From: Pantoea nemavictus
GTDB taxonomy: Bacteria > Pseudomonadota > Gammaproteobacteria > Enterobacterales > Enterobacteriaceae
Reading direction: 5' to 3'
Assembly (NCBI RefSeq): GCF_037479095.1
Contig: NZ_JBBGZW010000001.1
Coordinates: 434,001-498,000, forward strand
DNA: 64,000 nt
Below, piece by piece: positions 1 through 64,000 of this stretch. How positions within the stretch are numbered: position 1 is the first letter of the stretch; each line of letters starts with the position of its first letter. A model generated the notes under the pieces. It saw nothing but the letters and a program-made list of their open reading frames with translations. It was not told the origin of the DNA and ran no database searches. The position numbers and the translations under genes are program-made.

Positions 1-733
1 CGGCGAGGATGCCGACGCCGAGACCCAATTCAACGTAGGTTTTCACCACGTCAGAGTCCTGGGCGCTGAGCACGATATCCGGTCTGAGTCCTGCCGCCTG
101 GAAAGCACGATCGACGCGCGAACGGCCGGTAATGCCCTGACGATAGGTGATCAGCGGATAGCGGCTTAGACTGGCGAGCGTCACCGGCTGATGCTGCAGC
201 AACTCATGGTCGTGCGGCACCAATAGCGAGTGGTGCCAGCTGAACCACGGAAACGCTGCGAGACTGCTGTTATTCACCAACTGCTCGGAAGCGATACCGA
301 TATCGGCTTCACCGGCCAGCAGCATCGCTACGATCTCCTGCGGCGATCCCTGATTCAGCTCAAGACGTACGTTGGGATAGAGCTGGCGGAAGGCTTTGAT
401 CACCCGCGGCAGGCTGTAACGCGCCTGCGTATGCGTGGTGGCGATGGTCAATACGCCGCTGGTTTCATTGGTAAACACATCCGCTAAGCGACGAACTTTA
501 CCCGCTTCATCAAGGATGCGCTCAGCAATGGTCAACAGTGCTTTGCCCGGTTCCGTCATTCCCAATAGCCGCTTGCCACGACGAATAAAAATTTCCACGC
601 CCAGTTCATCTTCCAGATCGCGAATATGGCGGCTCACCCCGGATTGGGAGGTAAACAGCGTATTCGCCACTTCGGTCAGGTTGAACTCGCAACGGGCCGC
701 TTCACGTATAATTTTAAGTTGCTGGAAATTCAC
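1..733 (-). CDS. cbl: LysR-type regulator Cbl, 3' end outside window
   Basis: Transcription factor of the CysB/Cbl pair, which in E. coli activates sulfonate and taurine use (ssu, tau) under sulfate starvation. The 244 codons present contain the N-terminal winged helix-turn-helix (about residues 1-60, beginning MNFQQLKIIREAARCEFNLT) and most of the effector domain, which stops inside the DSDVVKTYVELGLGVGILA region when the window ends. The start is a GTG at 733-731 preceded by an AGGAG box. It agrees closely with E. coli Cbl as I remember it. Position beside nac and near a tRNA-Asn matches the E. coli arrangement. The C-terminal part is missing only because of the window edge. Confidence 0.93.
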   Translation of the reverse strand, partial: MNFQQLKIIREAARCEFNLTEVANTLFTSQSGVSRHIRDLEDELGVEIFIRRGKRLLGMTEPGKALLTIAERILDEAGKVRRLADVFTNETSGVLTIATTHTQARYSLPRVIKAFRQLYPNVRLELNQGSPQEIVAMLLAGEADIGIASEQLVNNSSLAAFPWFSWHHSLLVPHDHELLQHQPVTLASLSRYPLITYRQGITGRSRVDRAFQAAGLRPDIVLSAQDSDVVKTYVELGLGVGILA

Positions 734-1067
734 ACCCTTTTCTCCTGGTTCCTGCCCCTGTTTCATCCATGTTATGAAGTTGGTGTCATCGCAACAAATA
801 ATAAAAAACGGTGTGTTATGCGGAATAGTAATAAGGGAGGGTTTGAGAGACGCCCTCACCCCAGCCCTCTCCCGCAAGCGGGCGTGGGAGCCGACGGTGC
901 GGCTAATGGGTAAGGTGATTAATGCGAGTTAAAAAGGCTGGATCGGTTCCCTCTCCCATCTGCAAGATGGGGAACGGGTTAGTGAGGTGATCAATTTTGC
1001 TGTGGAAGGGCTGGATCGGTTCCCTCTCCCGCCTGCGGGAGAGGGTGAGGGGAAAAGTGCGACTAAC
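734..1067. repeat. cbl-nac intergenic spacer with REP-like palindromes
   Basis: No gene is visible here. The spacer holds three copies of a GC-rich palindromic element of the type CCCTCACCC...CCCTCTCCCGC/GCGGGAGAGGG: about 856-892 (imperfect), 948-973 (degenerate) and 1021-1050 (good hairpin). A 22-bp direct repeat beginning GGCTGGATCGG occurs at 936-957 and 1009-1030, 73 bp apart. The same element is amplified as a tandem array at 2363-2639. Confidence 0.75.
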
Positions 1068-1985
1068 TCAACCCACCAACATCAACTCACGATCTTCCAC
1101 CATCGGCTTATTCAACAGCGACAGCAGGATATTCTTCACTGCCTGCGCCGATGGCGACAGCGGCAAACGGGCAGAAATATTCAACGACAGCGGCAGATTC
1201 AACGACGGGCTGTTAATCCGCGCCATCCACGCATGCGTGGAACTCACTAACGCACGTGCGGCAGACTCTGGCAAGACCGTGACGCCCATGCCGCTGGCTA
1301 CGGCAGCGGTCAGCGTGGAGATCGATTCAATTTCGCCGATGATGCGCGCACTGAGGCGACGCAGCGAGAAGGCTTCATCAACACGTTTACGCACCGCGCT
1401 GTAGTCGCGTGGCAGGAACAGGCTCATCTGCGCCACTTCAGCCAGATCAACGCTGGCACCTGGACATGCCGTTGCGCCCACCAGATACAACTCTTCTTTC
1501 ATTAATGGAATGCTGTTGATGCCTGCGGTTGGCGCACGATCATACAGCACTGCCATATCCAACTGGCCGTTCATCACCTTTTCATTCAGCGACGAGCCGC
1601 TGTTTTCGTGTAGATACACCAGCACATCCGGGAACTGTTCACGTACCGTTTGCAGCAGCGGCATAGTGAGCGAGGATGCAGCGGTGCCCGGCGCTAAGCC
1701 GATAGACACCTGACCGTTCAACGCCTGCCCGGCATTGATCACCGCCGTTTGCGCCTGTTCACACTGACGCAGAATAGTGCGGGCGTGAGCATAGAGAATT
1801 TTACCGGCTTCGGTTGGCGTCACGCCGCGCTTGGTGCGGATCAGCAATTGCTGATCGAGTTCATTTTCCAGCGTAGCGACCTGCTGGCTAAGCGCAGGCT
1901 GCGCGATGTGCAGCACTTCTGCTGCCTGAGTCAGGCTGCCGATATCGACGATTTTTACAAAGTACTTGAGTCGTCTTAAATTCAT
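1068..1985 (-). CDS. nac: Nitrogen assimilation LysR-type regulator Nac
   Basis: Nac is the LysR activator/repressor that links NtrC/sigma-54 control to sigma-70 genes during nitrogen limitation. The 305-residue product is full length for the family. The N-terminal HTH (about residues 1-60, MNLRRLKYFVKIVDIGSLTQ) and the segment SIGLAPGTAASSLTMPLLQ match Nac as I recall it almost residue for residue; the periplasmic-binding-like effector domain fills residues 90-300. A sigma-54 type promoter lies 68-84 bp upstream of the start, as expected for nac. In E. coli cbl lies downstream of nac and can be co-transcribed; here the two are separated by 334 bp of palindromic repeats. Confidence 0.93.
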   Translation of the reverse strand: MNLRRLKYFVKIVDIGSLTQAAEVLHIAQPALSQQVATLENELDQQLLIRTKRGVTPTEAGKILYAHARTILRQCEQAQTAVINAGQALNGQVSIGLAPGTAASSLTMPLLQTVREQFPDVLVYLHENSGSSLNEKVMNGQLDMAVLYDRAPTAGINSIPLMKEELYLVGATACPGASVDLAEVAQMSLFLPRDYSAVRKRVDEAFSLRRLSARIIGEIESISTLTAAVASGMGVTVLPESAARALVSSTHAWMARINSPSLNLPLSLNISARLPLSPSAQAVKNILLSLLNKPMVEDRELMLVG

Positions 1986-2052
1986 GTTGCCTCCGTCAAT
2001 CCCCGAATACCCAGGTTGGGTGTTTCAGCCTGCTGGCTTATGTTCATGAAGT

Positions 2053-2069
2053 TGCAATATGCAGGCCAG
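2053..2069 (-). promoter_or_regulatory. Sigma-54 (-24/-12) promoter of nac
   Basis: Read on the minus strand the sequence is CTGGCCTGCATATTGCA, with the invariant GG (2066-2067) and GC (2054-2055) at the spacing of the RpoN consensus TGGCACG-N4-TTGC. It points at nac. Farther upstream (about 2198-2215) TGCACC-N4-TGGGGCA resembles half of an NtrC enhancer site; this second call is weak. Confidence 0.75.
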
Positions 2070-2362
2070 GTTTGTTAGGGACGCAGAAAAGTATTAGCGG
2101 ATTTTTCCTAAAGGCACGGAAAATAAGCATTTGTGGTTACCTCGAAGGAGTTAATAAGCGCGAGCGATGACGCAAAAGGATTAGGATTCCAGCGCATTGC
2201 ACCGCGATGGGGCAGGAAATGCGAGGCAGGCGTGCAAAAAAGTGATGGCTCAATGAGAGGATATGGTGCAGAAGTAGCCGGAAACGGGCAGAAATGGCGA
2301 TAACGAAAGAGATCGAGCAGGAAAGAAGGTAATTAACCAGCTGGAAAACTTATGTGGGCCGG
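2070..2362. other. Gap upstream of nac, no gene seen
   Basis: Apart from the weak NtrC-like half site near 2198-2215 I see no open frame with a ribosome-binding site and no hairpin in this stretch. Confidence 0.5.
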
Positions 2363-2639
2363 TGCGCGCTGTCCCTCACCCTAACCCTCTCCCGCACGCG
2401 GGAGAGGGAACTGACCGAACGGGAATATTGCGTTATGCGCGCGCTGTCCCTCACCCTAACCCTCTCCCGCACGCGGGAGAGGGAACCGACCGAACGGGAA
2501 TATTGCGTTATGTGCGCGCTGTCCCTCACTCTAGCCCTCTCCCGCTCGCGGGAGAGGGAACCGACCGAACGGGAATATTGCGTTATGTGCGCGCTGTCCC
2601 TCACCCTAGCCCTCTCCCGCACGCGGGAGAGGGAACCGA
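2363..2639. repeat. Tandem array of 75-bp units, each with a REP-like hairpin
   Basis: GCGCTGTCCC recurs at 2366, 2441, 2516 and 2591, an exact 75-bp period giving three full units and one 49-bp partial unit. Each unit contains inverted arms CCCTCTCCCGC / GCGGGAGAGGG and a spacer with ACCGACCGAACGGGAATATTG. Units differ at only a few positions (for example CTAACC/CTAGCC, GCACGC/GCTCGC). Because 75 is a multiple of three, all frames stay open across the array and create false ORFs on both strands. Confidence 0.95.
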
Positions 2640-2651
2640 TTGTGCACATTC

Positions 2652-2786
2652 TTGATACGCAAAATAATTCGCGCTGTAGCAAGGCGGCCAGAAAATTCAG
2701 CCCCGGGAGCATAGTTCACTATGTGACCGGGGTGAATTTTCGCAGCCAACGCCGCTACAGCGCGAAGTATGCAGCGTATCAGCGTT
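2652..2786. repeat. Long imperfect palindrome, ERIC-like element
   Basis: Left arm features (TGATACGC, TTCGCGCTGTAGC, AAGGCGGC, AAAATTCA, CCCCGG) are answered in reverse order by complements on the right (CCGGGG, TGAATTTT, GCCGCTACAGCGCGAA, GCGTATCA). The architecture, about 130 bp folding on itself, is that of ERIC-type elements, though the core differs from the standard ERIC sequence. The right arm runs into the stop codon of the neighbouring permease gene. Confidence 0.7.
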
Positions 2787-3810
2787 TTTTGCGGTTGCGG
2801 TGCATATCAATGGACACTGCGGCGACGATGATGATGCCTTTAATAATGTCCTGCACATAAGCATCCACCCCAACAAAGGTGAAGCCGCTCTTAATCAGGC
2901 CGAGAATCACCGCACCAATCAGCGTACCGGTGATGCGTCCGACGCCGCCCATCAGGCTGCTGCCGCCGATAACCGCTGCGGCGATGGCGTCTAGCTCGTA
3001 GGCCATTCCCATACTTGACTGGCCGCTACTGACACGTGCCGCCAGCACGACACCGGCCAGGCCTGAGAGTGCACCCGCAATGGTGTAGACGATGATCAGG
3101 TACTTATTAACATTGATACCCGAGACTTTGGCGGAGGTCATGTTGCCGCCAATCGCGTAGACATATTTGCCGTAGCGGGTGTGTTTCAGCGCAATGTGGA
3201 ACAGGAACGCGACGACCAGGAAGATAATCACCGGCATGCCGCCCTGGCCGATGGAGGTGAAGCCATCTGACAGGAAACTAATTGGGTTACCCTGCGTGTA
3301 GTACTGCGCGAGACCGCGCGCCGACACCATCATACCGAGCGTGGCGATAAACGGTGGAATACCGGTTTTGGTAATCAGCACGCCGTTCATCACGCCACAC
3401 AACAGCCCCACGCCAATCCCGGCGACAATCGGGATCACTGCCGGCAGGTTAACCAGCGATGGATACATCGGCGACAAGCTGTCAGAGGTTTGTGCCAGAC
3501 TGGCTGCGACCACGGCCGTTAAGGCAATAACCGAACCAGACGACAGGTCGATACCGGTGGTGATAATGACTTGCGTCACGCCGACCGCAATAATACCGAT
3601 AATCGCCACCTGCAGAATAATCAGCACCAGGCGGTTAGTGTTCATCAGGAAAGATTGGTCACGCACGTACCAACCGGCAATTTCAAAGATCAGGGCAATG
3701 CCCAACATGACAACAAAAATCCCGGTATCTTTTGGCAACTTATGACGCAGGTTGCCAAAAAAAGAACTCTGTTCTGCGGCCTGCGGGGCCGTAATTTTTA
3801 CGTTACTCAT
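2779..3810 (-). CDS. Sugar/polyol ABC transporter permease (RbsC/MglC family)
   Basis: Membrane subunit of a ribose/galactose-type importer. It has about eight to ten hydrophobic segments and the family motifs GIDLSSGSVIALTA (around residues 90-105) and GISGLAGV-like GALSGLAGVVLAAR with AAAVIGGSSLMGGVG near residue 290. The ATG at 3810 (MSNVKITAPQ) is taken; a GTG at 3828 in the same frame would overlap the ATPase stop by 3 bp and is also possible. It is the last gene of the binding protein-ATPase-permease operon. The substrate cannot be told from sequence; ribose, galactose, xylose or inositol type sugars are candidates. Confidence 0.88.
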   Translation of the reverse strand: MSNVKITAPQAAEQSSFFGNLRHKLPKDTGIFVVMLGIALIFEIAGWYVRDQSFLMNTNRLVLIILQVAIIGIIAVGVTQVIITTGIDLSSGSVIALTAVVAASLAQTSDSLSPMYPSLVNLPAVIPIVAGIGVGLLCGVMNGVLITKTGIPPFIATLGMMVSARGLAQYYTQGNPISFLSDGFTSIGQGGMPVIIFLVVAFLFHIALKHTRYGKYVYAIGGNMTSAKVSGINVNKYLIIVYTIAGALSGLAGVVLAARVSSGQSSMGMAYELDAIAAAVIGGSSLMGGVGRITGTLIGAVILGLIKSGFTFVGVDAYVQDIIKGIIIVAAVSIDMHRNRKKR

Positions 3811-3824
3811 AGGTGTCTCACGCC

Positions 3825-5309
3825 TCACTCGGATGCCAACGACAAAATGGATTCCTGATTGGCCTCTTCTTTATCGAGGATGCCGGTTATACGTCCGCCG
3901 TGCATAACCATCACGCGGTCGCTCATGCCGAGAATTTCTGGCAGTTCGGACGACACCATGATGATGGCCACGCCGCGGTTTGCCAGTTCACTGATTAAGC
4001 GATAAATCTCTGCTTTTGCACCAACGTCAATACCGCGCGTTGGCTCGTCGAGAATCAGGATCTTCGGTTGCGCCAGCAGCCAGCGGGCAATCAGCACCTT
4101 CTGCTGGTTACCGCCGCTGAGGTTATTGATGATCTGATCCATGGTCGGGGTTTTGATATTCAGCTTGCGAATCTGATCCATGCAGTCCTGCGCCATTTTG
4201 ATGTGGCTGACAAAACCGCTTTTATGGGTGTAATCAGGCATGTTGACGATGCTCATGTTCTCCATCACCGACAACACCAGGAACAGCCCCGACTTTTTAC
4301 GATCTTCCGTCAGGAACGCCATGCCCTTCTCAATCGCCGTGGACGGCGAATCGATCTTAACCGGCACACCATCAATCAGAATTTCACCGCTATCGAAACT
4401 CTCCATGCCGAACAGGCTTTCCATCACTTCGCTGCGTCCGGCGCCAACCAGTCCGGCCACGCCGAGGATTTCGCCTTTGCGCACCGTAAAGTTGATGTCG
4501 GTGAAGCGATCTTTGCAGGTCAGGTTGCGCACCGTCAGCACATCTTCGCCAATTTCACCGTTGAACTTCGGGAACAGCTGGGTCAGTTCGCGTCCTACCA
4601 TCTGAGTAATCAGCGATTGGCGGGTATACTCGCTGGTGTTATTGCTGCCGACCCACGCACCGTCGCGGAAGATACTGATCTCATCGGTAATAGCGAAAAT
4701 CTCGTCCATCTTATGGCTGATATAGATGATGGCTTTGCCCTGCTCACGCAGGTCGCGGATGATGGTGAACAGATGCGCCACTTCGGTTTCCGTCAGGGCC
4801 GACGTCGGTTCATCCATAATCACGATGTCCGAATTCCACGACACCGCTTTCGCAATTTCCACCATCTGCTGTGAAGCGATACTCAGCTCGCCGACCATAC
4901 GATCGGCTTTCAGACGGATATTAAGTCTATTGAGTAACTCCTGCGTCTGCTTATTCAGCTTGCCGTGATCAACAAAGCCGTACTTCATCGGTTCGCGACC
5001 GAGCCAAATGTTTTCAGCCACGGTCATGTGAGGCACCAGATTGAGCTCCTGGTGAATCATGGAGATGCCGGAACGTAACGCATCCATGGTGTCCTGAAAC
5101 TGCACTGGCTCCCCTTTAATGCGAATGGTGCCCTTATCGGGACGATACATCCCGATAAGGCATTTCATTAAAGTGGATTTGCCCGCGCCATTTTCACCCA
5201 TCAGGGCATGTACCGACCCCGGTTTAATACGCAGTGAGACATTGTCGAGTGCCTTCACTCCGGGGAAGAACTTGCTGATGCCTTCGGCTTCAAGCGCAAA
5301 AGCGGTCAT
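3825..5309 (-). CDS. Sugar/polyol ABC transporter ATP-binding protein (MglA/RbsA family)
   Basis: A double ABC ATPase of 494 residues, the usual length for MglA/RbsA. The N-terminal domain has a full Walker A (GENGAGKST, residues 38-46), a degenerate signature (LSIASQQMVEIAKA) and Walker B VIMDEPTSALT. The C-terminal domain has the degenerate P-loop VGAGRSEVME, signature LSGGNQQKV and Walker B LILDEPTRGIDVGAK typical of carbohydrate CUT2 transporters. A strong GGAGGTGAT ribosome-binding site precedes the ATG at 5309. It lies 33 bp downstream of the binding-protein gene and is followed directly by the permease. Confidence 0.92.
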   Translation of the reverse strand: MTAFALEAEGISKFFPGVKALDNVSLRIKPGSVHALMGENGAGKSTLMKCLIGMYRPDKGTIRIKGEPVQFQDTMDALRSGISMIHQELNLVPHMTVAENIWLGREPMKYGFVDHGKLNKQTQELLNRLNIRLKADRMVGELSIASQQMVEIAKAVSWNSDIVIMDEPTSALTETEVAHLFTIIRDLREQGKAIIYISHKMDEIFAITDEISIFRDGAWVGSNNTSEYTRQSLITQMVGRELTQLFPKFNGEIGEDVLTVRNLTCKDRFTDINFTVRKGEILGVAGLVGAGRSEVMESLFGMESFDSGEILIDGVPVKIDSPSTAIEKGMAFLTEDRKKSGLFLVLSVMENMSIVNMPDYTHKSGFVSHIKMAQDCMDQIRKLNIKTPTMDQIINNLSGGNQQKVLIARWLLAQPKILILDEPTRGIDVGAKAEIYRLISELANRGVAIIMVSSELPEILGMSDRVMVMHGGRITGILDKEEANQESILSLASE

Positions 5310-5342
5310 ACATCACCTCCGTACGGCTAAGTCGGGAACGGG

Positions 5343-6266
5343 TTATTTCTGATTCTGGCTGGCGAATTTTTCGTAGTTTTCTTTGGTGATCAGCTGGAAC
5401 GGGATATCGACCACTTTTTGCACTTTCTCGCCGTTAATCAGTTTGACCGCAGTTTGCACCGCACCTTCGCCCTGGCCCTTAGCGTCCTGGAACACGCTAG
5501 CGACCATTTTGTCGTTCTTGATCATTTGCAGCGCATCGGGCGTGCCATCGACACCCGCAACCAGGATGTGATTCGGGTTTTTACCCAGCGCCTGCAGCGC
5601 ACCAATCGCCATTTCATCGTTGTTAGAAGCAATGGCCTGGATGTCGTCACCGGCGGTCAGCCAGTTACTCACCACGTCAACCGCATCGTTACGGGTGAAT
5701 TTCGCGGTCTGTTTCTGCACCACTTTGATGTCCGGATATTTCGCCACTACCGCTTCAACACCTTTGGTGCGTTCGCGGGTGGATTCATTGGCCAAATCGC
5801 CCAACAGAATCGCCACGTTGCCTTTGCCGTTCATCTTCTTGGCTAACGCTTCCATCTGCAGACGGCCTGCCAGTTCAGAATCTGAACCGACAAACGCCAT
5901 TTTATCTTTCAGCTCACCCGCCGGTTTACGGTTCACAAATACCAGCGGCACGCCGGCTTTCGCTGCCGCGTCCACCAGTGGTTTCACCGCGTTGGTATCG
6001 ACCGGGTTAACGATGATGGCGTCAACGCCCTGACCGATGAAGTTCTGCACCTGCTGCAGCTGTTGTGAAACGTCACCCTTTGCATCTTCGACCTGACCTT
6101 TAATGCCATCTTTGGTCATCTCTTTTTGCATTGCGGTGCGCAGAATGGTGAGGAAGTTGTCATCAAATAGCGCCATAGAAACGCCCACCTGAAGGTCTTT
6201 TGCCATCACTGCGGCAGGTAACATGCAAGCTAACAGGGAAGTCACTAACGCTTTTTTGAATTTCAT
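5343..6266 (-). CDS. Periplasmic sugar/polyol-binding protein (RbsB-like)
   Basis: Binding component of the importer. Residues 1-22 (MKFKKALVTSLLACMLPAAV, ending MA) form a signal peptide with cleavage before KDLQVG. The mature part is a two-lobed type I periplasmic-binding fold: VGVSMALFDDNF at the start, GVDAIIVNPVDTNAV, VPLVFVNRKPAG, and VAGVDGTPDALQMIKN near the C-terminus, all RbsB-type landmarks. First gene of a three-gene operon transcribed leftward. The sugar is not identifiable; no catabolic enzyme or dedicated regulator is adjacent. Confidence 0.9.
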   Translation of the reverse strand: MKFKKALVTSLLACMLPAAVMAKDLQVGVSMALFDDNFLTILRTAMQKEMTKDGIKGQVEDAKGDVSQQLQQVQNFIGQGVDAIIVNPVDTNAVKPLVDAAAKAGVPLVFVNRKPAGELKDKMAFVGSDSELAGRLQMEALAKKMNGKGNVAILLGDLANESTRERTKGVEAVVAKYPDIKVVQKQTAKFTRNDAVDVVSNWLTAGDDIQAIASNNDEMAIGALQALGKNPNHILVAGVDGTPDALQMIKNDKMVASVFQDAKGQGEGAVQTAVKLINGEKVQKVVDIPFQLITKENYEKFASQNQK

Positions 6267-6587
6267 AGGTAACCCTTCTTTTACGTTAACAAGCTCAGGT
6301 TGGCTGATACCACGAATGAAAAATATCTTTTACATTCACTCAACATCGCTGGCGTTTTTTTTGTGGTTGTAGAGGTAAGGCTTCTGGTCTAACGCTATCG
6401 GTTTGCTATCGTCGTTTCTTACAACTTAATCTTTATCAGTTACTTATTTTCGAAATCCTGTTTCAGTTACCGCAAGTGGTTTCGCAGGTGATGATAAGCA
6501 GTTCATTTATTTCATCTAACTGACATTTGAAACTTTCATCATAAAAGCACTGAAATGATTGTTTTAAAATCGGCAAATAACAAAACT
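6267..6587. other. AT-rich region upstream of the sugar importer
   Basis: No open frame with a ribosome-binding site is seen. The stretch presumably carries the leftward promoter of the importer operon, but I could not find a convincing -35/-10 pair or CRP site. Confidence 0.4.
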
Positions 6588-6616
6588 TTGACACGCATCT
6601 AACATCTCACCAGAAT
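6588..6616 (+). promoter_or_regulatory. Sigma-70 type promoter of a candidate small RNA
   Basis: TTGACA at 6588-6593, a 17-bp spacer, then CAGAAT at 6611-6616. It points toward the hairpin and T-run at 6670-6692 with no open frame between them. Confidence 0.45.
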
Positions 6617-6622
6617 TGCGTT

Positions 6623-6694
6623 TAAAGTGAGATCTTGCTGGCAGTTTAGAATCTGATCATTCAAGCCAGAAAAGCAGCATTCCGCTGCTTTTAC
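6623..6694 (+). ncRNA. Candidate small RNA, about 70 nt
   Basis: Inferred only from a promoter (6588-6616) followed about 50-80 nt later by a rho-independent-like hairpin: arms AAAAGCAGC (6670-6678) and GCTGCTTTT (6684-6692). No protein could be encoded. An inverted repeat ATCTCAC/GTGAGAT (6604-6610, 6627-6633) straddles the predicted start. I do not recognise it as a known sRNA. It could instead be a remnant terminator. Confidence 0.3.
6670..6692 (+). terminator. Hairpin with terminal T-run
   Basis: Perfect 9-bp stem AAAAGCAGC/GCTGCTTTT with a 5-nt loop; the last four bases of the stem are T. It would work as a rho-independent terminator for rightward transcription, and because the left arm starts with A residues it could also act leftward. 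Confidence 0.55.
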
Positions 6695-6726
6695 GCGCAC
6701 TTAAACCAAAAGTGTGCAGTCGGGCT

Positions 6727-6755
6727 TTGACAATAGGGATCGGCATCGATAATAT
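6727..6755 (+). promoter_or_regulatory. Promoter of tRNA-Asn
   Basis: TTGACA (6727-6732) and TAATAT (6750-6755) with a 17-bp spacer, 18 bp ahead of the tRNA 5' end. Confidence 0.75.
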
Positions 6756-6773
6756 GCGCCTCGTTCACACGAT

Positions 6774-6849
6774 TCCTCTGTAGTTCAGTCGGTAGAACGG
6801 CGGACTGTTAATCCGTATGTCACTGGTTCGAGTCCAGTCAGAGGAGCCA
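6774..6849 (+). tRNA. tRNA-Asn (anticodon GTT)
   Basis: A 76-nt tRNA including the encoded CCA. The acceptor stem pairs TCCTCTG with CAGAGGA, the anticodon loop reads CTGTTAA (anticodon GTT), and the T-loop GGTTCGAGTCC is present. Asn tRNA genes are common integration sites for islands; here a HipBST operon follows directly, but no integrase and no second copy of the tRNA 3' end was seen. cbl and nac lie near asn tRNA genes in E. coli too. Confidence 0.97.
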
Positions 6850-6858
6850 AATTTAGAG

Positions 6859-6890
6859 AAGCCCGCTTAGGAAACTAAGCGGGCTTTTTG
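6859..6890 (+). terminator. Rho-independent terminator of tRNA-Asn
   Basis: Stem AAGCCCGCTTAG / CTAAGCGGGCTT with a GAAA-like loop, followed by a run of T. Confidence 0.9.
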
Positions 6891-6940
6891 TTTTCCTGCA
6901 TCCTTACACGTGTTTTACGGTTAATGCTCCGCACCCTCGA

Positions 6941-6958
6941 AGTATCATAAATGATACT
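6941..6958. promoter_or_regulatory. HipB operator candidate O1
   Basis: AGTATCATAAATGATACT, with outer bases extending it to a perfect 9-bp inverted repeat (6940-6959). It matches the pattern AGnnTCA-N4-TGAnnCT shared with the palindromes at 7012 and 7083; successive sites are exactly 71 bp apart. Confidence 0.6.
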
Positions 6959-7011
6959 TTTCATAAAAATTTTTCATTTTCTTGCCTCCACACGACGAAA
7001 AATCACCTAAT

Positions 7012-7029
7012 AGGTTCAAAAATGAACCT
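7012..7029. promoter_or_regulatory. HipB operator candidate O2
   Basis: AGGTTCAAAAATGAACCT, a perfect 7-bp inverted repeat. It covers the putative -35 of the hip promoter (TTCAAA 7015-7020, 17 bp, TATAGT 7038-7043), so binding would block transcription. Confidence 0.65.
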
Positions 7030-7043
7030 TTACTCACTATAGT
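7015..7043 (+). promoter_or_regulatory. Putative hipBST promoter
   Basis: TTCAAA (7015-7020), a 17-bp spacer and TATAGT (7038-7043). The -35 is poor and lies inside operator candidate O2. Confidence 0.4.
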
Positions 7044-7082
7044 CGAGTCATATCGCTCTTTGTCAGCGTTAAAATGCGCGGA

Positions 7083-7100
7083 AGTGTCAAAAATGAAACT
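7083..7100. promoter_or_regulatory. HipB operator candidate O3, over the hipB start codon
   Basis: AGTGTCAAAAATGAAACT, an imperfect version of the same palindrome; it includes the hipB ATG (7093-7095). Exactly 71 bp from O2. Confidence 0.45.
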
Positions 7101-7437
7101 TGATGAAATCAAATCGCTACTTGAGAAACTCTCTGCATCAGATAAACAGAGAGTAATAGAAGAGTGGATGTTGAAAACTGATTCGTTAGTCGTCGCTGAA
7201 AATTTCCGTAACTCTAACGACATGCCGATTCTCAATGCCCTCGAGTTCCCATTATTGCCGACACTCCTGACAGGAGAGCTTAAGCGTCAAAACATCACTT
7301 ATGAAGAAATGGCTATACAAATTGGCGTTTCCATCTCTACGTTTAAGCGGATGATTGCTAAGCCAGCATCAGCTAAGGCTGCCAATCTTCATGCGCTGCT
7401 CAAAGAGCTAGGAATAAAAGTATGGCTCGAAAAATAG
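7093..7437 (+). CDS. hipB: HipB-type antitoxin/repressor
   Basis: DNA-binding component of a HipBST operon. The 114-residue product has a helical N-terminal part (MKLDEIKSLLEKLSASDKQR) and a C-terminal helix-turn-helix (about residues 58-105, including YEEMAIQIGVSISTFKRMI). The start at 7093 is preferred over a frame-open ATG at 6982, because 6982 lies upstream of the putative promoter; GGAAG lies a few bases before 7093. It overlaps hipS by 16 bp. Likely autoregulated through the palindromes at 6941, 7012 and 7083. The operon is visibly AT-richer than its neighbours, which suggests acquisition. Confidence 0.8.
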   Translation: MKLDEIKSLLEKLSASDKQRVIEEWMLKTDSLVVAENFRNSNDMPILNALEFPLLPTLLTGELKRQNITYEEMAIQIGVSISTFKRMIAKPASAKAANLHALLKELGIKVWLEK

Positions 7438-7730
7438 GTGTGTGGTTATACAACCATCCTGTAGGTACGTTGAGTGAAGTGGAAATGGGGTTTGCTTTCT
7501 ACTATCAAGCCAATTATACCGGGCGGGCGATCTCTCTAAGTATGCCGGTGAGACCGGAGCCTTATATCAGTGAAGAACTTCACCCCTTTTTCAAAGGATT
7601 GGCCCCGGAGGGATGGTTGCGAAAGAGATATGCTGAAATTCAAAAAATTGATGATAAAGATCTCTTCGGTTTACTGATGCAGAATGGTGACGATTTGCTC
7701 GGTGCAGTCGTACTCAAAGAGATGAAATAA
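7422..7730 (+). CDS. hipS: HipS-type small antitoxin (HipA N-subdomain 1)
   Basis: A 102-residue protein that corresponds to the N-terminal subdomain of HipA kinases encoded as a separate gene: GVWLYNHPVGTLSEVEMGFAFYY at the start and FFKGLAPEGWLRKRYA in the middle are hallmarks of that subdomain. In the HipBST system of enteropathogenic E. coli the equivalent small protein, not HipB, neutralises the kinase. AGGAATAAAAGT precedes the ATG. The stop overlaps the hipT start (TAATG). The alternative view, a HipA gene split by mutation, is unlikely because both halves have proper starts. Confidence 0.82.
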   Translation: MARKIGVWLYNHPVGTLSEVEMGFAFYYQANYTGRAISLSMPVRPEPYISEELHPFFKGLAPEGWLRKRYAEIQKIDDKDLFGLLMQNGDDLLGAVVLKEMK

Positions 7731-8752
7731 TGAACCCGGAACGCTGTCTGATAAATTTACACCTGCTTAAAGGATCCGAGTTAACAACGGGCTACTCAAC
7801 AAAAGGTATTAAACACTTACTGGGGAGTTTACACGTATCCCTCAGCCTGCCTTTTACACGTAGCCAGTTTATTCAGGAACTTCCAGAACGTCAGAAAGGG
7901 ATGAGTATTTCAGGCTATCAACCCAAACTCTCCCTCCGCCTGGAAAATGGCGAGTTGAATGTCGTCAGCAACGATGGGACCTATATCCTAAAGCCCTCAC
8001 CAGAAGAGTATCCACATCTGGCGGAAAATGAGCATGCAACTATGTGCATCATGCAGCGCCTAAAATTTGACGTTCCCCCCTTTGGGCTTATGCCATTTAA
8101 GCATGATGACAGCCGGCCAGATGAACTCGCTTTTGTTATTAAAAGATATGACCGGTTGGGAGAAGATAAAGCAAGACTGCATCAGGAGCAGTTGGATGGT
8201 GCGATGGGCCTCGGCGATAAATATGGCAATATAGATAATAAGAAGACCACCAGCTACGAGAAAGCCGCTAAGTTTTTGAACCGTTCAGTGAACGGAGGTT
8301 TAAAAAGTAAGCGAGATATCTTTTTACGCATCGTCTATGCCTACCTACTGGGTAATAATGATTTTCATCTGCGTAATATCGGGATCATCCTCCCTGAAAA
8401 GGGAGCACCTTACCTGGCCCCAGTCTATGACTTTATTAGCGTTGTCCCCTACTCTGCGGCGTTTAAAGAATATTTAGCACTGCCTCTTTTAGAACGTGAA
8501 GAAAATGATGTGGAGAGTGCGCCAGGGATTAATTCGCTTTACGGAGAATACCTGGGAGTAGACTTTATTGTGCTCGCGCAGGGTATGAATATTCATCCCG
8601 CGTTGGCACAAAAATGGCTAAACGAAATTATCAGTAATCATCAGCTGATTATTGATACCTACACCAAAAGTCACATGCCTGAAGCGCAACGAGAAGCTGT
8701 TCTCAAATATGTTGCGCGGCGGATAACCTTACTGGCGGTAACGGAGATTTAG
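7730..8752 (+). CDS. hipT: HipT-type serine/threonine kinase toxin
   Basis: HipA-like kinase lacking N-subdomain 1, 340 residues. The Gly-rich/autophosphorylation loop reads MSISGYQPKLSL (residues 58-69), with the two serines S59 and S61 of the SIS motif described for HipT. The catalytic loop is LLGNNDFHLRNIGI (around residue 205-218) and the metal-binding motif is VYDFISV. The known EPEC homologue phosphorylates tryptophanyl-tRNA synthetase; the target here is inferred by family. Third gene of a tightly overlapping operon, next to tRNA-Asn. Confidence 0.85.
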   Translation: MNPERCLINLHLLKGSELTTGYSTKGIKHLLGSLHVSLSLPFTRSQFIQELPERQKGMSISGYQPKLSLRLENGELNVVSNDGTYILKPSPEEYPHLAENEHATMCIMQRLKFDVPPFGLMPFKHDDSRPDELAFVIKRYDRLGEDKARLHQEQLDGAMGLGDKYGNIDNKKTTSYEKAAKFLNRSVNGGLKSKRDIFLRIVYAYLLGNNDFHLRNIGIILPEKGAPYLAPVYDFISVVPYSAAFKEYLALPLLEREENDVESAPGINSLYGEYLGVDFIVLAQGMNIHPALAQKWLNEIISNHQLIIDTYTKSHMPEAQREAVLKYVARRITLLAVTEI

Positions 8753-8803
8753 CGTGATCTCGCGCTAACGCCCTTGGACTTGCGATTCGTACAGTCGCCA
8801 GCC

Positions 8804-8825
8804 AGGTGCGCAGTGATGCGCACCT
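8804..8825. repeat. Palindrome family B (AGGTGCGCA/TGCGCACCT)
   Basis: Perfect 9-bp arms with a 4-nt centre between the convergent hipT and monooxygenase genes. The same palindrome recurs at 11468, 17341, 20353 and 60237. Confidence 0.85.
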
Positions 8826-8843
8826 TCATGGAAACAGCGCTGA

Positions 8844-10148
8844 TTAATCGATGCCGCGTGGTAAATCCGCCAGCTCCAGACTGCTGCGGAAATCATTACC
8901 CACATAATCCGTATCAATCAGTTGGCGGCGACGCAGTTCCGGCAGCAGGCCGTTAAGCAGTAAATCCTGCTGGTCCGGCTGCCCGAGGCCGTGCAGTGAA
9001 ATCACATCCAGCAAACCGGCCCGATAGCGCTGTTCGATGGCATCCGCCAGCGTTTCCGGCGTGCCAGCGACAAACCAGTGGCCGGTCTCTTCGGCTTTAA
9101 TGATCAGCTCGCGTAACGTCAATCCTTCCAGCGCATAACCACGGAAGATGGCCGCGCGCCCCTGGCGGCGATGCACCTGTGACAACTCGGGAATCAATGC
9201 TGCCGCAAGCGGTTGGTCGAGCGGCGCATCGCGCAGATCGACCTCTCCGCCCAGCATATCTGCCACGCGTAATCTGCCTTGTTCAAAGTTGATGCGCTCA
9301 TGCTTATCGCGTAAACGACGCGCCACATCGGCGTCGCTGTCACCAATGATGGCGTGGAACGAATTCATGATCAGCGGCGGATTGTGTTCGCGACCAAAAC
9401 GTCGTGCGCGCTGCTGCACATCGGCGACAAACGCCTGCGCGGCCTCAAAGGTTGGCTGCGAGGTGTAAATCACTTCGGCGTAACGTGCGCCAAGCGTCAC
9501 GCCCGCTTCAGACTGGCCCGCCTGGAACTGCACCGGACGGCGCTGCGGTGGTGGTGGCACGTTGAGCGGGCCCGCCACCTGGAAATAGTCGCCGCGATAG
9601 TTGATCGGATGCAGCTTTTGGTGATCGAGACGGATGCCGCCGCTGGCAGTGCGCTGCACCGCCGCGCGTTCGTTGGCGTCATACAGCGCATTCATGACCT
9701 CAATAAACTCAGTGGCGCGCGCGTAGCGCTCCTGCGGTGGCGGCAGTTGGCTCTCACCAAAGTTCTCTTCGCCGACCGAAGACGTCACCGCGTTCCAGCC
9801 CGCGCGTCCACCGCTGATGTGATCCAGCGTGCCGACCTGACGCGCCAGATTGTAGGGATGCAGCCAGCTGGTGCTGACGGTGGCAATCAACCCGATGTGT
9901 GAGGTCACCTGGCTCAACGCCGCCAGCGCAATCAGCGGATCCTGGGTGCCGGTGGTGCCGGCTAACCCCGCCGGATCGGCTTGCAGTAAATCGGCGGTGA
10001 ACAGCCCGGTAATCTTTTCGCGTTCTGCAATCTTCGCCAGTTCGATGGCGCGTGCCATGCCGACGCCTGGCTGAGCATCATTGGCGGCGGAGATAACACT
10101 GCTGGCGCCGACCAGCGTTTTCAATTTTCTGCGATAGGTTTGCGACAC
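8844..10148 (-). CDS. FMN-dependent monooxygenase, NtaA/SnaA/DszA/SoxA family
   Basis: Luciferase-like flavin monooxygenase of 434 residues. Family landmarks are ELAKIAEREKITGLFTADLL (about residue 35-55), LATVSTSWLHPYNLARQV, DHISGGRAGWNAVTS, RPVQFQAGQSEAG and the C-terminal TPETLADAIEQ. These enzymes use FMNH2 from a separate reductase to oxygenate aminopolycarboxylates, sulfones or thioethers; B. subtilis YxeK of the S-(2-succino)cysteine pathway belongs here. It lies 11 bp after an M20 amidohydrolase and at the end of a MetNIQ-like operon, which favours an organosulfur amino acid substrate. No flavin reductase is nearby. Confidence 0.85.
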   Translation of the reverse strand: MSQTYRRKLKTLVGASSVISAANDAQPGVGMARAIELAKIAEREKITGLFTADLLQADPAGLAGTTGTQDPLIALAALSQVTSHIGLIATVSTSWLHPYNLARQVGTLDHISGGRAGWNAVTSSVGEENFGESQLPPPQERYARATEFIEVMNALYDANERAAVQRTASGGIRLDHQKLHPINYRGDYFQVAGPLNVPPPPQRRPVQFQAGQSEAGVTLGARYAEVIYTSQPTFEAAQAFVADVQQRARRFGREHNPPLIMNSFHAIIGDSDADVARRLRDKHERINFEQGRLRVADMLGGEVDLRDAPLDQPLAAALIPELSQVHRRQGRAAIFRGYALEGLTLRELIIKAEETGHWFVAGTPETLADAIEQRYRAGLLDVISLHGLGQPDQQDLLLNGLLPELRRRQLIDTDYVGNDFRSSLELADLPRGID

Positions 10149-10159
10149 AACACTCTCCT

Positions 10160-11359
10160 TTATGGCTGGCGCGCGAAATCCGCTTTGACGTTGGTTAATG
10201 CATCCGCATCGGTCAGCAGACGTAAGCCGGTACGCGCCAGTACCCGCGCGCCAATCAATAGCGCCTGATAGCCGCGTTCTGAGTTCGCTGCTTCACGGAA
10301 CGGCACGGTGTGGAAAATTAGATCGTCAGGACCGATTTTCAGCCACGGATGCGCAGTCGGCACCGCATGGCTGATGTCACCGGCATCGGTCGACACTTTG
10401 TTCTTCTGTGGCGACAGATCAACCTGTTCGCCTGCGGCGCTAAACTCATCCAGCAGCAGCGCATCCAGCGCCGGATTGAGTTTGAAATCGCGCGGGCCAA
10501 TTTGATGATCAATCTCGACGCGCGCGCCGGTGGCTAGCGCCACGCCTTCAGCGATAGCGCGCAGACGCGGTTCGAGTGATTCGACAACGTCACGGCTGTC
10601 GGCGCGAATGTAGTAATGCGCCGAAGCATATTCCGGGATCACGTTCGGGGCCTGACCGCCGTTGGTAATAATGCCGTGCACGCGCACGCCGTCGGGCAGT
10701 TGCTGGCGCAGCACGCTGATGCCGTTGTACAGCAGCACCAAGGCATCCAGCGCGTTAATGCCCTCATGCGGCGCGCTGGCGGCATGCGATGGCTTGCCGT
10801 AAAAATGAAAATAGAGGTGATTGTTGGCCAGCGTTGACTCGGTCAAGCGGGTTTTACCGGCGGGATGCACCATCAGCGCCACGTCGACCTCTTTCAGCAA
10901 TCCGGCTTCGACAAAGCGTTTCTTCACGTTGCCTTTGGGGCCGCCCGGCCCGGCTAATCCGCCCTCTTCAGCTGGCGTACCCAGCACCACTACTCGGCCA
11001 CCGGTTTCTTCCAGTACCTGAGAAAGTGTGATTGCTGCCGCCACGCTGGTTGTGCCGATCAGATTGTGGCCGCAGGCGTGTCCGATACCGATCAGCGCAT
11101 CATATTCCGCCAGAAAAGCGATGGTTGGGCCAGGTTTGCTGCTGCTCTTCACCGCATAGAAGGCGGTTTCATGTCCGGTGACGTTGCGGGTGACGTCAAA
11201 ACCCTGCGCCGTCAGCAGCTGTGTCAGCTGTTCACTGGCGAAATACTCGTTGTTGCCGGTTTCGGGGTTTTGAAATATCGCCTGCGAGACCTTGAGATAG
11301 GCGGCGCTGTGCTGTTCGAGGCTGTTTTCAAGCGTGAGCTGAAGGGCGTTCAGCGTCAT
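10160..11359 (-). CDS. M20 family amidohydrolase/deacylase
   Basis: Zinc-dependent aminoacylase-type hydrolase of 399 residues. The metal-binding motif GHACGHN (around residue 97-103), the catalytic GTPAEEGG and the dimerisation-domain segment FYGKPSHAASAPHEGINALDA are present. The start is placed at 11359 because GGAG at 11367-11370 is 7 bases away; the upstream ATG at 11365 is too close. Relatives cleave N-acyl amino acids or p-aminobenzoyl-glutamate; beside a YxeK-like monooxygenase a YxeP-like deacetylase role is the best inference. Separated from the transporter genes by 131 bp with two palindromes. Confidence 0.85.
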   Translation of the reverse strand: MTLNALQLTLENSLEQHSAAYLKVSQAIFQNPETGNNEYFASEQLTQLLTAQGFDVTRNVTGHETAFYAVKSSSKPGPTIAFLAEYDALIGIGHACGHNLIGTTSVAAAITLSQVLEETGGRVVVLGTPAEEGGLAGPGGPKGNVKKRFVEAGLLKEVDVALMVHPAGKTRLTESTLANNHLYFHFYGKPSHAASAPHEGINALDALVLLYNGISVLRQQLPDGVRVHGIITNGGQAPNVIPEYASAHYYIRADSRDVVESLEPRLRAIAEGVALATGARVEIDHQIGPRDFKLNPALDALLLDEFSAAGEQVDLSPQKNKVSTDAGDISHAVPTAHPWLKIGPDDLIFHTVPFREAANSERGYQALLIGARVLARTGLRLLTDADALTNVKADFARQP

Positions 11360-11381
11360 AGTCATTCTCCTTTTGCTATGC

Positions 11382-11401
11382 GGTCGCCATAAATGGCGAC
11401 C
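11382..11401. repeat. Palindrome family A (GGTCGCCAT/ATGGCGACC)
   Basis: GGTCGCCATAAATGGCGACC, perfect 9-bp arms. Other copies at 20735, 40699, 44434, 47824, 47865 and, degenerate, 60206. Confidence 0.88.
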
Positions 11402-11467
11402 CTACGGTGAATCGGGGCCGATGGCGGAATGGGCGATGCGGAATGACGGCAGATAGCGGTGTTGTAG

Positions 11468-11487
11468 GGTGCGCATTGATGCGCACC
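11468..11487. repeat. Palindrome family B
   Basis: GGTGCGCATTGATGCGCACC, just after the stop of the MetI-like gene. Preceded by GTAG, a flank also seen next to family A copies. Confidence 0.85.
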
Positions 11488-11490
11488 TGG

Positions 11491-12150
11491 CTACGCATGA
11501 CGCTTATCAATGCGCTGCACCAGGCGGTCGCCGATCCATTGAATGCCGCATACCAACACAATCAATACCGCGATAACCGCGATCATCACCGAGGTTTCAA
11601 AACGCTGATAACCGTAACGGATCGCCAGATCGCCCAGCCCGCCCGCACCAATCGCACCGGCCATTGCTGAAGCGCCAATCAGCGCCACCAGCGTGACCAC
11701 AAAGCCGGAAAGAATGCCGGGCAGCGCTTCCGGGATCAGCACATCCCAGACGATGCGCAGTTTACTGGCACCCATGGCGCGTACCGCATCGATCAAGCCG
11801 CGATCGACATCGCGCAGCGAAACTTCCGCCACGCGTGCGAAGTACGGTGTTGCGGTGATCGACAACGGCACAATCGCCGCCCAGGTACCGAGCGACGTTC
11901 CCACCAGGAAGCGGGTAAAGGGAATCAGCGCCACCAGCAAAATAATGAACGGCAGCGAGCGGAAGCTGTTGATGACCAGGCCAAGCACGCGATTGATCGC
12001 CCGATGTTCAGCAATGCCGCCGGGGCTGGTCATCACCAGAATCAGGCCGAGCGGCAAGCCCGCCAGCAGCGAAAACAGGCCGGAAATGGCGGTCATCAAT
12101 ACCGTTTCGCCCAGCGCATTGAGCAGTAAATCAATCATGACTGGCGACAT
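11491..12150 (-). CDS. MetI-like ABC transporter permease
   Basis: Membrane subunit of a methionine-type importer, 219 residues with about five hydrophobic segments and the permease EAA-type loop AVRAMGASKLRIVWDVLIPEALPG. Length and order match MetI. The start at 12150 overlaps the ATPase gene by 20 bp and has GGTAGG upstream. With a monooxygenase and deacylase in the same transcription unit the cargo may be an S-modified cysteine or methionine derivative rather than methionine itself. Confidence 0.88.
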   Translation of the reverse strand: MSPVMIDLLLNALGETVLMTAISGLFSLLAGLPLGLILVMTSPGGIAEHRAINRVLGLVINSFRSLPFIILLVALIPFTRFLVGTSLGTWAAIVPLSITATPYFARVAEVSLRDVDRGLIDAVRAMGASKLRIVWDVLIPEALPGILSGFVVTLVALIGASAMAGAIGAGGLGDLAIRYGYQRFETSVMIAVIAVLIVLVCGIQWIGDRLVQRIDKRHA

Positions 12151-13261
12151 AACCTACCAACTCCACTTGTGCCTGCTGCGTGTGCAGCCAGCTGAGAATC
12201 TGTTGCTCATCGGCGGCATTCGCCACCGGGAGCGCGATAAAGAAACGCACCACCGCGTAGTGCTGGATGTGATCGACACCGCCTTGCAGCAGGCGGAATT
12301 TGCCCGGCAGCGCCGCGGCAAAACGCGTCAGCAGATCGCCCTGCGCATCGTCGCCGGCAAAGTGCACGCTGTAGATGGCTTCACCCTGCGGTTGATCGCT
12401 CACGCGCGCGGCCAGGTTTTCCGGCAGCTGCGGCAACAAGCCACGCAGTAGCGTGCGCGTCAGCGCCGATTGCGGATGAGCAAACACCTGCCACACCGGA
12501 CCTTGTTCGATAATTTGCCCGGCATCAATCACCGCCACGCGATGCGCGACAGATTTGATCACCTCCATCTCGTGGGTAATCAGCAGAATAGTGATGCCAA
12601 GTTTTTGATTAAGGGATTTGAGCAGCGCCAGAATTGAGCGCGTAGTTTCCGGATCGAGCGCGGAAGTGGCTTCATCACACAGCAGCAGCGCCGGACTGGC
12701 CGCCAGCGCGCGCGCAATGCCGACACGCTGTTTTTGTCCGCCGGATAACGCCGCCGGATAGCTTTGCGCTTTGTCCGCTAATCCCACCAATTCCAGCAAT
12801 TCCGCTACGCGCTGCTGGCGTTGCGCTTTAGCCATGCCAGCGATTTTCAGCGGCAGCGCCACGTTCTGCGCCACGGTTTTCGCCGACAGCAGATTGAAGT
12901 GCTGGAACACCATGCCGACGCGGCTGCGCACCGTTTGTAACTGTTTTTCTGACAGGCCGGTGATGTTCCGGCCTTCGATTTCGATGACGCCTTCATCAGG
13001 TTGCTCCAGCCCGTTAAGACAGCGGATTAGCGTGGATTTCCCCGCCCCGCTGCGCCCAATCAGGCCAAGAATTTCGCCTTTCTGCACCGTTAACGAAATA
13101 TCGCGTAGCGCCTGCGTCTGTCTGAAGCGCCGCGACACACCTTGCAGGCGCACCACGCTGGTGCTGTTGCGAAACGTCACCTGCGCCTCGTCATGCGTAC
13201 TGTCGGCCACGCCGCGCGTTAAAGCGTTAAAGGGCGTTTCGGCTGCTGAGAATAGCGTCAT
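12131..13261 (-). CDS. MetN-like ABC transporter ATP-binding protein
   Basis: ATPase of 376 residues. The ABC domain (about 33-270) has Walker A GRSGAGKST, Q-loop FQHFNLLSAKTV, signature ALSGGQKQRVGIARAL and Walker B LLLCDEATSALDPET; a C-terminal NIL-type regulatory domain (about 295-370) follows, as in MetN. An N-terminal extension of about 30 residues is unusual for MetN. AAGGAACAGAAAG precedes the ATG. Second gene of the operon after the binding protein. Confidence 0.88.
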   Translation of the reverse strand: MTLFSAAETPFNALTRGVADSTHDEAQVTFRNSTSVVRLQGVSRRFRQTQALRDISLTVQKGEILGLIGRSGAGKSTLIRCLNGLEQPDEGVIEIEGRNITGLSEKQLQTVRSRVGMVFQHFNLLSAKTVAQNVALPLKIAGMAKAQRQQRVAELLELVGLADKAQSYPAALSGGQKQRVGIARALAASPALLLCDEATSALDPETTRSILALLKSLNQKLGITILLITHEMEVIKSVAHRVAVIDAGQIIEQGPVWQVFAHPQSALTRTLLRGLLPQLPENLAARVSDQPQGEAIYSVHFAGDDAQGDLLTRFAAALPGKFRLLQGGVDHIQHYAVVRFFIALPVANAADEQQILSWLHTQQAQVELVGYVASHD

Positions 13262-13272
13262 CTTTCTGTTCC

Positions 13273-14100
13273 TTACCAGGCTGTCTCACCGGTGCCTTTG
13301 TAGACCTTGTCAAACACGGTCTTCACAGCATCGTTCTGATAAGAAGAGACCAGCGTTTTCACCCATGGCGCGCTGACGTTCTCTTTCTTCACCGCAATGA
13401 AGTTGTTGTATGGGTTATCTTTTACCGGCTCCTGGGCAATGCGGTCTGCGGCGGTCAGGCCACTTTTCAGCGCCCAGTCGGTGTTCACCACCGCAGCATC
13501 CAGATCGGGAACAGAGCGGCCAATGATGCCGGAATCCAGCTCTTTGATTTGCAGGTGATGGGGGTTAGCGGTGATATCAGCGGTGGTCGCCGCGATGCCC
13601 ACGCCCGGTTTCAGTTTGATCAGCCCCTGCTGCTCCAGCAGCACCAGGCCGCGCGCTTCGTTGGAGGGATCGTTTGGCACGCCAATGACCGCGCCCTCTT
13701 TCAGCTCGGCGGCCGTTTTTACTTTCTTCGAGTAGAGACCAATCGGCCAGACGGCGGTATCGCCCACGCGTACGATATCGTAGTGATTCACCTTGATTTG
13801 GTTATTCAGGAACGGCTGATGCTGGAAGGCGTTGGCGTCCACCTCACCGTTTTGTAGCGCTTCGTTCGGCTGGTTGTAGTCGTTGAAGATGACCGTTTTC
13901 ACCGTCAGGCCTTTGCTGGCGGCCTGCTTGATGACTTCGCGCCAGACATCTTCATCTTCGCCGCTCATAATGCCGACTTTGATTGAGGTTTTATCCGCCG
14001 CATGCGCGATGGACAATGGCGACAGCGCCGCACTCGCCAGCAGCAAAGCGCCGGCGGTTAACAGGAATTTATTTTTTACCGAGGCCAAACGTGTGTGCAT
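13273..14100 (-). CDS. MetQ/NlpA-type substrate-binding protein
   Basis: Periplasmic binding protein, 275 residues from the ATG at 14100 (the longer frame to 14136 lacks a good ribosome-binding site). Signal peptide about residues 1-35 ending SIAHAA; no lipobox cysteine, so probably soluble. NlpA/MetQ landmarks: SIKVGIMSGEDEDVW, NDYNQPNEALQNGEVDANAFQHQPFL and IGVPNDPSNEARGLVLLEQQGLI. First gene of the operon binding protein-ATPase-permease-M20-monooxygenase. Confidence 0.87.
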   Translation of the reverse strand: MHTRLASVKNKFLLTAGALLLASAALSPLSIAHAADKTSIKVGIMSGEDEDVWREVIKQAASKGLTVKTVIFNDYNQPNEALQNGEVDANAFQHQPFLNNQIKVNHYDIVRVGDTAVWPIGLYSKKVKTAAELKEGAVIGVPNDPSNEARGLVLLEQQGLIKLKPGVGIAATTADITANPHHLQIKELDSGIIGRSVPDLDAAVVNTDWALKSGLTAADRIAQEPVKDNPYNNFIAVKKENVSAPWVKTLVSSYQNDAVKTVFDKVYKGTGETAW

Positions 14101-14142
14101 AAAATGTTTCCCAATCGTTATAATTGCGCGAGTCAAAATAAG

Positions 14143-14157
14143 CTGTCGTAACGACAG
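14143..14157. promoter_or_regulatory. Perfect palindrome, candidate TetR-family operator
   Basis: CTGTCGTAACGACAG: 7-bp arms with a single central base, 43 bp upstream of the MetQ-like start and on the way to the divergent TetR-type gene. Size and symmetry suit a TetR-family dimer. Confidence 0.5.
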
Positions 14158-14203
14158 ATGACCGCAGTATACGCAGTTGCTTATTCCTGCATTATGATTT
14201 ATT

Positions 14204-14220
14204 CGGGAATGCTATTCCTG
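14204..14220. promoter_or_regulatory. Second quasi-palindrome in the divergent promoter region
   Basis: CGGGAATGCTATTCCTG, arms matching at 6 of 7 positions. ATTCCTG also occurs alone at 14183-14189. Possible operator; weaker than the site at 14143. Confidence 0.3.
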
Positions 14221-14313
14221 AAATGCATAAAGGCATCACGCCGCTCGCATCGCCACAAGCGCGAAAATGGCTGTGTTATCCTTCCCCTTTTGATTGACCT
14301 GTTACTGAGCGCT

Positions 14314-14955
14314 ATGTCGGACACCATAACCAAACGAAAAAATGACCCTGAAGGGCTCAAGAGACGCATCCTCGCCGGTGCGCTGAAAATGTTTGCCGAG
14401 TTCGGCATGCAGGGCGCGCGGCTGGAGCAGATCGCTGAGCACGCCCAAACCACCAAACGCATGGTGGTGTATCACTTCGGCAATAAAGAGCAGCTCTATA
14501 TCGAGGTGCTGGAGCAGGTGTATCAGGCGATTCGTCAGCATGAAACCGGCCTGAACCTGGCGGCGATGGAGCCGGAGCTGGCGATGACCAAACTGGTGGA
14601 GGCCAGCTTTGATTATCATGTTTCGCATCCGGATTTTATGCGGCTGGTGTGTACCGAAAACCTGCTGCGCGGCCGCTACATCATGCAATCGGAACGCATT
14701 AAAACGCTGAATAAGAGTGCGCTTGATGTGCTCGACGACATCCTGACGCGCGGTCAGCAGCAGGGGCTGTTTATTCAGGAGCTGGATACCGTCGATGTGC
14801 ACCGCCTGCTCAGCAGCATTTGTGTGCATCACGTTTCCAATCGCTACACCTTTCATACGCTGTTCACGCCAAACGATAGCGAGGAGGACAGCATCCGCCG
14901 TAATCGGCAGTTAGCGGTCACCGCCACCTTGCGATATGTGCGCAAAGCCCCGTAG
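14314..14955 (+). CDS. TetR-family transcriptional regulator
   Basis: 213 residues from the ATG at 14314 (MSDTITKRKND); the longer frame to 14158 would run through the promoter region. N-terminal HTH: RRILAGALKMFAEFGMQGARLEQIAEHAQTT, then KRMVVYHFGNKEQLYIEVLEQVY, classic TetR. The C-terminal ligand domain (about 80-205) resembles the RutR/YcdC-like subgroup. Divergent from the MetQ-like operon, which it probably controls through palindromes at 14143 and perhaps 14204; ligand unknown. Confidence 0.88.
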   Translation: MSDTITKRKNDPEGLKRRILAGALKMFAEFGMQGARLEQIAEHAQTTKRMVVYHFGNKEQLYIEVLEQVYQAIRQHETGLNLAAMEPELAMTKLVEASFDYHVSHPDFMRLVCTENLLRGRYIMQSERIKTLNKSALDVLDDILTRGQQQGLFIQELDTVDVHRLLSSICVHHVSNRYTFHTLFTPNDSEEDSIRRNRQLAVTATLRYVRKAP

Positions 14956-15029
14956 TCTGCGGCTTCGCTGTGATGGTCTACGCTTAAAAGCTTGGGACCG
15001 TCACAGACCTCAGACTAAGGAACGCCGTA

Positions 15030-16412
15030 GTGAACAAAGACCCCCACCTTTATCCCTTACGCCATACGCACAACACCGACCAGGACAGCGCTCTGTGGAA
15101 CTGGGCGCAGAACACGGTGGTTGGTCAGCGCAGTCAGTTACAGCAGCCGCAAAACGAAGCGGAGTTACAACAACTGCTGCGTAACGCCAATGGCAACGTG
15201 CGCGTGCTGGGCAGTCGTCTATCGCCCGGTCGTATGCTGGGCGTGGATGAGCAGGATCTGTTGCTGGATCTCAGCGCCTTTAACGGCGTGATGGCGCAAG
15301 ATGCGGATAGCGTGACCTTTGCTGCCGGCACCCCGCTGGAGCAGGTCTATAGCGCGCTGACCGATATGGATCGCATGCTGGCGTCCTCGCCAGGTGTGAT
15401 TGCGGTGCAAACGCTGGCGGGCGCAATGGCGACCGGCACCCACGGCCAGGGTTTAGGCCAAAGCTCGCTGGCCGATGAAGCGTTGCGCATCCGTATGGTG
15501 CTGGCTGACGGCAGCGTGCGTGAATTTGTACGCGGCGAGCCTGATTTCGCGGCGGCACAGGTTTCACTCGGCACGCTGGGCATCGTGACCGCCGTTACGC
15601 TGCGTACGCGCCCTTTCCGCCTGTTTACCTGCCACAAGTTCGCTGTTCCTGCCGATACGCTGGAGCAGGATCTGGTCGCGTGGAATCAGCAATATGAGAT
15701 GAGCAAAGCCTGGTGGTTTGTTGATGACAATCTAATGCATGTGTGGAATGCACAGCAGGCCAGCGATGAAGAGACGCAAGCCTGGTATGCCAATCAGCGC
15801 GAGGTGATTGAGCACGGCGACGATACCGACAGCAGCCTGAACGACACGATCGACCAGACGCTGGCGCAGATGCATCGTGACACGCAGATTCACGGCAAAG
15901 GCGGCAAACAATTCCGCACCGTGACGCGCTTCCGCGACTTTACCGACATCAGCGGCGATATCTATCAGCTGTTTTGCCGTGGCATTGCCGTGCCGCAAAT
16001 CAACGTGGAGATCGGCGTGCCGCTGGAGAAAACGCCGCAAATTATCAGCAAGATTAAAGCGTGGTATGCCGAGAACCATCCGCATATGCACTACCCGATT
16101 ATCCTGCGTTGTACCGGCGCGTCTGAAGCCTGGCTCAGCCCGGCTTACCAGCACGCCACCTGCTTCTTTGGCTTTGTGGTCTATTACGCCGATGATGGCT
16201 CGCTGTCGGAAGATGGCCTGCACTTTCTTACCGAAGTGGAGAAGCTGCTGGCGGCCGAAGGTGGACGTCCGCACTGGGGCAAATATTACGATCCCCAGCG
16301 CTACCAGTGGCGCGATATCTATCCGCAATGGGACGCTTTCCGTGAAGTGCGTAACCAGCTCGATCCACAACGCCGTTTTAGCAATGACTATGTCACTGCT
16401 TTGTTTGATTAA
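15030..16412 (+). CDS. FAD-linked aldonolactone oxidase (D-arabinono-1,4-lactone oxidase type)
   Basis: Vanillyl-alcohol-oxidase-fold flavoprotein of 460 residues. FAD-binding PP-loop region VRVLGSRLSPGRMLG (about 55-70), GALAGAMATGTHGQG-like segment TLAGAMATGTHGQGLG, and the HWGK motif (residues 415-418) diagnostic of sugar-1,4-lactone oxidoreductases. GTG start at 15030 with AAGGA upstream. Eukaryotic relatives make ascorbate or erythroascorbate; bacterial ones oxidise gulono/galactono/xylitol-type substrates. It forms a two-gene unit with a GT8 glycosyltransferase 18 bp downstream. Confidence 0.82.
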   Translation: MNKDPHLYPLRHTHNTDQDSALWNWAQNTVVGQRSQLQQPQNEAELQQLLRNANGNVRVLGSRLSPGRMLGVDEQDLLLDLSAFNGVMAQDADSVTFAAGTPLEQVYSALTDMDRMLASSPGVIAVQTLAGAMATGTHGQGLGQSSLADEALRIRMVLADGSVREFVRGEPDFAAAQVSLGTLGIVTAVTLRTRPFRLFTCHKFAVPADTLEQDLVAWNQQYEMSKAWWFVDDNLMHVWNAQQASDEETQAWYANQREVIEHGDDTDSSLNDTIDQTLAQMHRDTQIHGKGGKQFRTVTRFRDFTDISGDIYQLFCRGIAVPQINVEIGVPLEKTPQIISKIKAWYAENHPHMHYPIILRCTGASEAWLSPAYQHATCFFGFVVYYADDGSLSEDGLHFLTEVEKLLAAEGGRPHWGKYYDPQRYQWRDIYPQWDAFREVRNQLDPQRRFSNDYVTALFD

Positions 16413-16430
16413 GTTTGAAGGGGAGAAACC

Positions 16431-17258
16431 ATGTTTGCATGGGTAACGCTGTTAACGCAGCCTGACTATTTTATTGGTGTGAAAGCGCTGCATCGTTCGC
16501 TGAAACGCAGCGAAACACGCTGGCCGCTGATTGTGATGGTGACAGACGCTATCGATCTGGAAACGCGCGAAGCGTTGCAGGCGCTTGGCTGCGTAATCCA
16601 TCCGGTTGAACCGCTGATGCCCAATGCCGAACTAGAGCAGCATTACGCTTCGGCGCAATTTGGCGAAGTGTGGAGCAAGCTGCGCGCGTGGGAGCTGGTC
16701 GACTGCGAGCGCGTGGTGTTTCTGGATGCCGATATGCTGGTGCTGCGCAATATGGACGAGCTGTTCACGCTCGATCTCGGCAAGCATGCGCTGGCGGCGT
16801 GTCACGCCTGTCGCTGCAATCCGAATAAAATCGCCAGTTATCCGGCCAGCTGGCAGACGGAGAATTGTCACTATACGTGGCAGGATCGCGGCGAACCGGC
16901 CCCGTCCACGCTCGATCGCTATCTCAACGGCGGCTTCCTGGTGCTGAAGCCTGATTTGTCGGTGTTTAAGTGGTTACAAGAGAAAGTGGCGGAGATTAGC
17001 GATCTGCGCCGTTATCCCTTCTCCGAGCAGGATTTGCTCAATGAAGTGTTCGAAAATCGCTGGCTGCCGCTGCCCTACATCTACAATGCGCTGAAAACCC
17101 TGCCGTTCCAGCACAGCGCGATGTGGCGCGAAGAAGACGTGAAGAATTTGCACTTCATTCTGGCCAAACCGTGGAAGCGCGATTTGAACCAACCCGAAGC
17201 TGAGCGCGACCGTTACTACGCGCTGGATAAGCTGTGGTGGGAGTTAGCGGCGGAATAA
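16431..17258 (+). CDS. Glycosyltransferase family 8 (glycogenin/galactinol synthase-like)
   Basis: 275 residues, no signal peptide, so cytosolic. A GT8 retaining transferase: N-terminal nucleotide-sugar fold (AWVTLLTQPDYFIGVKALHRSL), metal-binding DAD at residues 99-101 in FLDADMLVLRNMDELF, and LNGGFLVLKPD in the middle. This subgroup looks like the eukaryotic-type glycogenin/galactinol synthases rather than LPS WaaO/WaaJ enzymes. GGGGAG precedes the ATG. Its partner, an aldonolactone oxidase, suggests a small sugar-derived acceptor; this is inference. Confidence 0.78.
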   Translation: MFAWVTLLTQPDYFIGVKALHRSLKRSETRWPLIVMVTDAIDLETREALQALGCVIHPVEPLMPNAELEQHYASAQFGEVWSKLRAWELVDCERVVFLDADMLVLRNMDELFTLDLGKHALAACHACRCNPNKIASYPASWQTENCHYTWQDRGEPAPSTLDRYLNGGFLVLKPDLSVFKWLQEKVAEISDLRRYPFSEQDLLNEVFENRWLPLPYIYNALKTLPFQHSAMWREEDVKNLHFILAKPWKRDLNQPEAERDRYYALDKLWWELAAE

Positions 17259-17267
17259 TTTGGAACA

Positions 17268-17330
17268 GCGCGATAAATCGCGCCGCTACAGGATTGTTCC
17301 CTTATTGTAGCGGCGCAATTCATTGCGCAT
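17268..17330. repeat. Palindrome family C, two facing copies
   Basis: GCGATAAATCGCGCCGCTAC at 17270-17289 and GTAGCGGCGCAATTCATTGC starting at 17308 face each other across about 18 bp. Same family at 28029-28097 and 36695-36734. Confidence 0.8.
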
Positions 17331-17340
17331 AGATTCATAC

Positions 17341-17362
17341 AGGTGCGCACTGCTGCGCACCT
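17341..17362. repeat. Palindrome family B
   Basis: AGGTGCGCA-CTGC-TGCGCACCT, perfect 9-bp arms, between the convergent glycosyltransferase and monooxygenase genes. Confidence 0.85.
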
Positions 17363-17368
17363 GGAGAC

Positions 17369-18391
17369 TTAACGCCAGCCTAACTCGGGCGCGACGTGGG
17401 TGAGGATGCTTTCAATCACGTGCGCACAGTAATCCACGCCGAGCTGATTCGGGATGGTCAACAGCAGCGTATCGGCTTCGGCAATGCCTTCATCCTGCGC
17501 CAGCTGTTGGATCAGCTTATCGGGCTCGGCGGCATAGCTGCGGCCAAAGATGGCGCGGGTTTTCTCGTCGAGGAAACCAACCGAATCCTGATCCTGTCCG
17601 CTGCGGCCAAAGTAGGCGCGGTCGGTGTCGTTGGTCAGCGCAAAGATACTGCGGCTCACTGAGACACGCGGCGTGCGTTGATGTCCCGCGGCTTCCCAGG
17701 CTGCGCGATAGGCTCGAATCTGTTTCGCCTGCTGCACATGGAACGGCTCGCCGGTTTCATCATCTTTCAGGGTAGAGCTTTGCAGGTTCATGCCCTGCTG
17801 TGCCGCCCAAATCGATGTCGCGTTGGAACCGGATCCCCACCAGATACGCTCACGCAAACCGGCCGAGAAGGGCTCAAGACGCAGCAAGCCCGGCGGATTC
17901 GGGAACATCGGCTGTGGATTAGGTTTGGCAAAACCTTCGCCGCGTAGCACTTCCAGCAGCTCTTCGGTGTGACGACGGCCCATATCGGCATCGCTTTCAC
18001 CGTTCTGTGGATCAAAACCAAAGTAACGATAACCTTCAATCACCTGCTCAGGTGAACCCCGGCTCAGACCAAGCTGCAGACGGCCGTTGGAGATCAGATC
18101 CGCCGCGCCTGCATCCTCTGCCATATACAGCGGATTTTCGTAACGCATATCGATAACGCCGGTACCAATTTCGATCTTTTTAGTACGCGCACCCACCGCC
18201 GCCAGCAGCGGGAACGGCGAGCTAAGCTGCCGGGCAAAGTGATGCACGCGGAAATAGGCGCCATCGGCACCCAACTCTTCGGCAGCGACCGCTAAATCAA
18301 TCGATTGCAGCAGCACGTCCTGCGCCGAGCGGGTGGCGGACTGCGATGACGGCGTCCAGTGACCGAAGGATAAAAAGCCAATATTTTTCAT
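17369..18391 (-). CDS. Luciferase-like (LLM) flavin-dependent oxidoreductase
   Basis: 340 residues from the ATG at 18391 (MKNIGFLSFGHWTP), which has GAGGAG upstream; the frame continues eight codons farther without a better site. Landmarks of the bacterial luciferase superfamily: AAEELGADGAYFRVHHFARQLSSPFPLLAA, KIEIGTGVIDMRYENPLYMAEDAGAADLISNGRLQLGLSRGSP split over residues 60-125. The subgroup is the short LLM class, different from the two NtaA/SnaA-type enzymes in this window. Monocistronic, divergent from the desaturase gene; substrate unknown. Confidence 0.82.
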   Translation of the reverse strand: MKNIGFLSFGHWTPSSQSATRSAQDVLLQSIDLAVAAEELGADGAYFRVHHFARQLSSPFPLLAAVGARTKKIEIGTGVIDMRYENPLYMAEDAGAADLISNGRLQLGLSRGSPEQVIEGYRYFGFDPQNGESDADMGRRHTEELLEVLRGEGFAKPNPQPMFPNPPGLLRLEPFSAGLRERIWWGSGSNATSIWAAQQGMNLQSSTLKDDETGEPFHVQQAKQIRAYRAAWEAAGHQRTPRVSVSRSIFALTNDTDRAYFGRSGQDQDSVGFLDEKTRAIFGRSYAAEPDKLIQQLAQDEGIAEADTLLLTIPNQLGVDYCAHVIESILTHVAPELGWR

Positions 18392-18596
18392 GCTGAAATT
18401 CTCCTCGTGAGCCACGCAGGCCCGAACGTTTTCAATGCAGCAAGGTTACGCCAGACCCGAGATGACTGATAGCCAATAGATTTCGCGCGCTTCATCAACT
18501 TTTTTGCATAAGTAAGAAAAAGAGATTCTTTGTGATGATCACCGTTATCAATCATCTTTGGCAGCATATTCCCGCTTTAGCAGGTTCAGTAGGGTT

Positions 18597-19664
18597 ATGA
18601 GTAAAGGGACAGCGGCTTATCTCAATACGCAACAGCGCGAGGTGATACATCAACTGGCGCGCAGCTGGCTGTGGCGCAGCGAACTGCCGACATGGCTATT
18701 AATGGTGGTGATCTATAGCGGCTGGTTTGCCAGCGTCATCTACTGGCAAACGTTGGGATTAACCGTCAGCACGCTGCTGCTGATCCTTTTCACTACCTGG
18801 TATATGTCGCTGCAGCACGAGCTGATTCACGGCCATCCAACGCGCTTTCCCCGCCTCAACCAGTTGTTCGGCACGCTGCCGCTGGCGGTGTGGTATCCCT
18901 ATGGTCTATATCGTGATTCGCATCTGGCGCATCATCGTAATCACACCCTGACCGATCCCGACGAAGATCCTGAAACCTATTACCTTGCGCCGGAACGCTG
19001 GGCGCAGCTCAAGCCGTGGCAGCAGCAGGTGATTCATCTACGCAATACCTTTCCCGGGCGTTTGCTGCTGGGTCCGCTGCTGGACATGGCCGCGACCATC
19101 AAAACCTGCGTAAACGCCTTTAGTCAACGTGATAAACCTGCCATGGCGATGTGGATCAGCCATTTCACACTGCTGAGCGGACTGTTTTACTGGATGACGC
19201 AGCAGGGCTTCTCGCCGCTGTGGTTGGTGCTGGCGGTAAGTTATCCGGCGCTAATGCTGACCAAAGTGCGCTCATTCTACGAACATCGCGCAGAAGAAGA
19301 ACCGCTGGCACGGTCGGTGAATAACGAAGCCGCGCTGCCGTGGCGCCTGCTGTTCCTCAATCTCAACTATCATTCTGTACATCACGATCTGCCCGGTTTG
19401 CCGTGGTATGGCCTGCGCAAAGTCTATTTGCTGTATCGCGATGGCTACCATGTTCGTAATCACGGTTTTCGCGTCGCCGGTTATGGCGAATGGTTGACGC
19501 GCTTCTGGCGCAAATCGGTCGAGGTTAATGCCCATCCGGGCACGCAAAAGGATGCACAGGATGCCCATCATTTCGTTACCGATGTACGACATCAATCATC
19601 AGGCTACCGTCGGCCTGACCGCAGCGCTAACGACGCTGCTGCTGCAACGCGACGTGCCGGCTGA
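18597..19664 (+). CDS. Membrane fatty-acid desaturase family protein
   Basis: Non-haem di-iron membrane enzyme, 355 residues from the ATG at 18597 (a TTG start at 18558 is less likely). Three His boxes: HELIHGH (residues 74-80), HLAHHRNH (109-116) and HSVHHD in the second half, between hydrophobic segments at about 32-70 and 185-215. Substrate cannot be told; lipid or terpenoid desaturation/hydroxylation are both possible. The last 34 residues (from about 322) overlap the next gene in another frame and are Arg/Ala-rich, unlike the rest, so the tail may be a recent read-through extension. Confidence 0.82.
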   Translation: MSKGTAAYLNTQQREVIHQLARSWLWRSELPTWLLMVVIYSGWFASVIYWQTLGLTVSTLLLILFTTWYMSLQHELIHGHPTRFPRLNQLFGTLPLAVWYPYGLYRDSHLAHHRNHTLTDPDEDPETYYLAPERWAQLKPWQQQVIHLRNTFPGRLLLGPLLDMAATIKTCVNAFSQRDKPAMAMWISHFTLLSGLFYWMTQQGFSPLWLVLAVSYPALMLTKVRSFYEHRAEEEPLARSVNNEAALPWRLLFLNLNYHSVHHDLPGLPWYGLRKVYLLYRDGYHVRNHGFRVAGYGEWLTRFWRKSVEVNAHPGTQKDAQDAHHFVTDVRHQSSGYRRPDRSANDAAAATRRAG

Positions 19665-20346
19665 GGTCGCGTGGCCGCAGGATTTACTGCCGCACTGGCG
19701 TGATGACAATGTGTTGCTGAGCCAAACCTGCGGCTATCCGCTGGTCGATCTGCTGCCGGATGTGCAGCTGGTTGGTACCTTTCAGTCAAGCGCACAAGGC
19801 TGCGACGGACTGCGCTATCGCAGCTGGCTGGTAGCGCGCCGCGAAGACGAGCAGCTGATGCTGAGTGATTTTCGCGGACGGCGTGCGGTGTGCAACAGCA
19901 ACGATTCTCACTCCGGCTTTAATGCGCTGCGCTACGTAATTGCGCCGCTGGCGCACGCTGGCAGATTCTTTAGCGCAACCCACTTTAGCGGCAGCCATCG
20001 GCAATCGCTGGCGGCGCTGCGTTGCGGCCAGGCGGATATCGCCGCCATCGACTGCATCACCTGGGCGCTGCTGCGCCGCAATTTCCCGGAGGAGCTGGCG
20101 GGGCTGGAGATTATCGGCGAAACGCCGCTGTGCGCCGCGCTGCCGCTGATTACCTCCGCCAAAACCGATGCGGCAACGCTGGTGAAACTGCGCAGTGCGC
20201 TGAAGGAACTGACCAGCGATCGGCGTTATCAGGATCTGCTGGATGAGAGTTTGATTGGCGGGTTCAGCGTCACCGATCGGGCGTTTTATGCTGAAGTAAA
20301 AGCGTGGAAAGATTACGCCGAGGTGCACGGCGTAACGACGTTGTAA
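19561..20346 (+). CDS. PhnD-like substrate-binding domain protein
   Basis: 261 residues of the PhnD-like (phosphate/phosphite/phosphonate binding) family: MPIISLPMYDINHQ at the start, LLSQTCGYPLVDLL, CDGLRYRSWLVARREDEQ, NSNDSHSGFNALRYVIAP and GQADIAAIDCITWALLRR. No signal peptide, so it is probably not a classical periplasmic binding protein. The ATG at 19561 matches the usual N-terminus of the family (SLPMYD close to residue 1). It overlaps the desaturase gene by 104 bp. No phosphonate transporter or lyase gene is nearby. Confidence 0.78.
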   Translation: MPIISLPMYDINHQATVGLTAALTTLLLQRDVPAEVAWPQDLLPHWRDDNVLLSQTCGYPLVDLLPDVQLVGTFQSSAQGCDGLRYRSWLVARREDEQLMLSDFRGRRAVCNSNDSHSGFNALRYVIAPLAHAGRFFSATHFSGSHRQSLAALRCGQADIAAIDCITWALLRRNFPEELAGLEIIGETPLCAALPLITSAKTDAATLVKLRSALKELTSDRRYQDLLDESLIGGFSVTDRAFYAEVKAWKDYAEVHGVTTL

Positions 20347-20352
20347 TGTCCA

Positions 20353-20372
20353 GGTGCGCATGAATGCGCACC
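20353..20372. repeat. Palindrome family B
   Basis: GGTGCGCATGAATGCGCACC directly after the PhnD-like gene, followed by CCTACAG and a GGTCTCCATTTATGG half copy of family A. Confidence 0.82.
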
Positions 20373-20921
20373 CTACAGTAGGGTCTCCATTTATGGCGTA
20401 ATGCCGATCAGTTAAGCGCTGAGCGACTTTCGTTCGCCATCGGCTGAGGCAGTTTCAGCTATGCCGTGCGGCGACCGAGAAGAGGACGCCTGGCCGCGCC
20501 CTCTTCACTCCCGGGCCCTGCGCCAGCCCATCCCGCCGCTTCGCGGTGCCTTCACTCCCTCACGATTCCTGACGGACCAGCGGCGATTCGCTCCTGCTCA
20601 GCGCCGCCTCTCGCCGCATCCCTGCGGCTCGCCCTGGAATCCCTCACTCGCTCAGCGGGTTGGGATGTCGCCTCAACGCGCGCGCTGCAGCAGCAATGCC
20701 TATTCCTGAATCATCATTGCTGTAACGCCTGTAGGGTCGCCATTCATGGCGACCAGGTAACCCACAATCTTCAGCCTGCAAAATTTCAAACCAGATACGG
20801 TAATGACAGGCGATGGTGTTGGGCGCTATCCGCAGCGCCGAGCGCAGAGGGACGGCCAGGATGAGCCGACACGACGTCGGCGAAAGCGCGGCATGAGCCA
20901 GGGATGGCGACCGGGCAAACA
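20373..20921. repeat. 575-bp non-coding stretch with palindrome family A and unexplained GC-rich sequence
   Basis: Family A palindrome at 20735-20754 (GGTCGCCATTCATGGCGACC). The flanking parts, about 20440-20710 and 20790-20910, are GC-rich with stretches such as CGCAGCGCCGAGCGCAGAGG. Open frames exist on both strands (for example 20644-20925 minus) but lack ribosome-binding sites and have low-complexity R/A/P/S-rich products, so I do not call a gene. The texture suggests a dispersed intergenic element. Confidence 0.4.
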
Positions 20922-22259
20922 TCACGCCACCTGCTGACTTCCGCGCTGCACCGCGAACTGGTTCTCTGGCTCGGCCAGCCCGAGATTTTCCCGCAGCGTC
21001 TCGCCTTCATACTCATTGCGATAGATACCGCGCGCCTGCAGCAGTGGAATCACCTGCGCCACAAAATCATCAAACGCCGTTGGCGTGCCGCCGCGCACGA
21101 TGAAGCCGTCGGTGGCGCCGGCCAGGAACCAGTCTGCCAGCCCGTCCGCCACCTGCTCTGCCGTACCAAGGAAACTCGGGCGCGGCGTGGCCTCCTCCAG
21201 CGCCGTCTGGCGCAGCGTTAAGCCGCGAGCATGCGCATTCTGTTTAATCTTATCGGTGGTGCTGCGGAAGCTGTTCGCGCCCAATTCGCCAATATCCGGG
21301 AAGGGTTCATCCAGCGCGTACTGACTGAAATCGTGATGCTCAAAGTAGCGGCCAAGATACTCCAGCGCTTTATCGATGGTCACCAGCTCGGCAGTTTGCT
21401 GATAGCGGCGTTCGGCATCCTGTTCCGTTTCACCGATAATCACGCTGATGCCCTGAAACACACGAATATCATCCGCATCGCGGCCGCGCGCCACCAGACG
21501 ACGGCGCACGTCTTCGCGGAACTCACGCGCCTGCTCCAGCGTTTCCTGGCGCGTGTAGATGGCATCGGCGGCTTCGGCGGCGAAAGCTTTACCCGCTTCA
21601 GACGCGCCCGCCTGGAACACAATCGGACGTCCCTGCGGCGAACGCCCAACGTTCAGCGGTCCCTGCACCGAGAAGTAGTGGCCTTTATGGTTCAGCGTAT
21701 GCAGCTTGTCGGCGGCGAAGAACTCGCCGCTGTGCTTATCTCGCACAAACGCATCGCCCTCCCACGAATCCCACAACCCTTTGACCACCTGCAAATATTC
21801 GCTGGCCACGCGATAGCGCTCGTCGTGCTCCGGATGGCTGCTGCGTGAGAAGTTTTTCGCCGAACCTTCCAGCGGCGAGGTCACCACGTTCCAGCCTTGA
21901 CCGCCGCTCAGGTGGTCAAGGCTGGCGAACTGGCGCGCCACGGTGAACGGCTCGCTGTAGGAGGTGGAGAGCGTGGCGACCAGACCGATGTTTTTCGTCA
22001 CCAGCGACAGCGCCGACAGCAAAGTGATGGGTTCGAAGCGATTGAGGAAGTGCGGAATCGACTGCGGCGTAATGTACAAGCCGTCGGCGACGAACAGGAA
22101 ATCAATCTTCGCCTGCTCCGCTTTACGCGCCAGATCCAGCACGTAATCAACGTTGATGCTGGCATCCGCCACCGCATCGGGATGACGCCATGCCGACATG
22201 TTGCCGGATACGCCCTGAATAATCGCGCCCAGTCGCAGCTGGCGTTGTGTTTGACTCAT
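20922..22259 (-). CDS. FMN-dependent monooxygenase, NtaA/SnaA/DszA/SoxA family (second)
   Basis: 445 residues, same family as the enzyme at 8844-10148 but clearly distinct. Landmarks: [20 protein letters not shown] at the N-terminus, [65 protein letters not shown], and [17 protein letters not shown]-type site upstream of the ATG at 22259. Last gene of the Dpp-like transporter operon, 11 bp after the ATPase gene, so its substrate probably arrives through that importer. A flavin reductase partner is not in the window. Confidence 0.85.
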
Positions 22260-22269
22260 TCTGCTCTCC

Positions 22270-23877
22270 TTAATATGCGTGTGCGGGCTGCCAGTCGGGG
22301 ATCACCGGCAGCGCCTGTAACAGTTTTTGCGTCCACGGATGCTGCGGCGCGGCGAATACCTGCTGCAGCGCGCCGCTCTCCACCACTTGTCCGTTCTGCA
22401 TCACCAGCACACGATCCGCGAGGTGCTGGATCACGCCGAGATCGTGCGAAATAAACAGCAGCGCGGTGCCGTGCTCAGCCTGCATATCGGCCAGCAGATC
22501 CAGCACCTGCGCCTGCACCGAAACATCCAGCGCGCTTACCGGCTCATCGGCCACCAGCAGCGCCGGATTAGGTGCAAAAGCGCGCGCTATTGCCACGCGC
22601 TGGCGCTGCCCGCCGGACAGCTGCTGCGGATAGCGCTGCAGAAAGCGGTCGCCGAGCTGCACTTCGTCCAGCAGCTGGCGCACGCGCTGACGTCGCGCAT
22701 CGCCATAAATACCGGCGCTGTCGAGGCTTTCACCGATGATTTTTTCCACCGTGTAACGCGGATCGAAGGAGCTGAACGGGTCTTGCGCGATCAGCTGTAG
22801 GCGCGCACGCCGGGCGCGGCGCGCTTTCTCCGGCAGACGATCCCAGCGCTCACCTTCCAGCAGCAGCGTGCCGCTATCCGGTTCGGTTAAGCCCATCACC
22901 ACTTTCACCAGCGAGGTTTTACCCGAGCCGGATTCACCGACTACGCCAAGCGTTTCGCCGGCATGCAGCGTGAAGTTAATGTCATTTAGCACCAGTCGAT
23001 CGCCGTAGGCTTTGTGCAGGCCGATGCCTTCCAGCAGCGGCGCGTGGCTGCGTTGTGGCCGTGGCGGCAGCGGCGTTGGCTCGGCGGCGCTAAGGCGTAA
23101 ACCGCGCGTGGCGGGCGTCGGCACCGCACGCAGCAGACGCTGTGTCCAGGCGTGTTGCGGGCGTTGCAGCAGCGGGCCGCTGTGGCCCTGCTCCACCACT
23201 TCGCCATCACGCATCACCAGCACGCGATCCGCCAACTCGGCAACCACCGCCAAATCGTGGCTGATCAACAGCAGGCCGTGCCCGTCACGCCGCCGCTGCG
23301 CCAGCAGCTGCAGAATCTGGCGCTGTACCGTCATGTCCAGCGCGGTGGTCGGTTCATCGGCAATCAATAACGTCGGCGTACCCGCCAGCGCGGTGGCAAT
23401 CAGCGCACGCTGACGCTGGCCGCCCGAAAGCTGATGCGGATAACGTTCCAGTCGGCTCTCCGCATCGTGAATGCCCGCCGCCTTCAGCAATTCGATGCTT
23501 TTATCCTGCAGATTGCCGCGATGTCCGACGGCGCTTAACGCATCGCCCAGCTGCTGACCAATGCGGCGTAGCGGATCGAGCGACACCAGCGCATCCTGCA
23601 ACACATAGCCAATGCGGCGACCGCGCAGCGCGCGCCAGTCGCTGCGGCTGGCATGGCGCATATCGCGCCCGTCGATGGTGAATCGGTCGGCCGTGACGAT
23701 GGCCCCTTCCGGCAACAGGCCGAGCAGGCTGCGCGCGGTGAGGGTTTTGCCGGATCCGGACTCCCCCACCAGCGCCACCGATTCTCCCGCCGCCACCTGC
23801 AGGCTGAGATTCTTCACCACCTGCTGTGGACCGAAGCGAATCGAGAGATTGTGGATATCAATAAATGGCTGACTCAT
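22270..23877 (-). CDS. Fused dipeptide/nickel-type ABC transporter ATPase (DppD-DppF fusion)
   Basis: 535 residues with two complete ABC domains (about 1-255 and 275-530), as in GsiA or YejF. Domain 1: [35 protein letters not shown]. Domain 2: [39 protein letters not shown]. Overlaps the DppC-like gene by 4 bp (ATGA). It powers the importer formed with the two permeases and the family-5 binding proteins. Confidence 0.92.
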
Positions 23878-24707
23878 GCTGAGCGTCCTTCAAAACGTGC
23901 CTGCCAGTAACGGCCCAGCGTGTTAACCGCAATCACCGTCAGCGTGATGAACACGCCCGGCCACACCGCAATCCACCAGGCATTACGCAGATAGTTGCGC
24001 CCTTCCGCCAGCATCAGGCCCCATTCGGCCGTCGGCGGCTGCGGCCCCATGCCGAGAAAACTCAAGCCGGCAGTGCCGATAATCGCGGTGCCAAGTCCGA
24101 GCGTCGCCAGTGCCGGAACCTGCGCAATGGCGTGCGGCAGAATATGGCGGGTGATCAGCGTAAAGCGTGACAAACCAAAGGTGCGCGCCTGTTCGACGTA
24201 GCCAGACGTCATCACGCTGTAGGTTTGGGCGCGCACCACGCGGGCAAAGCGCGGCACCGATGCCACACCGAGCGCGATGATCAGGTTATTCGTACCGGGG
24301 CCGGTAAAGGCGATCAGCATCAGCGCCAGCAGCAGATCGGGAAAGGCGGAAATCACATCCACTGCGCGGCTTAGCAGCTCATCAACCACGCCACGCGCCA
24401 GCGCGGCCGCCAGCCCGAGCAAGGTGCCGAACACCACCGCCAGCGCCATTGCCGCTACGCTTATCAGCAGCGAATAGCGGCTGCCATAAATCACGCGCGT
24501 GAGCAGATCGCGTCCGAGCTGATCGGTGCCGAGCCAGTGCTGCGCCGACGGCGGCAGCTGGGCGTTGACCGGATCGGCCAGCAGTGGATCGCTATGCGCC
24601 AGCCACTGCGGCGCGATCACCGCGGCAGCCAGCACCAGCAGAAACAGAATGGCAGCCCATACCGCGGCGGGCAGAGCAACCGGCAGGCGTTGCAGCGCGG
24701 CAATCAT
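23874..24707 (-). CDS. DppC-like ABC transporter permease
   Basis: 277 residues from the ATG at 24707, which overlaps the DppB-like stop by 4 bp and has GGGGAG upstream (the frame is open to 24743 but that start lies inside the preceding gene). Six hydrophobic segments; LAHSDPLLADPVNAQLPPS and HWLGTDQLGRDLLTRVIYGSR are the canonical DppC/OppC N-terminal motif, and the EAA loop is EQARTFGLSRFTLITRHILPHA. Confidence 0.9.
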   Translation of the reverse strand: MIAALQRLPVALPAAVWAAILFLLVLAAAVIAPQWLAHSDPLLADPVNAQLPPSAQHWLGTDQLGRDLLTRVIYGSRYSLLISVAAMALAVVFGTLLGLAAALARGVVDELLSRAVDVISAFPDLLLALMLIAFTGPGTNNLIIALGVASVPRFARVVRAQTYSVMTSGYVEQARTFGLSRFTLITRHILPHAIAQVPALATLGLGTAIIGTAGLSFLGMGPQPPTAEWGLMLAEGRNYLRNAWWIAVWPGVFITLTVIAVNTLGRYWQARFEGRSA

Positions 24708-25696
24708 GATTTGCTCTCCCCACGCAGACGGGGATCGATCCACAGCGACAGGATGTCGACTAAGGTGCTCATCACCACGTAGATCAGCGCCGACAGAATC
24801 GCCACCGCCAACACCACCGGTAGATCCTGCGCCAGCACCGCATCCACCGTTAATTTACCGAGCCCGGGACGTCCAAACACCTGCTCGGTGATCACCGCAC
24901 CGCTGAGTAAGCCGCCCACCAGCCAGCCGGTTAAGGTCACTGCCGGCAGCGCCGCATGGCGCAGCGCGTGACGCAGCCGGATGGTGCTTTCACCCACGCC
25001 CCACGCGCGCAGCGTCAAGGTGAACGGCGCATCCAGCGCGCGCTCCAGTTCGCGGCGCAGCAGCTGGGCAATCACGGCGCCCTGCGCCAGGCCAAGCGCC
25101 AGCGCCGGCAGCACCAGCGACGACAGCGAGCGATCGCCCGCCACCGGGAACCAGCGCAGCGTAAAGCTGAAAATAAACAGCAGCACAATGCCCATCCAGA
25201 ACGAGGGCGTGGAGGCCAACAGCAGTTCAACCGCGTTAGCGATGCGGCGGCCGATGCGCCGATGCGCTGTGCCGACGGCAATCGCCACCGCAAACAGGAT
25301 GCTGACCAGCAGCGCTGCCAGCGTCAGTTTGATGGTGGGCCATAACTGCGTTGCCAGCAGATGGCTGACTTCCGTGTTGAGCATATAAGAACGGCCAAAG
25401 TCGCCGTGCAGCACGCGCCACATGTAGTGCAGATACTGCCACCACAGCGGCTGGTTCAGGCCCCATTCGGCGCGGATCGCCGCCTCAATTGCCGGGGTGC
25501 GCAGCTGCTCACCAATCAGCAGGCTGACAATATCCCCCGGCGCCAGATGCACGCCGAGAAAAGCCAGCGATACCGCCGCCCACAGCACCAGTACGCCGCC
25601 CAGCAGACGGCTGACAATGCGGCGCGTTAAATCGCTGCGCCACACCGATGGCCGCCGCGCGCGTGGCGTGCGGGTGACAATGCTTTCCAGACTCAT
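24704..25696 (-). CDS. DppB-like ABC transporter permease
   Basis: 330 residues from the ATG at 25696 (MSLESIVTRTPRARRP) with a perfect AGGAGG box; the frame runs open upstream through the binding-protein gene, which is a shadow. Landmarks: LGVHLAPGDIVSLLIGEQ, AEWGLNQPLWWQYLHYMWRVLHGDFGRSY split over residues 60-95, and PALALGLAQGAVIAQLLRREL. An unusually long basic N-terminus (about 28 residues) precedes the first membrane segment. Confidence 0.9.
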   Translation of the reverse strand: MSLESIVTRTPRARRPSVWRSDLTRRIVSRLLGGVLVLWAAVSLAFLGVHLAPGDIVSLLIGEQLRTPAIEAAIRAEWGLNQPLWWQYLHYMWRVLHGDFGRSYMLNTEVSHLLATQLWPTIKLTLAALLVSILFAVAIAVGTAHRRIGRRIANAVELLLASTPSFWMGIVLLFIFSFTLRWFPVAGDRSLSSLVLPALALGLAQGAVIAQLLRRELERALDAPFTLTLRAWGVGESTIRLRHALRHAALPAVTLTGWLVGGLLSGAVITEQVFGRPGLGKLTVDAVLAQDLPVVLAVAILSALIYVVMSTLVDILSLWIDPRLRGESKS

Positions 25697-25709
25697 CTTC
25701 GCCTCCTGA

Positions 25710-27323
25710 TCAGTGGTCGCTGAGCCAGATGTCGTACGCGTTCTCCGGCATCTGTTTAAAACTGCGGAAACCGGCACCGTGCACATAGCTGGCGGTGGCG
25801 ATCTGGTCTTCAGGTTCATACAGCGGAATCGCCAGCGCCTGCTGTGGCAGCGCATAGTGCTGCAGCTGGCTGTAGAATTTACGGCGCTGATTGATGTCCA
25901 GCGTGGCGGCGGCCTGGTCGAGCCAGCCGTTGATTTGCGGGCTGTTGACGCGGCTGTAGTTGATCGGTCCACCCGCTGTCACCGGACGGTAGTGATTTTC
26001 GATATCGATGCCGTCGGTTTCGGTATTCGAGTTGGCAATTGAACCAAAGTGGCCGGTGTTGCGCACCTCGGTGTAGGTGCCGGAATCGACGTAGCGCAGT
26101 TTAATCTCCACGCCGAGTCGCTGACGCGCCTGCGCCTGAATCGCTTGCAGCAGCACATCACGCTGATCGCGCACCGTCGCCTGGGCCTGAATCACCTCAA
26201 TGCTCAGACGCTGGCCCTGTTTGCTGCGGAAACCCTCGGCATCGCGCGTTTGCCAGCCAGCGTCATCCAGCAGCTTGTTGGCCGCCGCCGGATTGTTGCC
26301 GTACTGGCCTTCAAGATCGTTGTTGTAGAGCGGATCGACCGGCGAGGTGATGCCCCACGCGCGGGTGCGCTCACCGCGATACACCGACTTGAGCAGCGGA
26401 TCAATATCCAATCCCTGCAGCAGCGCCTGGCGCACCTGCACATCCTGCGTTGGACCATACTCCACGTTGAGAAACAGCGAATACGGCGTGCCGGTATTCA
26501 GAGCGTGCTGATAGGTAAAGTCAGGATTGTTTTTGAATTCGCCGGCATCGTTGCCCGAAATTCCCTCTATCGCGTCAAGTTGCCCAGAAAGCAGCGCGCC
26601 GGTGCGCACCGAGGATTCCGGCAGGAAGCGATAAGTCACGCGTTCCAGATAGGCCGGGCCCTGGTGCTTTGCGGTGGCAGGCGCCCAGTTGTAGTGAGGA
26701 TTACGCACGAAGGTGACCTGCTGGCCCTTTTCGTAGCTCTCGATAATGAACGGTCCGGTGCCCGCAATCTCTTTGCCGCCAGCCTTTAGCTGCGGCGAGT
26801 TCCAGCTGGCCGGTGCCAAAATCTGCAGTTTGGCGGCAAACGACAGGAACGGCGAATAGCCCTGCTTCAGCGTGATGGTCACGGTGTGATCGTCCGGCGT
26901 CGCCACGCTGGCAATACGCGCGCCCAGGGCGCAGATGCTGCTGCCCGCGCAGTATTTTGCGTCCTGCACATGGCGGAAGTTCTCGGCTACCGCGTTGGCA
27001 TCGAGCTTCTCACCGTTGGAGAAGGTAACGTCGCGGCGCAGGCTAAAGCGATAGGTTTTACCGTCAGGGCTTACTTCATAACTCTCCGCCAGCCACGGCA
27101 CGAAGCTGCCGTCGGTACGTCGCGCCAGCAGCGATTCCCAGACGTTACGCAGCGTGACTTCGGCTTTCGATTGCCCATTCAGCTGCGGGTTAAACGGCAC
27201 CGGCTCGGTTTCCACACCAAACGTCAAACTGCCGCCGCTGCGGGGTTGCTCGGCAGCCAATAATGATGCGCTTCCCAGCAGGCAGGCCACACCCAGCGCG
27301 AGAGTGATTGAATTCGCTTTCAT
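25710..27323 (-). CDS. Family 5 extracellular solute-binding protein, copy 1
   Basis: Periplasmic DppA/OppA-type binding protein of 537 residues with a signal peptide (MKANSITLALGVACLLGSAS..LLAA, cleavage before EQPRSGG). Typical motifs: GSLTFGVETEP, WESLLARRTDGSFVPWLAESY, LRRDVTFSNGEKLDANAV, GTGPFIIESYEKGQQVTF. The same length and roughly four-fifths of residues are shared with the copy at 28114-29727; the middle (about residues 255-400) is nearly identical. 13 bp ahead of the DppB-like gene. Ligand unknown. Confidence 0.92.
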   Translation of the reverse strand: MKANSITLALGVACLLGSASLLAAEQPRSGGSLTFGVETEPVPFNPQLNGQSKAEVTLRNVWESLLARRTDGSFVPWLAESYEVSPDGKTYRFSLRRDVTFSNGEKLDANAVAENFRHVQDAKYCAGSSICALGARIASVATPDDHTVTITLKQGYSPFLSFAAKLQILAPASWNSPQLKAGGKEIAGTGPFIIESYEKGQQVTFVRNPHYNWAPATAKHQGPAYLERVTYRFLPESSVRTGALLSGQLDAIEGISGNDAGEFKNNPDFTYQHALNTGTPYSLFLNVEYGPTQDVQVRQALLQGLDIDPLLKSVYRGERTRAWGITSPVDPLYNNDLEGQYGNNPAAANKLLDDAGWQTRDAEGFRSKQGQRLSIEVIQAQATVRDQRDVLLQAIQAQARQRLGVEIKLRYVDSGTYTEVRNTGHFGSIANSNTETDGIDIENHYRPVTAGGPINYSRVNSPQINGWLDQAAATLDINQRRKFYSQLQHYALPQQALAIPLYEPEDQIATASYVHGAGFRSFKQMPENAYDIWLSDH

Positions 27324-27359
27324 AAGATCCTTGAAGGTTGCAGGTGTTTTTTTAGTTGT

Positions 27360-27884
27360 TCAGGCAATTTTGGCGATGGGTTGCTCGGCTGGCGGGTTGA
27401 ATTCCTTTTTCAGAAATACCAGCGCTTCGCCTAAGGGATTGGTGCGGTGATGGAAAGGTTGATAGCCACGGCGCAGATAGAGTTCGCTCAGCCACGGATG
27501 TTTAGTGGCGGTGGCCAGATAGACACCGGGCGCTTTCAGCGTCTGCTTCAGCAAGGTTTCTTCGGCGTAGGTGATGATGTCACGACCATAACCCTGACCT
27601 TTGTAATCGGGATCGACGGCGAACCAGTGAATGAACGGCAACGTTGATGGCGCATGTTCATCCTGCTGCCACGGAAAACGCACCGTCACTGTGGCGACCG
27701 CGCGTTTCCACTTGCGCAGCACCAGCACCGTTTCCTGTTCGATGACGCGGCGAACCTGCTCGACGTTGCCCTGCGAAATGGTGAAATGCACATCCAGCGC
27801 CACCAGCGCGGCATAGGCACGCTGCAGCAGGGCAAAAACCTCTTCGGCGTCTTCAGGTTTAGCGACTTCAATCAGCTGGCTCAT
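27360..27884 (-). CDS. GNAT-family N-acetyltransferase
   Basis: 174 residues from the ATG at 27884 (MSQLIEVAKPEDAEEVFALL). Acetyl-CoA motif A is DYKGQGYGRDI, followed by LYLRRGYQPFHHR of motif B. It sits between the two binding-protein genes in the same direction, 37 bp ahead of copy 1, and has its own upstream region containing the 27-bp block at 27956-27982. By analogy with YxeL/SnaA-type enzymes it could N-acetylate an S-substituted cysteine before monooxygenation; sequence alone does not show the substrate. Confidence 0.85.
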   Translation of the reverse strand: MSQLIEVAKPEDAEEVFALLQRAYAALVALDVHFTISQGNVEQVRRVIEQETVLVLRKWKRAVATVTVRFPWQQDEHAPSTLPFIHWFAVDPDYKGQGYGRDIITYAEETLLKQTLKAPGVYLATATKHPWLSELYLRRGYQPFHHRTNPLGEALVFLKKEFNPPAEQPIAKIA

Positions 27885-27955
27885 ATTTTCCGTTCTCTTA
27901 ATCAATCTTACGGAAAGTATTAAAATCCGGCGGATTAAAGTAAACCGAGAATAAC

Positions 27956-27982
27956 GGCAATCGATTTGTTGAATATGGCAAT
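27956..27982 (-). promoter_or_regulatory. 27-bp conserved upstream block, copy 1 (GNAT gene)
   Basis: The 27 bp at 27956-27982 are identical to 29837-29863 upstream of binding-protein copy 2; the core includes ATCGATTTGTTGAATATGGC. On the coding strand TTGCC occurs at both ends of the block, and the downstream one could serve as a -35, with an AT-rich region 17 bp later. Flanking sequence is also similar. It starts 72 bp before the ATG. Confidence 0.55.
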
Positions 27983-28028
27983 GCAATAATATGGCGGGAA
28001 ATGATAATAGTTAATTAATGCCCATATC

Positions 28029-28097
28029 GTAGCGGCGCAATTTATTGCGCTGTTTTGACTTTTAAAATCAATTGAGCGCAATAAATTGCGCCGCTAC
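28029..28097. repeat. Palindrome family C, large inverted pair
   Basis: A 22-bp arm beginning GTAGCGGCGCAATTTATTGC (28029-28050) is answered by its exact complement at 28076-28097, giving a 69-bp hairpin between binding-protein copy 2 and the GNAT gene. Confidence 0.88.
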
Positions 28098-28113
28098 GAA
28101 TAGGTGCGATTAT

Positions 28114-29727
28114 TTAATGTTTATCCACCCAAACATCGTAAACGCTTTCAGGCATCTGCTTGTAGCTGCGGAAACCGTAACCGTGCACGTAGCTGGCGGT
28201 GGCTAACTGATCTTCCGGTTCATACAGCGGCACGGCCAGCGCCAGCTGCGGCAACGCCACCTGCTGCAATTGGCTATAGAAATCGCGGCGCTGTTTAAGA
28301 TCCAGCGTGCTGGCGGCTTGATCCAGCAGGCCATTGATCTGCGCATCGTTGACACGGCTGTAGTTAATTGCGCCACCTTGCGCAATCGGACGATAGTGGT
28401 TTTCGATGTCCACGCCATCGGTTGGCGTGTTGGAGTTGGCGATGGTGCCGAACTTGCCGCTTTTGCGCACGTCGGCGTAGGTACCGGAGTCGACATAGTT
28501 CAGCTTGAGGTCCACGCCCAGACGCTGACGCGCCTGCGCCTGAATCGCCTGCAATAGCACATCGCGCTGATCGCGCACCGTCGCCTGCGCCTGAATCAGC
28601 TCAATGCGCAGACGCTGGCCCTCTTTGCTGCGGAAGCCTTCGGCATCGCGCGTTTGCCAGCCGGCGTCATCCAGCAGCTTGTTGGCCGCCGCCGGATTGT
28701 TGCCGTACTTCCCTTCCAGCTCTTTATTGTAGAGCGGATCAATAGGCGAAGTGATGCCCCACGCGCGCGTGCGTTCACCGCGATACACCGACTTCAGCAG
28801 CGGATCAATATCCAACCCCTGCAACAGCGCCTGGCGCACTTTGACATCCTGCGTCGGGCCATATTCCACGTTGAGGAACAGCGAATAGGGCGTGCCGGTG
28901 TTCAGTGCATGCTGATAGGTGAAGTCTGCATTGTCTTTGAACTCGCCAGCATCGTTGCCCGAAATCCCTTCAATCGCATCCACCTGACCGGAGAGCAGCG
29001 CCCCGGTGCGCACCGACGATTCCGACAGAAAGCGATAGGTAACGCGATCGAGATACGCCGGTCCCTGATGTTTAGCGGTGGCGGGCGCCCAGTTGTATTT
29101 CGGGTTTTTAACGTAAGTGACCTGCTGACCTTTTTCATAGCTGTCGAGAATAAACGGCCCGGTGCCCGCCAGATCTTTGCCACCCGATTTCAGCTGCGGC
29201 GATTTCCAGCTGGCCGGTGCCAGAATCTGCAAGCCCGCAGCGAAGGAGAGGAACGGTGAATAGACCGCTTTCAGCGTGATGACCACCGTGTGATCGTCAG
29301 GCGTTTCAATCTTATCAATGTGCGAACCCATCAGGCACAAGCTGGTTCCGGCGCAGTATTGCGCCACCTGGGTTTGACGGAAATTGTCGGCAACGGCGTT
29401 GGCATCAAATTTTTCACCGTTCGAGAAGGTGACGTCGCGACGCAGGTTAAAGCGAATTACTTTGCCATCCTCGCTGGCCTGATAGCTTTCCGCCAGCCAG
29501 GGCACAAAGCTGCCGTCCGGACGGCGTGCCAGCAGCGATTCCCAGAAGTTCCGCAGCGTAATTTCGGCCTTATCCTGGCCGTTGAGCTGTGGATTAAAGG
29601 TGGTCGGTTCGGTTTCGACGCCGACCGTCAGGCTGCCGCCGTTAACGGGCCGATCGGCAGCCACAACGCTAAACGCGCTTCCCAGCAGGCTGAAACCCAG
29701 CGCCAGAGCTATTGTATTTATTTTCAT
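28114..29727 (-). CDS. Family 5 extracellular solute-binding protein, copy 2
   Basis: 537 residues, signal peptide MKINTIALALGFSLLGSAFS..VVAA with cleavage before DRPVNGG. Closely related throughout to copy 1 (25710-27323), so it arose by duplication; differences cluster in the N-terminal third and the C-terminal 100 residues, where ligand contacts can lie. It is the first gene of the leftward series and has its own upstream block (29837-29863). Two binding proteins probably feed the single Dpp-like membrane complex, perhaps with different ligands. Confidence 0.92.
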   Translation of the reverse strand: MKINTIALALGFSLLGSAFSVVAADRPVNGGSLTVGVETEPTTFNPQLNGQDKAEITLRNFWESLLARRPDGSFVPWLAESYQASEDGKVIRFNLRRDVTFSNGEKFDANAVADNFRQTQVAQYCAGTSLCLMGSHIDKIETPDDHTVVITLKAVYSPFLSFAAGLQILAPASWKSPQLKSGGKDLAGTGPFILDSYEKGQQVTYVKNPKYNWAPATAKHQGPAYLDRVTYRFLSESSVRTGALLSGQVDAIEGISGNDAGEFKDNADFTYQHALNTGTPYSLFLNVEYGPTQDVKVRQALLQGLDIDPLLKSVYRGERTRAWGITSPIDPLYNKELEGKYGNNPAAANKLLDDAGWQTRDAEGFRSKEGQRLRIELIQAQATVRDQRDVLLQAIQAQARQRLGVDLKLNYVDSGTYADVRKSGKFGTIANSNTPTDGVDIENHYRPIAQGGAINYSRVNDAQINGLLDQAASTLDLKQRRDFYSQLQQVALPQLALAVPLYEPEDQLATASYVHGYGFRSYKQMPESVYDVWVDKH

Positions 29728-29836
29728 ATTATCCTTGGTGATTGCAGGTAAATTTTATTAATGGCCAACAGCAAGCCTGATTTAATTCCCGCTGAATTAT
29801 TAAAATTCGGACAAATAAAAGTAAAACGACAATAGT

Positions 29837-29863
29837 GGCAATCGATTTGTTGAATATGGCAAT
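29837..29863 (-). promoter_or_regulatory. 27-bp conserved upstream block, copy 2
   Basis: Identical over 27 bp to 27956-27982. It begins 110 bp before the ATG of binding-protein copy 2. Conservation of a block in diverged spacers suggests a regulator site plus promoter; CysB or Cbl are possible given the sulfur theme, but I have no direct match. Confidence 0.55.
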
Positions 29864-29904
29864 TCAGCAATAATAGCGTTGCCTGGACTTTAGCGGCTAC
29901 AGCA

Positions 29905-30768
29905 TCAGCGCGCCGCTAACGGAGGCACGCCCGATAAACCGCGTAATCCATACTCCACCATGGCCATATAAACGGCAAAATAATCCAGCGCCATCTGCAT
30001 GAACGAGAGATGTAAAATAATACTGTTGTTCGCTGCGTCAAGCGTCAGCAAGCCAACAGCCTCGGCTGCCTGCAGACAACGTTTTATATGCGAACGTGAC
30101 ACTCCGCATTTGAGGGAGGCTTTAAGGTAGTTGTATTCAATCACGCTACTCTGTTGCTTGAGGGTTTCGATGTACAGATCCATCAGCAACATATGCCCGG
30201 CATCGCGGAAAATGAATGCTTTGCTCTCCGGCACCATATCGAATAAGTAGACATGATTGAGGGTAATGTCCGCGTATTTTTTAAAATACTCGGTTTTGAA
30301 GGTTTTCATTTTCAAGCAAGCTGAGACATCAAAATCTTCATACAGCATGCCATAGGGGATCATCATGGTATTAATTAAAGCTCGGGTTTCATCCAGCGCT
30401 TTCGTTGTCACTTTGTAGGTTAACTTACGTTTATCCTGCGCATCTTTTTCCACCTCCATACGTCCACTTACCCGAATAAAGAGTAAAAACGAGTCAATGG
30501 TGTTATTGCTGATTAGTCCGGTTTTCTTACAGAAGTCCTTTACCTGACAAAGCGTTGGCTTATGGGTAGTGAAAAAGTACGCCATAATTGCCGAACCAAT
30601 AATAAAGCGATTCGCTTTAAAAATAGCTTTGAAATAGAGTGGTTTAGTCAGATAAAGTCTGAACAGCAGTTTGTAATGCTTTTGCATGACTAACGCTATA
30701 TTTTTATGCGACTTAATCTCTTGCGCTCGTTGAAAAATCAACTGCGTGAGTTGTTGTTTGCTTTTCAT
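29905..30768 (-). CDS. Putative two-winged-helix regulator of the fimbrial locus
   Basis: 287 residues, unrecognised family. Two helix-turn-helix-like segments are visible: about 95-150 (TLCQVKDFCKKTGLISNNTIDSF then basic EKDAQDKRKLTYKV, resembling a wing) and about 215-265 (SSVIEYNYLKASLKCGVSRSHIKRCLQ then NNSIILHLS). The middle is helical. AT-rich and lysine-rich compared with neighbours, suggesting acquisition. It is divergent from the fimbrial operon across 481 bp, so a role as its regulator is the natural inference; not shown. Confidence 0.6.
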   Translation of the reverse strand: MKSKQQLTQLIFQRAQEIKSHKNIALVMQKHYKLLFRLYLTKPLYFKAIFKANRFIIGSAIMAYFFTTHKPTLCQVKDFCKKTGLISNNTIDSFLLFIRVSGRMEVEKDAQDKRKLTYKVTTKALDETRALINTMMIPYGMLYEDFDVSACLKMKTFKTEYFKKYADITLNHVYLFDMVPESKAFIFRDAGHMLLMDLYIETLKQQSSVIEYNYLKASLKCGVSRSHIKRCLQAAEAVGLLTLDAANNSIILHLSFMQMALDYFAVYMAMVEYGLRGLSGVPPLAAR

Positions 30769-31249
30769 ATTGCTGTTCTGCGTGCCCGGTTATTTACTTA
30801 AAAATAATCACCATACGCCTTTCGGGTTATTCGCGATCTATTGAATAACCGTTCAGCCTGCTATATGGCAACATTCGAAACGTTGCAAATATTCAAATAT
30901 CCGCGAGGGTCTTTTTGCCCTTCTAAGCATAATCCTAACATCAACGGACTATTTTTTGTAAAGCCTGATTTTATTCAGGCAAGATTAATGAATTCCTGAA
31001 AGGCAAAACAGCCTTCTTTTTTTACAGCCAATTCATTACGTTAGGTCACTTTATTTTCAAAAAACTTCACCTTGCAAAAAATCTTAAAAAAATTAACCAC
31101 AAAAATGGACAGTGACTAAACAAAGCGCGTATGAGAACTTTCTTAACGCACGGTTATTCCGTTTAATCTTCACATCCTGGCTTATAGACAAGCCGTACAG
31201 GATGGGGAATTTCCGCTCTATTGTTTAATGGATTGTATAAGGATTTATC
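30769..31249. promoter_or_regulatory. AT-rich fimbrial control region with three hairpins
   Basis: No gene. Visible structures on the plus strand: GCCTGA/TCAGGC hairpin (30963-30980); AAGGC/GCCTT hairpin followed by CTTTTTTT (31000-31023), a terminator-like element; and a strong hairpin CATCCTG..GCTT/AAGC..CAGGATG (31173-31204) ending 45 bp before the chaperone ATG. Long A/T tracts at 31040-31110 would suit H-NS binding. I could not fix a -35/-10 pair. Confidence 0.5.
31000..31023 (+). terminator. Terminator-like hairpin ahead of the fimbrial operon
   Basis: Stem AAGGC/GCCTT with loop AAAACA, then CTTTTTTT. It either ends a short transcript starting near 30930 or attenuates the fimbrial mRNA. 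Confidence 0.5.
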
Positions 31250-32047
31250 ATGGACGATTCACTTCTTCAGACTCTGCGTCGCGGTGTGATGACTGGCATA
31301 TTCCCCAATAGTCATATCGTGAAAAAACTCGCTTACCCTCTGATAAGCATAGTTTTTATGTTCACCACATCGGCATGGGCAAATATGAGTGTCTATCCGA
31401 TGGAAGTCACGCTAAATAATCAAGGCGCGGCTCAGGTTCAGACGTTATCGCAAAGCAGTGAAGCGCAATTTATTCGCGTCAGCATTAAGCGAATTGAGCG
31501 TCCCGCAACACCGTTCGAAAAAGAAACGCTGGTTAAAGATGCCGTTTCACACTCACTTATTGCGACTCCGGATAAGTTTGCATTGGCTTCAGGATCGCAA
31601 CGCATCATTCGCCTTATTTCACTACAACCACCGGAAAAAGAGACCGCCTGGCGTGTGTACTTCGAGGCGGTTGGTGCCCCTGACGAATTGAAAGATAAAA
31701 TGCACCAGCAAAATAAAATCAGTAATCAGCTAGGCATCAGTTTGGTCTGGGGCGTGCTGGTTCATATTCCACCGCAAACGCCGCTGTTATCTCTCAGCCG
31801 TTTAGCATCGGGTGAAATTAAAAACTCAGGAACGGTGCGCGTAGTTATTCGTGAGGTCGCGCTTTGCTCTGACCCACAATCCAGCCACAGTTGTCAGTGG
31901 AGAAAGGAACATGCCACGGTTTATCCCGATGAGTCACTGCAATTCAAGGCATGGACGCCGGCAGAGTTAAACTTAGCCCAGCAAGTCAGAATAAAATATG
32001 TTGATCAAAAAACGAGAAATATGAACGAATACGTTCTCGGTAAATGA
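31250..32047 (+). CDS. Alternate chaperone-usher fimbrial chaperone (CooB/CfaA/CblB type)
   Basis: Periplasmic chaperone for class 5 (CS1/CFA-I-like) fimbrial subunits, 265 residues. AAGGATTTATC precedes the ATG at 31250, giving an unusually long N-region before the hydrophobic signal core (PLISIVFMFTTSAWA, about residues 30-44). Mature part starts NMSVYPMEVTLNN and has two Ig-like domains: FIRVSIKRIERPATP, SGSQRIIRLISLQPPEKETAWRVYFEAV and a C-terminal domain with a CysX(n)Cys pair. First gene of the order chaperone-major subunit-usher-tip, as in coo/cfa/cbl operons. Confidence 0.88.
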   Translation: MDDSLLQTLRRGVMTGIFPNSHIVKKLAYPLISIVFMFTTSAWANMSVYPMEVTLNNQGAAQVQTLSQSSEAQFIRVSIKRIERPATPFEKETLVKDAVSHSLIATPDKFALASGSQRIIRLISLQPPEKETAWRVYFEAVGAPDELKDKMHQQNKISNQLGISLVWGVLVHIPPQTPLLSLSRLASGEIKNSGTVRVVIREVALCSDPQSSHSCQWRKEHATVYPDESLQFKAWTPAELNLAQQVRIKYVDQKTRNMNEYVLGK

Positions 32048-32149
32048 TCGGCCTGTTGTAACCGAATAACAACCCGGTTGTTATGAAGCAGTTTATTCCC
32101 ATCGAGACGGTCATTTAAGGCCAGTACACGGATTTTCATGGAGCTACAA

Positions 32150-32653
32150 ATGCAAAAATTAATTAAACCACTTGTCATCGCTGCTGCGTTAACGGCTGCA
32201 TTTAACGCACAGGCTGTGCAAAAAGATATTACAGTGAATGCCAACGTCGATGCGACAGTAGACATGACGCAGGCGGACGGCACCGCGTTACCGGGCACCA
32301 TTAATATGCAATATATTCCGGGTCGTGGTTTGTCTACCTATTCGCTGGATACTAAAATCTGGTCGAACTCCCAAACGGCCAATATTAACGTGGCGCTGGT
32401 GAGCGCCGCGCAGTTAAACGAAACCGTCACCGGTACGGCGGTGCCATTAACGGTAACGTTGGGCGCGGATTTAAAACCGATCACCACTACCGTGACGCCA
32501 TTGACGTATGCTTCGCTGTTCCCAGCAGGCACAACGAACGGTTCCTCAGTGTTGCCGCTGAAAATCTCTCAAACCACGCCAGGCGTGCTGGCAACCGGCA
32601 CCTATTCCGGTGTCGTTAGCCTGTTAATTACCCAGGCAACCACGCAGAGTTAA
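32150..32653 (+). CDS. CS1-type major fimbrial subunit
   Basis: Pilin of 167 residues. The ATG at 32150 has GGAG 6 bases upstream. Signal peptide MQKLIKPLVIAAALTAAFNA-QA; mature start VQKDITVNANVDATVDMTQADG closely parallels CfaB/CooA, whose N-terminal strand is donated to the next subunit. C-terminus TGTYSGVVSLLITQATTQS also fits. No cysteine in the mature part, as usual for class 5 pilins. 102 bp after the chaperone. Confidence 0.92.
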   Translation: MQKLIKPLVIAAALTAAFNAQAVQKDITVNANVDATVDMTQADGTALPGTINMQYIPGRGLSTYSLDTKIWSNSQTANINVALVSAAQLNETVTGTAVPLTVTLGADLKPITTTVTPLTYASLFPAGTTNGSSVLPLKISQTTPGVLATGTYSGVVSLLITQATTQS

Positions 32654-32729
32654 TTTGCCGTAATTGACTGATCGATTATTTCGGGGGGCGGTTCGCCCCC
32701 TTGTTATTCTTTTTCAGCAGGACGCTGTA

Positions 32730-35468
32730 ATGAAGGTCAATATTCGCGTAGTTTTAATAGCCTCTTTCATTACCCTGATCCCCTCTCTTTCAGCCCGTGC
32801 CACTACACAGGTTCCGCCTGGGTTTGAATCGCTGGTCACCGGCCAAACGCTCTGGGTTAACCTTTCTGTCTATGGGCAATCGCTCGGTCTGTTTGAAGCC
32901 TCGGTCTCGCTTGATAGTGTCACCTTCCTTAAGCCGCAAGACGTAGCCCTGGCGGTGATGCAGCATTATCAAAAAGATGCGCAGCAGGAAAAGCGGTTAG
33001 CAAGCCTGATCGGTGCACCTCTGGCACGTCATGGCAATAAGGCCTGCAGTAGCAATGGCGGCGCGGCGGGGTGTGACTATCTTGAAACAGATTCGGTCGC
33101 GCTTATCTATGACGAAAACAGTGCCAACGTGTCGCTGTTTCTCGCTCCAGAGTTTGTGCCACTGGCCGCAAAATCTCACTCGCCCTATTACGAACAGACC
33201 GCAGAAACGCAAGCGGCATTTATTCATCAGCAGAATATCAATTTCGTCACCAACCGCGATGACCAGACGCTATCCCTACAGGGCGCAGGCGCGCTCGGGT
33301 TAACTGAAAACAGTTATGCCGGTATTGATTGGGACTATCTCGCACAGAAATACCTTCAGCAAAATCATCAGGAAGTGCGCTTCAATAACGTCTTCCTGCG
33401 CCGCGATCTCGGCAAACGCTATTACGTGCAGGCCGGGCGCATGGATGCGCGGGACATTTTCAGTAACGCTGGCGGCAACATCACCTTAAGCCAGCTGCCG
33501 CTCAGTACTATCGAAGGCGCACGTATCGGCTCAACGCTCGCCTGGATGAACACGGCGCTGGCTGCCCAGGGCACGCCGGTGACGGTGTTTATTACGCGTC
33601 CTTCACGTGTTGATGCCTACCGCGCTCAACAACTACTGGGCACGTTTTACCTGAATGCGGGTACGCAAAACCTTGATACCAGCGCCTTTCCCAATGGCAG
33701 CTACAGCGTGACGTTACGCATCTATGAAGATAATCAGTTGTCGCGTACCGAGCAGGTTCCTTTCAGCCGCACCGGCAATACCACCAGTCAGAACATTGAG
33801 TGGTTTGTGCAAGGCGGTGCCATCCCCGATGGCGAAGTGCAGGGCAACGGCACAGCGTCGCAACAGGGTGCCGACCGCCGCGTCATGCAGGCAGGTATTA
33901 AAGTCCCTGTCACGCAGGACGCCGCGTTGACTGGCGGTGTTGCCGTGACCAACCGCAACCACTTTATCGAAAGTGCACTCGACTGGAGTCATGGATTCGA
34001 CAACTCACTGCTCGACGGCATTCTCACTACCCGCTTTAGCTATCTCAAAGGCAGTGAAGGCTCGCGCGGTAATATCCAGCAAGTCTCTTATAACGACGGC
34101 TTCTCCCTGAGTTTTTACCGCAGCGCCCTGTATGCGCAAGATTGCTACAGCAGCAACGGCGGTCAGTACGGTTTCAGCGGTTGCTACCAGAGCAGCAGCC
34201 TGATGTTTAGCGTGCCAGTGAACAGCTGGTATCTGAATGCCGGTTACAGCACCAGCAAGAATGAAGGTCGCAATGTGATCCCGGTCCAGTTGGATGATAA
34301 CGCTGTCGTGCCGCTATGGGCGCGCCGTAACACCTACAGCAAAACGCAGACCACCACATGGCAGGCTGGCCTTGGGCGTGGCTTCAGCTTCAACGGCATC
34401 AATGTTAATACCAGTGCCAACCTCTTTACGCGCACCAGCAGTAGCGGGATCAAGCGCGATAACGGCGGCTTCCTCTCCGTTTCACTTTCGCGTGTCAGCA
34501 CGCCAACCATGAATTCACGTTCGAATTACAGTTCAATCGGCATGACCTACCAGACCGACCGCAACAGTAAAGATCAGGTGGGTTATAACCTGGCGCAAAA
34601 CTGGTATTTCGATGCGCAGAATCAGCAGGAAATCGGCGTCAATCTCAACGGTAATCAGGACAATACCCTGAATGCCTCCCTTTACGGCAAAACCGGCGGC
34701 GAATACGGCAGCGGTAGCCTGGCGATCAGCTCAGCATCATCGGGTTCATCGGGCCAGCGCTTTAGCAGCAGCGGTAGCTACAACTCTTCGCTGGCCGTGG
34801 CGCGCTCCGGCTTGTACTGGGGAAAATGGGGGAACGGGCTGCCCGGTGCGGCTGTTGGTCTACAGGTCGCGAGCAGTGATGAGAGTCGCGATACGCGAGT
34901 GGATGTGTCCGTTGAGGGTGCAGGCAGCGCCAGCTTGCACGGTACTGGCCGCACGCTGTTCAGTCTGCCGGCTTATACCCAGAGCACGCTCAGCATCAAT
35001 GACTCCATCGAATCCTCCCACGCGATGCGCAGCGAAATCACCCAGGGTGCCGGACGACGCACGCTGTTTATCGCACCGGGGCGCATGCTGGTCAGCAAGG
35101 TGAATATTGTCTCGCGCTACACCTGGCTCGGACGGCTAATGATCAATCAACAGATGCCGCTGGAAGGGGCCACGCCGATCAATGTCGCCAGCTGGTCAGG
35201 TTTAGGTCAGGGCGGATTCAGCGCAGAAACCGATCACCGCATCAAAAATTTGTACATGGTGCGCGGCATGCAGATGTACCGCTGTGAAATGCAGGTGAAA
35301 AGCACTCACGACGTGGTGCGTTACGTCGGCGATAGCGCCTGTCAACCCATCGAACTTGCCTCAGTACCTCAAGACGTGCAGCAGCGGGCAAAAATGCTGA
35401 TCGTCCGCAGCCGGTCAGAAGAGGTGCCACTGGCGCGCACCGCGCTTACTTCACAGCAACAACAATAG
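32730..35468 (+). CDS. Alternate-class fimbrial outer-membrane usher (CooC/CfaC type)
   Basis: Outer-membrane assembly platform, 912 residues from the ATG at 32730 with AGGA upstream. Signal peptide MKVNIRVVLIASFITLIPSL..SARA. Starts FESLVTGQTLWVNLSVYGQSLG, typical of alternate ushers; a large beta-barrel with a plug region (IEGARIGSTLAWMNT ... RPSRVDAYRAQQLLGTFYL) follows, and a C-terminal domain with paired cysteines (CEMQV, DSACQP). Second-longest gene product of the operon order; length is normal for CooC-like ushers (about 870-910). Confidence 0.9.
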   Translation: MKVNIRVVLIASFITLIPSLSARATTQVPPGFESLVTGQTLWVNLSVYGQSLGLFEASVSLDSVTFLKPQDVALAVMQHYQKDAQQEKRLASLIGAPLARHGNKACSSNGGAAGCDYLETDSVALIYDENSANVSLFLAPEFVPLAAKSHSPYYEQTAETQAAFIHQQNINFVTNRDDQTLSLQGAGALGLTENSYAGIDWDYLAQKYLQQNHQEVRFNNVFLRRDLGKRYYVQAGRMDARDIFSNAGGNITLSQLPLSTIEGARIGSTLAWMNTALAAQGTPVTVFITRPSRVDAYRAQQLLGTFYLNAGTQNLDTSAFPNGSYSVTLRIYEDNQLSRTEQVPFSRTGNTTSQNIEWFVQGGAIPDGEVQGNGTASQQGADRRVMQAGIKVPVTQDAALTGGVAVTNRNHFIESALDWSHGFDNSLLDGILTTRFSYLKGSEGSRGNIQQVSYNDGFSLSFYRSALYAQDCYSSNGGQYGFSGCYQSSSLMFSVPVNSWYLNAGYSTSKNEGRNVIPVQLDDNAVVPLWARRNTYSKTQTTTWQAGLGRGFSFNGINVNTSANLFTRTSSSGIKRDNGGFLSVSLSRVSTPTMNSRSNYSSIGMTYQTDRNSKDQVGYNLAQNWYFDAQNQQEIGVNLNGNQDNTLNASLYGKTGGEYGSGSLAISSASSGSSGQRFSSSGSYNSSLAVARSGLYWGKWGNGLPGAAVGLQVASSDESRDTRVDVSVEGAGSASLHGTGRTLFSLPAYTQSTLSINDSIESSHAMRSEITQGAGRRTLFIAPGRMLVSKVNIVSRYTWLGRLMINQQMPLEGATPINVASWSGLGQGGFSAETDHRIKNLYMVRGMQMYRCEMQVKSTHDVVRYVGDSACQPIELASVPQDVQQRAKMLIVRSRSEEVPLARTALTSQQQQ

Positions 35469-35477
35469 GGATATTCG

Positions 35478-36644
35478 ATGAAAACCCGATTTCTCACCGC
35501 ATTAACACTGTTATGGCTGATGGTGGGCATGCAGGCGCAGGCCGCCCTGCTCACACCTTCAGGGCGCAACACCAGCGTTGCCGTCACTTTTGATCGCATG
35601 TCAGTGCCGGCACAATTGCCGATCTGGACCAATGAAAGCGGCGGTTACGATACCAACGACGCGCCGAAATGGGGGCGAAATACGCTGGTTTGCCAGTCGC
35701 GCACCAGCAATCAGTACGGTGCCTGCCTGACGTTTCCGGTCTGGCTGGAGGCGTCTCCGTCACCCTATCCCGTGCCGGTATTGTTTACTGAAAGCAGCAC
35801 CAGGCAGACGCAGGTACTGAATGTCTACCTCACCAAAAGGCGTTCGCTGAATAATGTGGTGGTAGCAACCAACCAGGTGCCGCTGAACGCCTTTGGCGGC
35901 GCGGTCATCCCGCGTGGGGATGGTACAGATTATTCAGCCTATCTCCCCTCCTCCGAACTGAGTAAATTCCCGTCGGCCGGCAACTGGAGCGCAACGCTAA
36001 AAATGTCGCTGATGCAGTGGCCAATTACCTCCTGCACCGGAAATTCGCAGAACGTGAACATGGGATGTACCAATGTGACGAAACTCGGTGACTGGATCGC
36101 CACCATGACGTTTAAGGTAACGGACTACGGCAATCAGCAGATCTATTTGCCAGAGTTTGGCAATGCGGCCGCCAACGTTGACCTCGGGTTGAAAACCTTC
36201 CCCGGCGCGCGCGCCACTACCACCGTTAGCGGCAGCCGTTCGCTGGATATGTGCCTGTACGACGGCAATAATTCAGACAGTAACCGGGTAAGCCTGATCT
36301 TTCAGGATGAAGGTGCCGCCGCGCCCGCCAGAGCCACGGGGTTGTTTTCGCTATATCTCAATGGCGCGGACAAAAATCTGGCGCAAAATCGTCTCGATTA
36401 TGCGGTCGAAGTGATCAACCCGCTGACCAAAGCGCGCCAGGCAGTTGAGAACGGCAGTGAAATTATCTGGAGCGGCACCAACAGAGGAGTGCTAAGGCGT
36501 GTGGTGTTGCCGGGCCAGAGCAATTCGGTGCTGTGCGTTCCCGCGCCGATGCAGCTTATTACACCGGCCTTCACGTTATCATCAAAAACAGCGGGCCGTT
36601 ATCAGGGTACGTTGAGAATTATTTATACCCCGACGACGCAGTAA
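35478..36644 (+). CDS. CS1-type fimbrial tip adhesin (CooD/CfaE/CblD type)
   Basis: Minor tip subunit, 388 residues, signal peptide MKTRFLTALTLLWLMVGMQA-QA. Two-domain layout expected: N-terminal adhesin domain with conserved cysteines (LVCQSRTSNQYGACLTF) and a C-terminal pilin-like domain from about residue 225 (YGNQQIYLPEFGNAAANVDLGL). Receptor specificity cannot be inferred. Last gene of the operon, 9 bp after the usher. Confidence 0.87.
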   Translation: MKTRFLTALTLLWLMVGMQAQAALLTPSGRNTSVAVTFDRMSVPAQLPIWTNESGGYDTNDAPKWGRNTLVCQSRTSNQYGACLTFPVWLEASPSPYPVPVLFTESSTRQTQVLNVYLTKRRSLNNVVVATNQVPLNAFGGAVIPRGDGTDYSAYLPSSELSKFPSAGNWSATLKMSLMQWPITSCTGNSQNVNMGCTNVTKLGDWIATMTFKVTDYGNQQIYLPEFGNAAANVDLGLKTFPGARATTTVSGSRSLDMCLYDGNNSDSNRVSLIFQDEGAAAPARATGLFSLYLNGADKNLAQNRLDYAVEVINPLTKARQAVENGSEIIWSGTNRGVLRRVVLPGQSNSVLCVPAPMQLITPAFTLSSKTAGRYQGTLRIIYTPTTQ

Positions 36645-36694
36645 CGGCGCCAGTAGTGATGTCATAAAAACCGAAATTACCGAGCGCACACACG

Positions 36695-36734
36695 GTAGCG
36701 GCGCAATTTATTGCGCGATAAATCGCGCCGCTAC
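36695..36734. repeat. Palindrome family C
   Basis: GTAGCGGCGCAATTTATTGC... followed directly by GATAAATCGCGCCGCTAC, a 40-bp hairpin between the convergent tip-adhesin and LuxR-type genes; it may also end the fimbrial transcript. Confidence 0.82.
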
Positions 36735-36795
36735 GGAATGTGCAATAATTTGATGCGGTTATCAAATTATCGGCATTACGGTATAGATTGGTGGT

Positions 36796-37389
36796 TTAAA
36801 AATTATTGGTGAAACGCTGATAGAGATGCAGGCTGTTTTTCAGATTCAGCTTTTTAACAATCTTATTCTGATGACTGTAAAGTGTTTTTTTGTTTTCACC
36901 GGTTATTTTCGCTATACCTTCAATTGATTGGTAAGTGAATAAACAACAGAGGAAGTTAAACTCTTTGCGGGTTAAATGATTATTGACGACGGGAGAGGCG
37001 AATGACCGGCCGTTTTTGTGATGGCAAAGCATGATAGCGAGCTTGCTACTGATGATGTCGGTAGAAGATTTTTTATCGATAAAACAATCAGCTTTGATGG
37101 CATGACTGCTATAGTTAATCTTATTTTTCTCTAAATCAGAAAAGAAAATCAGCGTCGCATTGCGAGCGTTTTTTACTCTGGTTAGATAATGAATATAAGT
37201 CAGCGACGTACGAAAGTTTGCAGGTAAATCAAAAATAATTACGGGTGAAAGACAGGTGATTTTATCCCGCTCACTGAGTCGACTTTTCAATTCAGCGATA
37301 TTTTTACAGCAGGTAATATTTAACTGTTTCAGAAGCGAAGATAAGCCCTGCTGGTGAAAGCAGGACTGATCCAGATAAAACACATCCAT
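36796..37389 (-). CDS. Orphan LuxR-type regulator with receiver-like N-terminus
   Basis: 197 residues. C-terminal LuxR/NarL HTH: LTRKEFNFLCCLFTYQSIEGIAKITGENKKTLYSHQNKIVKKLNLKN (about residues 135-182; read in pieces). The N-terminal 120 residues resemble a degenerate receiver (VIIFDLPANF where a phospho-Asp loop would be, LIFFSDLEKNK), so phosphorylation is doubtful. AT-rich. Convergent with the fimbrial operon; relatives in this position (FimZ, EcpR/MatA, RcsA-like) control fimbriae and motility, so a fimbrial role is likely but inferred. Confidence 0.75.
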   Translation of the reverse strand: MDVFYLDQSCFHQQGLSSLLKQLNITCCKNIAELKSRLSERDKITCLSPVIIFDLPANFRTSLTYIHYLTRVKNARNATLIFFSDLEKNKINYSSHAIKADCFIDKKSSTDIISSKLAIMLCHHKNGRSFASPVVNNHLTRKEFNFLCCLFTYQSIEGIAKITGENKKTLYSHQNKIVKKLNLKNSLHLYQRFTNNF

Positions 37390-37476
37390 GATTAATTTCC
37401 GCTAATTATCCCTCATCCTGCAAATAGTAGCGGCTAACCGGCGGAAATTAACTGTCCATTTTTGGTGCTAAGTGAG

Positions 37477-39573
37477 TTACGCGCGAGCCGCGATGATGCT
37501 TTCAGCCACATTACGTGGTGCTTCCGCGTAGTGCGCAAATTCCATGCTGTAGGTTGCGCGGCCTTGCGACATCGATCGCAACGTGGTGGCATAGCCAAAC
37601 ATCTCGGACAACGGCACTTCAGCGCGAATAATGCGCGCACCAAAACGCTCATCCATGCCCTGCAGCGTACCGCGTCGTGATGAGAGATCGCCCATCACGC
37701 CACCGGCATACTCTTCCGGCGTTTCCACTTCCACCTGCATCAGCGGTTCGAGGATCACCGGATCGGCCAACTTTGCGGCGGCTTTGAAGCCAAAGATCGC
37801 TGCCATGCGGAACGCCATTTCCGATGAATCGACATCGTGATACGAACCAAACGTCAGCGTGGCTTTGATATCCACCACCGGATAACCGGCCAGCACGCCG
37901 CTGTTCAGCGCTTCGCGAATCCCCTTCTCCACCGAAGGAATGAACTCGCGCGGCACCACGCCACCTTTGGTGGCATCTTCAAAGGCAAAACCGGCGCCCG
38001 CGGCTTGCGGTTCCAGCGTCAGAACCACATGACCATACTGCCCTTTCCCGCCGGACTGGCGCACAAATTTGCCTTCTACCTCGCGCACGGTTTTGCGGAT
38101 GGTTTCGCGATAGGTGACCTGCGGCCGACCGATATTGGCTTCCACGCCAAACTCGCGCTTCATGCGGTCAACGATAATTTCCAGATGCAGCTCGCCCATG
38201 CCGGAAATAATCGTCTGACCCGACTCCTCATCGGTGTGCAGGCGGAACGACGGATCTTCCGCCGCCAAACGCTGCAGCGCCAGCCCCATTTTCTCCTGAT
38301 CGCTCTTGGTTTTCGGCTCAATCGACAGCGAAATCACCGGCTCGGGAAACTCCATGCGCTCCAGCGTAATCACCGCATTAGGATCGCACAGCGTTTCGCC
38401 GGTAGTGACCTCTTTCAGGCCGACACAGGCGGCGATATCACCGGCGCGAATCTCTTCAATTTCGATGCGATCGTTCGCCTGCATCTGCACGATGCGGCCA
38501 ATACGCTCTTTGCGCCCTTTCACCGCATTCCACACGCTGTCGCCTTTACGCAGCACGCCAGAATAGACGCGCACAAACGTCAGCTGGCCGACATAGGGAT
38601 CGCTCATCAGCTTGAACGCCAGCGCGGAGAAGGGTTCGTTGTCATCGGCATGGCGCTCGTCGTGTTCGCCCTGCTCGTTAACGCCGCTCACCGCCGGAAC
38701 ATCGAGCGGCGATGGCATCAGCTCAATCACCGCATCAAGCATGCGCTGCACGCCCTTGTTCTTGAAGGCGCTGCCGCACAGCATCGGCTGAATTTCACCC
38801 AGCAGCGTGCGCTGACGCAAACCGGCAATCACCTCGTCTTCGCTGAGATCGCCCTGCTCGAGATAGCGATCCATCAGCGCTTCGCTGGCTTCGGCTGCCG
38901 CAGCCAGCATGTTCTCGCGCCATTCGGCCGCCAGCACCTGCAGCTCCTCTGGAATCGGCGCATAGCTGAAGCTCATGCCCTGACTGGCGTCATCCCAGTA
39001 AATAGCGCGCATTTTATTGAGATCGACCACGCCGCTGAAATGCTCCTCGGCGCCGATGGGAATCACAATCGGCACCGGATTGGCGTGCAGGCGATCTTTC
39101 ATCATCTGCACCACGCGGAAGAAATCTGCGCCCTGGCGATCCATCTTGTTAACGAAGGCGATGCGCGGCACATGATATTTGTTGGCCTGGCGCCACACGG
39201 TTTCCGACTGCGGCTGTACGCCGCCAACCGCGTCATACACCATCACCGCGCCATCCAGCACGCGCATTGAGCGCTCGACCTCAATGGTGAAGTCAACGTG
39301 TCCGGGCGTATCGATGATGTTGATGCGGTGCGGCGTGAAGCTGCCGTCCATACCGGGCCAGAAGCAGCTTACTGCCGCCGAGGTAATGGTGATACCACGC
39401 TCCTGCTCCTGCGCCATCCAGTCGGTGGTTGCCGCGCCATCGTGCACTTCACCTAACTTGTGGCTCATTCCGGTGTAAAACAGGATGCGCTCAGTGGTGG
39501 TGGTTTTACCGGCATCGATGTGCGCGGAGATGCCGATGTTGCGATAACGTTCGATGGGGAGGGTTCGGGGCAT
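37477..39573 (-). CDS. Translation elongation factor G paralogue
   Basis: Full-length EF-G, 698 residues (E. coli FusA has 704). GTPase motifs intact: [15 protein letters not shown] (P-loop, residues about 17-31), [24 protein letters not shown] and [10 protein letters not shown]; domain [18 protein letters not shown] is complete. It is not beside rpsL, rpsG or tuf, so it is a stand-alone second copy, assuming the normal fusA lies in the str operon elsewhere. Divergence from FusA is clear in domains II, IV and the C-terminus. Roles of such paralogues elsewhere include ribosome recycling, stress growth or fusidic-acid tolerance. Confidence 0.88.
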
Positions 39574-39782
39574 GATGCGTCCTTAGTCATTCGACTGGAA
39601 AATGCGGCGTGCACCATTGCCCGCCGCTGCGTAACAGCCTAAACCCATTGTACGAATAAATACGAACAGTTTGAGCCTTTTTTAAACATCGTTAAAACCT
39701 TGTAACCGATTCAGCATTTACGGGCTGGAAAGCCGCCGCCCGGCACTTTAAGGTAAGGCTTTCACTCTGATAAGGAATAACC

Positions 39783-40694
39783 ATGCGCATTCTGGTAGTC
39801 GGCGCCGGCGCAACCGGCGGCTATTTCGGCGCGCGTCTGGCGCAAGCAGGACGTGATGTAACCTTTCTGGTGCGCGAGCGCCGCTTTCAGCAGCTGCAGC
39901 AGACCGGTCTGGTGCTGAAAACGCCGGGCGGCACGGAAGTTATACCACCGCAGCTGGCACAGGCCAGCACGCTGAATGGTCACTTTGATCTGATTATCTT
40001 AACGGTGAAAAGCTTCGGTCTGGATCAGGCGATGAACGATATCGCGCCCGCAGTCGGTCCTGACACGCTGATCATGCCGATCCTTAACGGCATGCGGCAT
40101 ATTGATACGCTGCGCGCACGTTTTGACGACAAGGTGATTGGCGGCTTGTGCAAAATTAACGCCACGCTGGGTGAGAATGGCGAAGTGATGCAGATGACGC
40201 CGCTGCATAGGCTCTATTACGGCGCGCTGGACGGCAATAACGATGCGCGCTTGCAGCGGATAGATGAAACCCTGCGCGCGGCGCAGTTTGATACCATTTT
40301 TTCCGACAACATTATCAGCGAGCTGTGGGAAAAATGGCTGCTGCTTAGCACACTGGGTGCCGTGTGCTGCATCGCGCGCGGTAATACGCAACAGGTGTTG
40401 AACTCAAACGGCGGCGAAGCGCTGCTGCAAACGATTTTTGGCGAAGTGTTGGCGGTGCTGAGTGCGGAAGGTTATCAACAGCGTCCGGCGGTAACGGCAA
40501 AGATTTATGAGACGCTGAACAATTCTCAGGCGGCGATGACCTCGTCGATGTACCGCGATTTAACCCAAGGTTTCGAGATTGAAGCCGATCAGGTGATTGG
40601 TGATTTGCTGGTACGCGGCGCGCGCAGCGGCATCGTTACGCCGTTGCTTAACGCGGTGTATGTCAATTTGCAGGTGTATGTGCAGAACCGGTAA
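39783..40694 (+). CDS. Ketopantoate reductase PanE/ApbA family protein
   Basis: 303 residues. Rossmann motif MRILVVGAGATGGYFGARLA at the N-terminus, LIILTVKSFGLDQAM, a helical C-terminal domain with ELWEKWLLLSTLGAVCCIARG. This is the 2-dehydropantoate 2-reductase superfamily; true PanE in enterobacteria sits elsewhere (near yajQ in E. coli), and the sequence here looks like a paralogue of uncertain substrate. TAAGGAATAACC precedes the ATG. Monocistronic, convergent with ydcF. Confidence 0.82.
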   Translation: MRILVVGAGATGGYFGARLAQAGRDVTFLVRERRFQQLQQTGLVLKTPGGTEVIPPQLAQASTLNGHFDLIILTVKSFGLDQAMNDIAPAVGPDTLIMPILNGMRHIDTLRARFDDKVIGGLCKINATLGENGEVMQMTPLHRLYYGALDGNNDARLQRIDETLRAAQFDTIFSDNIISELWEKWLLLSTLGAVCCIARGNTQQVLNSNGGEALLQTIFGEVLAVLSAEGYQQRPAVTAKIYETLNNSQAAMTSSMYRDLTQGFEIEADQVIGDLLVRGARSGIVTPLLNAVYVNLQVYVQNR

Positions 40695-40698
40695 CAAC

Positions 40699-40718
40699 GG
40701 TCGCCATGAATGGCGACC
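40699..40718. repeat. Palindrome family A
   Basis: GGTCGCCATGAATGGCGACC between convergent genes. Confidence 0.85.
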
Positions 40719-40724
40719 GAAACA

Positions 40725-41492
40725 TCATAAACGTGACTGCACGCCCGGCAGCTGTTTCAACCGCTGCCAGCCGGCTTCGACTTCCTCTGGCACCTCAACG
40801 TGACCGAGGAAACCTTTGCCGCGCGGCCCGTAACCACTTTCGTCGTCACGCAGGCGCTGGATTTCCCCCATCAGCAGCGATAGAAAACGCTCCATCGACC
40901 ACAAGCCCTGCGGCGGCGCGCCGATAATACGCAGCATGCCCGCATCCATCATCACCTGCGGCTTAAACACCGGCCAGCTGATAAATTCCGGTGCATCTGC
41001 GCGATCGCGCCATTGGTAGCGGAAGGTTTCCCAGGTGCGACGCTGCATCAGCGGGTCCTGCACCAGCAGCACACGCTGCGGCTGCCAGTTGTGCTCATCC
41101 AGTAATGTCTGGCTGAAGGCGGCGTTTTCGCCACAGTTACGCGATGCGGTTTCCAGCAGCAGCTGATCGTCCGGCAGCGCGGCGAATACGCGTGCTACGT
41201 CGGCCAGCAAGGCGGCTTCGCTTTTATCGTTGCTGTCGATTTGCCGATACAGCGGATGTGCCGCCAGCATCTCCGTCAACAGCGGCGTTGAGTGGCCGAT
41301 ACCCCCGCTGATTAACAGCGGCAGCTGATACTTTTTCGCTACGGCAATCACCGCTTCCACATTCGGCAGTACCGCGTGACCGGCTAAAATCGCTAAATCG
41401 ATATCGAGCGTGCCGTCGGCAGGCATGTGATCCAGTGCCAGCCAGGCCGCCAGGGTGTTGATATCCTGAATCTGATCGTTGTTGAGCTGCAT
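40725..41492 (-). CDS. ydcF: YdcF-like DUF218 protein
   Basis: 255 residues. Matches E. coli YdcF as I recall it: LDIDLAILAGHAVLPNVEA, LPLLISGGIGHSTPLL, TASRNCGENAAFS, VLLVQDPLMQRRTWETFR, LWSMERFLSLLMGEIQRLRDDESGYGPRG read in pieces. YdcF binds S-adenosylmethionine in vitro; its function is not known. No signal peptide. Divergent from the LacI-type gene across 99 bp. Confidence 0.85.
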   Translation of the reverse strand: MQLNNDQIQDINTLAAWLALDHMPADGTLDIDLAILAGHAVLPNVEAVIAVAKKYQLPLLISGGIGHSTPLLTEMLAAHPLYRQIDSNDKSEAALLADVARVFAALPDDQLLLETASRNCGENAAFSQTLLDEHNWQPQRVLLVQDPLMQRRTWETFRYQWRDRADAPEFISWPVFKPQVMMDAGMLRIIGAPPQGLWSMERFLSLLMGEIQRLRDDESGYGPRGKGFLGHVEVPEEVEAGWQRLKQLPGVQSRL

Positions 41493-41591
41493 CCCATTCT
41501 CCTCACGTTTCCTCTGGCAGTGTAGCGGCTTAAGCGCGCGGCAGCAGGGAAAAATTTGCTACACTCGCCGCTCAATCTTCAGGAGAGATCA

Positions 41592-42653
41592 ATGACTGCG
41601 CGTTCCGTAACCCTTGACGATGTCGCTCATCTGGCTGGGGTTTCCTATCAAACCGTTTCCCGCGTACTTAACCATTCTGAGCAGGTTTCGCCGCGTACCC
41701 GCGCCAAAGTGGAAGCGGCGATGCAGCAGCTCAACTATGTGCCAAATCGCGTAGCGCAGCAGCTGGCGGGGAAAAACACCCGCACTTTGGGTCTCGCCAC
41801 CAGCGATTTGGCGTTGATGGCACCGGCGCAAATTGCTTCGGCAATTCAGCAACGTGCCGCGGCGCAGGGCTATCATCTGGTGATCGCCATGGCGAATGCG
41901 GGCAGCGCGCCGCAGGATACGGTCAATGAGCTGCTGGCGCAGCGGGTTGATGCGCTGCTGATTAATCTGCCGCTGGATGCAGAGCAAGCGGCGCAGATTC
42001 AGCTGCAGTGCGATCGCAAACCGGTGCTGTTTCTTGATGTTGAGCGCCACGCCGCAGTCGCGCAGTGTCAATATCAGAGCGAATCTGGCGCGCAGCAGGC
42101 GGTGGATCATCTGGTAGCGCTCGGCCATCGGCAGATAGGCGTGTTGAATGGCCCCGCCAGTTCCGCTTCAGCCCGCGCGCGCTATGCGGCGTGGCAGCAG
42201 GCGCTGGCCGCACACCAGCTGGCGCCCTGCTGCGTCCTGAGCGGCGACTGGAGCGCGGCATCCGGTTATCAGGCACTGCTGACGCAGTTGCCCGATCGGC
42301 TGCCACAGGCGCTGCTGGTTGCCAACGATCAGATGGCGCTCGGCGCGATGCGTGCCCTGCATCAGCACGGCGTGAAGATTCCCGCAGAGATTTCGCTGAT
42401 TGGCTACGACGACACGGCAGAAAGCGCGTGGTATCAGCCCCCGTTAACCACCGTGCGTCAGGATTTGCAGCAGTTAGGCGCGGTCAGCGTCGAGCGATTA
42501 CTGGCGCAGTTGGAAGGCGGCGATGCCGCTGAGAAAACGCTGGAGACCGAGCTGGTGCTGCGTGAGACCACGGCGGCACCGCAGCAGGATCGGGTGAATG
42601 TGACGGAGATTGCACAGCAGCTGCAGGCGCTGGCGCGTCAGCTGTTACGTTGA
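41592..42653 (+). CDS. LacI-family repressor, close to LacI itself
   Basis: 353 residues from the ATG at 41592 (AGGAGAGATCA upstream). The HTH VTLDDVAHLAGVSYQTVSRVLNH and hinge YVPNRVAQQLAGK are almost those of E. coli LacI (recognition helix SYQTVSRV identical). Effector domain also parallels LacI: VANDQMALGAMRA, LIGYDDTAESAWYQPPLTT. The C-terminus IAQQLQALARQLLR resembles the LacI tetramerisation helix. No lacZ or lacY follows; downstream is the convergent tmaR gene. So it is either an orphan or controls a distant operon. Confidence 0.85.
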   Translation: MTARSVTLDDVAHLAGVSYQTVSRVLNHSEQVSPRTRAKVEAAMQQLNYVPNRVAQQLAGKNTRTLGLATSDLALMAPAQIASAIQQRAAAQGYHLVIAMANAGSAPQDTVNELLAQRVDALLINLPLDAEQAAQIQLQCDRKPVLFLDVERHAAVAQCQYQSESGAQQAVDHLVALGHRQIGVLNGPASSASARARYAAWQQALAAHQLAPCCVLSGDWSAASGYQALLTQLPDRLPQALLVANDQMALGAMRALHQHGVKIPAEISLIGYDDTAESAWYQPPLTTVRQDLQQLGAVSVERLLAQLEGGDAAEKTLETELVLRETTAAPQQDRVNVTEIAQQLQALARQLLR

Positions 42654-42664
42654 ACGGGATGCAG

Positions 42665-42695
42665 AAATAAAAAAGGTCGTCATAAATGACGACCT
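42665..42695 (-). terminator. Rho-independent terminator of tmaR
   Basis: On the minus strand: stem AGGTCGTCAT/ATGACGACCT followed by TTTTTTATTTC. It also lies downstream of the lacI-like stop and could act for it in part. The stem resembles palindrome family A with G-to-A changes. Confidence 0.85.
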
Positions 42696-42718
42696 CAGTG
42701 TGGAAGCTAAAACGAGAA

Positions 42719-43039
42719 TTACTGCGGTTTAGGCTCGCCCATCGCTTTCAATTTCTTCGACAGCTCGCGACGCTCTTTAGAGAGGTCAGCGTTTTTGATG
42801 ATGTACTCATCCACGCGGTCTTCATAGTCCACACGCATGCTGGCGATGATTTCCTGAACCGCCTCAATGCTCATGCCGGGCTTGATGTATTCACTCAGGT
42901 TGTCCAGCAGCAACACACGTTTCTGGTTATCACGGACTTTCTTCTCGTTATCCACGATTTCGCGCTGCAGTTTGTTTTTACGACGGAACATACGCACAAA
43001 CTCCAGTACGTCCTGAAATGATTGCTTGGCATTTTCCAT
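42719..43039 (-). CDS. tmaR: PTS regulator TmaR (YeeX)
   Basis: 106 residues from the ATG at 43039 ([15 protein letters not shown]) with AAAGG upstream; a longer frame to 43084 is not used. Near-identical to E. coli YeeX/Tma[58 protein letters not shown]. Mostly alpha-helical, coiled-coil rich. TmaR clusters at the cell pole and controls the location and activity of PTS enzyme I. Neighbours yeeA, sbmC and dacD keep the E. coli order. Confidence 0.95.
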
Positions 43040-43200
43040 GTTGGCACCTTTCTTAAGGCCTGCATCGGCAGGCGGAATAGTCATAACGTTTAGCTTAGCG
43101 GGTTGGCCGCAAGGGTTGCAATTCTCACAGCTAAATTCGGACTGGCGCTTATCTTAGCGCAAAGAAAGCGTGATTCACATTAAGTCATTGCCTGAGAAAA

Positions 43201-44259
43201 CTATTTACGCAGCGCCAGACGCACTAAATCCGTCATACGCTCCAGCTGACGCGCCTGTTCAAGGCTCAGCCAGACATAGCCGTAGATCGCCGTGGTTTCA
43301 GAGCGTCCGCTGCGATTGGCAATCAGCTGCTCCAGTTCCTGGGTGATCTCTTCCAGCGCGTGACTGTTAGCGGTGATCTCCTCGGTTTCGCCTTTTACCA
43401 TCAGCGTCCCCAGCGCATTGAGCGTGTCTTCCGTCATCTGCTGGGTGCGGCGCAGCGTCGGCGCGTTGAGCATAATCAGATGACTCTCGCGCGATGACCA
43501 CCACGCATCAATCTGCATCTGCATGGTGTTGACCATATTCCGGTTGATGGTCTGAATGGCCTCAAACACCGATTTCGGAATACGCGTCTCCTTGCTGGAG
43601 GGATCAAGCAGCGAGCGCATTTTAATCACGCTGCTCAGCAGCTTCTGAAAGGGCTTATTCAGCCGCGGTTTTTCCAGCAGGTTGGCAGAGAAACCGGTGT
43701 GATGCAGCTTGGCCATGGCAATAAACGCGTCCGACAGCTGGATGCGCCAATGGGTGTAAGCCCGCTGCGCCCAGATAGCGCTAAACAGCAGCGCCATCAG
43801 CGAACCCAGAATCACATCGCCGCCGCGCCACATAGCGATAGTAAAATCGCCCGCCGGCGCGCCGACTACCACACCGAGCGTAATGCCAATCAGCAACGCC
43901 ATATAGGGATGTTTTCCCAGCGTCAGATAGCCGCAGACCACCATAACGATGGCGCACCACACCAGCATCACCGGCAGCGAAAACAGTTCCAGCTTCAGCG
44001 CAATCAAACCGGAGATCAGACCGGCGAAGGTGCCGCTAATGCGTTGCACCACGCGCGGGAGTACATTGCCCCACGTTGAAATCGGCCCCATCACCACCAC
44101 CAGCGTAATCAGCGGCCAGGTGCCTTCAGGAATGTCGGTGAGGCGTACAAACAGGAAGCACAGTACAAAGGCGATGGCGATGCGCACGCCGTGTACGGCG
44201 CGATAGTGGCGGTAGAACCAGAACTCAATCTGCGAGATGGGCTTGTCAGCGCGTAACAT
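43201..44259 (-). CDS. yeeA: YeeA, FUSC-family inner-membrane protein
   Basis: 352 residues from the ATG at 44259 (MLRADKPISQIEFWFYRHYR). N-terminal half has five to six membrane segments (IAFVLCFLFVRL, WPLITLVVVMGPISTWGNVLP, LPVMLVWCAIVMVVCGYL, ALLIGITLGVVVGAPAG); the C-terminal half is soluble and helical with KETRIPKSVFEAIQTINRNMV. Matches E. coli YeeA. Family relatives are aromatic acid or drug exporters (AaeB/YccS-like); YeeA function is not established. Confidence 0.9.
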   Translation of the reverse strand: MLRADKPISQIEFWFYRHYRAVHGVRIAIAFVLCFLFVRLTDIPEGTWPLITLVVVMGPISTWGNVLPRVVQRISGTFAGLISGLIALKLELFSLPVMLVWCAIVMVVCGYLTLGKHPYMALLIGITLGVVVGAPAGDFTIAMWRGGDVILGSLMALLFSAIWAQRAYTHWRIQLSDAFIAMAKLHHTGFSANLLEKPRLNKPFQKLLSSVIKMRSLLDPSSKETRIPKSVFEAIQTINRNMVNTMQMQIDAWWSSRESHLIMLNAPTLRRTQQMTEDTLNALGTLMVKGETEEITANSHALEEITQELEQLIANRSGRSETTAIYGYVWLSLEQARQLERMTDLVRLALRK

Positions 44260-44365
44260 GGTTGTCCGGGAACGATACAAATTTGCGCGCTATGTTACCC
44301 TGGCGATGCGCGAACCATCAGGGTTGAACGCAATTATTTTTGTCTTTGGCTGAAATTCAACATGC

Positions 44366-44407
44366 GCGTTACATCTAATTTCCTCAATAGAAACATTGAT
44401 GTAACGC
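44366..44407. promoter_or_regulatory. Inverted repeat in the sbmC-yeeA spacer
   Basis: GCGTTACATC (44366-44375) and GATGTAACGC (44398-44407), perfect 10-bp arms 22 bp apart, 107 bp upstream of yeeA. Either two operator half-sites or a stem-loop; no regulator recognised. Confidence 0.4.
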
Positions 44408-44433
44408 ATCGGGTTTTGTGCGGTGATTGAATC

Positions 44434-44453
44434 GGTCGCCATTTATGGTGACC
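44434..44453. repeat. Palindrome family A
   Basis: GGTCGCCATTTATGGTGACC, one mismatch between arms, just after the sbmC stop. Confidence 0.8.
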
Positions 44454-44460
44454 GCGTATT

Positions 44461-44925
44461 TTATTCAGCCGCGCGCACCGGAATGTACATATCCACCAGC
44501 CAGGTGCCGCTGTCAGATCCATCAGTAAGGTAGTGTTCGAAACAGGGACGATTGTCCACTTGCCAGCCGCCCTGTGCTTTTAAGCTGTCGAACAAACTGT
44601 GCCACGCGCTGAAAAAATCATTCTCGAGTACTTCGATGCGCGCATGGAAATAGCGTCCGCCGGGCAATAATCCTTTTTCGATATCGTCGCCCACCGCAGG
44701 GATTGCGTCGTCCGCTGCGGTAATCACCGTTTCCACGCGCAGCGCTTCAGGCGGCAGCTCCTGCGGATTGCCGTAATAAATCGCCAGCCATTCGCCTGCT
44801 GCCTGGTGTTCGCTCACCCAGCGTTTCAGCCGGTTAAAGCCGCGCGGCACGGTTTCCTGCCACGGGCCTTGCAGAGAGTAGCCCAGCCAGCTTTGCGGAT
44901 TACGTTCAACAATCGATGCTTTCAT
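44461..44925 (-). CDS. sbmC: DNA gyrase inhibitor SbmC/GyrI
   Basis: 154 residues from the ATG at 44925 (MKASIVERNPQSWLGYSLQGPW), GAGGCAAGGT upstream. GyrI-like fold: WQETVPRGFNRLKRWV, LAIYYGNPQELPPEALRVETV, CFEHYLTDGSDSGTWLVDMYIPV. SbmC protects gyrase from microcin B17 and quinolones and is SOS-induced in E. coli. More diverged than its neighbours but position between yeeA and dacD is conserved. No LexA box was recognised upstream. Confidence 0.88.
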   Translation of the reverse strand: MKASIVERNPQSWLGYSLQGPWQETVPRGFNRLKRWVSEHQAAGEWLAIYYGNPQELPPEALRVETVITAADDAIPAVGDDIEKGLLPGGRYFHARIEVLENDFFSAWHSLFDSLKAQGGWQVDNRPCFEHYLTDGSDSGTWLVDMYIPVRAAE

Positions 44926-45013
44926 ACCTTGCCTCAATTCAGCCGCCGAAAGCAGGATTGTGCCACCACCAGCGCGCCACGGCACGCGTGACGGCGCTGA
45001 AATACGCGATGGA

Positions 45014-46183
45014 TTACAGTTTCTGTTTCACGTAATCGCTGATGCGCGTAATGATGCCAGCCTGTTCAACCGCTTGCAGGGTATAGAGTGGATAGCTGGC
45101 CAGCTGCTTATCTTTGTCCATCACCTGAATTTCACCAATCTGCTCACCCGCTTTGAGCGGCGCTTCCAGGTCTTTGCGATCGATCACGTACTTCGCCATC
45201 ACATTAGAGACTTCGGTGCGCGGCAGCGACAGGTAGATATCCTGCGTGGTGCCAACATCGACTTTATGCGGATTGCCGTACCAGACGTTTTCCGTGCCGA
45301 TTTTTTTGCCGGCGTGGAACAGTTGCACGGTATCAAAGGTGTTTTGGCCCCACACCAGCAGCTTACGCGCCTGATCTTCACGGCCTTTCGGGCTCTTGCC
45401 GCCCATGATCACCGCAATCAGGCGATGACGTCCCACCACGCTGGAAGCGATGATGTTAAAGCCCGCGCTTTCGGTGTGACCGGTTTTCAGGCCATCGACG
45501 TGCAGATTTTGATCCCACAGCAAACCGTTACGGTTGTTCTGGGTGATGCCGTTCCACGTGAGGGTTTTCTCACCGTACATGGCGTAGAAATCGGGCTCGC
45601 CGCTGATAATCGCGCGCGACAGCACCGCCAAATCGCGTGCCGTGGTGTGTTGACCCGGCGCATCAAGGCCGTGCACGGTTTCAAAATGGGTGTGCGTCAG
45701 ACCGAGCTTCTGCACGTAGCTGTTCATCATGGTGACAAAGCTGCCTTCGCTGCCGGCCACGTGATCCGCCAGCGCCACGCAGGCATCGTTACCGGAATCG
45801 ATGATCACGCCGCGCATCAGATCGCGCACCGTGACCTGATCGCCCGGTTTGAGGAACATCAGTGAAGAGCCTTTGAACACCGGATTGCCCGCGCCCCACG
45901 CATCTTTGCCGATGGTGACTTTGTCATCGCGGCTGACTTTATTCTGATCGATGGCGCGATCAACAACGTAGCCGGTCATCAATTTCGTCAGGCTCGCCGG
46001 GTTGCGCTCTTCGTCCGGGTTACCGGCTGTCAAAATTTGACCGGTAGTGGCGTCCATCAACACCCACGAAGCCGCATCAATCGGCGGCGGCGTCAGGGGA
46101 AACGGCATGCTGTCGTCAGCCTGCGCCAACGATGCCCAAACAATCATTCCAGATACAGTAACCAGCAGACGCCTTTTCAACAC
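45014..46183 (-). CDS. dacD: D-alanyl-D-alanine carboxypeptidase DacD (PBP6b)
   Basis: 389 residues. Signal peptide about residues 1-22 (MLKRRLLVTVSGMIVWASLA-QA). Active-site motifs: SLTK (S64-K67), SGN (130-132), KTG (233-235). C-terminal beta domain and amphipathic tail (VEQAGIITRISDYVKQKL) anchor it to the outer face of the inner membrane. It trims pentapeptide side chains of peptidoglycan. Divergent from sbcB, as in E. coli. Confidence 0.94.
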   Translation of the reverse strand: MLKRRLLVTVSGMIVWASLAQADDSMPFPLTPPPIDAASWVLMDATTGQILTAGNPDEERNPASLTKLMTGYVVDRAIDQNKVSRDDKVTIGKDAWGAGNPVFKGSSLMFLKPGDQVTVRDLMRGVIIDSGNDACVALADHVAGSEGSFVTMMNSYVQKLGLTHTHFETVHGLDAPGQHTTARDLAVLSRAIISGEPDFYAMYGEKTLTWNGITQNNRNGLLWDQNLHVDGLKTGHTESAGFNIIASSVVGRHRLIAVIMGGKSPKGREDQARKLLVWGQNTFDTVQLFHAGKKIGTENVWYGNPHKVDVGTTQDIYLSLPRTEVSNVMAKYVIDRKDLEAPLKAGEQIGEIQVMDKDKQLASYPLYTLQAVEQAGIITRISDYVKQKL

Positions 46184-46381
46184 TTCTTCCTCGAAATCAA
46201 AAAATGAATTTACCGCCGCACGTTTTACGGCAAATAGCGCTTACAGATCTGAATAAATTGAAAAAAAGTATGAACTGCGCATAAATGCTGCGCGCCCGCT
46301 CGCAGCGAACAGGATGAAGGTTGTACTGCTAACCAGGGACGACTATCCTGTGCGTTGATTCTATCTAGCCAGGATAACGCC

Positions 46382-47803
46382 GTGCCCGCCTCTGAGTTCA
46401 CCTTCTTGTTCCACGATTATGAGACCTTCGGTAAAAGTCCGTCGCTGGACCGTCCGGCGCAGTTTGCCGGCCTGCGTACCGATAAAGAATTCAATGCAGT
46501 AGGTGAACCGCAGGTCTTTTATTGCCAGCCCGCCGACGATTATCTGCCACAGCCAGAAGCGGTGATGATCACCGGCATTACGCCGCAAACCGCCAAAGCG
46601 CGCGGCGTTACAGAAGCGGCGTTTGCTGAACGCATTCATGGCCTGTTTAGCGAACCGCAAACCTGTGTGATTGGTTACAACAATGTGCGTTTCGATGATG
46701 AAGTGACGCGCAATATTTTTTACCGCAACTTCTTCGATCCTTACTGCTGGAGCTGGCAAAACGGCAATTCGCGCTGGGATCTACTCGACGTGATGCGCGC
46801 CTGCTACGCGCTGCGTCCGGAAGGGATCGTGTGGCCAGAGAATTATGATGGCTTCCCGAGCTTTAAGCTGGAGCATCTCACTAAGGCCAACGGCGTGGCG
46901 CACGAACAGGCGCACGATGCGATGTCCGACGTTTACGCCACGCTGGCGATGGCGAAACTGGTGAAAGAGAAGCAGCCGAAGCTGTTTGAGTTTCTGTTTA
47001 CCCATCGCAACAAGCAGAAATTGATGACGCTGATTGATATCCCGCAGATGAAGCCGCTGGTGCACGTTTCCGGCATGTTCGGCGCGGCGCGCGGCAACAC
47101 CAGCTGGATTGTGCCGCTGGCGTGGCATCCGGACAACCGCAATGCGCTGATTGTCGCTGATTTGGCCGGTGATATGTCGCCGCTGCTTGAGCTGGAATCA
47201 GAGGAACTGCGTGAGCGCCTGTATACGCGCCACAGTGATTTAGGCGATCTGCCAGCGGTGCCAATTAAGCTGGTGCATATCAATAAATGTCCGGTGCTGG
47301 CGCCGGCGAGCACGCTGCGTCCGGAAGATGCTGCGCGCTTAGGTATCGATCGCCAACGCTGCCTGGCGAACCTCAAGGTGCTGCGCGAGCATGCGGAAGT
47401 ACGGGAAAAAGTGGTGGCGCTGTTTGCCGAAGCGGAGCCGTTTAAACCTACAGATGACGTGGATGCGCAGCTGTATGACGGATTCTTTAGCGATGCCGAT
47501 CGCGCGGGCATGAATATTCTGCGCCAGACGCCGCCGCAGAACTTACCGGCCCTGGATTTGACCTTCGAAGATAAGCGCATTGGCAAACTGCTGTTCCGCT
47601 ATCGTGCACGTAATTTCCCCGGCACGCTGGATGACGCAGAGCAGCAGCGCTGGCTGCAACATCGCCGCGAAGTGCTTAATGCCGATCGGGTGCAGGCGTT
47701 CCTGCAGGAGCTTGAGTCGCTGGCGAGTTTGCATGAGGATAACAGCGAGAAGATGGCGCAGCTGAAGGCGCTGTATTTGTATGCGCAGGAGCTGGTGTCT
47801 TAG
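46382..47803 (+). CDS. sbcB: Exodeoxyribonuclease I
   Basis: 473 residues from a GTG at 46382 with AGGA 8 bases upstream; a TTG at 46355 gives a longer but less likely start. DEDDh exonuclease: FHDYETFG (D12, E14), NVRFDDEVTRNIFYRNF, HDAMSDVYATLAMAKLV. SH3-like and C-terminal helical domains complete (RYRARNFPGTLDDAEQQRWLQHR). Degrades single-stranded DNA 3' to 5' and acts in recombination and mismatch repair. Very close to E. coli ExoI. Confidence 0.95.
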   Translation: MPASEFTFLFHDYETFGKSPSLDRPAQFAGLRTDKEFNAVGEPQVFYCQPADDYLPQPEAVMITGITPQTAKARGVTEAAFAERIHGLFSEPQTCVIGYNNVRFDDEVTRNIFYRNFFDPYCWSWQNGNSRWDLLDVMRACYALRPEGIVWPENYDGFPSFKLEHLTKANGVAHEQAHDAMSDVYATLAMAKLVKEKQPKLFEFLFTHRNKQKLMTLIDIPQMKPLVHVSGMFGAARGNTSWIVPLAWHPDNRNALIVADLAGDMSPLLELESEELRERLYTRHSDLGDLPAVPIKLVHINKCPVLAPASTLRPEDAARLGIDRQRCLANLKVLREHAEVREKVVALFAEAEPFKPTDDVDAQLYDGFFSDADRAGMNILRQTPPQNLPALDLTFEDKRIGKLLFRYRARNFPGTLDDAEQQRWLQHRREVLNADRVQAFLQELESLASLHEDNSEKMAQLKALYLYAQELVS

Positions 47804-47823
47804 TCCTCTGCGGTCTGGTGAGA

Positions 47824-47884
47824 GGTCGCCATGAATGGCGACCCTATGCAATGCCCGTTTTTAGGGTCGCCATTCATGGCGACC
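47824..47884. repeat. Two family A palindromes in tandem
   Basis: GGTCGCCATGAATGGCGACC (47824-47843) and GGTCGCCATTCATGGCGACC (47865-47884), 41 bp apart, fill the gap between the convergent sbcB and ygbN-like genes. Confidence 0.88.
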
Positions 47885-47891
47885 TGAGAAC

Positions 47892-49244
47892 TTAAATCAT
47901 TCCCCACACCAGCCACGTCAGCGCAAAACCGCTCAGGCCCATCACGGTAGTCAGCACCGTCCAGGTTTTCAGTCCATCCGCTACCGATAAGCCCAGATAG
48001 CGCGTCACGACCCAGAAGCCCGCATCATTGACGTGAGACAAGCCTAACCCGCCGAAACAGGCCGCCAGCGTCACCAATACGCGCTGCATATCCGTCACAT
48101 CACCGACCGCCTGGCTTAGCAAACCGCTGGTGGTGAGAATCGCTACCGTTGCCGATCCCTGCGAGGCACGCAGCGCCAGCGACAGAATAAACGCAGCCGG
48201 TACCAGCGGCAGATGCAGGGTTTCCAGCGTCAACGCCAACGCTTTACCCACGCCAGACTCCACCAGCACCTTACCAAATGCACCGCCCGCACCCGCCACC
48301 AGAATCACGCTGGCGGAACTGGGAATTGCGCGGCCAGTCAAATCTTCCAGCTTCTCTTTACTCCAGCCGCGACGCACGCCCAGCAGCCATGCCGCCAGCC
48401 CAAGGGCAATCAGCAACGCAATCGCTGGCGTACCAATTACCGTCATTACTGAGCGCAGCATGCTGCCTTCTGCCAGCGTGGTGTGTGCCAAGGTCCCCAT
48501 CACGATTAACAGGATCGGTACCACAATCAGGCCGGTAATGGTCAGCGCACCCGGCGGTGGCGCGTCATTTTTCGCCTGCCCTTCCGGCTTCGCCAGCTGC
48601 AACTGCTCCAGCACATCGACCGAAAGGTGGTACTGACGCAGGTTCATCGCTTTCGCCACGTAGTAGCCCACGATGCCCACCGGAATCGAGATCAGGATGC
48701 CCAGCATCATCAGCCAGCCCATATCGGTATGCAGAATACCCGCTGCCGCTGCCGCACCCGGATGGGTTGGCAGCGCCACGTGCACCGTCAGCATCACGCC
48801 CGCCATAGGCAAACCAAACTTCAGTGGCGAGACGCGCGCCACCTTGGTGAAGCCATAAATCAGCGGAATCACGATGATAAAGCCGACCTCGAAGAACACC
48901 GGAATGCCGAGGATAAAGGCCGCCATGGTCAACGCCGCCACGGTACGTTTGATACCTAGCGATTTACTGAAGCGCTGCGCCAGCGACTCCGCTCCGCCCG
49001 AGGCTTCAATCACCGCGCCCAGCATCGCCCCCAGCACGATGATGATAGTGATATGCCCCAGCAAATTGCCCATCCCGCTAAAGATGGTTTCCATGATTTT
49101 GTCCGCCGGAATGCCGGTAGCAATCGCCACCAGCAGGCTGACAATCAGCAGCGCCACGAAAGGGTGCACTTTGGTTTTAATCACCAGCAACAGCAAGATC
49201 ACGATGCTGGCGGTAGCGATAGCTAATAACAACGCGGTAGACAT
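47892..49244 (-). CDS. ygbN: GntP-family permease (YgbN-like), probable threonate importer
   Basis: 450 residues, about 12-14 membrane segments. GntP family signatures: GMGNLLGHITIIIVLGAMLGAVIEASGGAES, LPTHPGAAAAAGILHTDMG, ASQGSATVAILTTSGLL and LSHVNDAGFWVV (read in pieces). Downstream of the ot/ltn genes in the same direction, with an ERIC element in the 228-bp gap. By context with ygbJKLM it takes up L-threonate or a related tetronate. Confidence 0.87.
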   Translation of the reverse strand: MSTALLLAIATASIVILLLLVIKTKVHPFVALLIVSLLVAIATGIPADKIMETIFSGMGNLLGHITIIIVLGAMLGAVIEASGGAESLAQRFSKSLGIKRTVAALTMAAFILGIPVFFEVGFIIVIPLIYGFTKVARVSPLKFGLPMAGVMLTVHVALPTHPGAAAAAGILHTDMGWLMMLGILISIPVGIVGYYVAKAMNLRQYHLSVDVLEQLQLAKPEGQAKNDAPPPGALTITGLIVVPILLIVMGTLAHTTLAEGSMLRSVMTVIGTPAIALLIALGLAAWLLGVRRGWSKEKLEDLTGRAIPSSASVILVAGAGGAFGKVLVESGVGKALALTLETLHLPLVPAAFILSLALRASQGSATVAILTTSGLLSQAVGDVTDMQRVLVTLAACFGGLGLSHVNDAGFWVVTRYLGLSVADGLKTWTVLTTVMGLSGFALTWLVWGMI

Positions 49245-49263
49245 GGTATCCCTCTAATTTAAC

Positions 49264-49388
49264 TACCCTAAATACTTCACGCTGCAGGTGCGTTGGCTGC
49301 GTGTGCTCGCCGCTGTCACTGACTTCAGTAAGCTCCTGGGGACTCACCCATTTGCCGCCTTCCTGCAGCTCGAATTATTTACGGTAGA
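49264..49388. repeat. ERIC element
   Basis: About 125 bp with the ERIC hallmarks: ATACTTCACGCTGCAGGTGC at one end, the core TAAGCTCCTGGGGACTCAC (nearly the ERIC1R primer site), and GCCGCCTTCCTGCAGCTCG with GAATTATTTACGGTA at the other. It lies between otnI and the ygbN-like gene and is probably transcribed. Confidence 0.9.
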
Positions 49389-49472
49389 GTTGGAATTTGT
49401 TTTTTTAAGGTATTGGAGTAAGACGTCATTGGCACAGCGCGTTAAAGCGCTGTGCTGGGGGTAAAACAAGGG

Positions 49473-50252
49473 TTATTTTGCGTATGGCGCGAACCAGCCA
49501 AGACCGGCTTCGGTGCGGCCGCGCGGGATATATTCACATCCCACCCAACCGTCGTAGCCCACCTCATCCAGCAGATTGAACAGATAGGTGTAATTAATCT
49601 CACCTTCATCCGGTTCGTGACGATGCGGTGCCGAGGCGATCTGGATATGACGATACCGCCCGGCATATTCGCGAATCAGATGAGTCAGATTGCCGTCCAC
49701 CAGCTGCGCATGAAACAGATCGAGCTGGGTAAAGACGTTCGGACGATCGATACGCGCCATCATCGCCAGCGTTTGATACTGGCTGGAGTAGAGGTAGTTC
49801 GGCTTAGTGACGGGGTTCAGCGCTTCCAGCAGCAGGCGAATACCGTGCGGCGCGAAACGTTCCGCGGCGTAATGCATGTTCTGCACAAAAGTGGTTTCAT
49901 AAGCGGCGCGATCGGCACCGTTTGGCACCGTTGCCGCCATGATATGCACCTGCTGACAATTGAGCGCCAGCGCATACTCCAGCGCCCGATCGATATCGGC
50001 GCGCGCCTCACCTTCACGTCCTGGGATCGCAGAAACGCCCCATTCGCCCGCCTGCACATTGCCTGCCGCGGTGTTGAACAGCACCAGCTCCAGCTGATGT
50101 TTCTCCAGCTCGGCTTTAATCATCTCGGCGGGAAAGTCATACGGGAACAGGAATTCGACGGCGCGGAAGCCGGCGTTTGCCGCGGCGGCAAAGCGTTCGA
50201 TAAACGGCAGTTCGCCGAATTGGGTCGATAAGTTGGCTGCAAACTTAGGCAT
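49473..50252 (-). CDS. otnI: 2-oxo-tetronate isomerase OtnI (YgbM)
   Basis: 259 residues of the hydroxypyruvate isomerase-like TIM-barrel family: [100 protein letters not shown], and [16 protein letters not shown]. Metal ligands E (LLLEALN), D (QLDLFH), H and E are visible. Interconverts 2-oxo- and 3-oxo-tetronate in L-threonate/D-erythronate breakdown. Start overlaps the otnC stop by one base. Confidence 0.9.
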
Positions 50253-50878
50253 CAGTAGTTCCTCAATTCCGCCACTTCGCTATCGGTCAGATAACGAATC
50301 GGGCGGTCGCCGAGCGTAAACATCAAACGCGCGGTCTCTTCCAGTTCTTCAGTGTTATTAGCGGCTTCGCGCAAGGATTTACCCACCACTACCGGGCCGT
50401 GATTGGCCAGCAGGAAAGCGTTATAACGCGAGGCCAGAGTGGCCAAATCGTCCGCTAGCCGCTGATCGCCTGGTTTGTAATATGGCACCACCGGTACATC
50501 ACCGACGCGCATTACCACGTACGGCGTGAAGGGGCGAATGCAGTTTTCGCTGTCGAGATCGCTCAGGCAGGAGAGCGCCGTCAAATAGTGGCTGTGCAGA
50601 TGCACCACCGCTTTGCAGTTTGGATTGTTGAGATAGAGTGCGCGATGAAATGCCACCTCTTTTGAGGGCTTATCACCGGAAAGCCATTCGCCCTGTAGCG
50701 TCACTTTCGACAGGCGATCGGCCTGCAGCTCGCCGAGGCAGGAGCCGGTAGGCGTAGCTAACAGATTGCCATCCTCCAGCAGCAGCGACAGATTACCTGC
50801 CGAACCGGTGGCGTAACCGCGCTGGAAGAAGGACGCGCCGAGCTGGACCATCTCTTCGCGTGCTTGTTGTTCGGTCAT
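50252..50878 (-). CDS. otnC: 3-oxo-tetronate 4-phosphate decarboxylase OtnC (YgbL)
   Basis: 208 residues, class II aldolase/adducin (AraD-like) family. Landmarks: [40 protein letters not shown] (zinc-binding HxH) and [18 protein letters not shown] with the third His. It decarboxylates 3-oxo-tetronate 4-phosphate to dihydroxyacetone phosphate and CO2. Overlaps otnK by 4 bp. Confidence 0.9.
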
Positions 50879-52134
50879 CGTGAAAACTCCGTTTGTGCGC
50901 GGGCAAAGAACTGCTCGTCGCCAAAGTTGCCTGATTTCAGCGCCAGCGACAGCGGCTGCTGGATGTCACGCACCCACGGCACGCCCGGTGAAATCATCGG
51001 TCCAATATGGAACGCGGTGACGCCCAGGCTTTGCGCTACCACGCCCGAGGTTTCGCCGCCGGCGACGATAAAGCGCTGCCAGCCGCGCGCTTTGAGTTCG
51101 CGCGTGACGGCGGCAAACAGCTGCTCAACCGCTTCACTGCTGCGTGCCGCACCGTACTGCTGCTGAATAGCCTGTAGCTGCTGCGCATCGGCAGTGGCAA
51201 ACAGCAACGGTGCCAGATCGGGCTGATGATGGGCGGCAACCCAATCGCATAGTTCCTGCGCATAGCCAGCAACATCGTCGAGGCAGCGTTCAACCCGCAC
51301 TTCATGCGATGGCGCGTGCTGGCGATAGGCCTCTACCTGACGGTTGGTCATCTGCGAGCAGGATCCAGAAATCACCACCGCGCGCTCGCCCTGTGGACGA
51401 CCGGCTTGTTCGGCATCGCGGTTCTGTTGCTGCGTCGCCCAGGCGCGGGCAATCCCAATCGCCAGACCTGAACCGCCGGTCACCAGACGCATCTCTTTCA
51501 GCGCCTCGCCCTGCGTCAGCAGATGCTGCTCGTGCAGCGCGTCCAGCACCACATAGTTGATGCCCTGCGCTTTCAGCGCATCGAGCTGCGTACGCACCGC
51601 ATCGGCACCTTGATCCAGCTGTGCTGCATTGATTACCGCTGCCTGACCTTTGGCCTGACGCGTCATCAGGCGCACCAGATTACTGTCAGTCATTGGCGTC
51701 ACCGGATGATGGCGCATGCCCGATTCGGACAGCAGCTGGTCGGCAACAAACAGATAGCCCTGATACACCGTACGACCGTTGACCGGCAGCGACGGCGAGA
51801 TCACCGTTTGCGTTTCGCCTAGCGCCTGCAACAGCGCATCGGTCACCGGACCGATGTTGCCATGCTCGGTGCTGTCGAAAGTGGAGCAATATTTGAAATA
51901 GAAGCGATCGCAGCCCTGCTGTTGCAGCCACTGCAGCGCCGCCAGCGACTGATCGATGGCCTGCTGGGCCGGGCACGAGCGCGACTTCAGGCTGATAACA
52001 ATCGCCTGCGCGCTTAACTCATCGTGACCTTCTGGCACGCCGTTGAACTGAATGGTCGGCAGACCGTTCTGTACCAGGAAGCTGGCAATGTCGGTGGCGC
52101 CAGTAAAGTCGTCCGCGATTACGCCTAAACGCAT
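50875..52134 (-). CDS. otnK: 3-oxo-tetronate kinase OtnK (YgbK)
   Basis: 419 residues, four-carbon acid sugar kinase family (DUF1537). N-terminal MRLGVIADDFTGATDIASFLVQNG is diagnostic; the middle has FYFKYCSTFDSTEHGNIGPV; the C-terminal nucleotide-binding part has FIVAGGETSGVVAQSLGV and GNFGDEQFF. Phosphorylates 3-oxo-tetronate at C4. 2 bp downstream of ltnD. Confidence 0.93.
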   Translation of the reverse strand: MRLGVIADDFTGATDIASFLVQNGLPTIQFNGVPEGHDELSAQAIVISLKSRSCPAQQAIDQSLAALQWLQQQGCDRFYFKYCSTFDSTEHGNIGPVTDALLQALGETQTVISPSLPVNGRTVYQGYLFVADQLLSESGMRHHPVTPMTDSNLVRLMTRQAKGQAAVINAAQLDQGADAVRTQLDALKAQGINYVVLDALHEQHLLTQGEALKEMRLVTGGSGLAIGIARAWATQQQNRDAEQAGRPQGERAVVISGSCSQMTNRQVEAYRQHAPSHEVRVERCLDDVAGYAQELCDWVAAHHQPDLAPLLFATADAQQLQAIQQQYGAARSSEAVEQLFAAVTRELKARGWQRFIVAGGETSGVVAQSLGVTAFHIGPMISPGVPWVRDIQQPLSLALKSGNFGDEQFFARAQTEFSR

Positions 52135-52136
52135 GA

Positions 52137-53045
52137 TTACTGCTCCTTCGCCTGCGGCAGCGTAATGCCGCTGAAAATTTTGATTACCGCGCTGTCATCT
52201 TCACGACCGTGACCGGCATTGCTGGCTTCGGTAAACATGTTGAGCGCGGTGGACGCCAGCGGCAGCGGGAAGTGCAGCGACTTGGCGGTATCCGCCACCA
52301 GGTTGAGATCTTTGACGAAGATATCGACTGCAGATTTCGGCGAGTAATCGCCATCGACCACGTGACGCATGCGGTTTTCAAACATCCATGAGTTACCGGC
52401 GGCGTTGGTCACCACGTCGTACATGGTGTCGAGCGGAATACCGGCACGCGCGGCCAGCGCCATCGCTTCGGCGCCCACGGCAATGTGCACACCCGCCAGC
52501 AGCTGGTGAATGATTTTGACGGTGGAGCCCAGACCAATTTCGCTGCCCACGCGATAGACTTTCGCCGCCACCGCATCCAGCACCGGCTTGAGCAGCGCAA
52601 AAGCCTCATCGCTGCCGGACGCCATCACGGTCATCTCGCCAACCGCCGCTTTGGCCGCGCCACCGGAAACGGGCGCATCCAGCATCAGCAGCTGATGCTG
52701 AGCCAGCTGCTGTTCTATCGCCTGCGCATCCTGTGAAGAGATGGTGGACGACACCATCACCACCGTGCCCGGCTTGAGCTGCGCCGCCACACCGTTTTCA
52801 CCGAACAGAATGGCCTTCACCTGCGCGGCGTTAACCACCAGCAGCAGCACCGCATCCAGTTCTGCAGCAAAGCTGGCAGCGGAGGTCTGTGCATCACGTG
52901 CTCCGGCCTGACGCAGGGTTTCCAGCGCCTGCGGATTCAGATCAACTCCCCAGGTATTCAATCCTGCACGGATACAAGACTGCGCGGCACCCATGCCCAT
53001 AGAACCTAAACCAATCACGCCGATGTTATTCACGGTTGCTGACAC
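52137..53045 (-). CDS. ltnD: L-threonate dehydrogenase LtnD (YgbJ)
   Basis: 302 residues, beta-hydroxyacid dehydrogenase family. NAD-binding IGVIGLGSMGMGAAQSCIRAG, substrate-binding DAPVSGGAAKAAVGEMTVMASG, and catalytic-lysine segment GLGSTVKIIHQLLAGVHIAVGAEAMA split over residues 165-190. Oxidises L-threonate at C2. First gene of the leftward catabolic operon; the 255-bp gap to the divergent regulator holds its promoter. Confidence 0.92.
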   Translation of the reverse strand: MSATVNNIGVIGLGSMGMGAAQSCIRAGLNTWGVDLNPQALETLRQAGARDAQTSAASFAAELDAVLLLVVNAAQVKAILFGENGVAAQLKPGTVVMVSSTISSQDAQAIEQQLAQHQLLMLDAPVSGGAAKAAVGEMTVMASGSDEAFALLKPVLDAVAAKVYRVGSEIGLGSTVKIIHQLLAGVHIAVGAEAMALAARAGIPLDTMYDVVTNAAGNSWMFENRMRHVVDGDYSPKSAVDIFVKDLNLVADTAKSLHFPLPLASTALNMFTEASNAGHGREDDSAVIKIFSGITLPQAKEQ

Positions 53046-53300
53046 AGCAAACCTCCATTGTTAATTTAAGTGATAATTTGTTCATTGGTGTTAAGTCTGC
53101 CGCAGATACTGGGCAATAAACGTGCGTAACATCACAAAAATTAACTTAGATGCGTAATGATTAACATCAATTCACAGTACCGCCCTGACGCGAAATCCCC
53201 TGGCAGCCCGGCTTTCTTGTTAGATTTCGGCAACATAAATTGTGCTGCGGGCTGTGAATCGATGATCTACAATGTGAAAAAATGATAATTCAGGGAGAGC

Positions 53301-54065
53301 ATGGTGATTCCGGTTGAACGTCATCAACAAATTCTAACGCTGGTTGCTGAACGCGGCGTGGTGAGCATTGCCGAGCTGACTGAGCGGTTGAGCGTATCGC
53401 ATATGACGATTCGTCGCGATGTGCAGAAGCTGGAAGAGCAAGGCGCGGTACTGTCGGTATCGGGCGGTGTGCGTTCGGCCGATCGGCTGGCGGCAGAACC
53501 GTCGCATCTGGCGAAAACCAACATGTACAGCGGCGAGAAAATGGCGATTGGTCAGTACGCTGCGCGTCATATTCCACGCAACAGCTGCATTTATCTGGAC
53601 GCCGGCACCACCACGTTAGCGCTGGCGCGTGAACTGGTTGAGCGTGACGATCTGCTGGTGGTGACCAATGATTTCGTGATTGCGCGGCTGCTGATGGAGA
53701 GTAGCGACTGCAAGCTGATTCACACGGGCGGTACGGTGTGTCGTGAGAACCGTTCCAGCGTAGGTGAAGCGGCGGCGCGCAGTTTGCGTCAGTTGGCGAT
53801 TGATATCGCCTTTATTTCCGCTTCCTGTTGGGGCCCGCGCGGACTGTATACGCCGGATGAGGATAAAGTGCCGGTGAAGCAGGCGGCGAGCGATGTTAGC
53901 AGTAAGCGCGTGTTGCTGAGCGACAGCTCAAAGTACAACAAGATAGCTACGCATCTGGCGTTGCCGCTGGAGCGATTTGATATCCTGGTTACGGATGCGG
54001 AGTTGAGTAAAGCTGGACGCGAAGCGTTAAGTGCGGGGAGTTGGGAATTGGTGATTGCGGGATGA
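53301..54065 (+). CDS. ygbI: DeoR-family regulator (YgbI-like)
   Basis: 254 residues. N-terminal DeoR HTH (ERHQQILTLVAERGVVSIAEL then LSVSHMTIRRDVQKLEEQGAV), C-terminal sugar-phosphate isomerase-like sensor domain (CIYLDAGTTTLALARELVERDDLLVVTNDF read in pieces, SSVGEAAARSLRQLAIDIAFISAS). Divergent from ltnD, the arrangement of ygbI and ygbJ in E. coli; the expected role is repressor of the threonate operon responding to a pathway intermediate. Confidence 0.88.
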   Translation: MVIPVERHQQILTLVAERGVVSIAELTERLSVSHMTIRRDVQKLEEQGAVLSVSGGVRSADRLAAEPSHLAKTNMYSGEKMAIGQYAARHIPRNSCIYLDAGTTTLALARELVERDDLLVVTNDFVIARLLMESSDCKLIHTGGTVCRENRSSVGEAAARSLRQLAIDIAFISASCWGPRGLYTPDEDKVPVKQAASDVSSKRVLLSDSSKYNKIATHLALPLERFDILVTDAELSKAGREALSAGSWELVIAG

Positions 54066-54084
54066 GTTTTTTAAATTGTGCTCG

Positions 54085-54208
54085 CTGTCCCCCTCCTCGG
54101 TCCTCCCCCATTGATGGGGGAGGACGATGCTGCTACATGCGAGTTAGGAGTGGCATGTGGCAGCGTCTCCTTCCCCCGCTTGCGGGGGAAGGCCGGGATG
54201 GGGGACAG
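54085..54208. repeat. Two GC-rich hairpins between ygbI and plaP
   Basis: GTCCTCCCCCATTGATGGGG followed by GAGGAC (about 54102-54127) and CTTCCCCCGCTTGCGGGGGA followed by AGG (about 54170-54193) are REP-like palindromes related in texture to the arrays near nac, here with C5/G5 arms. They lie between convergent genes. Confidence 0.7.
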
Positions 54209-54222
54209 CGACTTCAATCAAA

Positions 54223-55581
54223 TCACACTTCTTCGCTGAACTGCGGTACTGGATTGCGGAACGTGCGGGTGACAAACGCCAGGTAGATAATACCAATCGC
54301 CGCCCACACCAGGCCGAGCACCATCGAGGTCTCTTCCAGGTTAATCCACAACGCACCGACTGTCAGGGCGCCCATTACCGGCAGCACCAGATAGTTGAGG
54401 TGATCTTTCAGCGTCTTGTTACGCTTCTCACGGATCCAGAACTGGGCAATCACCGACAGGTTCACAAAGGTGAACGCGACCAGCGCACCGAAGTTAATCA
54501 GCGCGGTTGCCGTGACCAGGTCGAAGTTTATCGCCATCAGCGCCACGGCACCCACCAGCAGCACGTTCAGTGACGGCGTGCGGTATTTCGGATGCACGAA
54601 ACCAAAGAAACGCTGCGGGAACACGCCATCGCGGCCCATCACGTACATCAGACGTGAAACACCGGCGTGTGCGGCCATACCGGAAGCCAGCACCGTCACC
54701 ACCGAGAAGATCAGAATGCCAATCTGCAGCGCTTTACCCGCTACGAACAGCATGATTTCTGGCTGTGAAGAGTCCGGATTCTGGAAACGCGAGATGTCCG
54801 GGAAGTACAGCTGCAGGAAGTAAGAGACACCAATAAAGATCACACCACCAATCAGCGCGGTGAGGAAAATCGCGCGTGGGATGGTGCGTTCTGCATCTTT
54901 GGTCTCTTCCGACAGCGAACTGATGCCGTCAAAGCCGAGGAACGAGAAGCACAGAATGGTCGCGCCGGTAATCATCGGCACCACATGCGCATTCTCAGAC
55001 CAGAACGGCTTGCTGCTGGTTAACGTCCCTTCGCCAACACCGTGCGCCACACCGTAAACCACCATGCCGGTAATCACCACCATCACCACCACTTGCAACA
55101 CGACGATCACGCTGTTGAAGTTGGCAACGGTTTTGATTCCACGCAGGTTGGAGATGGTCATAAAGGCCACCAGCAGCACCACGAAAATCCACGACGGAAT
55201 GCCCGGCACCAGCGTTTCAAAGTAGCTTTTCGCCAGCAGGATGTTGATCATCGGCATGAACAGGTAGTCCAGCAGTGATGACCAGCCAACCATAAAGCCG
55301 ACGTGCGGACTGATTGCCTTCTGAGCATAGGTGTAAGCGGAGCCCGCAGATGGGAAGCGGCGTACCAGCTTGCCGTAGCTCACGGCAGTAAACAGAATCG
55401 CGATCAGGGCGAAAGCATAAGCGGTGGCGACGTGGCCGTCGGTCAATCCAGACACGATACCGAAGGTATCAAACAGGGTCATTGGCTGCATATACGCCAG
55501 GCCCATCATGACAACCGGGATCAAGGTCAGGGATTTTTTCAGGTGTGCACGCTGAGGTGCGGCAGAGGTGTTAAGCGACAT
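54223..55581 (-). CDS. plaP: Putrescine importer PlaP (YeeF)
   Basis: 452 residues, APC-superfamily transporter with 12 membrane segments. It matches E. coli PlaP better than Puu[73 protein letters not shown] and the C-terminus RTFRNPVPQ. Position between sbcB and yeeZ-his is also that of E. coli plaP. Putrescine uptake feeds PuuA/PuuB encoded next door. The start (ATGTCGCTTAAC) is embedded in the stop of a small upstream ORF. Confidence 0.9.
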
Positions 55582-55744
55582 TGTTCAGGCCCCCGCAAGC
55601 GACAACCGCGATCGGCTGAGCTACCGGGATACTGCGCAATTTGCTGCAGTGAGAAGTGATATAAGTGTTTACGATTGTCGCGGCGCCGTAGTCATCACGG
55701 AAGCGAGAACCAGCCTGAGCTGGTGCAATGTTAAACAGTCCCAT
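55571..55744 (-). CDS. 57-residue ORF overlapping plaP start (YoeI-like position)
   Basis: ATG at 55744 with a strong GAGGA box 8 bases upstream; the product begins [20 protein letters not shown] and ends GGLNNVA. Its last codons AAT GTC GCT TAA contain the plaP start ATG TCG CTT, an 11-nt overlap in the -1 register. In E. coli the small ORF yoeI (MGQFFAY..., ending DHVA) overlaps plaP in exactly this way as I recall, but is only about 20 residues and its middle differs. Likely translated and coupled to plaP; function unknown. Only a weak GGGGG site serves plaP directly. Confidence 0.6.
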
Positions 55745-55763
55745 CTTTGTTTTCCTCAAATCT

Positions 55764-55812
55764 CACGCTCAAGCGTGTTTGTCGGTATCTATCTATCCGG
55801 ATGCGTGTCCGG
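55764..55812 (-). promoter_or_regulatory. Two hairpins in the leader of the small ORF-plaP transcript
   Basis: CCGGA/TCCGG with a 6-nt loop (55797-55812) and CACGCTCAAGCGTG (55764-55777). The second ends about 4 bp before the GAGGA box of the 57-residue ORF, where it could modulate ribosome access. Confidence 0.5.
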
Positions 55813-55842
55813 CCTCGTTTAAATTTCAGTGAGTACATCATG

Positions 55843-55875
55843 CAAAAAAATAACCGACGCGGTTAACGTCGGTTA
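55843..55875 (-). terminator. Rho-independent terminator of puuA
   Basis: On the minus strand: stem AACCGACG/CGTCGGTT with a 7-nt loop, followed by ATTTTTTT. It lies 78 bp after the puuA stop and ahead of the plaP leader, so plaP needs its own promoter. Confidence 0.85.
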
Positions 55876-55952
55876 GTTCTCATTTTGCAGGGCGCGTATT
55901 TTGCCCCAACTTATGCCATCGGCACAAGACGTTAGATCAATTCTTCTCAGGC

Positions 55953-57368
55953 TCAGGCGTTCTTCAACATCCAGTCGATTTCCGTCGAGGTGATCAGCCG
56001 CTCAAACTGCATTAACTCATACTGTTTGCAGCTGTGCCACACCCCGCTAAATCGCTCGCCCAACAGCTTCTGTAGCGGATAGCTATTCTCGAATTCATAC
56101 AGCGCATCGCTCTGGCGAATCGGCAATGCGAGCCCTTCAGCTTCATGTCCGTTGCCCTGCACCGCAGGCGGTAAAGGTAGCTGATTATCCAGACCGTGCA
56201 ATATTCCGGCAAGAATTGTTGACACCACCAGATAGGGATTTGCATCCGCACCGGCCACGCGATACTCGATGCGGTGGTTATCGGCATCGCCGCAAGGCAC
56301 GCGCAGGGCAACCGTACGGTTGTTGTGTCCCCACGATGCCTGCAGCGGCACGTAGGCTTCCGGCAGGAAGCGGCGATAGGCGTTCACGTTGGGGGCCAGT
56401 AGCGCCATCGAGGCCGGCATCAGGTCGATCATGCCCGCCAGCGCGCGTTTCATCAGTGGAGAATCGCTGCCGTCATCGAGGGCGAAGGCATTGTGGTCGG
56501 CGGCATCCAGCATGCTGATGTGTACATGCATGCCGCTGCCCGCGTACTCTTCATACGGCTTAGCCATAAAAGTGGCTGTCATACCGTGATTTTCTGCCAC
56601 CTGACGCACCAGCCGTTTCAGCTGGATGGCATGGTCGCACGCCTTCAGCACGTCGCGCGCGTGATGCAGATTGATCTCGAACTGACCAGGCGACGCTTCC
56701 GCCAGCGCGCCATCCGCCGGAATGCCCTGCTGTTTGGCTAGACGATCGATATCACGCAGCACGTCGGCAAAATGGTCAAGATTATCGACCGAGTAAACCT
56801 GGCTCTGCATATTGCGATCGTCGCTGCCCGGCGAGCACGGCGGCTGGATAAACCCCTCCGCATCGCGCTTTTTATCCACCAGATAGAACTCCAGCTCTAC
56901 CGCTACCACCGGGAATAATCCGCGATTGCGCAGCTGTTGCCACAACCGGTTGAGGACATTACGGGGTTCAACGTCAAAGGGAGTGCCATCTTGGTTACAC
57001 ATAGTCAGCAGCAGCTGGGCGATGTGCGTGGGATCGGCGGCAGAGGGAATTAAGGTTCCGGGAACCGGAATGCAGAGGTGGTCGGGTTCGCCCAGTGACT
57101 GTCCAAGTCCGGCTTCTTCGACGGTGTTGCCGAGAATATCCATGGCGAAAACCGAGGCCGGGAAGTAACACCCTTTTTCCAGTTTAGCCAGCGCTGAGAC
57201 GGGAATGCGTTTACCGCGAAACACCCCATTTAAATCATTAAGAAGAATATCGACATACTGCGTTTCAGGATGGCGTTCCAGCCAGGTTTTGACCTCCAGC
57301 TGGAACGCGCTTGTTCGTTTCTCTTCACTGTGTCGCGTGAAGTCTTCTACTTCTACGAGGTTCGTCAT
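55953..57368 (-). CDS. puuA: Glutamate-putrescine ligase PuuA
   Basis: 471 residues, glutamine-synthetase fold. N-terminal beta-grasp region YVDILLNDLNGVFRGKRIPV; catalytic region VVAVELEFYLVDKK, GQFEINLHH, AGSGMHVHISM and NRTVALRVPCGDADNHRIEYRVAGADANPY (read in pieces). Makes gamma-glutamylputrescine with ATP, the first step of the Puu pathway. Divergent from puuD; the 213-bp gap has a repeated inverted motif that may be the PuuR operator. Confidence 0.93.
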   Translation of the reverse strand: MTNLVEVEDFTRHSEEKRTSAFQLEVKTWLERHPETQYVDILLNDLNGVFRGKRIPVSALAKLEKGCYFPASVFAMDILGNTVEEAGLGQSLGEPDHLCIPVPGTLIPSAADPTHIAQLLLTMCNQDGTPFDVEPRNVLNRLWQQLRNRGLFPVVAVELEFYLVDKKRDAEGFIQPPCSPGSDDRNMQSQVYSVDNLDHFADVLRDIDRLAKQQGIPADGALAEASPGQFEINLHHARDVLKACDHAIQLKRLVRQVAENHGMTATFMAKPYEEYAGSGMHVHISMLDAADHNAFALDDGSDSPLMKRALAGMIDLMPASMALLAPNVNAYRRFLPEAYVPLQASWGHNNRTVALRVPCGDADNHRIEYRVAGADANPYLVVSTILAGILHGLDNQLPLPPAVQGNGHEAEGLALPIRQSDALYEFENSYPLQKLLGERFSGVWHSCKQYELMQFERLITSTEIDWMLKNA

Positions 57369-57451
57369 GATCCCACCCGCCCTTTACCGTTTAGAATTGG
57401 TGCGCGCAATGCTCAAAATAACAGCCACTCCTCTAACATAGCGCTAACGCA

Positions 57452-57528
57452 AAAAGTGTGCAAATGTAACAATTCTGCTGGAGGAATGAACGACTGATTG
57501 CTAGATTGACAAAATATTGCACACTTTT
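57452..57528. promoter_or_regulatory. Inverted 12-bp repeats in the puuA-puuD promoter region
   Basis: AAAAGTGTGCAA (57452-57463) and its exact complement TTGCACACTTTT (57517-57528), centres 65 bp apart, in the divergent promoter region. A TTGACA occurs at 57506-57511. Likely PuuR sites by position, although they do not match the E. coli PuuR consensus I remember. Confidence 0.5.
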
Positions 57529-57581
57529 AACGCCAGCCGTGCCATTTCGGCGAAAATATTGAACAGCAGCGTGGAGACGTT

Positions 57582-58346
57582 ATGGGCATTATTTTTGACA
57601 AGCCTTTGATTGGCGTAGTGATGTGCCAGAACGTTATCGGCAGCCATGCCAGTCAAACGGTTCACAATAAATATCTCGACGCTATCGTCCTCGCCGGTGG
57701 CGTACCGCTGCCCTTGCCGCATCAGCTAATGCAGGCGCCTCATCTATTAGAAAACAGTATGACCGTGCTGGATGGCATTTTGCTGACCGGCAGCCCAAGT
57801 AACATTGAACCCTGGCACTATGGCGAAGACGGCAAAGAGGCGCATGCCGATCCGGCGCGCGATCGCCTCGCTTTCGGCGTGATCACACATGCGGCTGGTA
57901 AAAAGATGCCGATGTTTGGCATTTGTCGTGGCCTGCAGGAGCTGGTGGTCGCCAACGGCGGCGCGTTGCATCGTCAGTTACATATGACGCATCTTTTTCA
58001 GGAACACCGGGAAGACGACACGCTCTCGCTGGATGAGCAATATGCGCCGGTGCATGAGGTGCAGCCAGAAGCCGACGGCATGCTGAGCCAGCTGCTCGGC
58101 AGCACCGAGGCCTTCGCCGTCAATTCGTTACACGGTCAGGGCATTCGTGAAACCGGTCCGCAGCTGCGCGTGGAAGCACGTGCGCCCGATGGACTGATTG
58201 AAGCCGTTAGCCTGCCAAAACACCCTTTCGCCCTTGCGGTGCAATGGCATCCGGAATGGCATTCTGAGCGCGATCCGGTTTCGCGCCGTTTATTTGAGGC
58301 CTTTATCCACGCAGCTGCCGGTTATCACAAGGAAAAACAGCCATGA
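57582..58346 (+). CDS. puuD: Gamma-glutamyl-GABA hydrolase PuuD
   Basis: 254 residues, class I glutamine-amidotransferase fold. Nucleophile Cys115 in MFGICRGLQELVVANGG; His/Glu partners in VQWHPEWHSERDPVSRRLFEAF. Begins GVVMCQNVIGSHASQTVHNKY. Hydrolyses gamma-glutamyl-GABA to glutamate and GABA. Overlaps puuR by 4 bp (ATGA). Confidence 0.93.
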   Translation: MGIIFDKPLIGVVMCQNVIGSHASQTVHNKYLDAIVLAGGVPLPLPHQLMQAPHLLENSMTVLDGILLTGSPSNIEPWHYGEDGKEAHADPARDRLAFGVITHAAGKKMPMFGICRGLQELVVANGGALHRQLHMTHLFQEHREDDTLSLDEQYAPVHEVQPEADGMLSQLLGSTEAFAVNSLHGQGIRETGPQLRVEARAPDGLIEAVSLPKHPFALAVQWHPEWHSERDPVSRRLFEAFIHAAAGYHKEKQP

Positions 58347-58900
58347 ATGATGCCACTCTGGCCCCCGGACGGCGCTTATCGCAGATCCGGCAAGAGTTGG
58401 GATTGTCTCAGCGTCGCGTCGCTGAATTGTCAGGTTTAACGCACAGCGCGATTAGCACCATCGAACAGGACAAAGTGAGCCCGGCGGTTAGCACCTTACA
58501 GAAGCTGCTGAAGGTTTACGGGTTATCGCTGTCGGAGTTTTTCTCCGAACCCAAAACCCATGCCACGCCGCGGGTGATTGTGCGCCCGGAAGAGTGCGTG
58601 GAGATCGGCAGCCTGGGCGTATCGCTGCTGCTGATAGATAACGGTGCCGCGCGACGCGCGCTGGCGATGCTGCTGGAGCGTTATGAACCCGGCGCCAGTA
58701 CCGGGGAAAAATTGCGCCATCCCGGCGAGGAGACTGGCACGGTGCTGGAAGGCGAGATCACGCTGGTGGTGAACGGCCAGAGTTATCACTTATACCGCGG
58801 TGAAAGCTATGTGATTGACACCGGCCTGCCGCACAGTTTTACCAATACCTCAGATCAGCCGTGTCGCATTGTTAGCGCGCATACGCCCGCCAATTTTTAA
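58343..58900 (+). CDS. puuR: Puu pathway repressor PuuR
   Basis: 185 residues. N-terminal XRE-type HTH (RLSQIRQELGLSQRRVAEL then GLTHSAISTIEQDKVSPAVST), C-terminal cupin (GEETGTVLEGEITLVVNG, YVIDTGLPHSFTNTSDQPCR). In E. coli PuuR represses puuAP and puuDRCBE and is relieved by putrescine. Located between puuD and puuB as in E. coli, though puuC is missing after it. Confidence 0.92.
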   Translation: MNDATLAPGRRLSQIRQELGLSQRRVAELSGLTHSAISTIEQDKVSPAVSTLQKLLKVYGLSLSEFFSEPKTHATPRVIVRPEECVEIGSLGVSLLLIDNGAARRALAMLLERYEPGASTGEKLRHPGEETGTVLEGEITLVVNGQSYHLYRGESYVIDTGLPHSFTNTSDQPCRIVSAHTPANF

Positions 58901-58924
58901 GGTTTCGCGCTTAAGGAGGATTGA

Positions 58925-60202
58925 ATGCAACATGTGGGAAGTTATTACGCTGCTACCGCCAACGCCCATGCGCCCTGGCCGGAGCTGCAGGAGTCGGTAC
59001 AGTGCGATGTCTGCATTATTGGCGGCGGCTTTACCGGGCTTTCATCCGCGCTATTTCTGACCGAAGCCGGTTACGACGTGGTGCTGCTTGAAGCGGCAAA
59101 AATCGGCTTTGGTGCCAGCGGCCGCAACGGCGGCCAGGTGGTCAATTCGTATAGCCGCGACGTGGATGTGATTGAGCAGCGCTACGGCAAACAAACTGCA
59201 CAGATGCTCGGCAGCATGATGTTTGAAGGCGCAGACATTATCCGCGACCGTATCGACCGATACGCCATCGCCTGCGACTATCGCCCCGGCGGCATTTTCG
59301 CCGCGCTCAATCAACGGCAAATGGGCCATCTACGCAGCCAGCAAGCCAGCTGGGCGCGCTACGGCAATCACGATTTGGAACTGCTGGATGAACGCGGTAT
59401 TCGTCGCGAAGTGGCGACCGATCGTTATGTCGGTGGCTTACTTGATAAACGTGGTGGACATCTGCATCCGCTTAATCTGGCGCTCGGTGAAGCGGAAGCG
59501 ATTCGTCGGCATGGCGGGCGCATTTATGAGCAGTCGGCAGCGCTCGAAGTGAAATACGGCGCACCGCATCGGGTGAAAACCGCCAAAGGTGAAGTAAGCG
59601 CTACCTTCGTGATTTTTGCCGGCAACGCCTATTTACCGTCACAACTTGAACCGCGCCTGACGCGCAAAAGCATGCCGTGCGGTTCGCAGATCGTCACCAC
59701 CGAGCCTTTAACGCGTGACCAGGCGCTGGGTTTGTTGCCAAACAATCATTGCGTGGAGGATTGTAATTATCTGCTTGATTACTTCCGCCTCACCGCGGAT
59801 AACCGGCTGCTGTATGGCGGCGGCGTGGTGTACGGCGCGCGCGAGCCGGATGATATCGAAGCGCTGATTCGTCCCAAGCTGCTGCGCACCTTTCCGCAGC
59901 TGCGTGATATCAAAATCAGCCACCGCTGGAGTGGCAATTTCCTGCTCACCTTGTCGCGCATGCCGCAGTTCGGGCAAATCGAGAAGAACGCGTTCTTTAT
60001 GCAGGGCGACAGCGGCCACGGCGTCACCTGTACCCATCTTTCGGGGAAATTGATTGCTGAGGTTCTGCGCGGGCATGCGGAACGGTTTGATGCGTTCGCG
60101 AAGTTGCCGCATCTGCCGTTCCCAGGTGGGCGACGGTTTAAGGTGCCGCTCACGGCGATGGGCGCGGTTTGGTATGCGCTGAGGGATCGGTTGGGGGTTT
60201 GA
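58925..60202 (+). CDS. puuB: Gamma-glutamylputrescine oxidase PuuB
   Basis: 425 residues, DAO-type FAD oxidoreductase. Dinucleotide-binding VCIIGGGFTGLSSALFLTEAG, then GASGRNGGQVVNSYSRD; C-terminal MQGDSGHGVTCTHLSGKLIAE. AAGGAGG precedes the ATG. Oxidises gamma-glutamylputrescine to the aldehyde with H2O2. In E. coli puuC lies between puuR and puuB; here the gap is 24 bp and no puuC is present. Confidence 0.93.
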   Translation: MQHVGSYYAATANAHAPWPELQESVQCDVCIIGGGFTGLSSALFLTEAGYDVVLLEAAKIGFGASGRNGGQVVNSYSRDVDVIEQRYGKQTAQMLGSMMFEGADIIRDRIDRYAIACDYRPGGIFAALNQRQMGHLRSQQASWARYGNHDLELLDERGIRREVATDRYVGGLLDKRGGHLHPLNLALGEAEAIRRHGGRIYEQSAALEVKYGAPHRVKTAKGEVSATFVIFAGNAYLPSQLEPRLTRKSMPCGSQIVTTEPLTRDQALGLLPNNHCVEDCNYLLDYFRLTADNRLLYGGGVVYGAREPDDIEALIRPKLLRTFPQLRDIKISHRWSGNFLLTLSRMPQFGQIEKNAFFMQGDSGHGVTCTHLSGKLIAEVLRGHAERFDAFAKLPHLPFPGGRRFKVPLTAMGAVWYALRDRLGV

Positions 60203-60205
60203 CCA

Positions 60206-60256
60206 GGTCGCCAGGAAGGGCGACCATCCATCATCGGGTGCGCATTAGTGCGCACC
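60206..60256. repeat. Degenerate family A and intact family B palindromes
   Basis: GGTCGCC/GGCGACC with a 6-nt loop (60206-60225), then GGTGCGCATTAGTGCGCACC (60237-60256), between the convergent puuB and yeeZ genes. Confidence 0.82.
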
Positions 60257-60264
60257 TAAAAAAC

Positions 60265-61092
60265 TTACTCCAGCGGCATTTTCATCGGATCATCATAGTT
60301 GTACTCAAACCCCAACTCATTAGCGATCTTCGAGCCATCAATCACCTTCCCGTTAGAACGCTCTGATTCAGCGAAAAACGTTGGCGGCTCGAGCCCTAAC
60401 TGCTTCGACACACTCGGATAAAAACTGTCGCGCGACGGATGTTTCGAGGCACACAGGTTGTAAACGTGCCCGCCCTTTGGCGTTTGCAGCAGCAGCACAA
60501 TCGCGTCTACCACGTCGTCGAGATGCACCAGATTCACCGCATGGCCGCCATTTTCCAGGCCGGTTTTGCCCGCCAGAAAACGGCCAGGGTGACGATTTGG
60601 CCCGACTAATCCCGCGAGGCGTACAATATCCACGCTGGTTCCCGGCAGATCGTGCAGCCAGTTCTCCAACTCCACCAGCGTTTTACCGGCGACGGTTTCC
60701 GGCTGCAGCGGGCTGCTCTCTTTCATCACTCCTGCGCCACTGCCGTAAACCGACGTCGAGCTGGTGAAAATGATGCGCGGTACTTTATTCGCTAACGCGG
60801 TATCCACCACGTTCTGTACCGCCTGCATGTAATCTTCACCGCCTTTGACCGTGCGGCTGGCGGGCAAGGTCACCACCAGCGCATCCACCGCCATCAGCGT
60901 CGCTAAATCTTCGGCTTCGCACTCCAGCTCGGGCGTCAGCACCAACTGGAAGGCGGCAATGCCGCAGCGTCGTGCAGCGTCCACGCCATCCGGCGACGTT
61001 TTACTGCCGGTTACCTGCCAGCCGCGTGCCGTTAGCGCCATCGCCAGCGGCATACCCAGCCATCCCAGACCTACAATCGCGACCTTTTTCAT
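60265..61092 (-). CDS. yeeZ: NAD(P)-binding SDR-family protein YeeZ
   Basis: 275 residues from the ATG at 61092 (MKKVAIVGLGWLGMPLAMAL), GGAG upstream; the longer frame to 61155 lacks support. Matches E. coli YeeZ: GWQVTGSKTSPDGVDAARRCG, PRIIFTSSTSVYG, GTSVDIVRLAGLVGPNRHPG, CASKHPSRDSFYPSVSKQLGL. Extended short-chain dehydrogenase fold; reaction unknown. Divergent from hisL as in E. coli; the LysR gene yeeY is absent here. Confidence 0.92.
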   Translation of the reverse strand: MKKVAIVGLGWLGMPLAMALTARGWQVTGSKTSPDGVDAARRCGIAAFQLVLTPELECEAEDLATLMAVDALVVTLPASRTVKGGEDYMQAVQNVVDTALANKVPRIIFTSSTSVYGSGAGVMKESSPLQPETVAGKTLVELENWLHDLPGTSVDIVRLAGLVGPNRHPGRFLAGKTGLENGGHAVNLVHLDDVVDAIVLLLQTPKGGHVYNLCASKHPSRDSFYPSVSKQLGLEPPTFFAESERSNGKVIDGSKIANELGFEYNYDDPMKMPLE

Positions 61093-61196
61093 ATCGACTC
61101 CTGCTATGGGCTCACACTTCATCTTAGTGCCGGTAGATGTAGCAAACCAGCGCAAACTGTTTCGGGAGATTCCGGAAATTGACAGTTAAAAAAGGG

Positions 61197-61225
61197 TTGC
61201 CAATTGTCATCATCTTCGTTAGGTT
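61197..61225 (+). promoter_or_regulatory. his operon promoter
   Basis: TTGCCA (61197-61202), 17 bp, TAGGTT (61220-61225). The -10 TAGGTT is the one known for the E. coli/Salmonella his promoter. Confidence 0.82.
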
Positions 61226-61268
61226 AATCAGCACGCAAATGAATACTCATTCAGCAACGGAATTTACT

Positions 61269-61316
61269 ATGACACGCGTTCAGTTCAACCACCATCATCA
61301 CCATCACCCTGACTAG
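61269..61316 (+). CDS. hisL: his operon leader peptide HisL
   Basis: 15 residues, MTRVQFNHHHHHHPD. Six consecutive His codons sense charged tRNA-His and set the attenuator downstream. E. coli has seven His and Lys in place of the Asn here, as I recall. Confidence 0.97.
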   Translation: MTRVQFNHHHHHHPD

Positions 61317-61379
61317 TCTTTCAGGCGATGTGTGCTGGGAGACGATTAGGATCTTCCAGTGGTGCGAACGCAAAGAGAG

Positions 61380-61412
61380 CCCCCGGAAGATCATCTTCCG
61401 GGGGTTTTTTTA
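61380..61412 (+). terminator. his attenuator terminator
   Basis: Stem CCCCGGAAGAT/ATCTTCCGGGG followed by a run of seven T. The pause and antiterminator arms lie between hisL and this point (CTGGGAGACG, GATCTTCCAG). Confidence 0.93.
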
Positions 61413-61466
61413 TGGGCGAACGCAACCCAACAAGTTCAGACAGGATTGAATAAGAGGATAGGAACC

Positions 61467-62366
61467 ATGTTAGATAACACCCGTATTCGCATAGCTATGC
61501 AGAAATCTGGCCGTTTAAGCGATGAATCACGCGAACTGCTGGCCCGCTGCGGTATCAAAATCAACCTTCAGCAGCAGCGTCTGATTGCGTTTGCGGAGAA
61601 CATGCCCATCGACATCCTGCGCGTGCGTGATGACGATATTCCTGGCCTGGTGATGGATGGCGTGGTGGATCTCGGTATCGTCGGTGAAAACGTACTGGAA
61701 GAAGAACTGTTAAACCGTCGTGCCCAAGGTGAAGACCCGCGCTATTTCACGCTGCGTCGTCTGGATTTCGGCGGTTGTCGCCTATCGCTGGCGATGCCGG
61801 TGGATGCCGAGTACACCGGTCCGCAGTGCCTGAATAATGCCCGCGTTGCTACCTCTTATCCGCACCTGCTGAAGAAATACCTCGATAAACAAGGCGTCAC
61901 CTTCAAATCCTGCCTGCTAAACGGTTCTGTCGAAGTCGCGCCACGCGCTGGCCTGGCCGATGCGATTTGTGACCTGGTGTCTACCGGCGCGACGCTGGAA
62001 GCCAACGGTCTGCGCGAAGTGGAAGTGATCTACCGCTCGAAAGCGGTGCTGATTCAGCGCGACGGCGAACTGCCCGCCGCCAAGCAAGAGCTGATTGATA
62101 AAATGATGACGCGCATTCAGGGCGTGATCAAAGCGCGTGAGTCTAAGTACATCATGCTGCACGCGCCCAGCGAGCGTCTGGAAGAAGTGATTGCCCTGCT
62201 GCCGGGCGCTGAGCGTCCAACCGTGCTGCCGCTGGCTGGTGACGTGAGCCGCGTGGCGATGCACATGGTGAGCACCGAAACCCTGTTCTGGGAAACCATG
62301 GAAAAACTGAAAGCGCTGGGCGCCAGCTCGATCCTCGTACTGCCAATCGAAAAAATGTTGGAGTAA
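61467..62366 (+). CDS. hisG: ATP phosphoribosyltransferase HisG
   Basis: 299 residues from the ATG at 61467 ([17 protein letters not shown]), AGGATAGGAACC upstream; a longer frame to 61359 runs through the attenuator and is rejected. Long-form HisG with the C-terminal ACT-like histidine-binding domain (from about 225). Landmarks: [33 protein letters not shown]. First step of histidine synthesis, feedback inhibited by histidine. Confidence 0.97.
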
Positions 62367-62370
62367 CACG

Positions 62371-64000
<1,630 letters not shown>

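Follow-up and report, generated by a model that had tools for sequence, protein, structure and literature searches.

Here, we report on two neighbouring minus-strand operons in a 64,000-nucleotide stretch of the Pantoea nemavictus genome (NZ_JBBGZW010000001.1, positions 434,001 to 498,000; hereafter the window), which probably form two modules of a single pathway that salvages sulfur from an S-substituted cysteine, free or within a dipeptide. That both operons belong to one set, as an earlier note on this DNA had claimed, is supported by single operons in relatives and by co-occurrence of the genes. The proposal builds on direct observations of gene identity, integrity and constraint, of the CmoJ-clade membership of one monooxygenase (LLM2), of one-operon fusions and of co-occurrence. 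The earlier note had also described the set as one for S-alkylcysteine salvage of the yxe type; the resemblance of LLM2 and the acetyltransferase to enzymes of the Bacillus subtilis pathway stood, whereas the yxe assignment did not.

Gene content and integrity of the two operons

The genome, 5.19 Mb in total, consists of a 4.30-Mb contig and a second one of 0.89 Mb (887 kb, C2). An ORF check of the window and profile matches confirmed the named genes at their places: the 12 ORFs of both operons are in frame on the minus strand and have no internal stops. Operon 1 has the order LLM1-M20-(131 bp)-MetI-MetN-MetQ. It encodes LLM1, an FMN monooxygenase of the NtaA/DmoA family (8844..10148), an M20 metallohydrolase (10160..11359, with a ribosome-binding-like sequence upstream of the start at 11359), a MetI-like permease (11491..12150), a MetN-like ATPase with a NIL domain (12131..13261) and a MetQ/NlpA-family binding protein (13273..14100, PF03180, start placed at 14100). 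Only MetI passes the curated cut-offs for MetNIQ (NF008049, 233 bits vs 212), while MetN (352 vs 500 bits) and MetQ (227 vs 374 bits) both remain below theirs. A TetR-family regulator is encoded divergently on the plus strand (14158..14955, true start probably internal) and, to judge from this position, may control operon 1.

Operon 2 has the order LLM2-DppDF-DppC-DppB-SBPb-GNAT-(229 bp)-SBPa. LLM2 (20922..22259) is a predicted CmoJ/YtnJ-like C-S monooxygenase and is followed by a DppDF-like double ATPase identified by profile matches (22270..23877), DppC-like (23874..24707) and DppB-like (24704..25696) permeases, the SBP_bac_5 binding protein SBPb (25710..27323), a GNAT N-acetyltransferase (27360..27884) and a second SBP_bac_5 protein, SBPa (28114..29727). 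The two binding proteins of this Dpp-like importer are 80% identical to each other.

Purifying selection acts on the genes of both operons, with dN/dS of 0.017-0.076 in all orthologue comparisons (genome G240, Pantoea sp. SO10, At-9b). Four cells that match paralogues (0.108-0.549) were excluded, namely LLM1 and MetN against SO10, SBPb against G240 (0.135; the G240 block is without SBPb) and SBPa against At-9b (0.108; At-9b has one SBP).

Cbl was correctly placed at the left end of the window (equivalog NF009324, 617 bits), where its gene runs past the edge. It belongs to a nac-cbl neighbourhood (Nac, 1068-1985), and the proximity of the Cbl and Nac genes does not speak for regulation. No flavin reductase family was matched among the 23 window proteins scanned, as the earlier note had stated for the window; SsuE is encoded elsewhere on the chromosome.

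The monooxygenases

Both monooxygenases exceed the curated NtaA/DmoA cut-off (TIGR03860, 279.7 bits), LLM2 with 533 and LLM1 with 345 bits, in agreement with the family named in the earlier note. LLM2 is 57% identical to CmoJ, scores 562 bits to YtnJ and lies inside the CmoJ clade with a support of 100/100 (95/100 in another tree). A grouping of LLM2, its orthologues and the enzyme of locus L021 with ScmK, apart from CmoJ, was rejected (AU p 8e-122). Phylogeny thus assigns LLM2 to the CmoJ/YtnJ and not the ScmK/YxeK clade, and the former view of it as YxeK-like had to be given up. Its placement also differs from a clustering with EDTA or nitrilotriacetate enzymes, the outcome that the earlier note had named as speaking against its reading. 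In the LLM2 of the window, SGGQGWN replaces SGGRVGWN with loss of a conserved arginine. The motif is intact in another genome of the same species, and the arginine is kept in 33/33 other proteins, a count that took in only proteins showing a recognisable motif pattern. The loss appears to be either an in-frame change peculiar to this genome or an error in the sequence, and may weaken LLM2 in the window strain.

LLM1 forms a clade of its own (support 100/100) that belongs to neither the CmoJ nor the ScmK group, contrary to its reading as a yxe monooxygenase. Its position beside EmoA received a support of 41/51 (81/60 in another tree) in a tree that held no verified NtaA, and its AF2 model (mean pLDDT 79) aligns about equally to 3sdo, CmoJ, EmoA and BdsA. 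At a Terrarubrum locus, LLM1 lies beside genes for a CmoJ-like enzyme, an M20, a GNAT, MalY/PatB, a flavin reductase and cysteine synthase.

Nine genes of the genome score above the NtaA/DmoA cut-off, seven of them besides LLM1 and LLM2; these seven had been overlooked in the earlier note, as had a third luciferase-like ORF on the minus strand between the operons (LLM3, 17369..18415; TIGR04027, 99 bits vs a cut-off of 413). LLM3 was considered as the missing CmoO and rejected, because it has only 25% identity over about half of CmoO; it is a possible accessory of the set. Neither operon contains a CmoO-like gene. Such genes occur elsewhere in the genome, the best on the other contig (43%) and two weaker ones at remote chromosomal sites (36%, 40%).

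Acetyltransferase and M20 hydrolase

Among labelled Bacillus GNATs, the best match of the window GNAT is YtmI (37%). Both fall into a YtmI/ScmL group, in which the GNAT, a putative YtmI-like enzyme, stands outside the supported ScmL subclade; the formerly suggested YxeL-like assignment is not supported. The M20 protein had likewise been read as YxeP, but its tree position is within the HmrA/PM20D2 group (deacylases or dipeptidases) and outside the ScmP/YtnL group, with 327 bits to HmrA (3ram) vs 36 bits to YxeP. At an identity of at least 70%, M20 is absent from 7/9 LLM1 genomes of the family sample described below and present without LLM1 in 11 other genomes of that sample; at these LLM1-less loci, it directly precedes Dpp-like importer genes in 6/6 that were fetched.

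Evidence that the operons form one set

A single eight-gene operon, GNAT-SBP-DppB-DppC-DppDF-LLM2-M20-LLM1, unites the genes in Pantoea sp. At-9b and P. vagans. Its members are 85-92% identical to the window genes, gene by gene, and genome G530 has the same operon. A fusion in another order, M20-LLM1-GNAT-SBP-B-C-DF, is found in genome G549, with no LLM2 in the stretch.

Among 61 genomes of the same genus, the window genome included, LLM1 occurs in 24, GNAT in 25 and both in 24; GNAT is thus present in 24/24 LLM1 genomes vs 1/37 others (Fisher 4e-16). The genus genomes cannot be taken as independent cases, since LLM1 and GNAT are linked in most species, in many of them at about 17 kb. The two genes lie on one contig, no more than 31 kb apart, in 20/24 genomes and on different contigs in G240, G541, G572 and G573, in G572 on different replicons. 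Across 246 genomes of the same family, LLM1 was found in 9 and GNAT, by E-value, in 11, with an overlap of 9/9. For two of these 11, identity reaches only 37-38%, and the match in G115 is an ScmL-like gene. At a GNAT identity of at least 50%, GNAT is present in 9 genomes and overlaps with 8/9 LLM1 genomes (p 3e-13). The exceptions are G528 (genus) and G222 (family), which have the GNAT set without LLM1, and G115 (family), which has LLM1 without a close GNAT.

We further compared 25 LLM1 loci, comprising 18 of 25 plasmid records (LLM1 at least 56% identical; H43, H50-H53, H55 and H59 left out) and 7/8 other LLM1 genomes of the family (G173 left out). An importer of the operon 2 type (DppB at least 65% identical) is present in 14 loci, a remnant of it in one, and it is absent from ten, four of which (L059, L126, L128, L134) belong to genomes that encode it at another site. 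A CmoO-like gene occurs in 11 loci and an LLM2 orthologue in five. Within the 18 plasmid records, LLM1 is accompanied by the same importer in 12 and by a CmoO-like gene in ten. At seven loci (L061, L066, L138, L139, L140, L145, L146), LLM1, importer and CmoO-like gene occur together and no LLM2 orthologue is present, suggesting that LLM1 can fill the C-S cleaving place.

Genome history of the locus

Operon 1, TetR, a lactone oxidase, a GT8 gene, LLM3 and operon 2 follow each other in window order on one large contig in G536, G575 and G554, with some insertions and, in G536, with SBPb missing. G562 keeps this order up to TetR, the end of the fetched stretch, and has LLM1 on the same contig. A block equal to window positions 17336-42637, without SBPb, is located on another contig in G240; much of it lies on a 744-kb plasmid in Pantoea sp. 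SO10, and operon 2 lies on the 927-kb second contig of G572. A movement of the operon-2 block from megaplasmid to chromosome was considered and rejected, as G536, G575, G554 and G562 hold both parts on one contig. In the window genome, C2:604790-611974 is collinear with SO10 to the end of the alanine racemase gene, which adjoins LLM3 in SO10. The gene at C2:612163 corresponds to the other flank of the G240 block, and the 164-bp stretch between them matches that block. The plasmid site of the window genome is empty of the block, and a location on two separate replicons is thus probably the derived state. The block most likely left the chromosome in the group of G240 and G572.

A proposed pathway and its alternatives

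Every catalytic step and the order of the steps are deduced from homologues, and so are the substrate, the reductase and any sulfur-starvation response. The compound would enter the cell through the Dpp-like importer, perhaps also through the MetNIQ-like one, and would there be N-acetylated by the YtmI-like GNAT. Monooxygenases using reduced flavin would then cut the C-S bond, with the CmoJ-like LLM2 acting on the N-acetyl sulfoxide and LLM1 either having a second substrate of its own or taking the place of LLM2 in species that are without it. The HmrA-like M20 would remove the acyl group or cleave the dipeptide to yield cysteine, and FMNH2 might be supplied by SsuE or another reductase encoded elsewhere. 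Counted against this scheme were the missing CmoO-like gene, an M20 not of the YxeP/YtnL kind and the lost arginine of LLM2. LLM1 may also act on something else, and the ten of 25 LLM1 loci without the importer in the stretch were counted in the same way. Our guess is that a substrate arriving as sulfoxide would make CmoO needless.

A related reading, which we regard as rather less than probable, treats LLM1 as the founder of a new C-S monooxygenase class, acting together with GNAT and the Dpp importer on plant S-alk(en)ylcysteine sulfoxides or their dipeptides, with M20 opening the dipeptide or deacetylating. Plant-derived sulfoxides are already oxidised, and CmoO would therefore not be needed; M20 and LLM1 would in that case form a mobile pair of enzymes able to combine with different importers. 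The operons could also serve separate pathways in an old chance neighbourhood, operon 1 being a MetNIQ-fed route for sulfones or methionine derivatives and operon 2 a CmoJ-like one. Each operon does have its own importer, LLM genes with MetNIQ-like sets occur twice more in the genome (L020, L023), such a set lies near LLM1 in G219, and the segments are on different replicons in a sister clade; but two one-operon fusions that differ in order, and close co-occurrence even where the operons are unlinked, make this explanation unlikely.

We think it doubtful to a similar degree or slightly beyond that LLM1 and the importers serve a non-sulfur compound, i.e., an aminopolycarboxylate, opine or heterocycle, in the manner of EmoA, NtaA or riboflavin lyase, since LLM2 is clearly CmoJ-like and the neighbours of LLM1 in other genomes include cysE, SfnB, cysteine synthase and MalY/PatB. 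A yxe/scm pathway for S-(2-succino)cysteine split over the two operons, in which YxeL acetylates, YxeK oxygenates and YxeP deacetylates, shares with the window the enzyme superfamilies and the logic of acetylation, cleavage and deacetylation (PMC12757645). However, phylogeny largely refutes it already: the ScmK grouping of LLM2 was rejected, the GNAT and M20 trees point away from ScmL and ScmP/YtnL, and a closer Scm-like set exists elsewhere in the genome, which leaves this assignment very improbable.

If the favoured two-module salvage pathway is right, N-acetylation-dependent C-S cleavage would reach beyond the B. subtilis sets into plant-associated proteobacteria, there with an importer of the peptide type and with a second monooxygenase clade, so far uncharacterised. 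The occurrence of one pathway as one operon, as two linked operons or split over two replicons within one genus would be useful for studying operon formation, and a single genome would combine three sets of the cysteine-conjugate type that are related yet distinct, namely an Scm-like one, a Ytm-like one and that of the window.

Comparison with known systems

As references we used the ytm/ytn locus of B. inaquosorum L032, whose CmoJ is confirmed by 96% identity to the PDB YtnJ piece, and the scm locus of B. inaquosorum L118, whose ScmP matches PDB yxeP 1ysj with 824 bits. The other L032 genes, and ScmK and ScmL of L118, are presumed to be those named, on the basis of gene order. The window genome itself carries an Scm-like set at C2:301-318 kb (ScmK 51%, ScmL 42%, ScmP 48%), and C2:267-285 kb harbours a Ytm-like one (CmoO 41%, CmoJ 57%, ScmP/YtnL 47/44%), so that, given the clade placements, the window set is best classified as a third, Cmo-like set with a Dpp-type importer.

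Published work describes CmoO as sulfoxidising and CmoJ as cleaving N-acetyl-S-alkylcysteine (PMC10863075), implicates the ytn and yha clusters in the breakdown of S-methyl- and S-benzylcysteine, and names YtnL, ScmP and YhaA as deacetylating N-acetylcysteine (both PMC12757645); PMC9706529 reports YxeK in 67/102 yxe loci among about 2000 genomes.

With the ytm/ytn (Cmo) system of B. subtilis (YtmI, TcyJKLMN, CmoO, CmoJ, YtnL), the window shares a CmoJ-clade LLM2 and the logic of import, acetylation and cleavage, and its GNAT is 37% identical to YtmI. It differs in that its importer is Dpp-type and not Tcy-type, its operons are without CmoO or YtnI, an HmrA-like M20 stands in place of YtnL, and LLM1 and the MetNIQ-like importer are added. 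The B. subtilis scm (yxe) pathway for S-(2-succino)cysteine uses the same acetyltransferase, monooxygenase and M20 superfamilies, but 0/3 window enzymes fall into Scm clades, and the Scm-like set of this genome lies on the other contig. Rhizobial plasmid operons, which combine a CmoO-like gene, the Dpp importer and LLM1, with LLM2 in two, resemble the window in importer (DppB 66-69%), in LLM1 (68-73% identical) and, where present, in LLM2 (73-75%). Unlike the window, they keep the CmoO-like gene, have no HmrA-like M20 in the stretch and unite importer and LLM1 in a single gene run.

Variable segments around the two operons

Operon 2, which encodes the monooxygenase LLM2, a Dpp-like importer, two SBP_bac_5 binding proteins (SBPa and SBPb) and a YtmI-like N-acetyltransferase (GNAT), lies within a 25-kb block (17336-42637) that was found on a different contig in genome G240. 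In Pantoea sp. SO10 and in G572 this block, complete or in part, belongs to a large plasmid or a second contig. In the window, as in G572, fimbrial-type genes (31250-36644) separate operon 2 from the gene at 37477. They also adjoin operon 2 in G545 and are absent from the corresponding place in G536, G575, G554, G562, and G528. REP-like palindromes of the GGCGCAATTTATTGCGC type occur close to one edge of the block (17268-17328), in the SBPa-GNAT interval (28029-28097), and beyond the fimbrial genes (36695-36729).

At 6774-8752, a tRNA-Asn gene is followed by an ORF that was judged HipA-like by eye; the G240 contig is without most of 6899-8843 at the corresponding place. Two RNA elements, an STnc240 sRNA (55842-55914) and a histidine operon leader (61292-61413), are also present in the window.

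Relatives of the monooxygenases and of the M20 hydrolase

Compared with a second genome of this species, LLM2 (20922-22259) has three bases fewer in the codons for SGGQGWN, and the window protein lacks the arginine of the SGGR motif, which the 33 other proteins compared all retain. The two contigs of the window's own genome carry nine NtaA/DmoA-family monooxygenase genes above the cut-off; outside the window, two of these occur with MetNIQ-like importers (loci L020 and L023) and two close to Dpp-like importers (L024 and L026). The orthologue of LLM1, the operon 1 monooxygenase, at L212 in G553 contains one internal TAG stop.

Near relatives (71-73%) of the operon 1 M20 hydrolase directly precede Dpp-like importer genes at all six fetched loci (L119-L123 and L136), which belong to genomes without LLM1.
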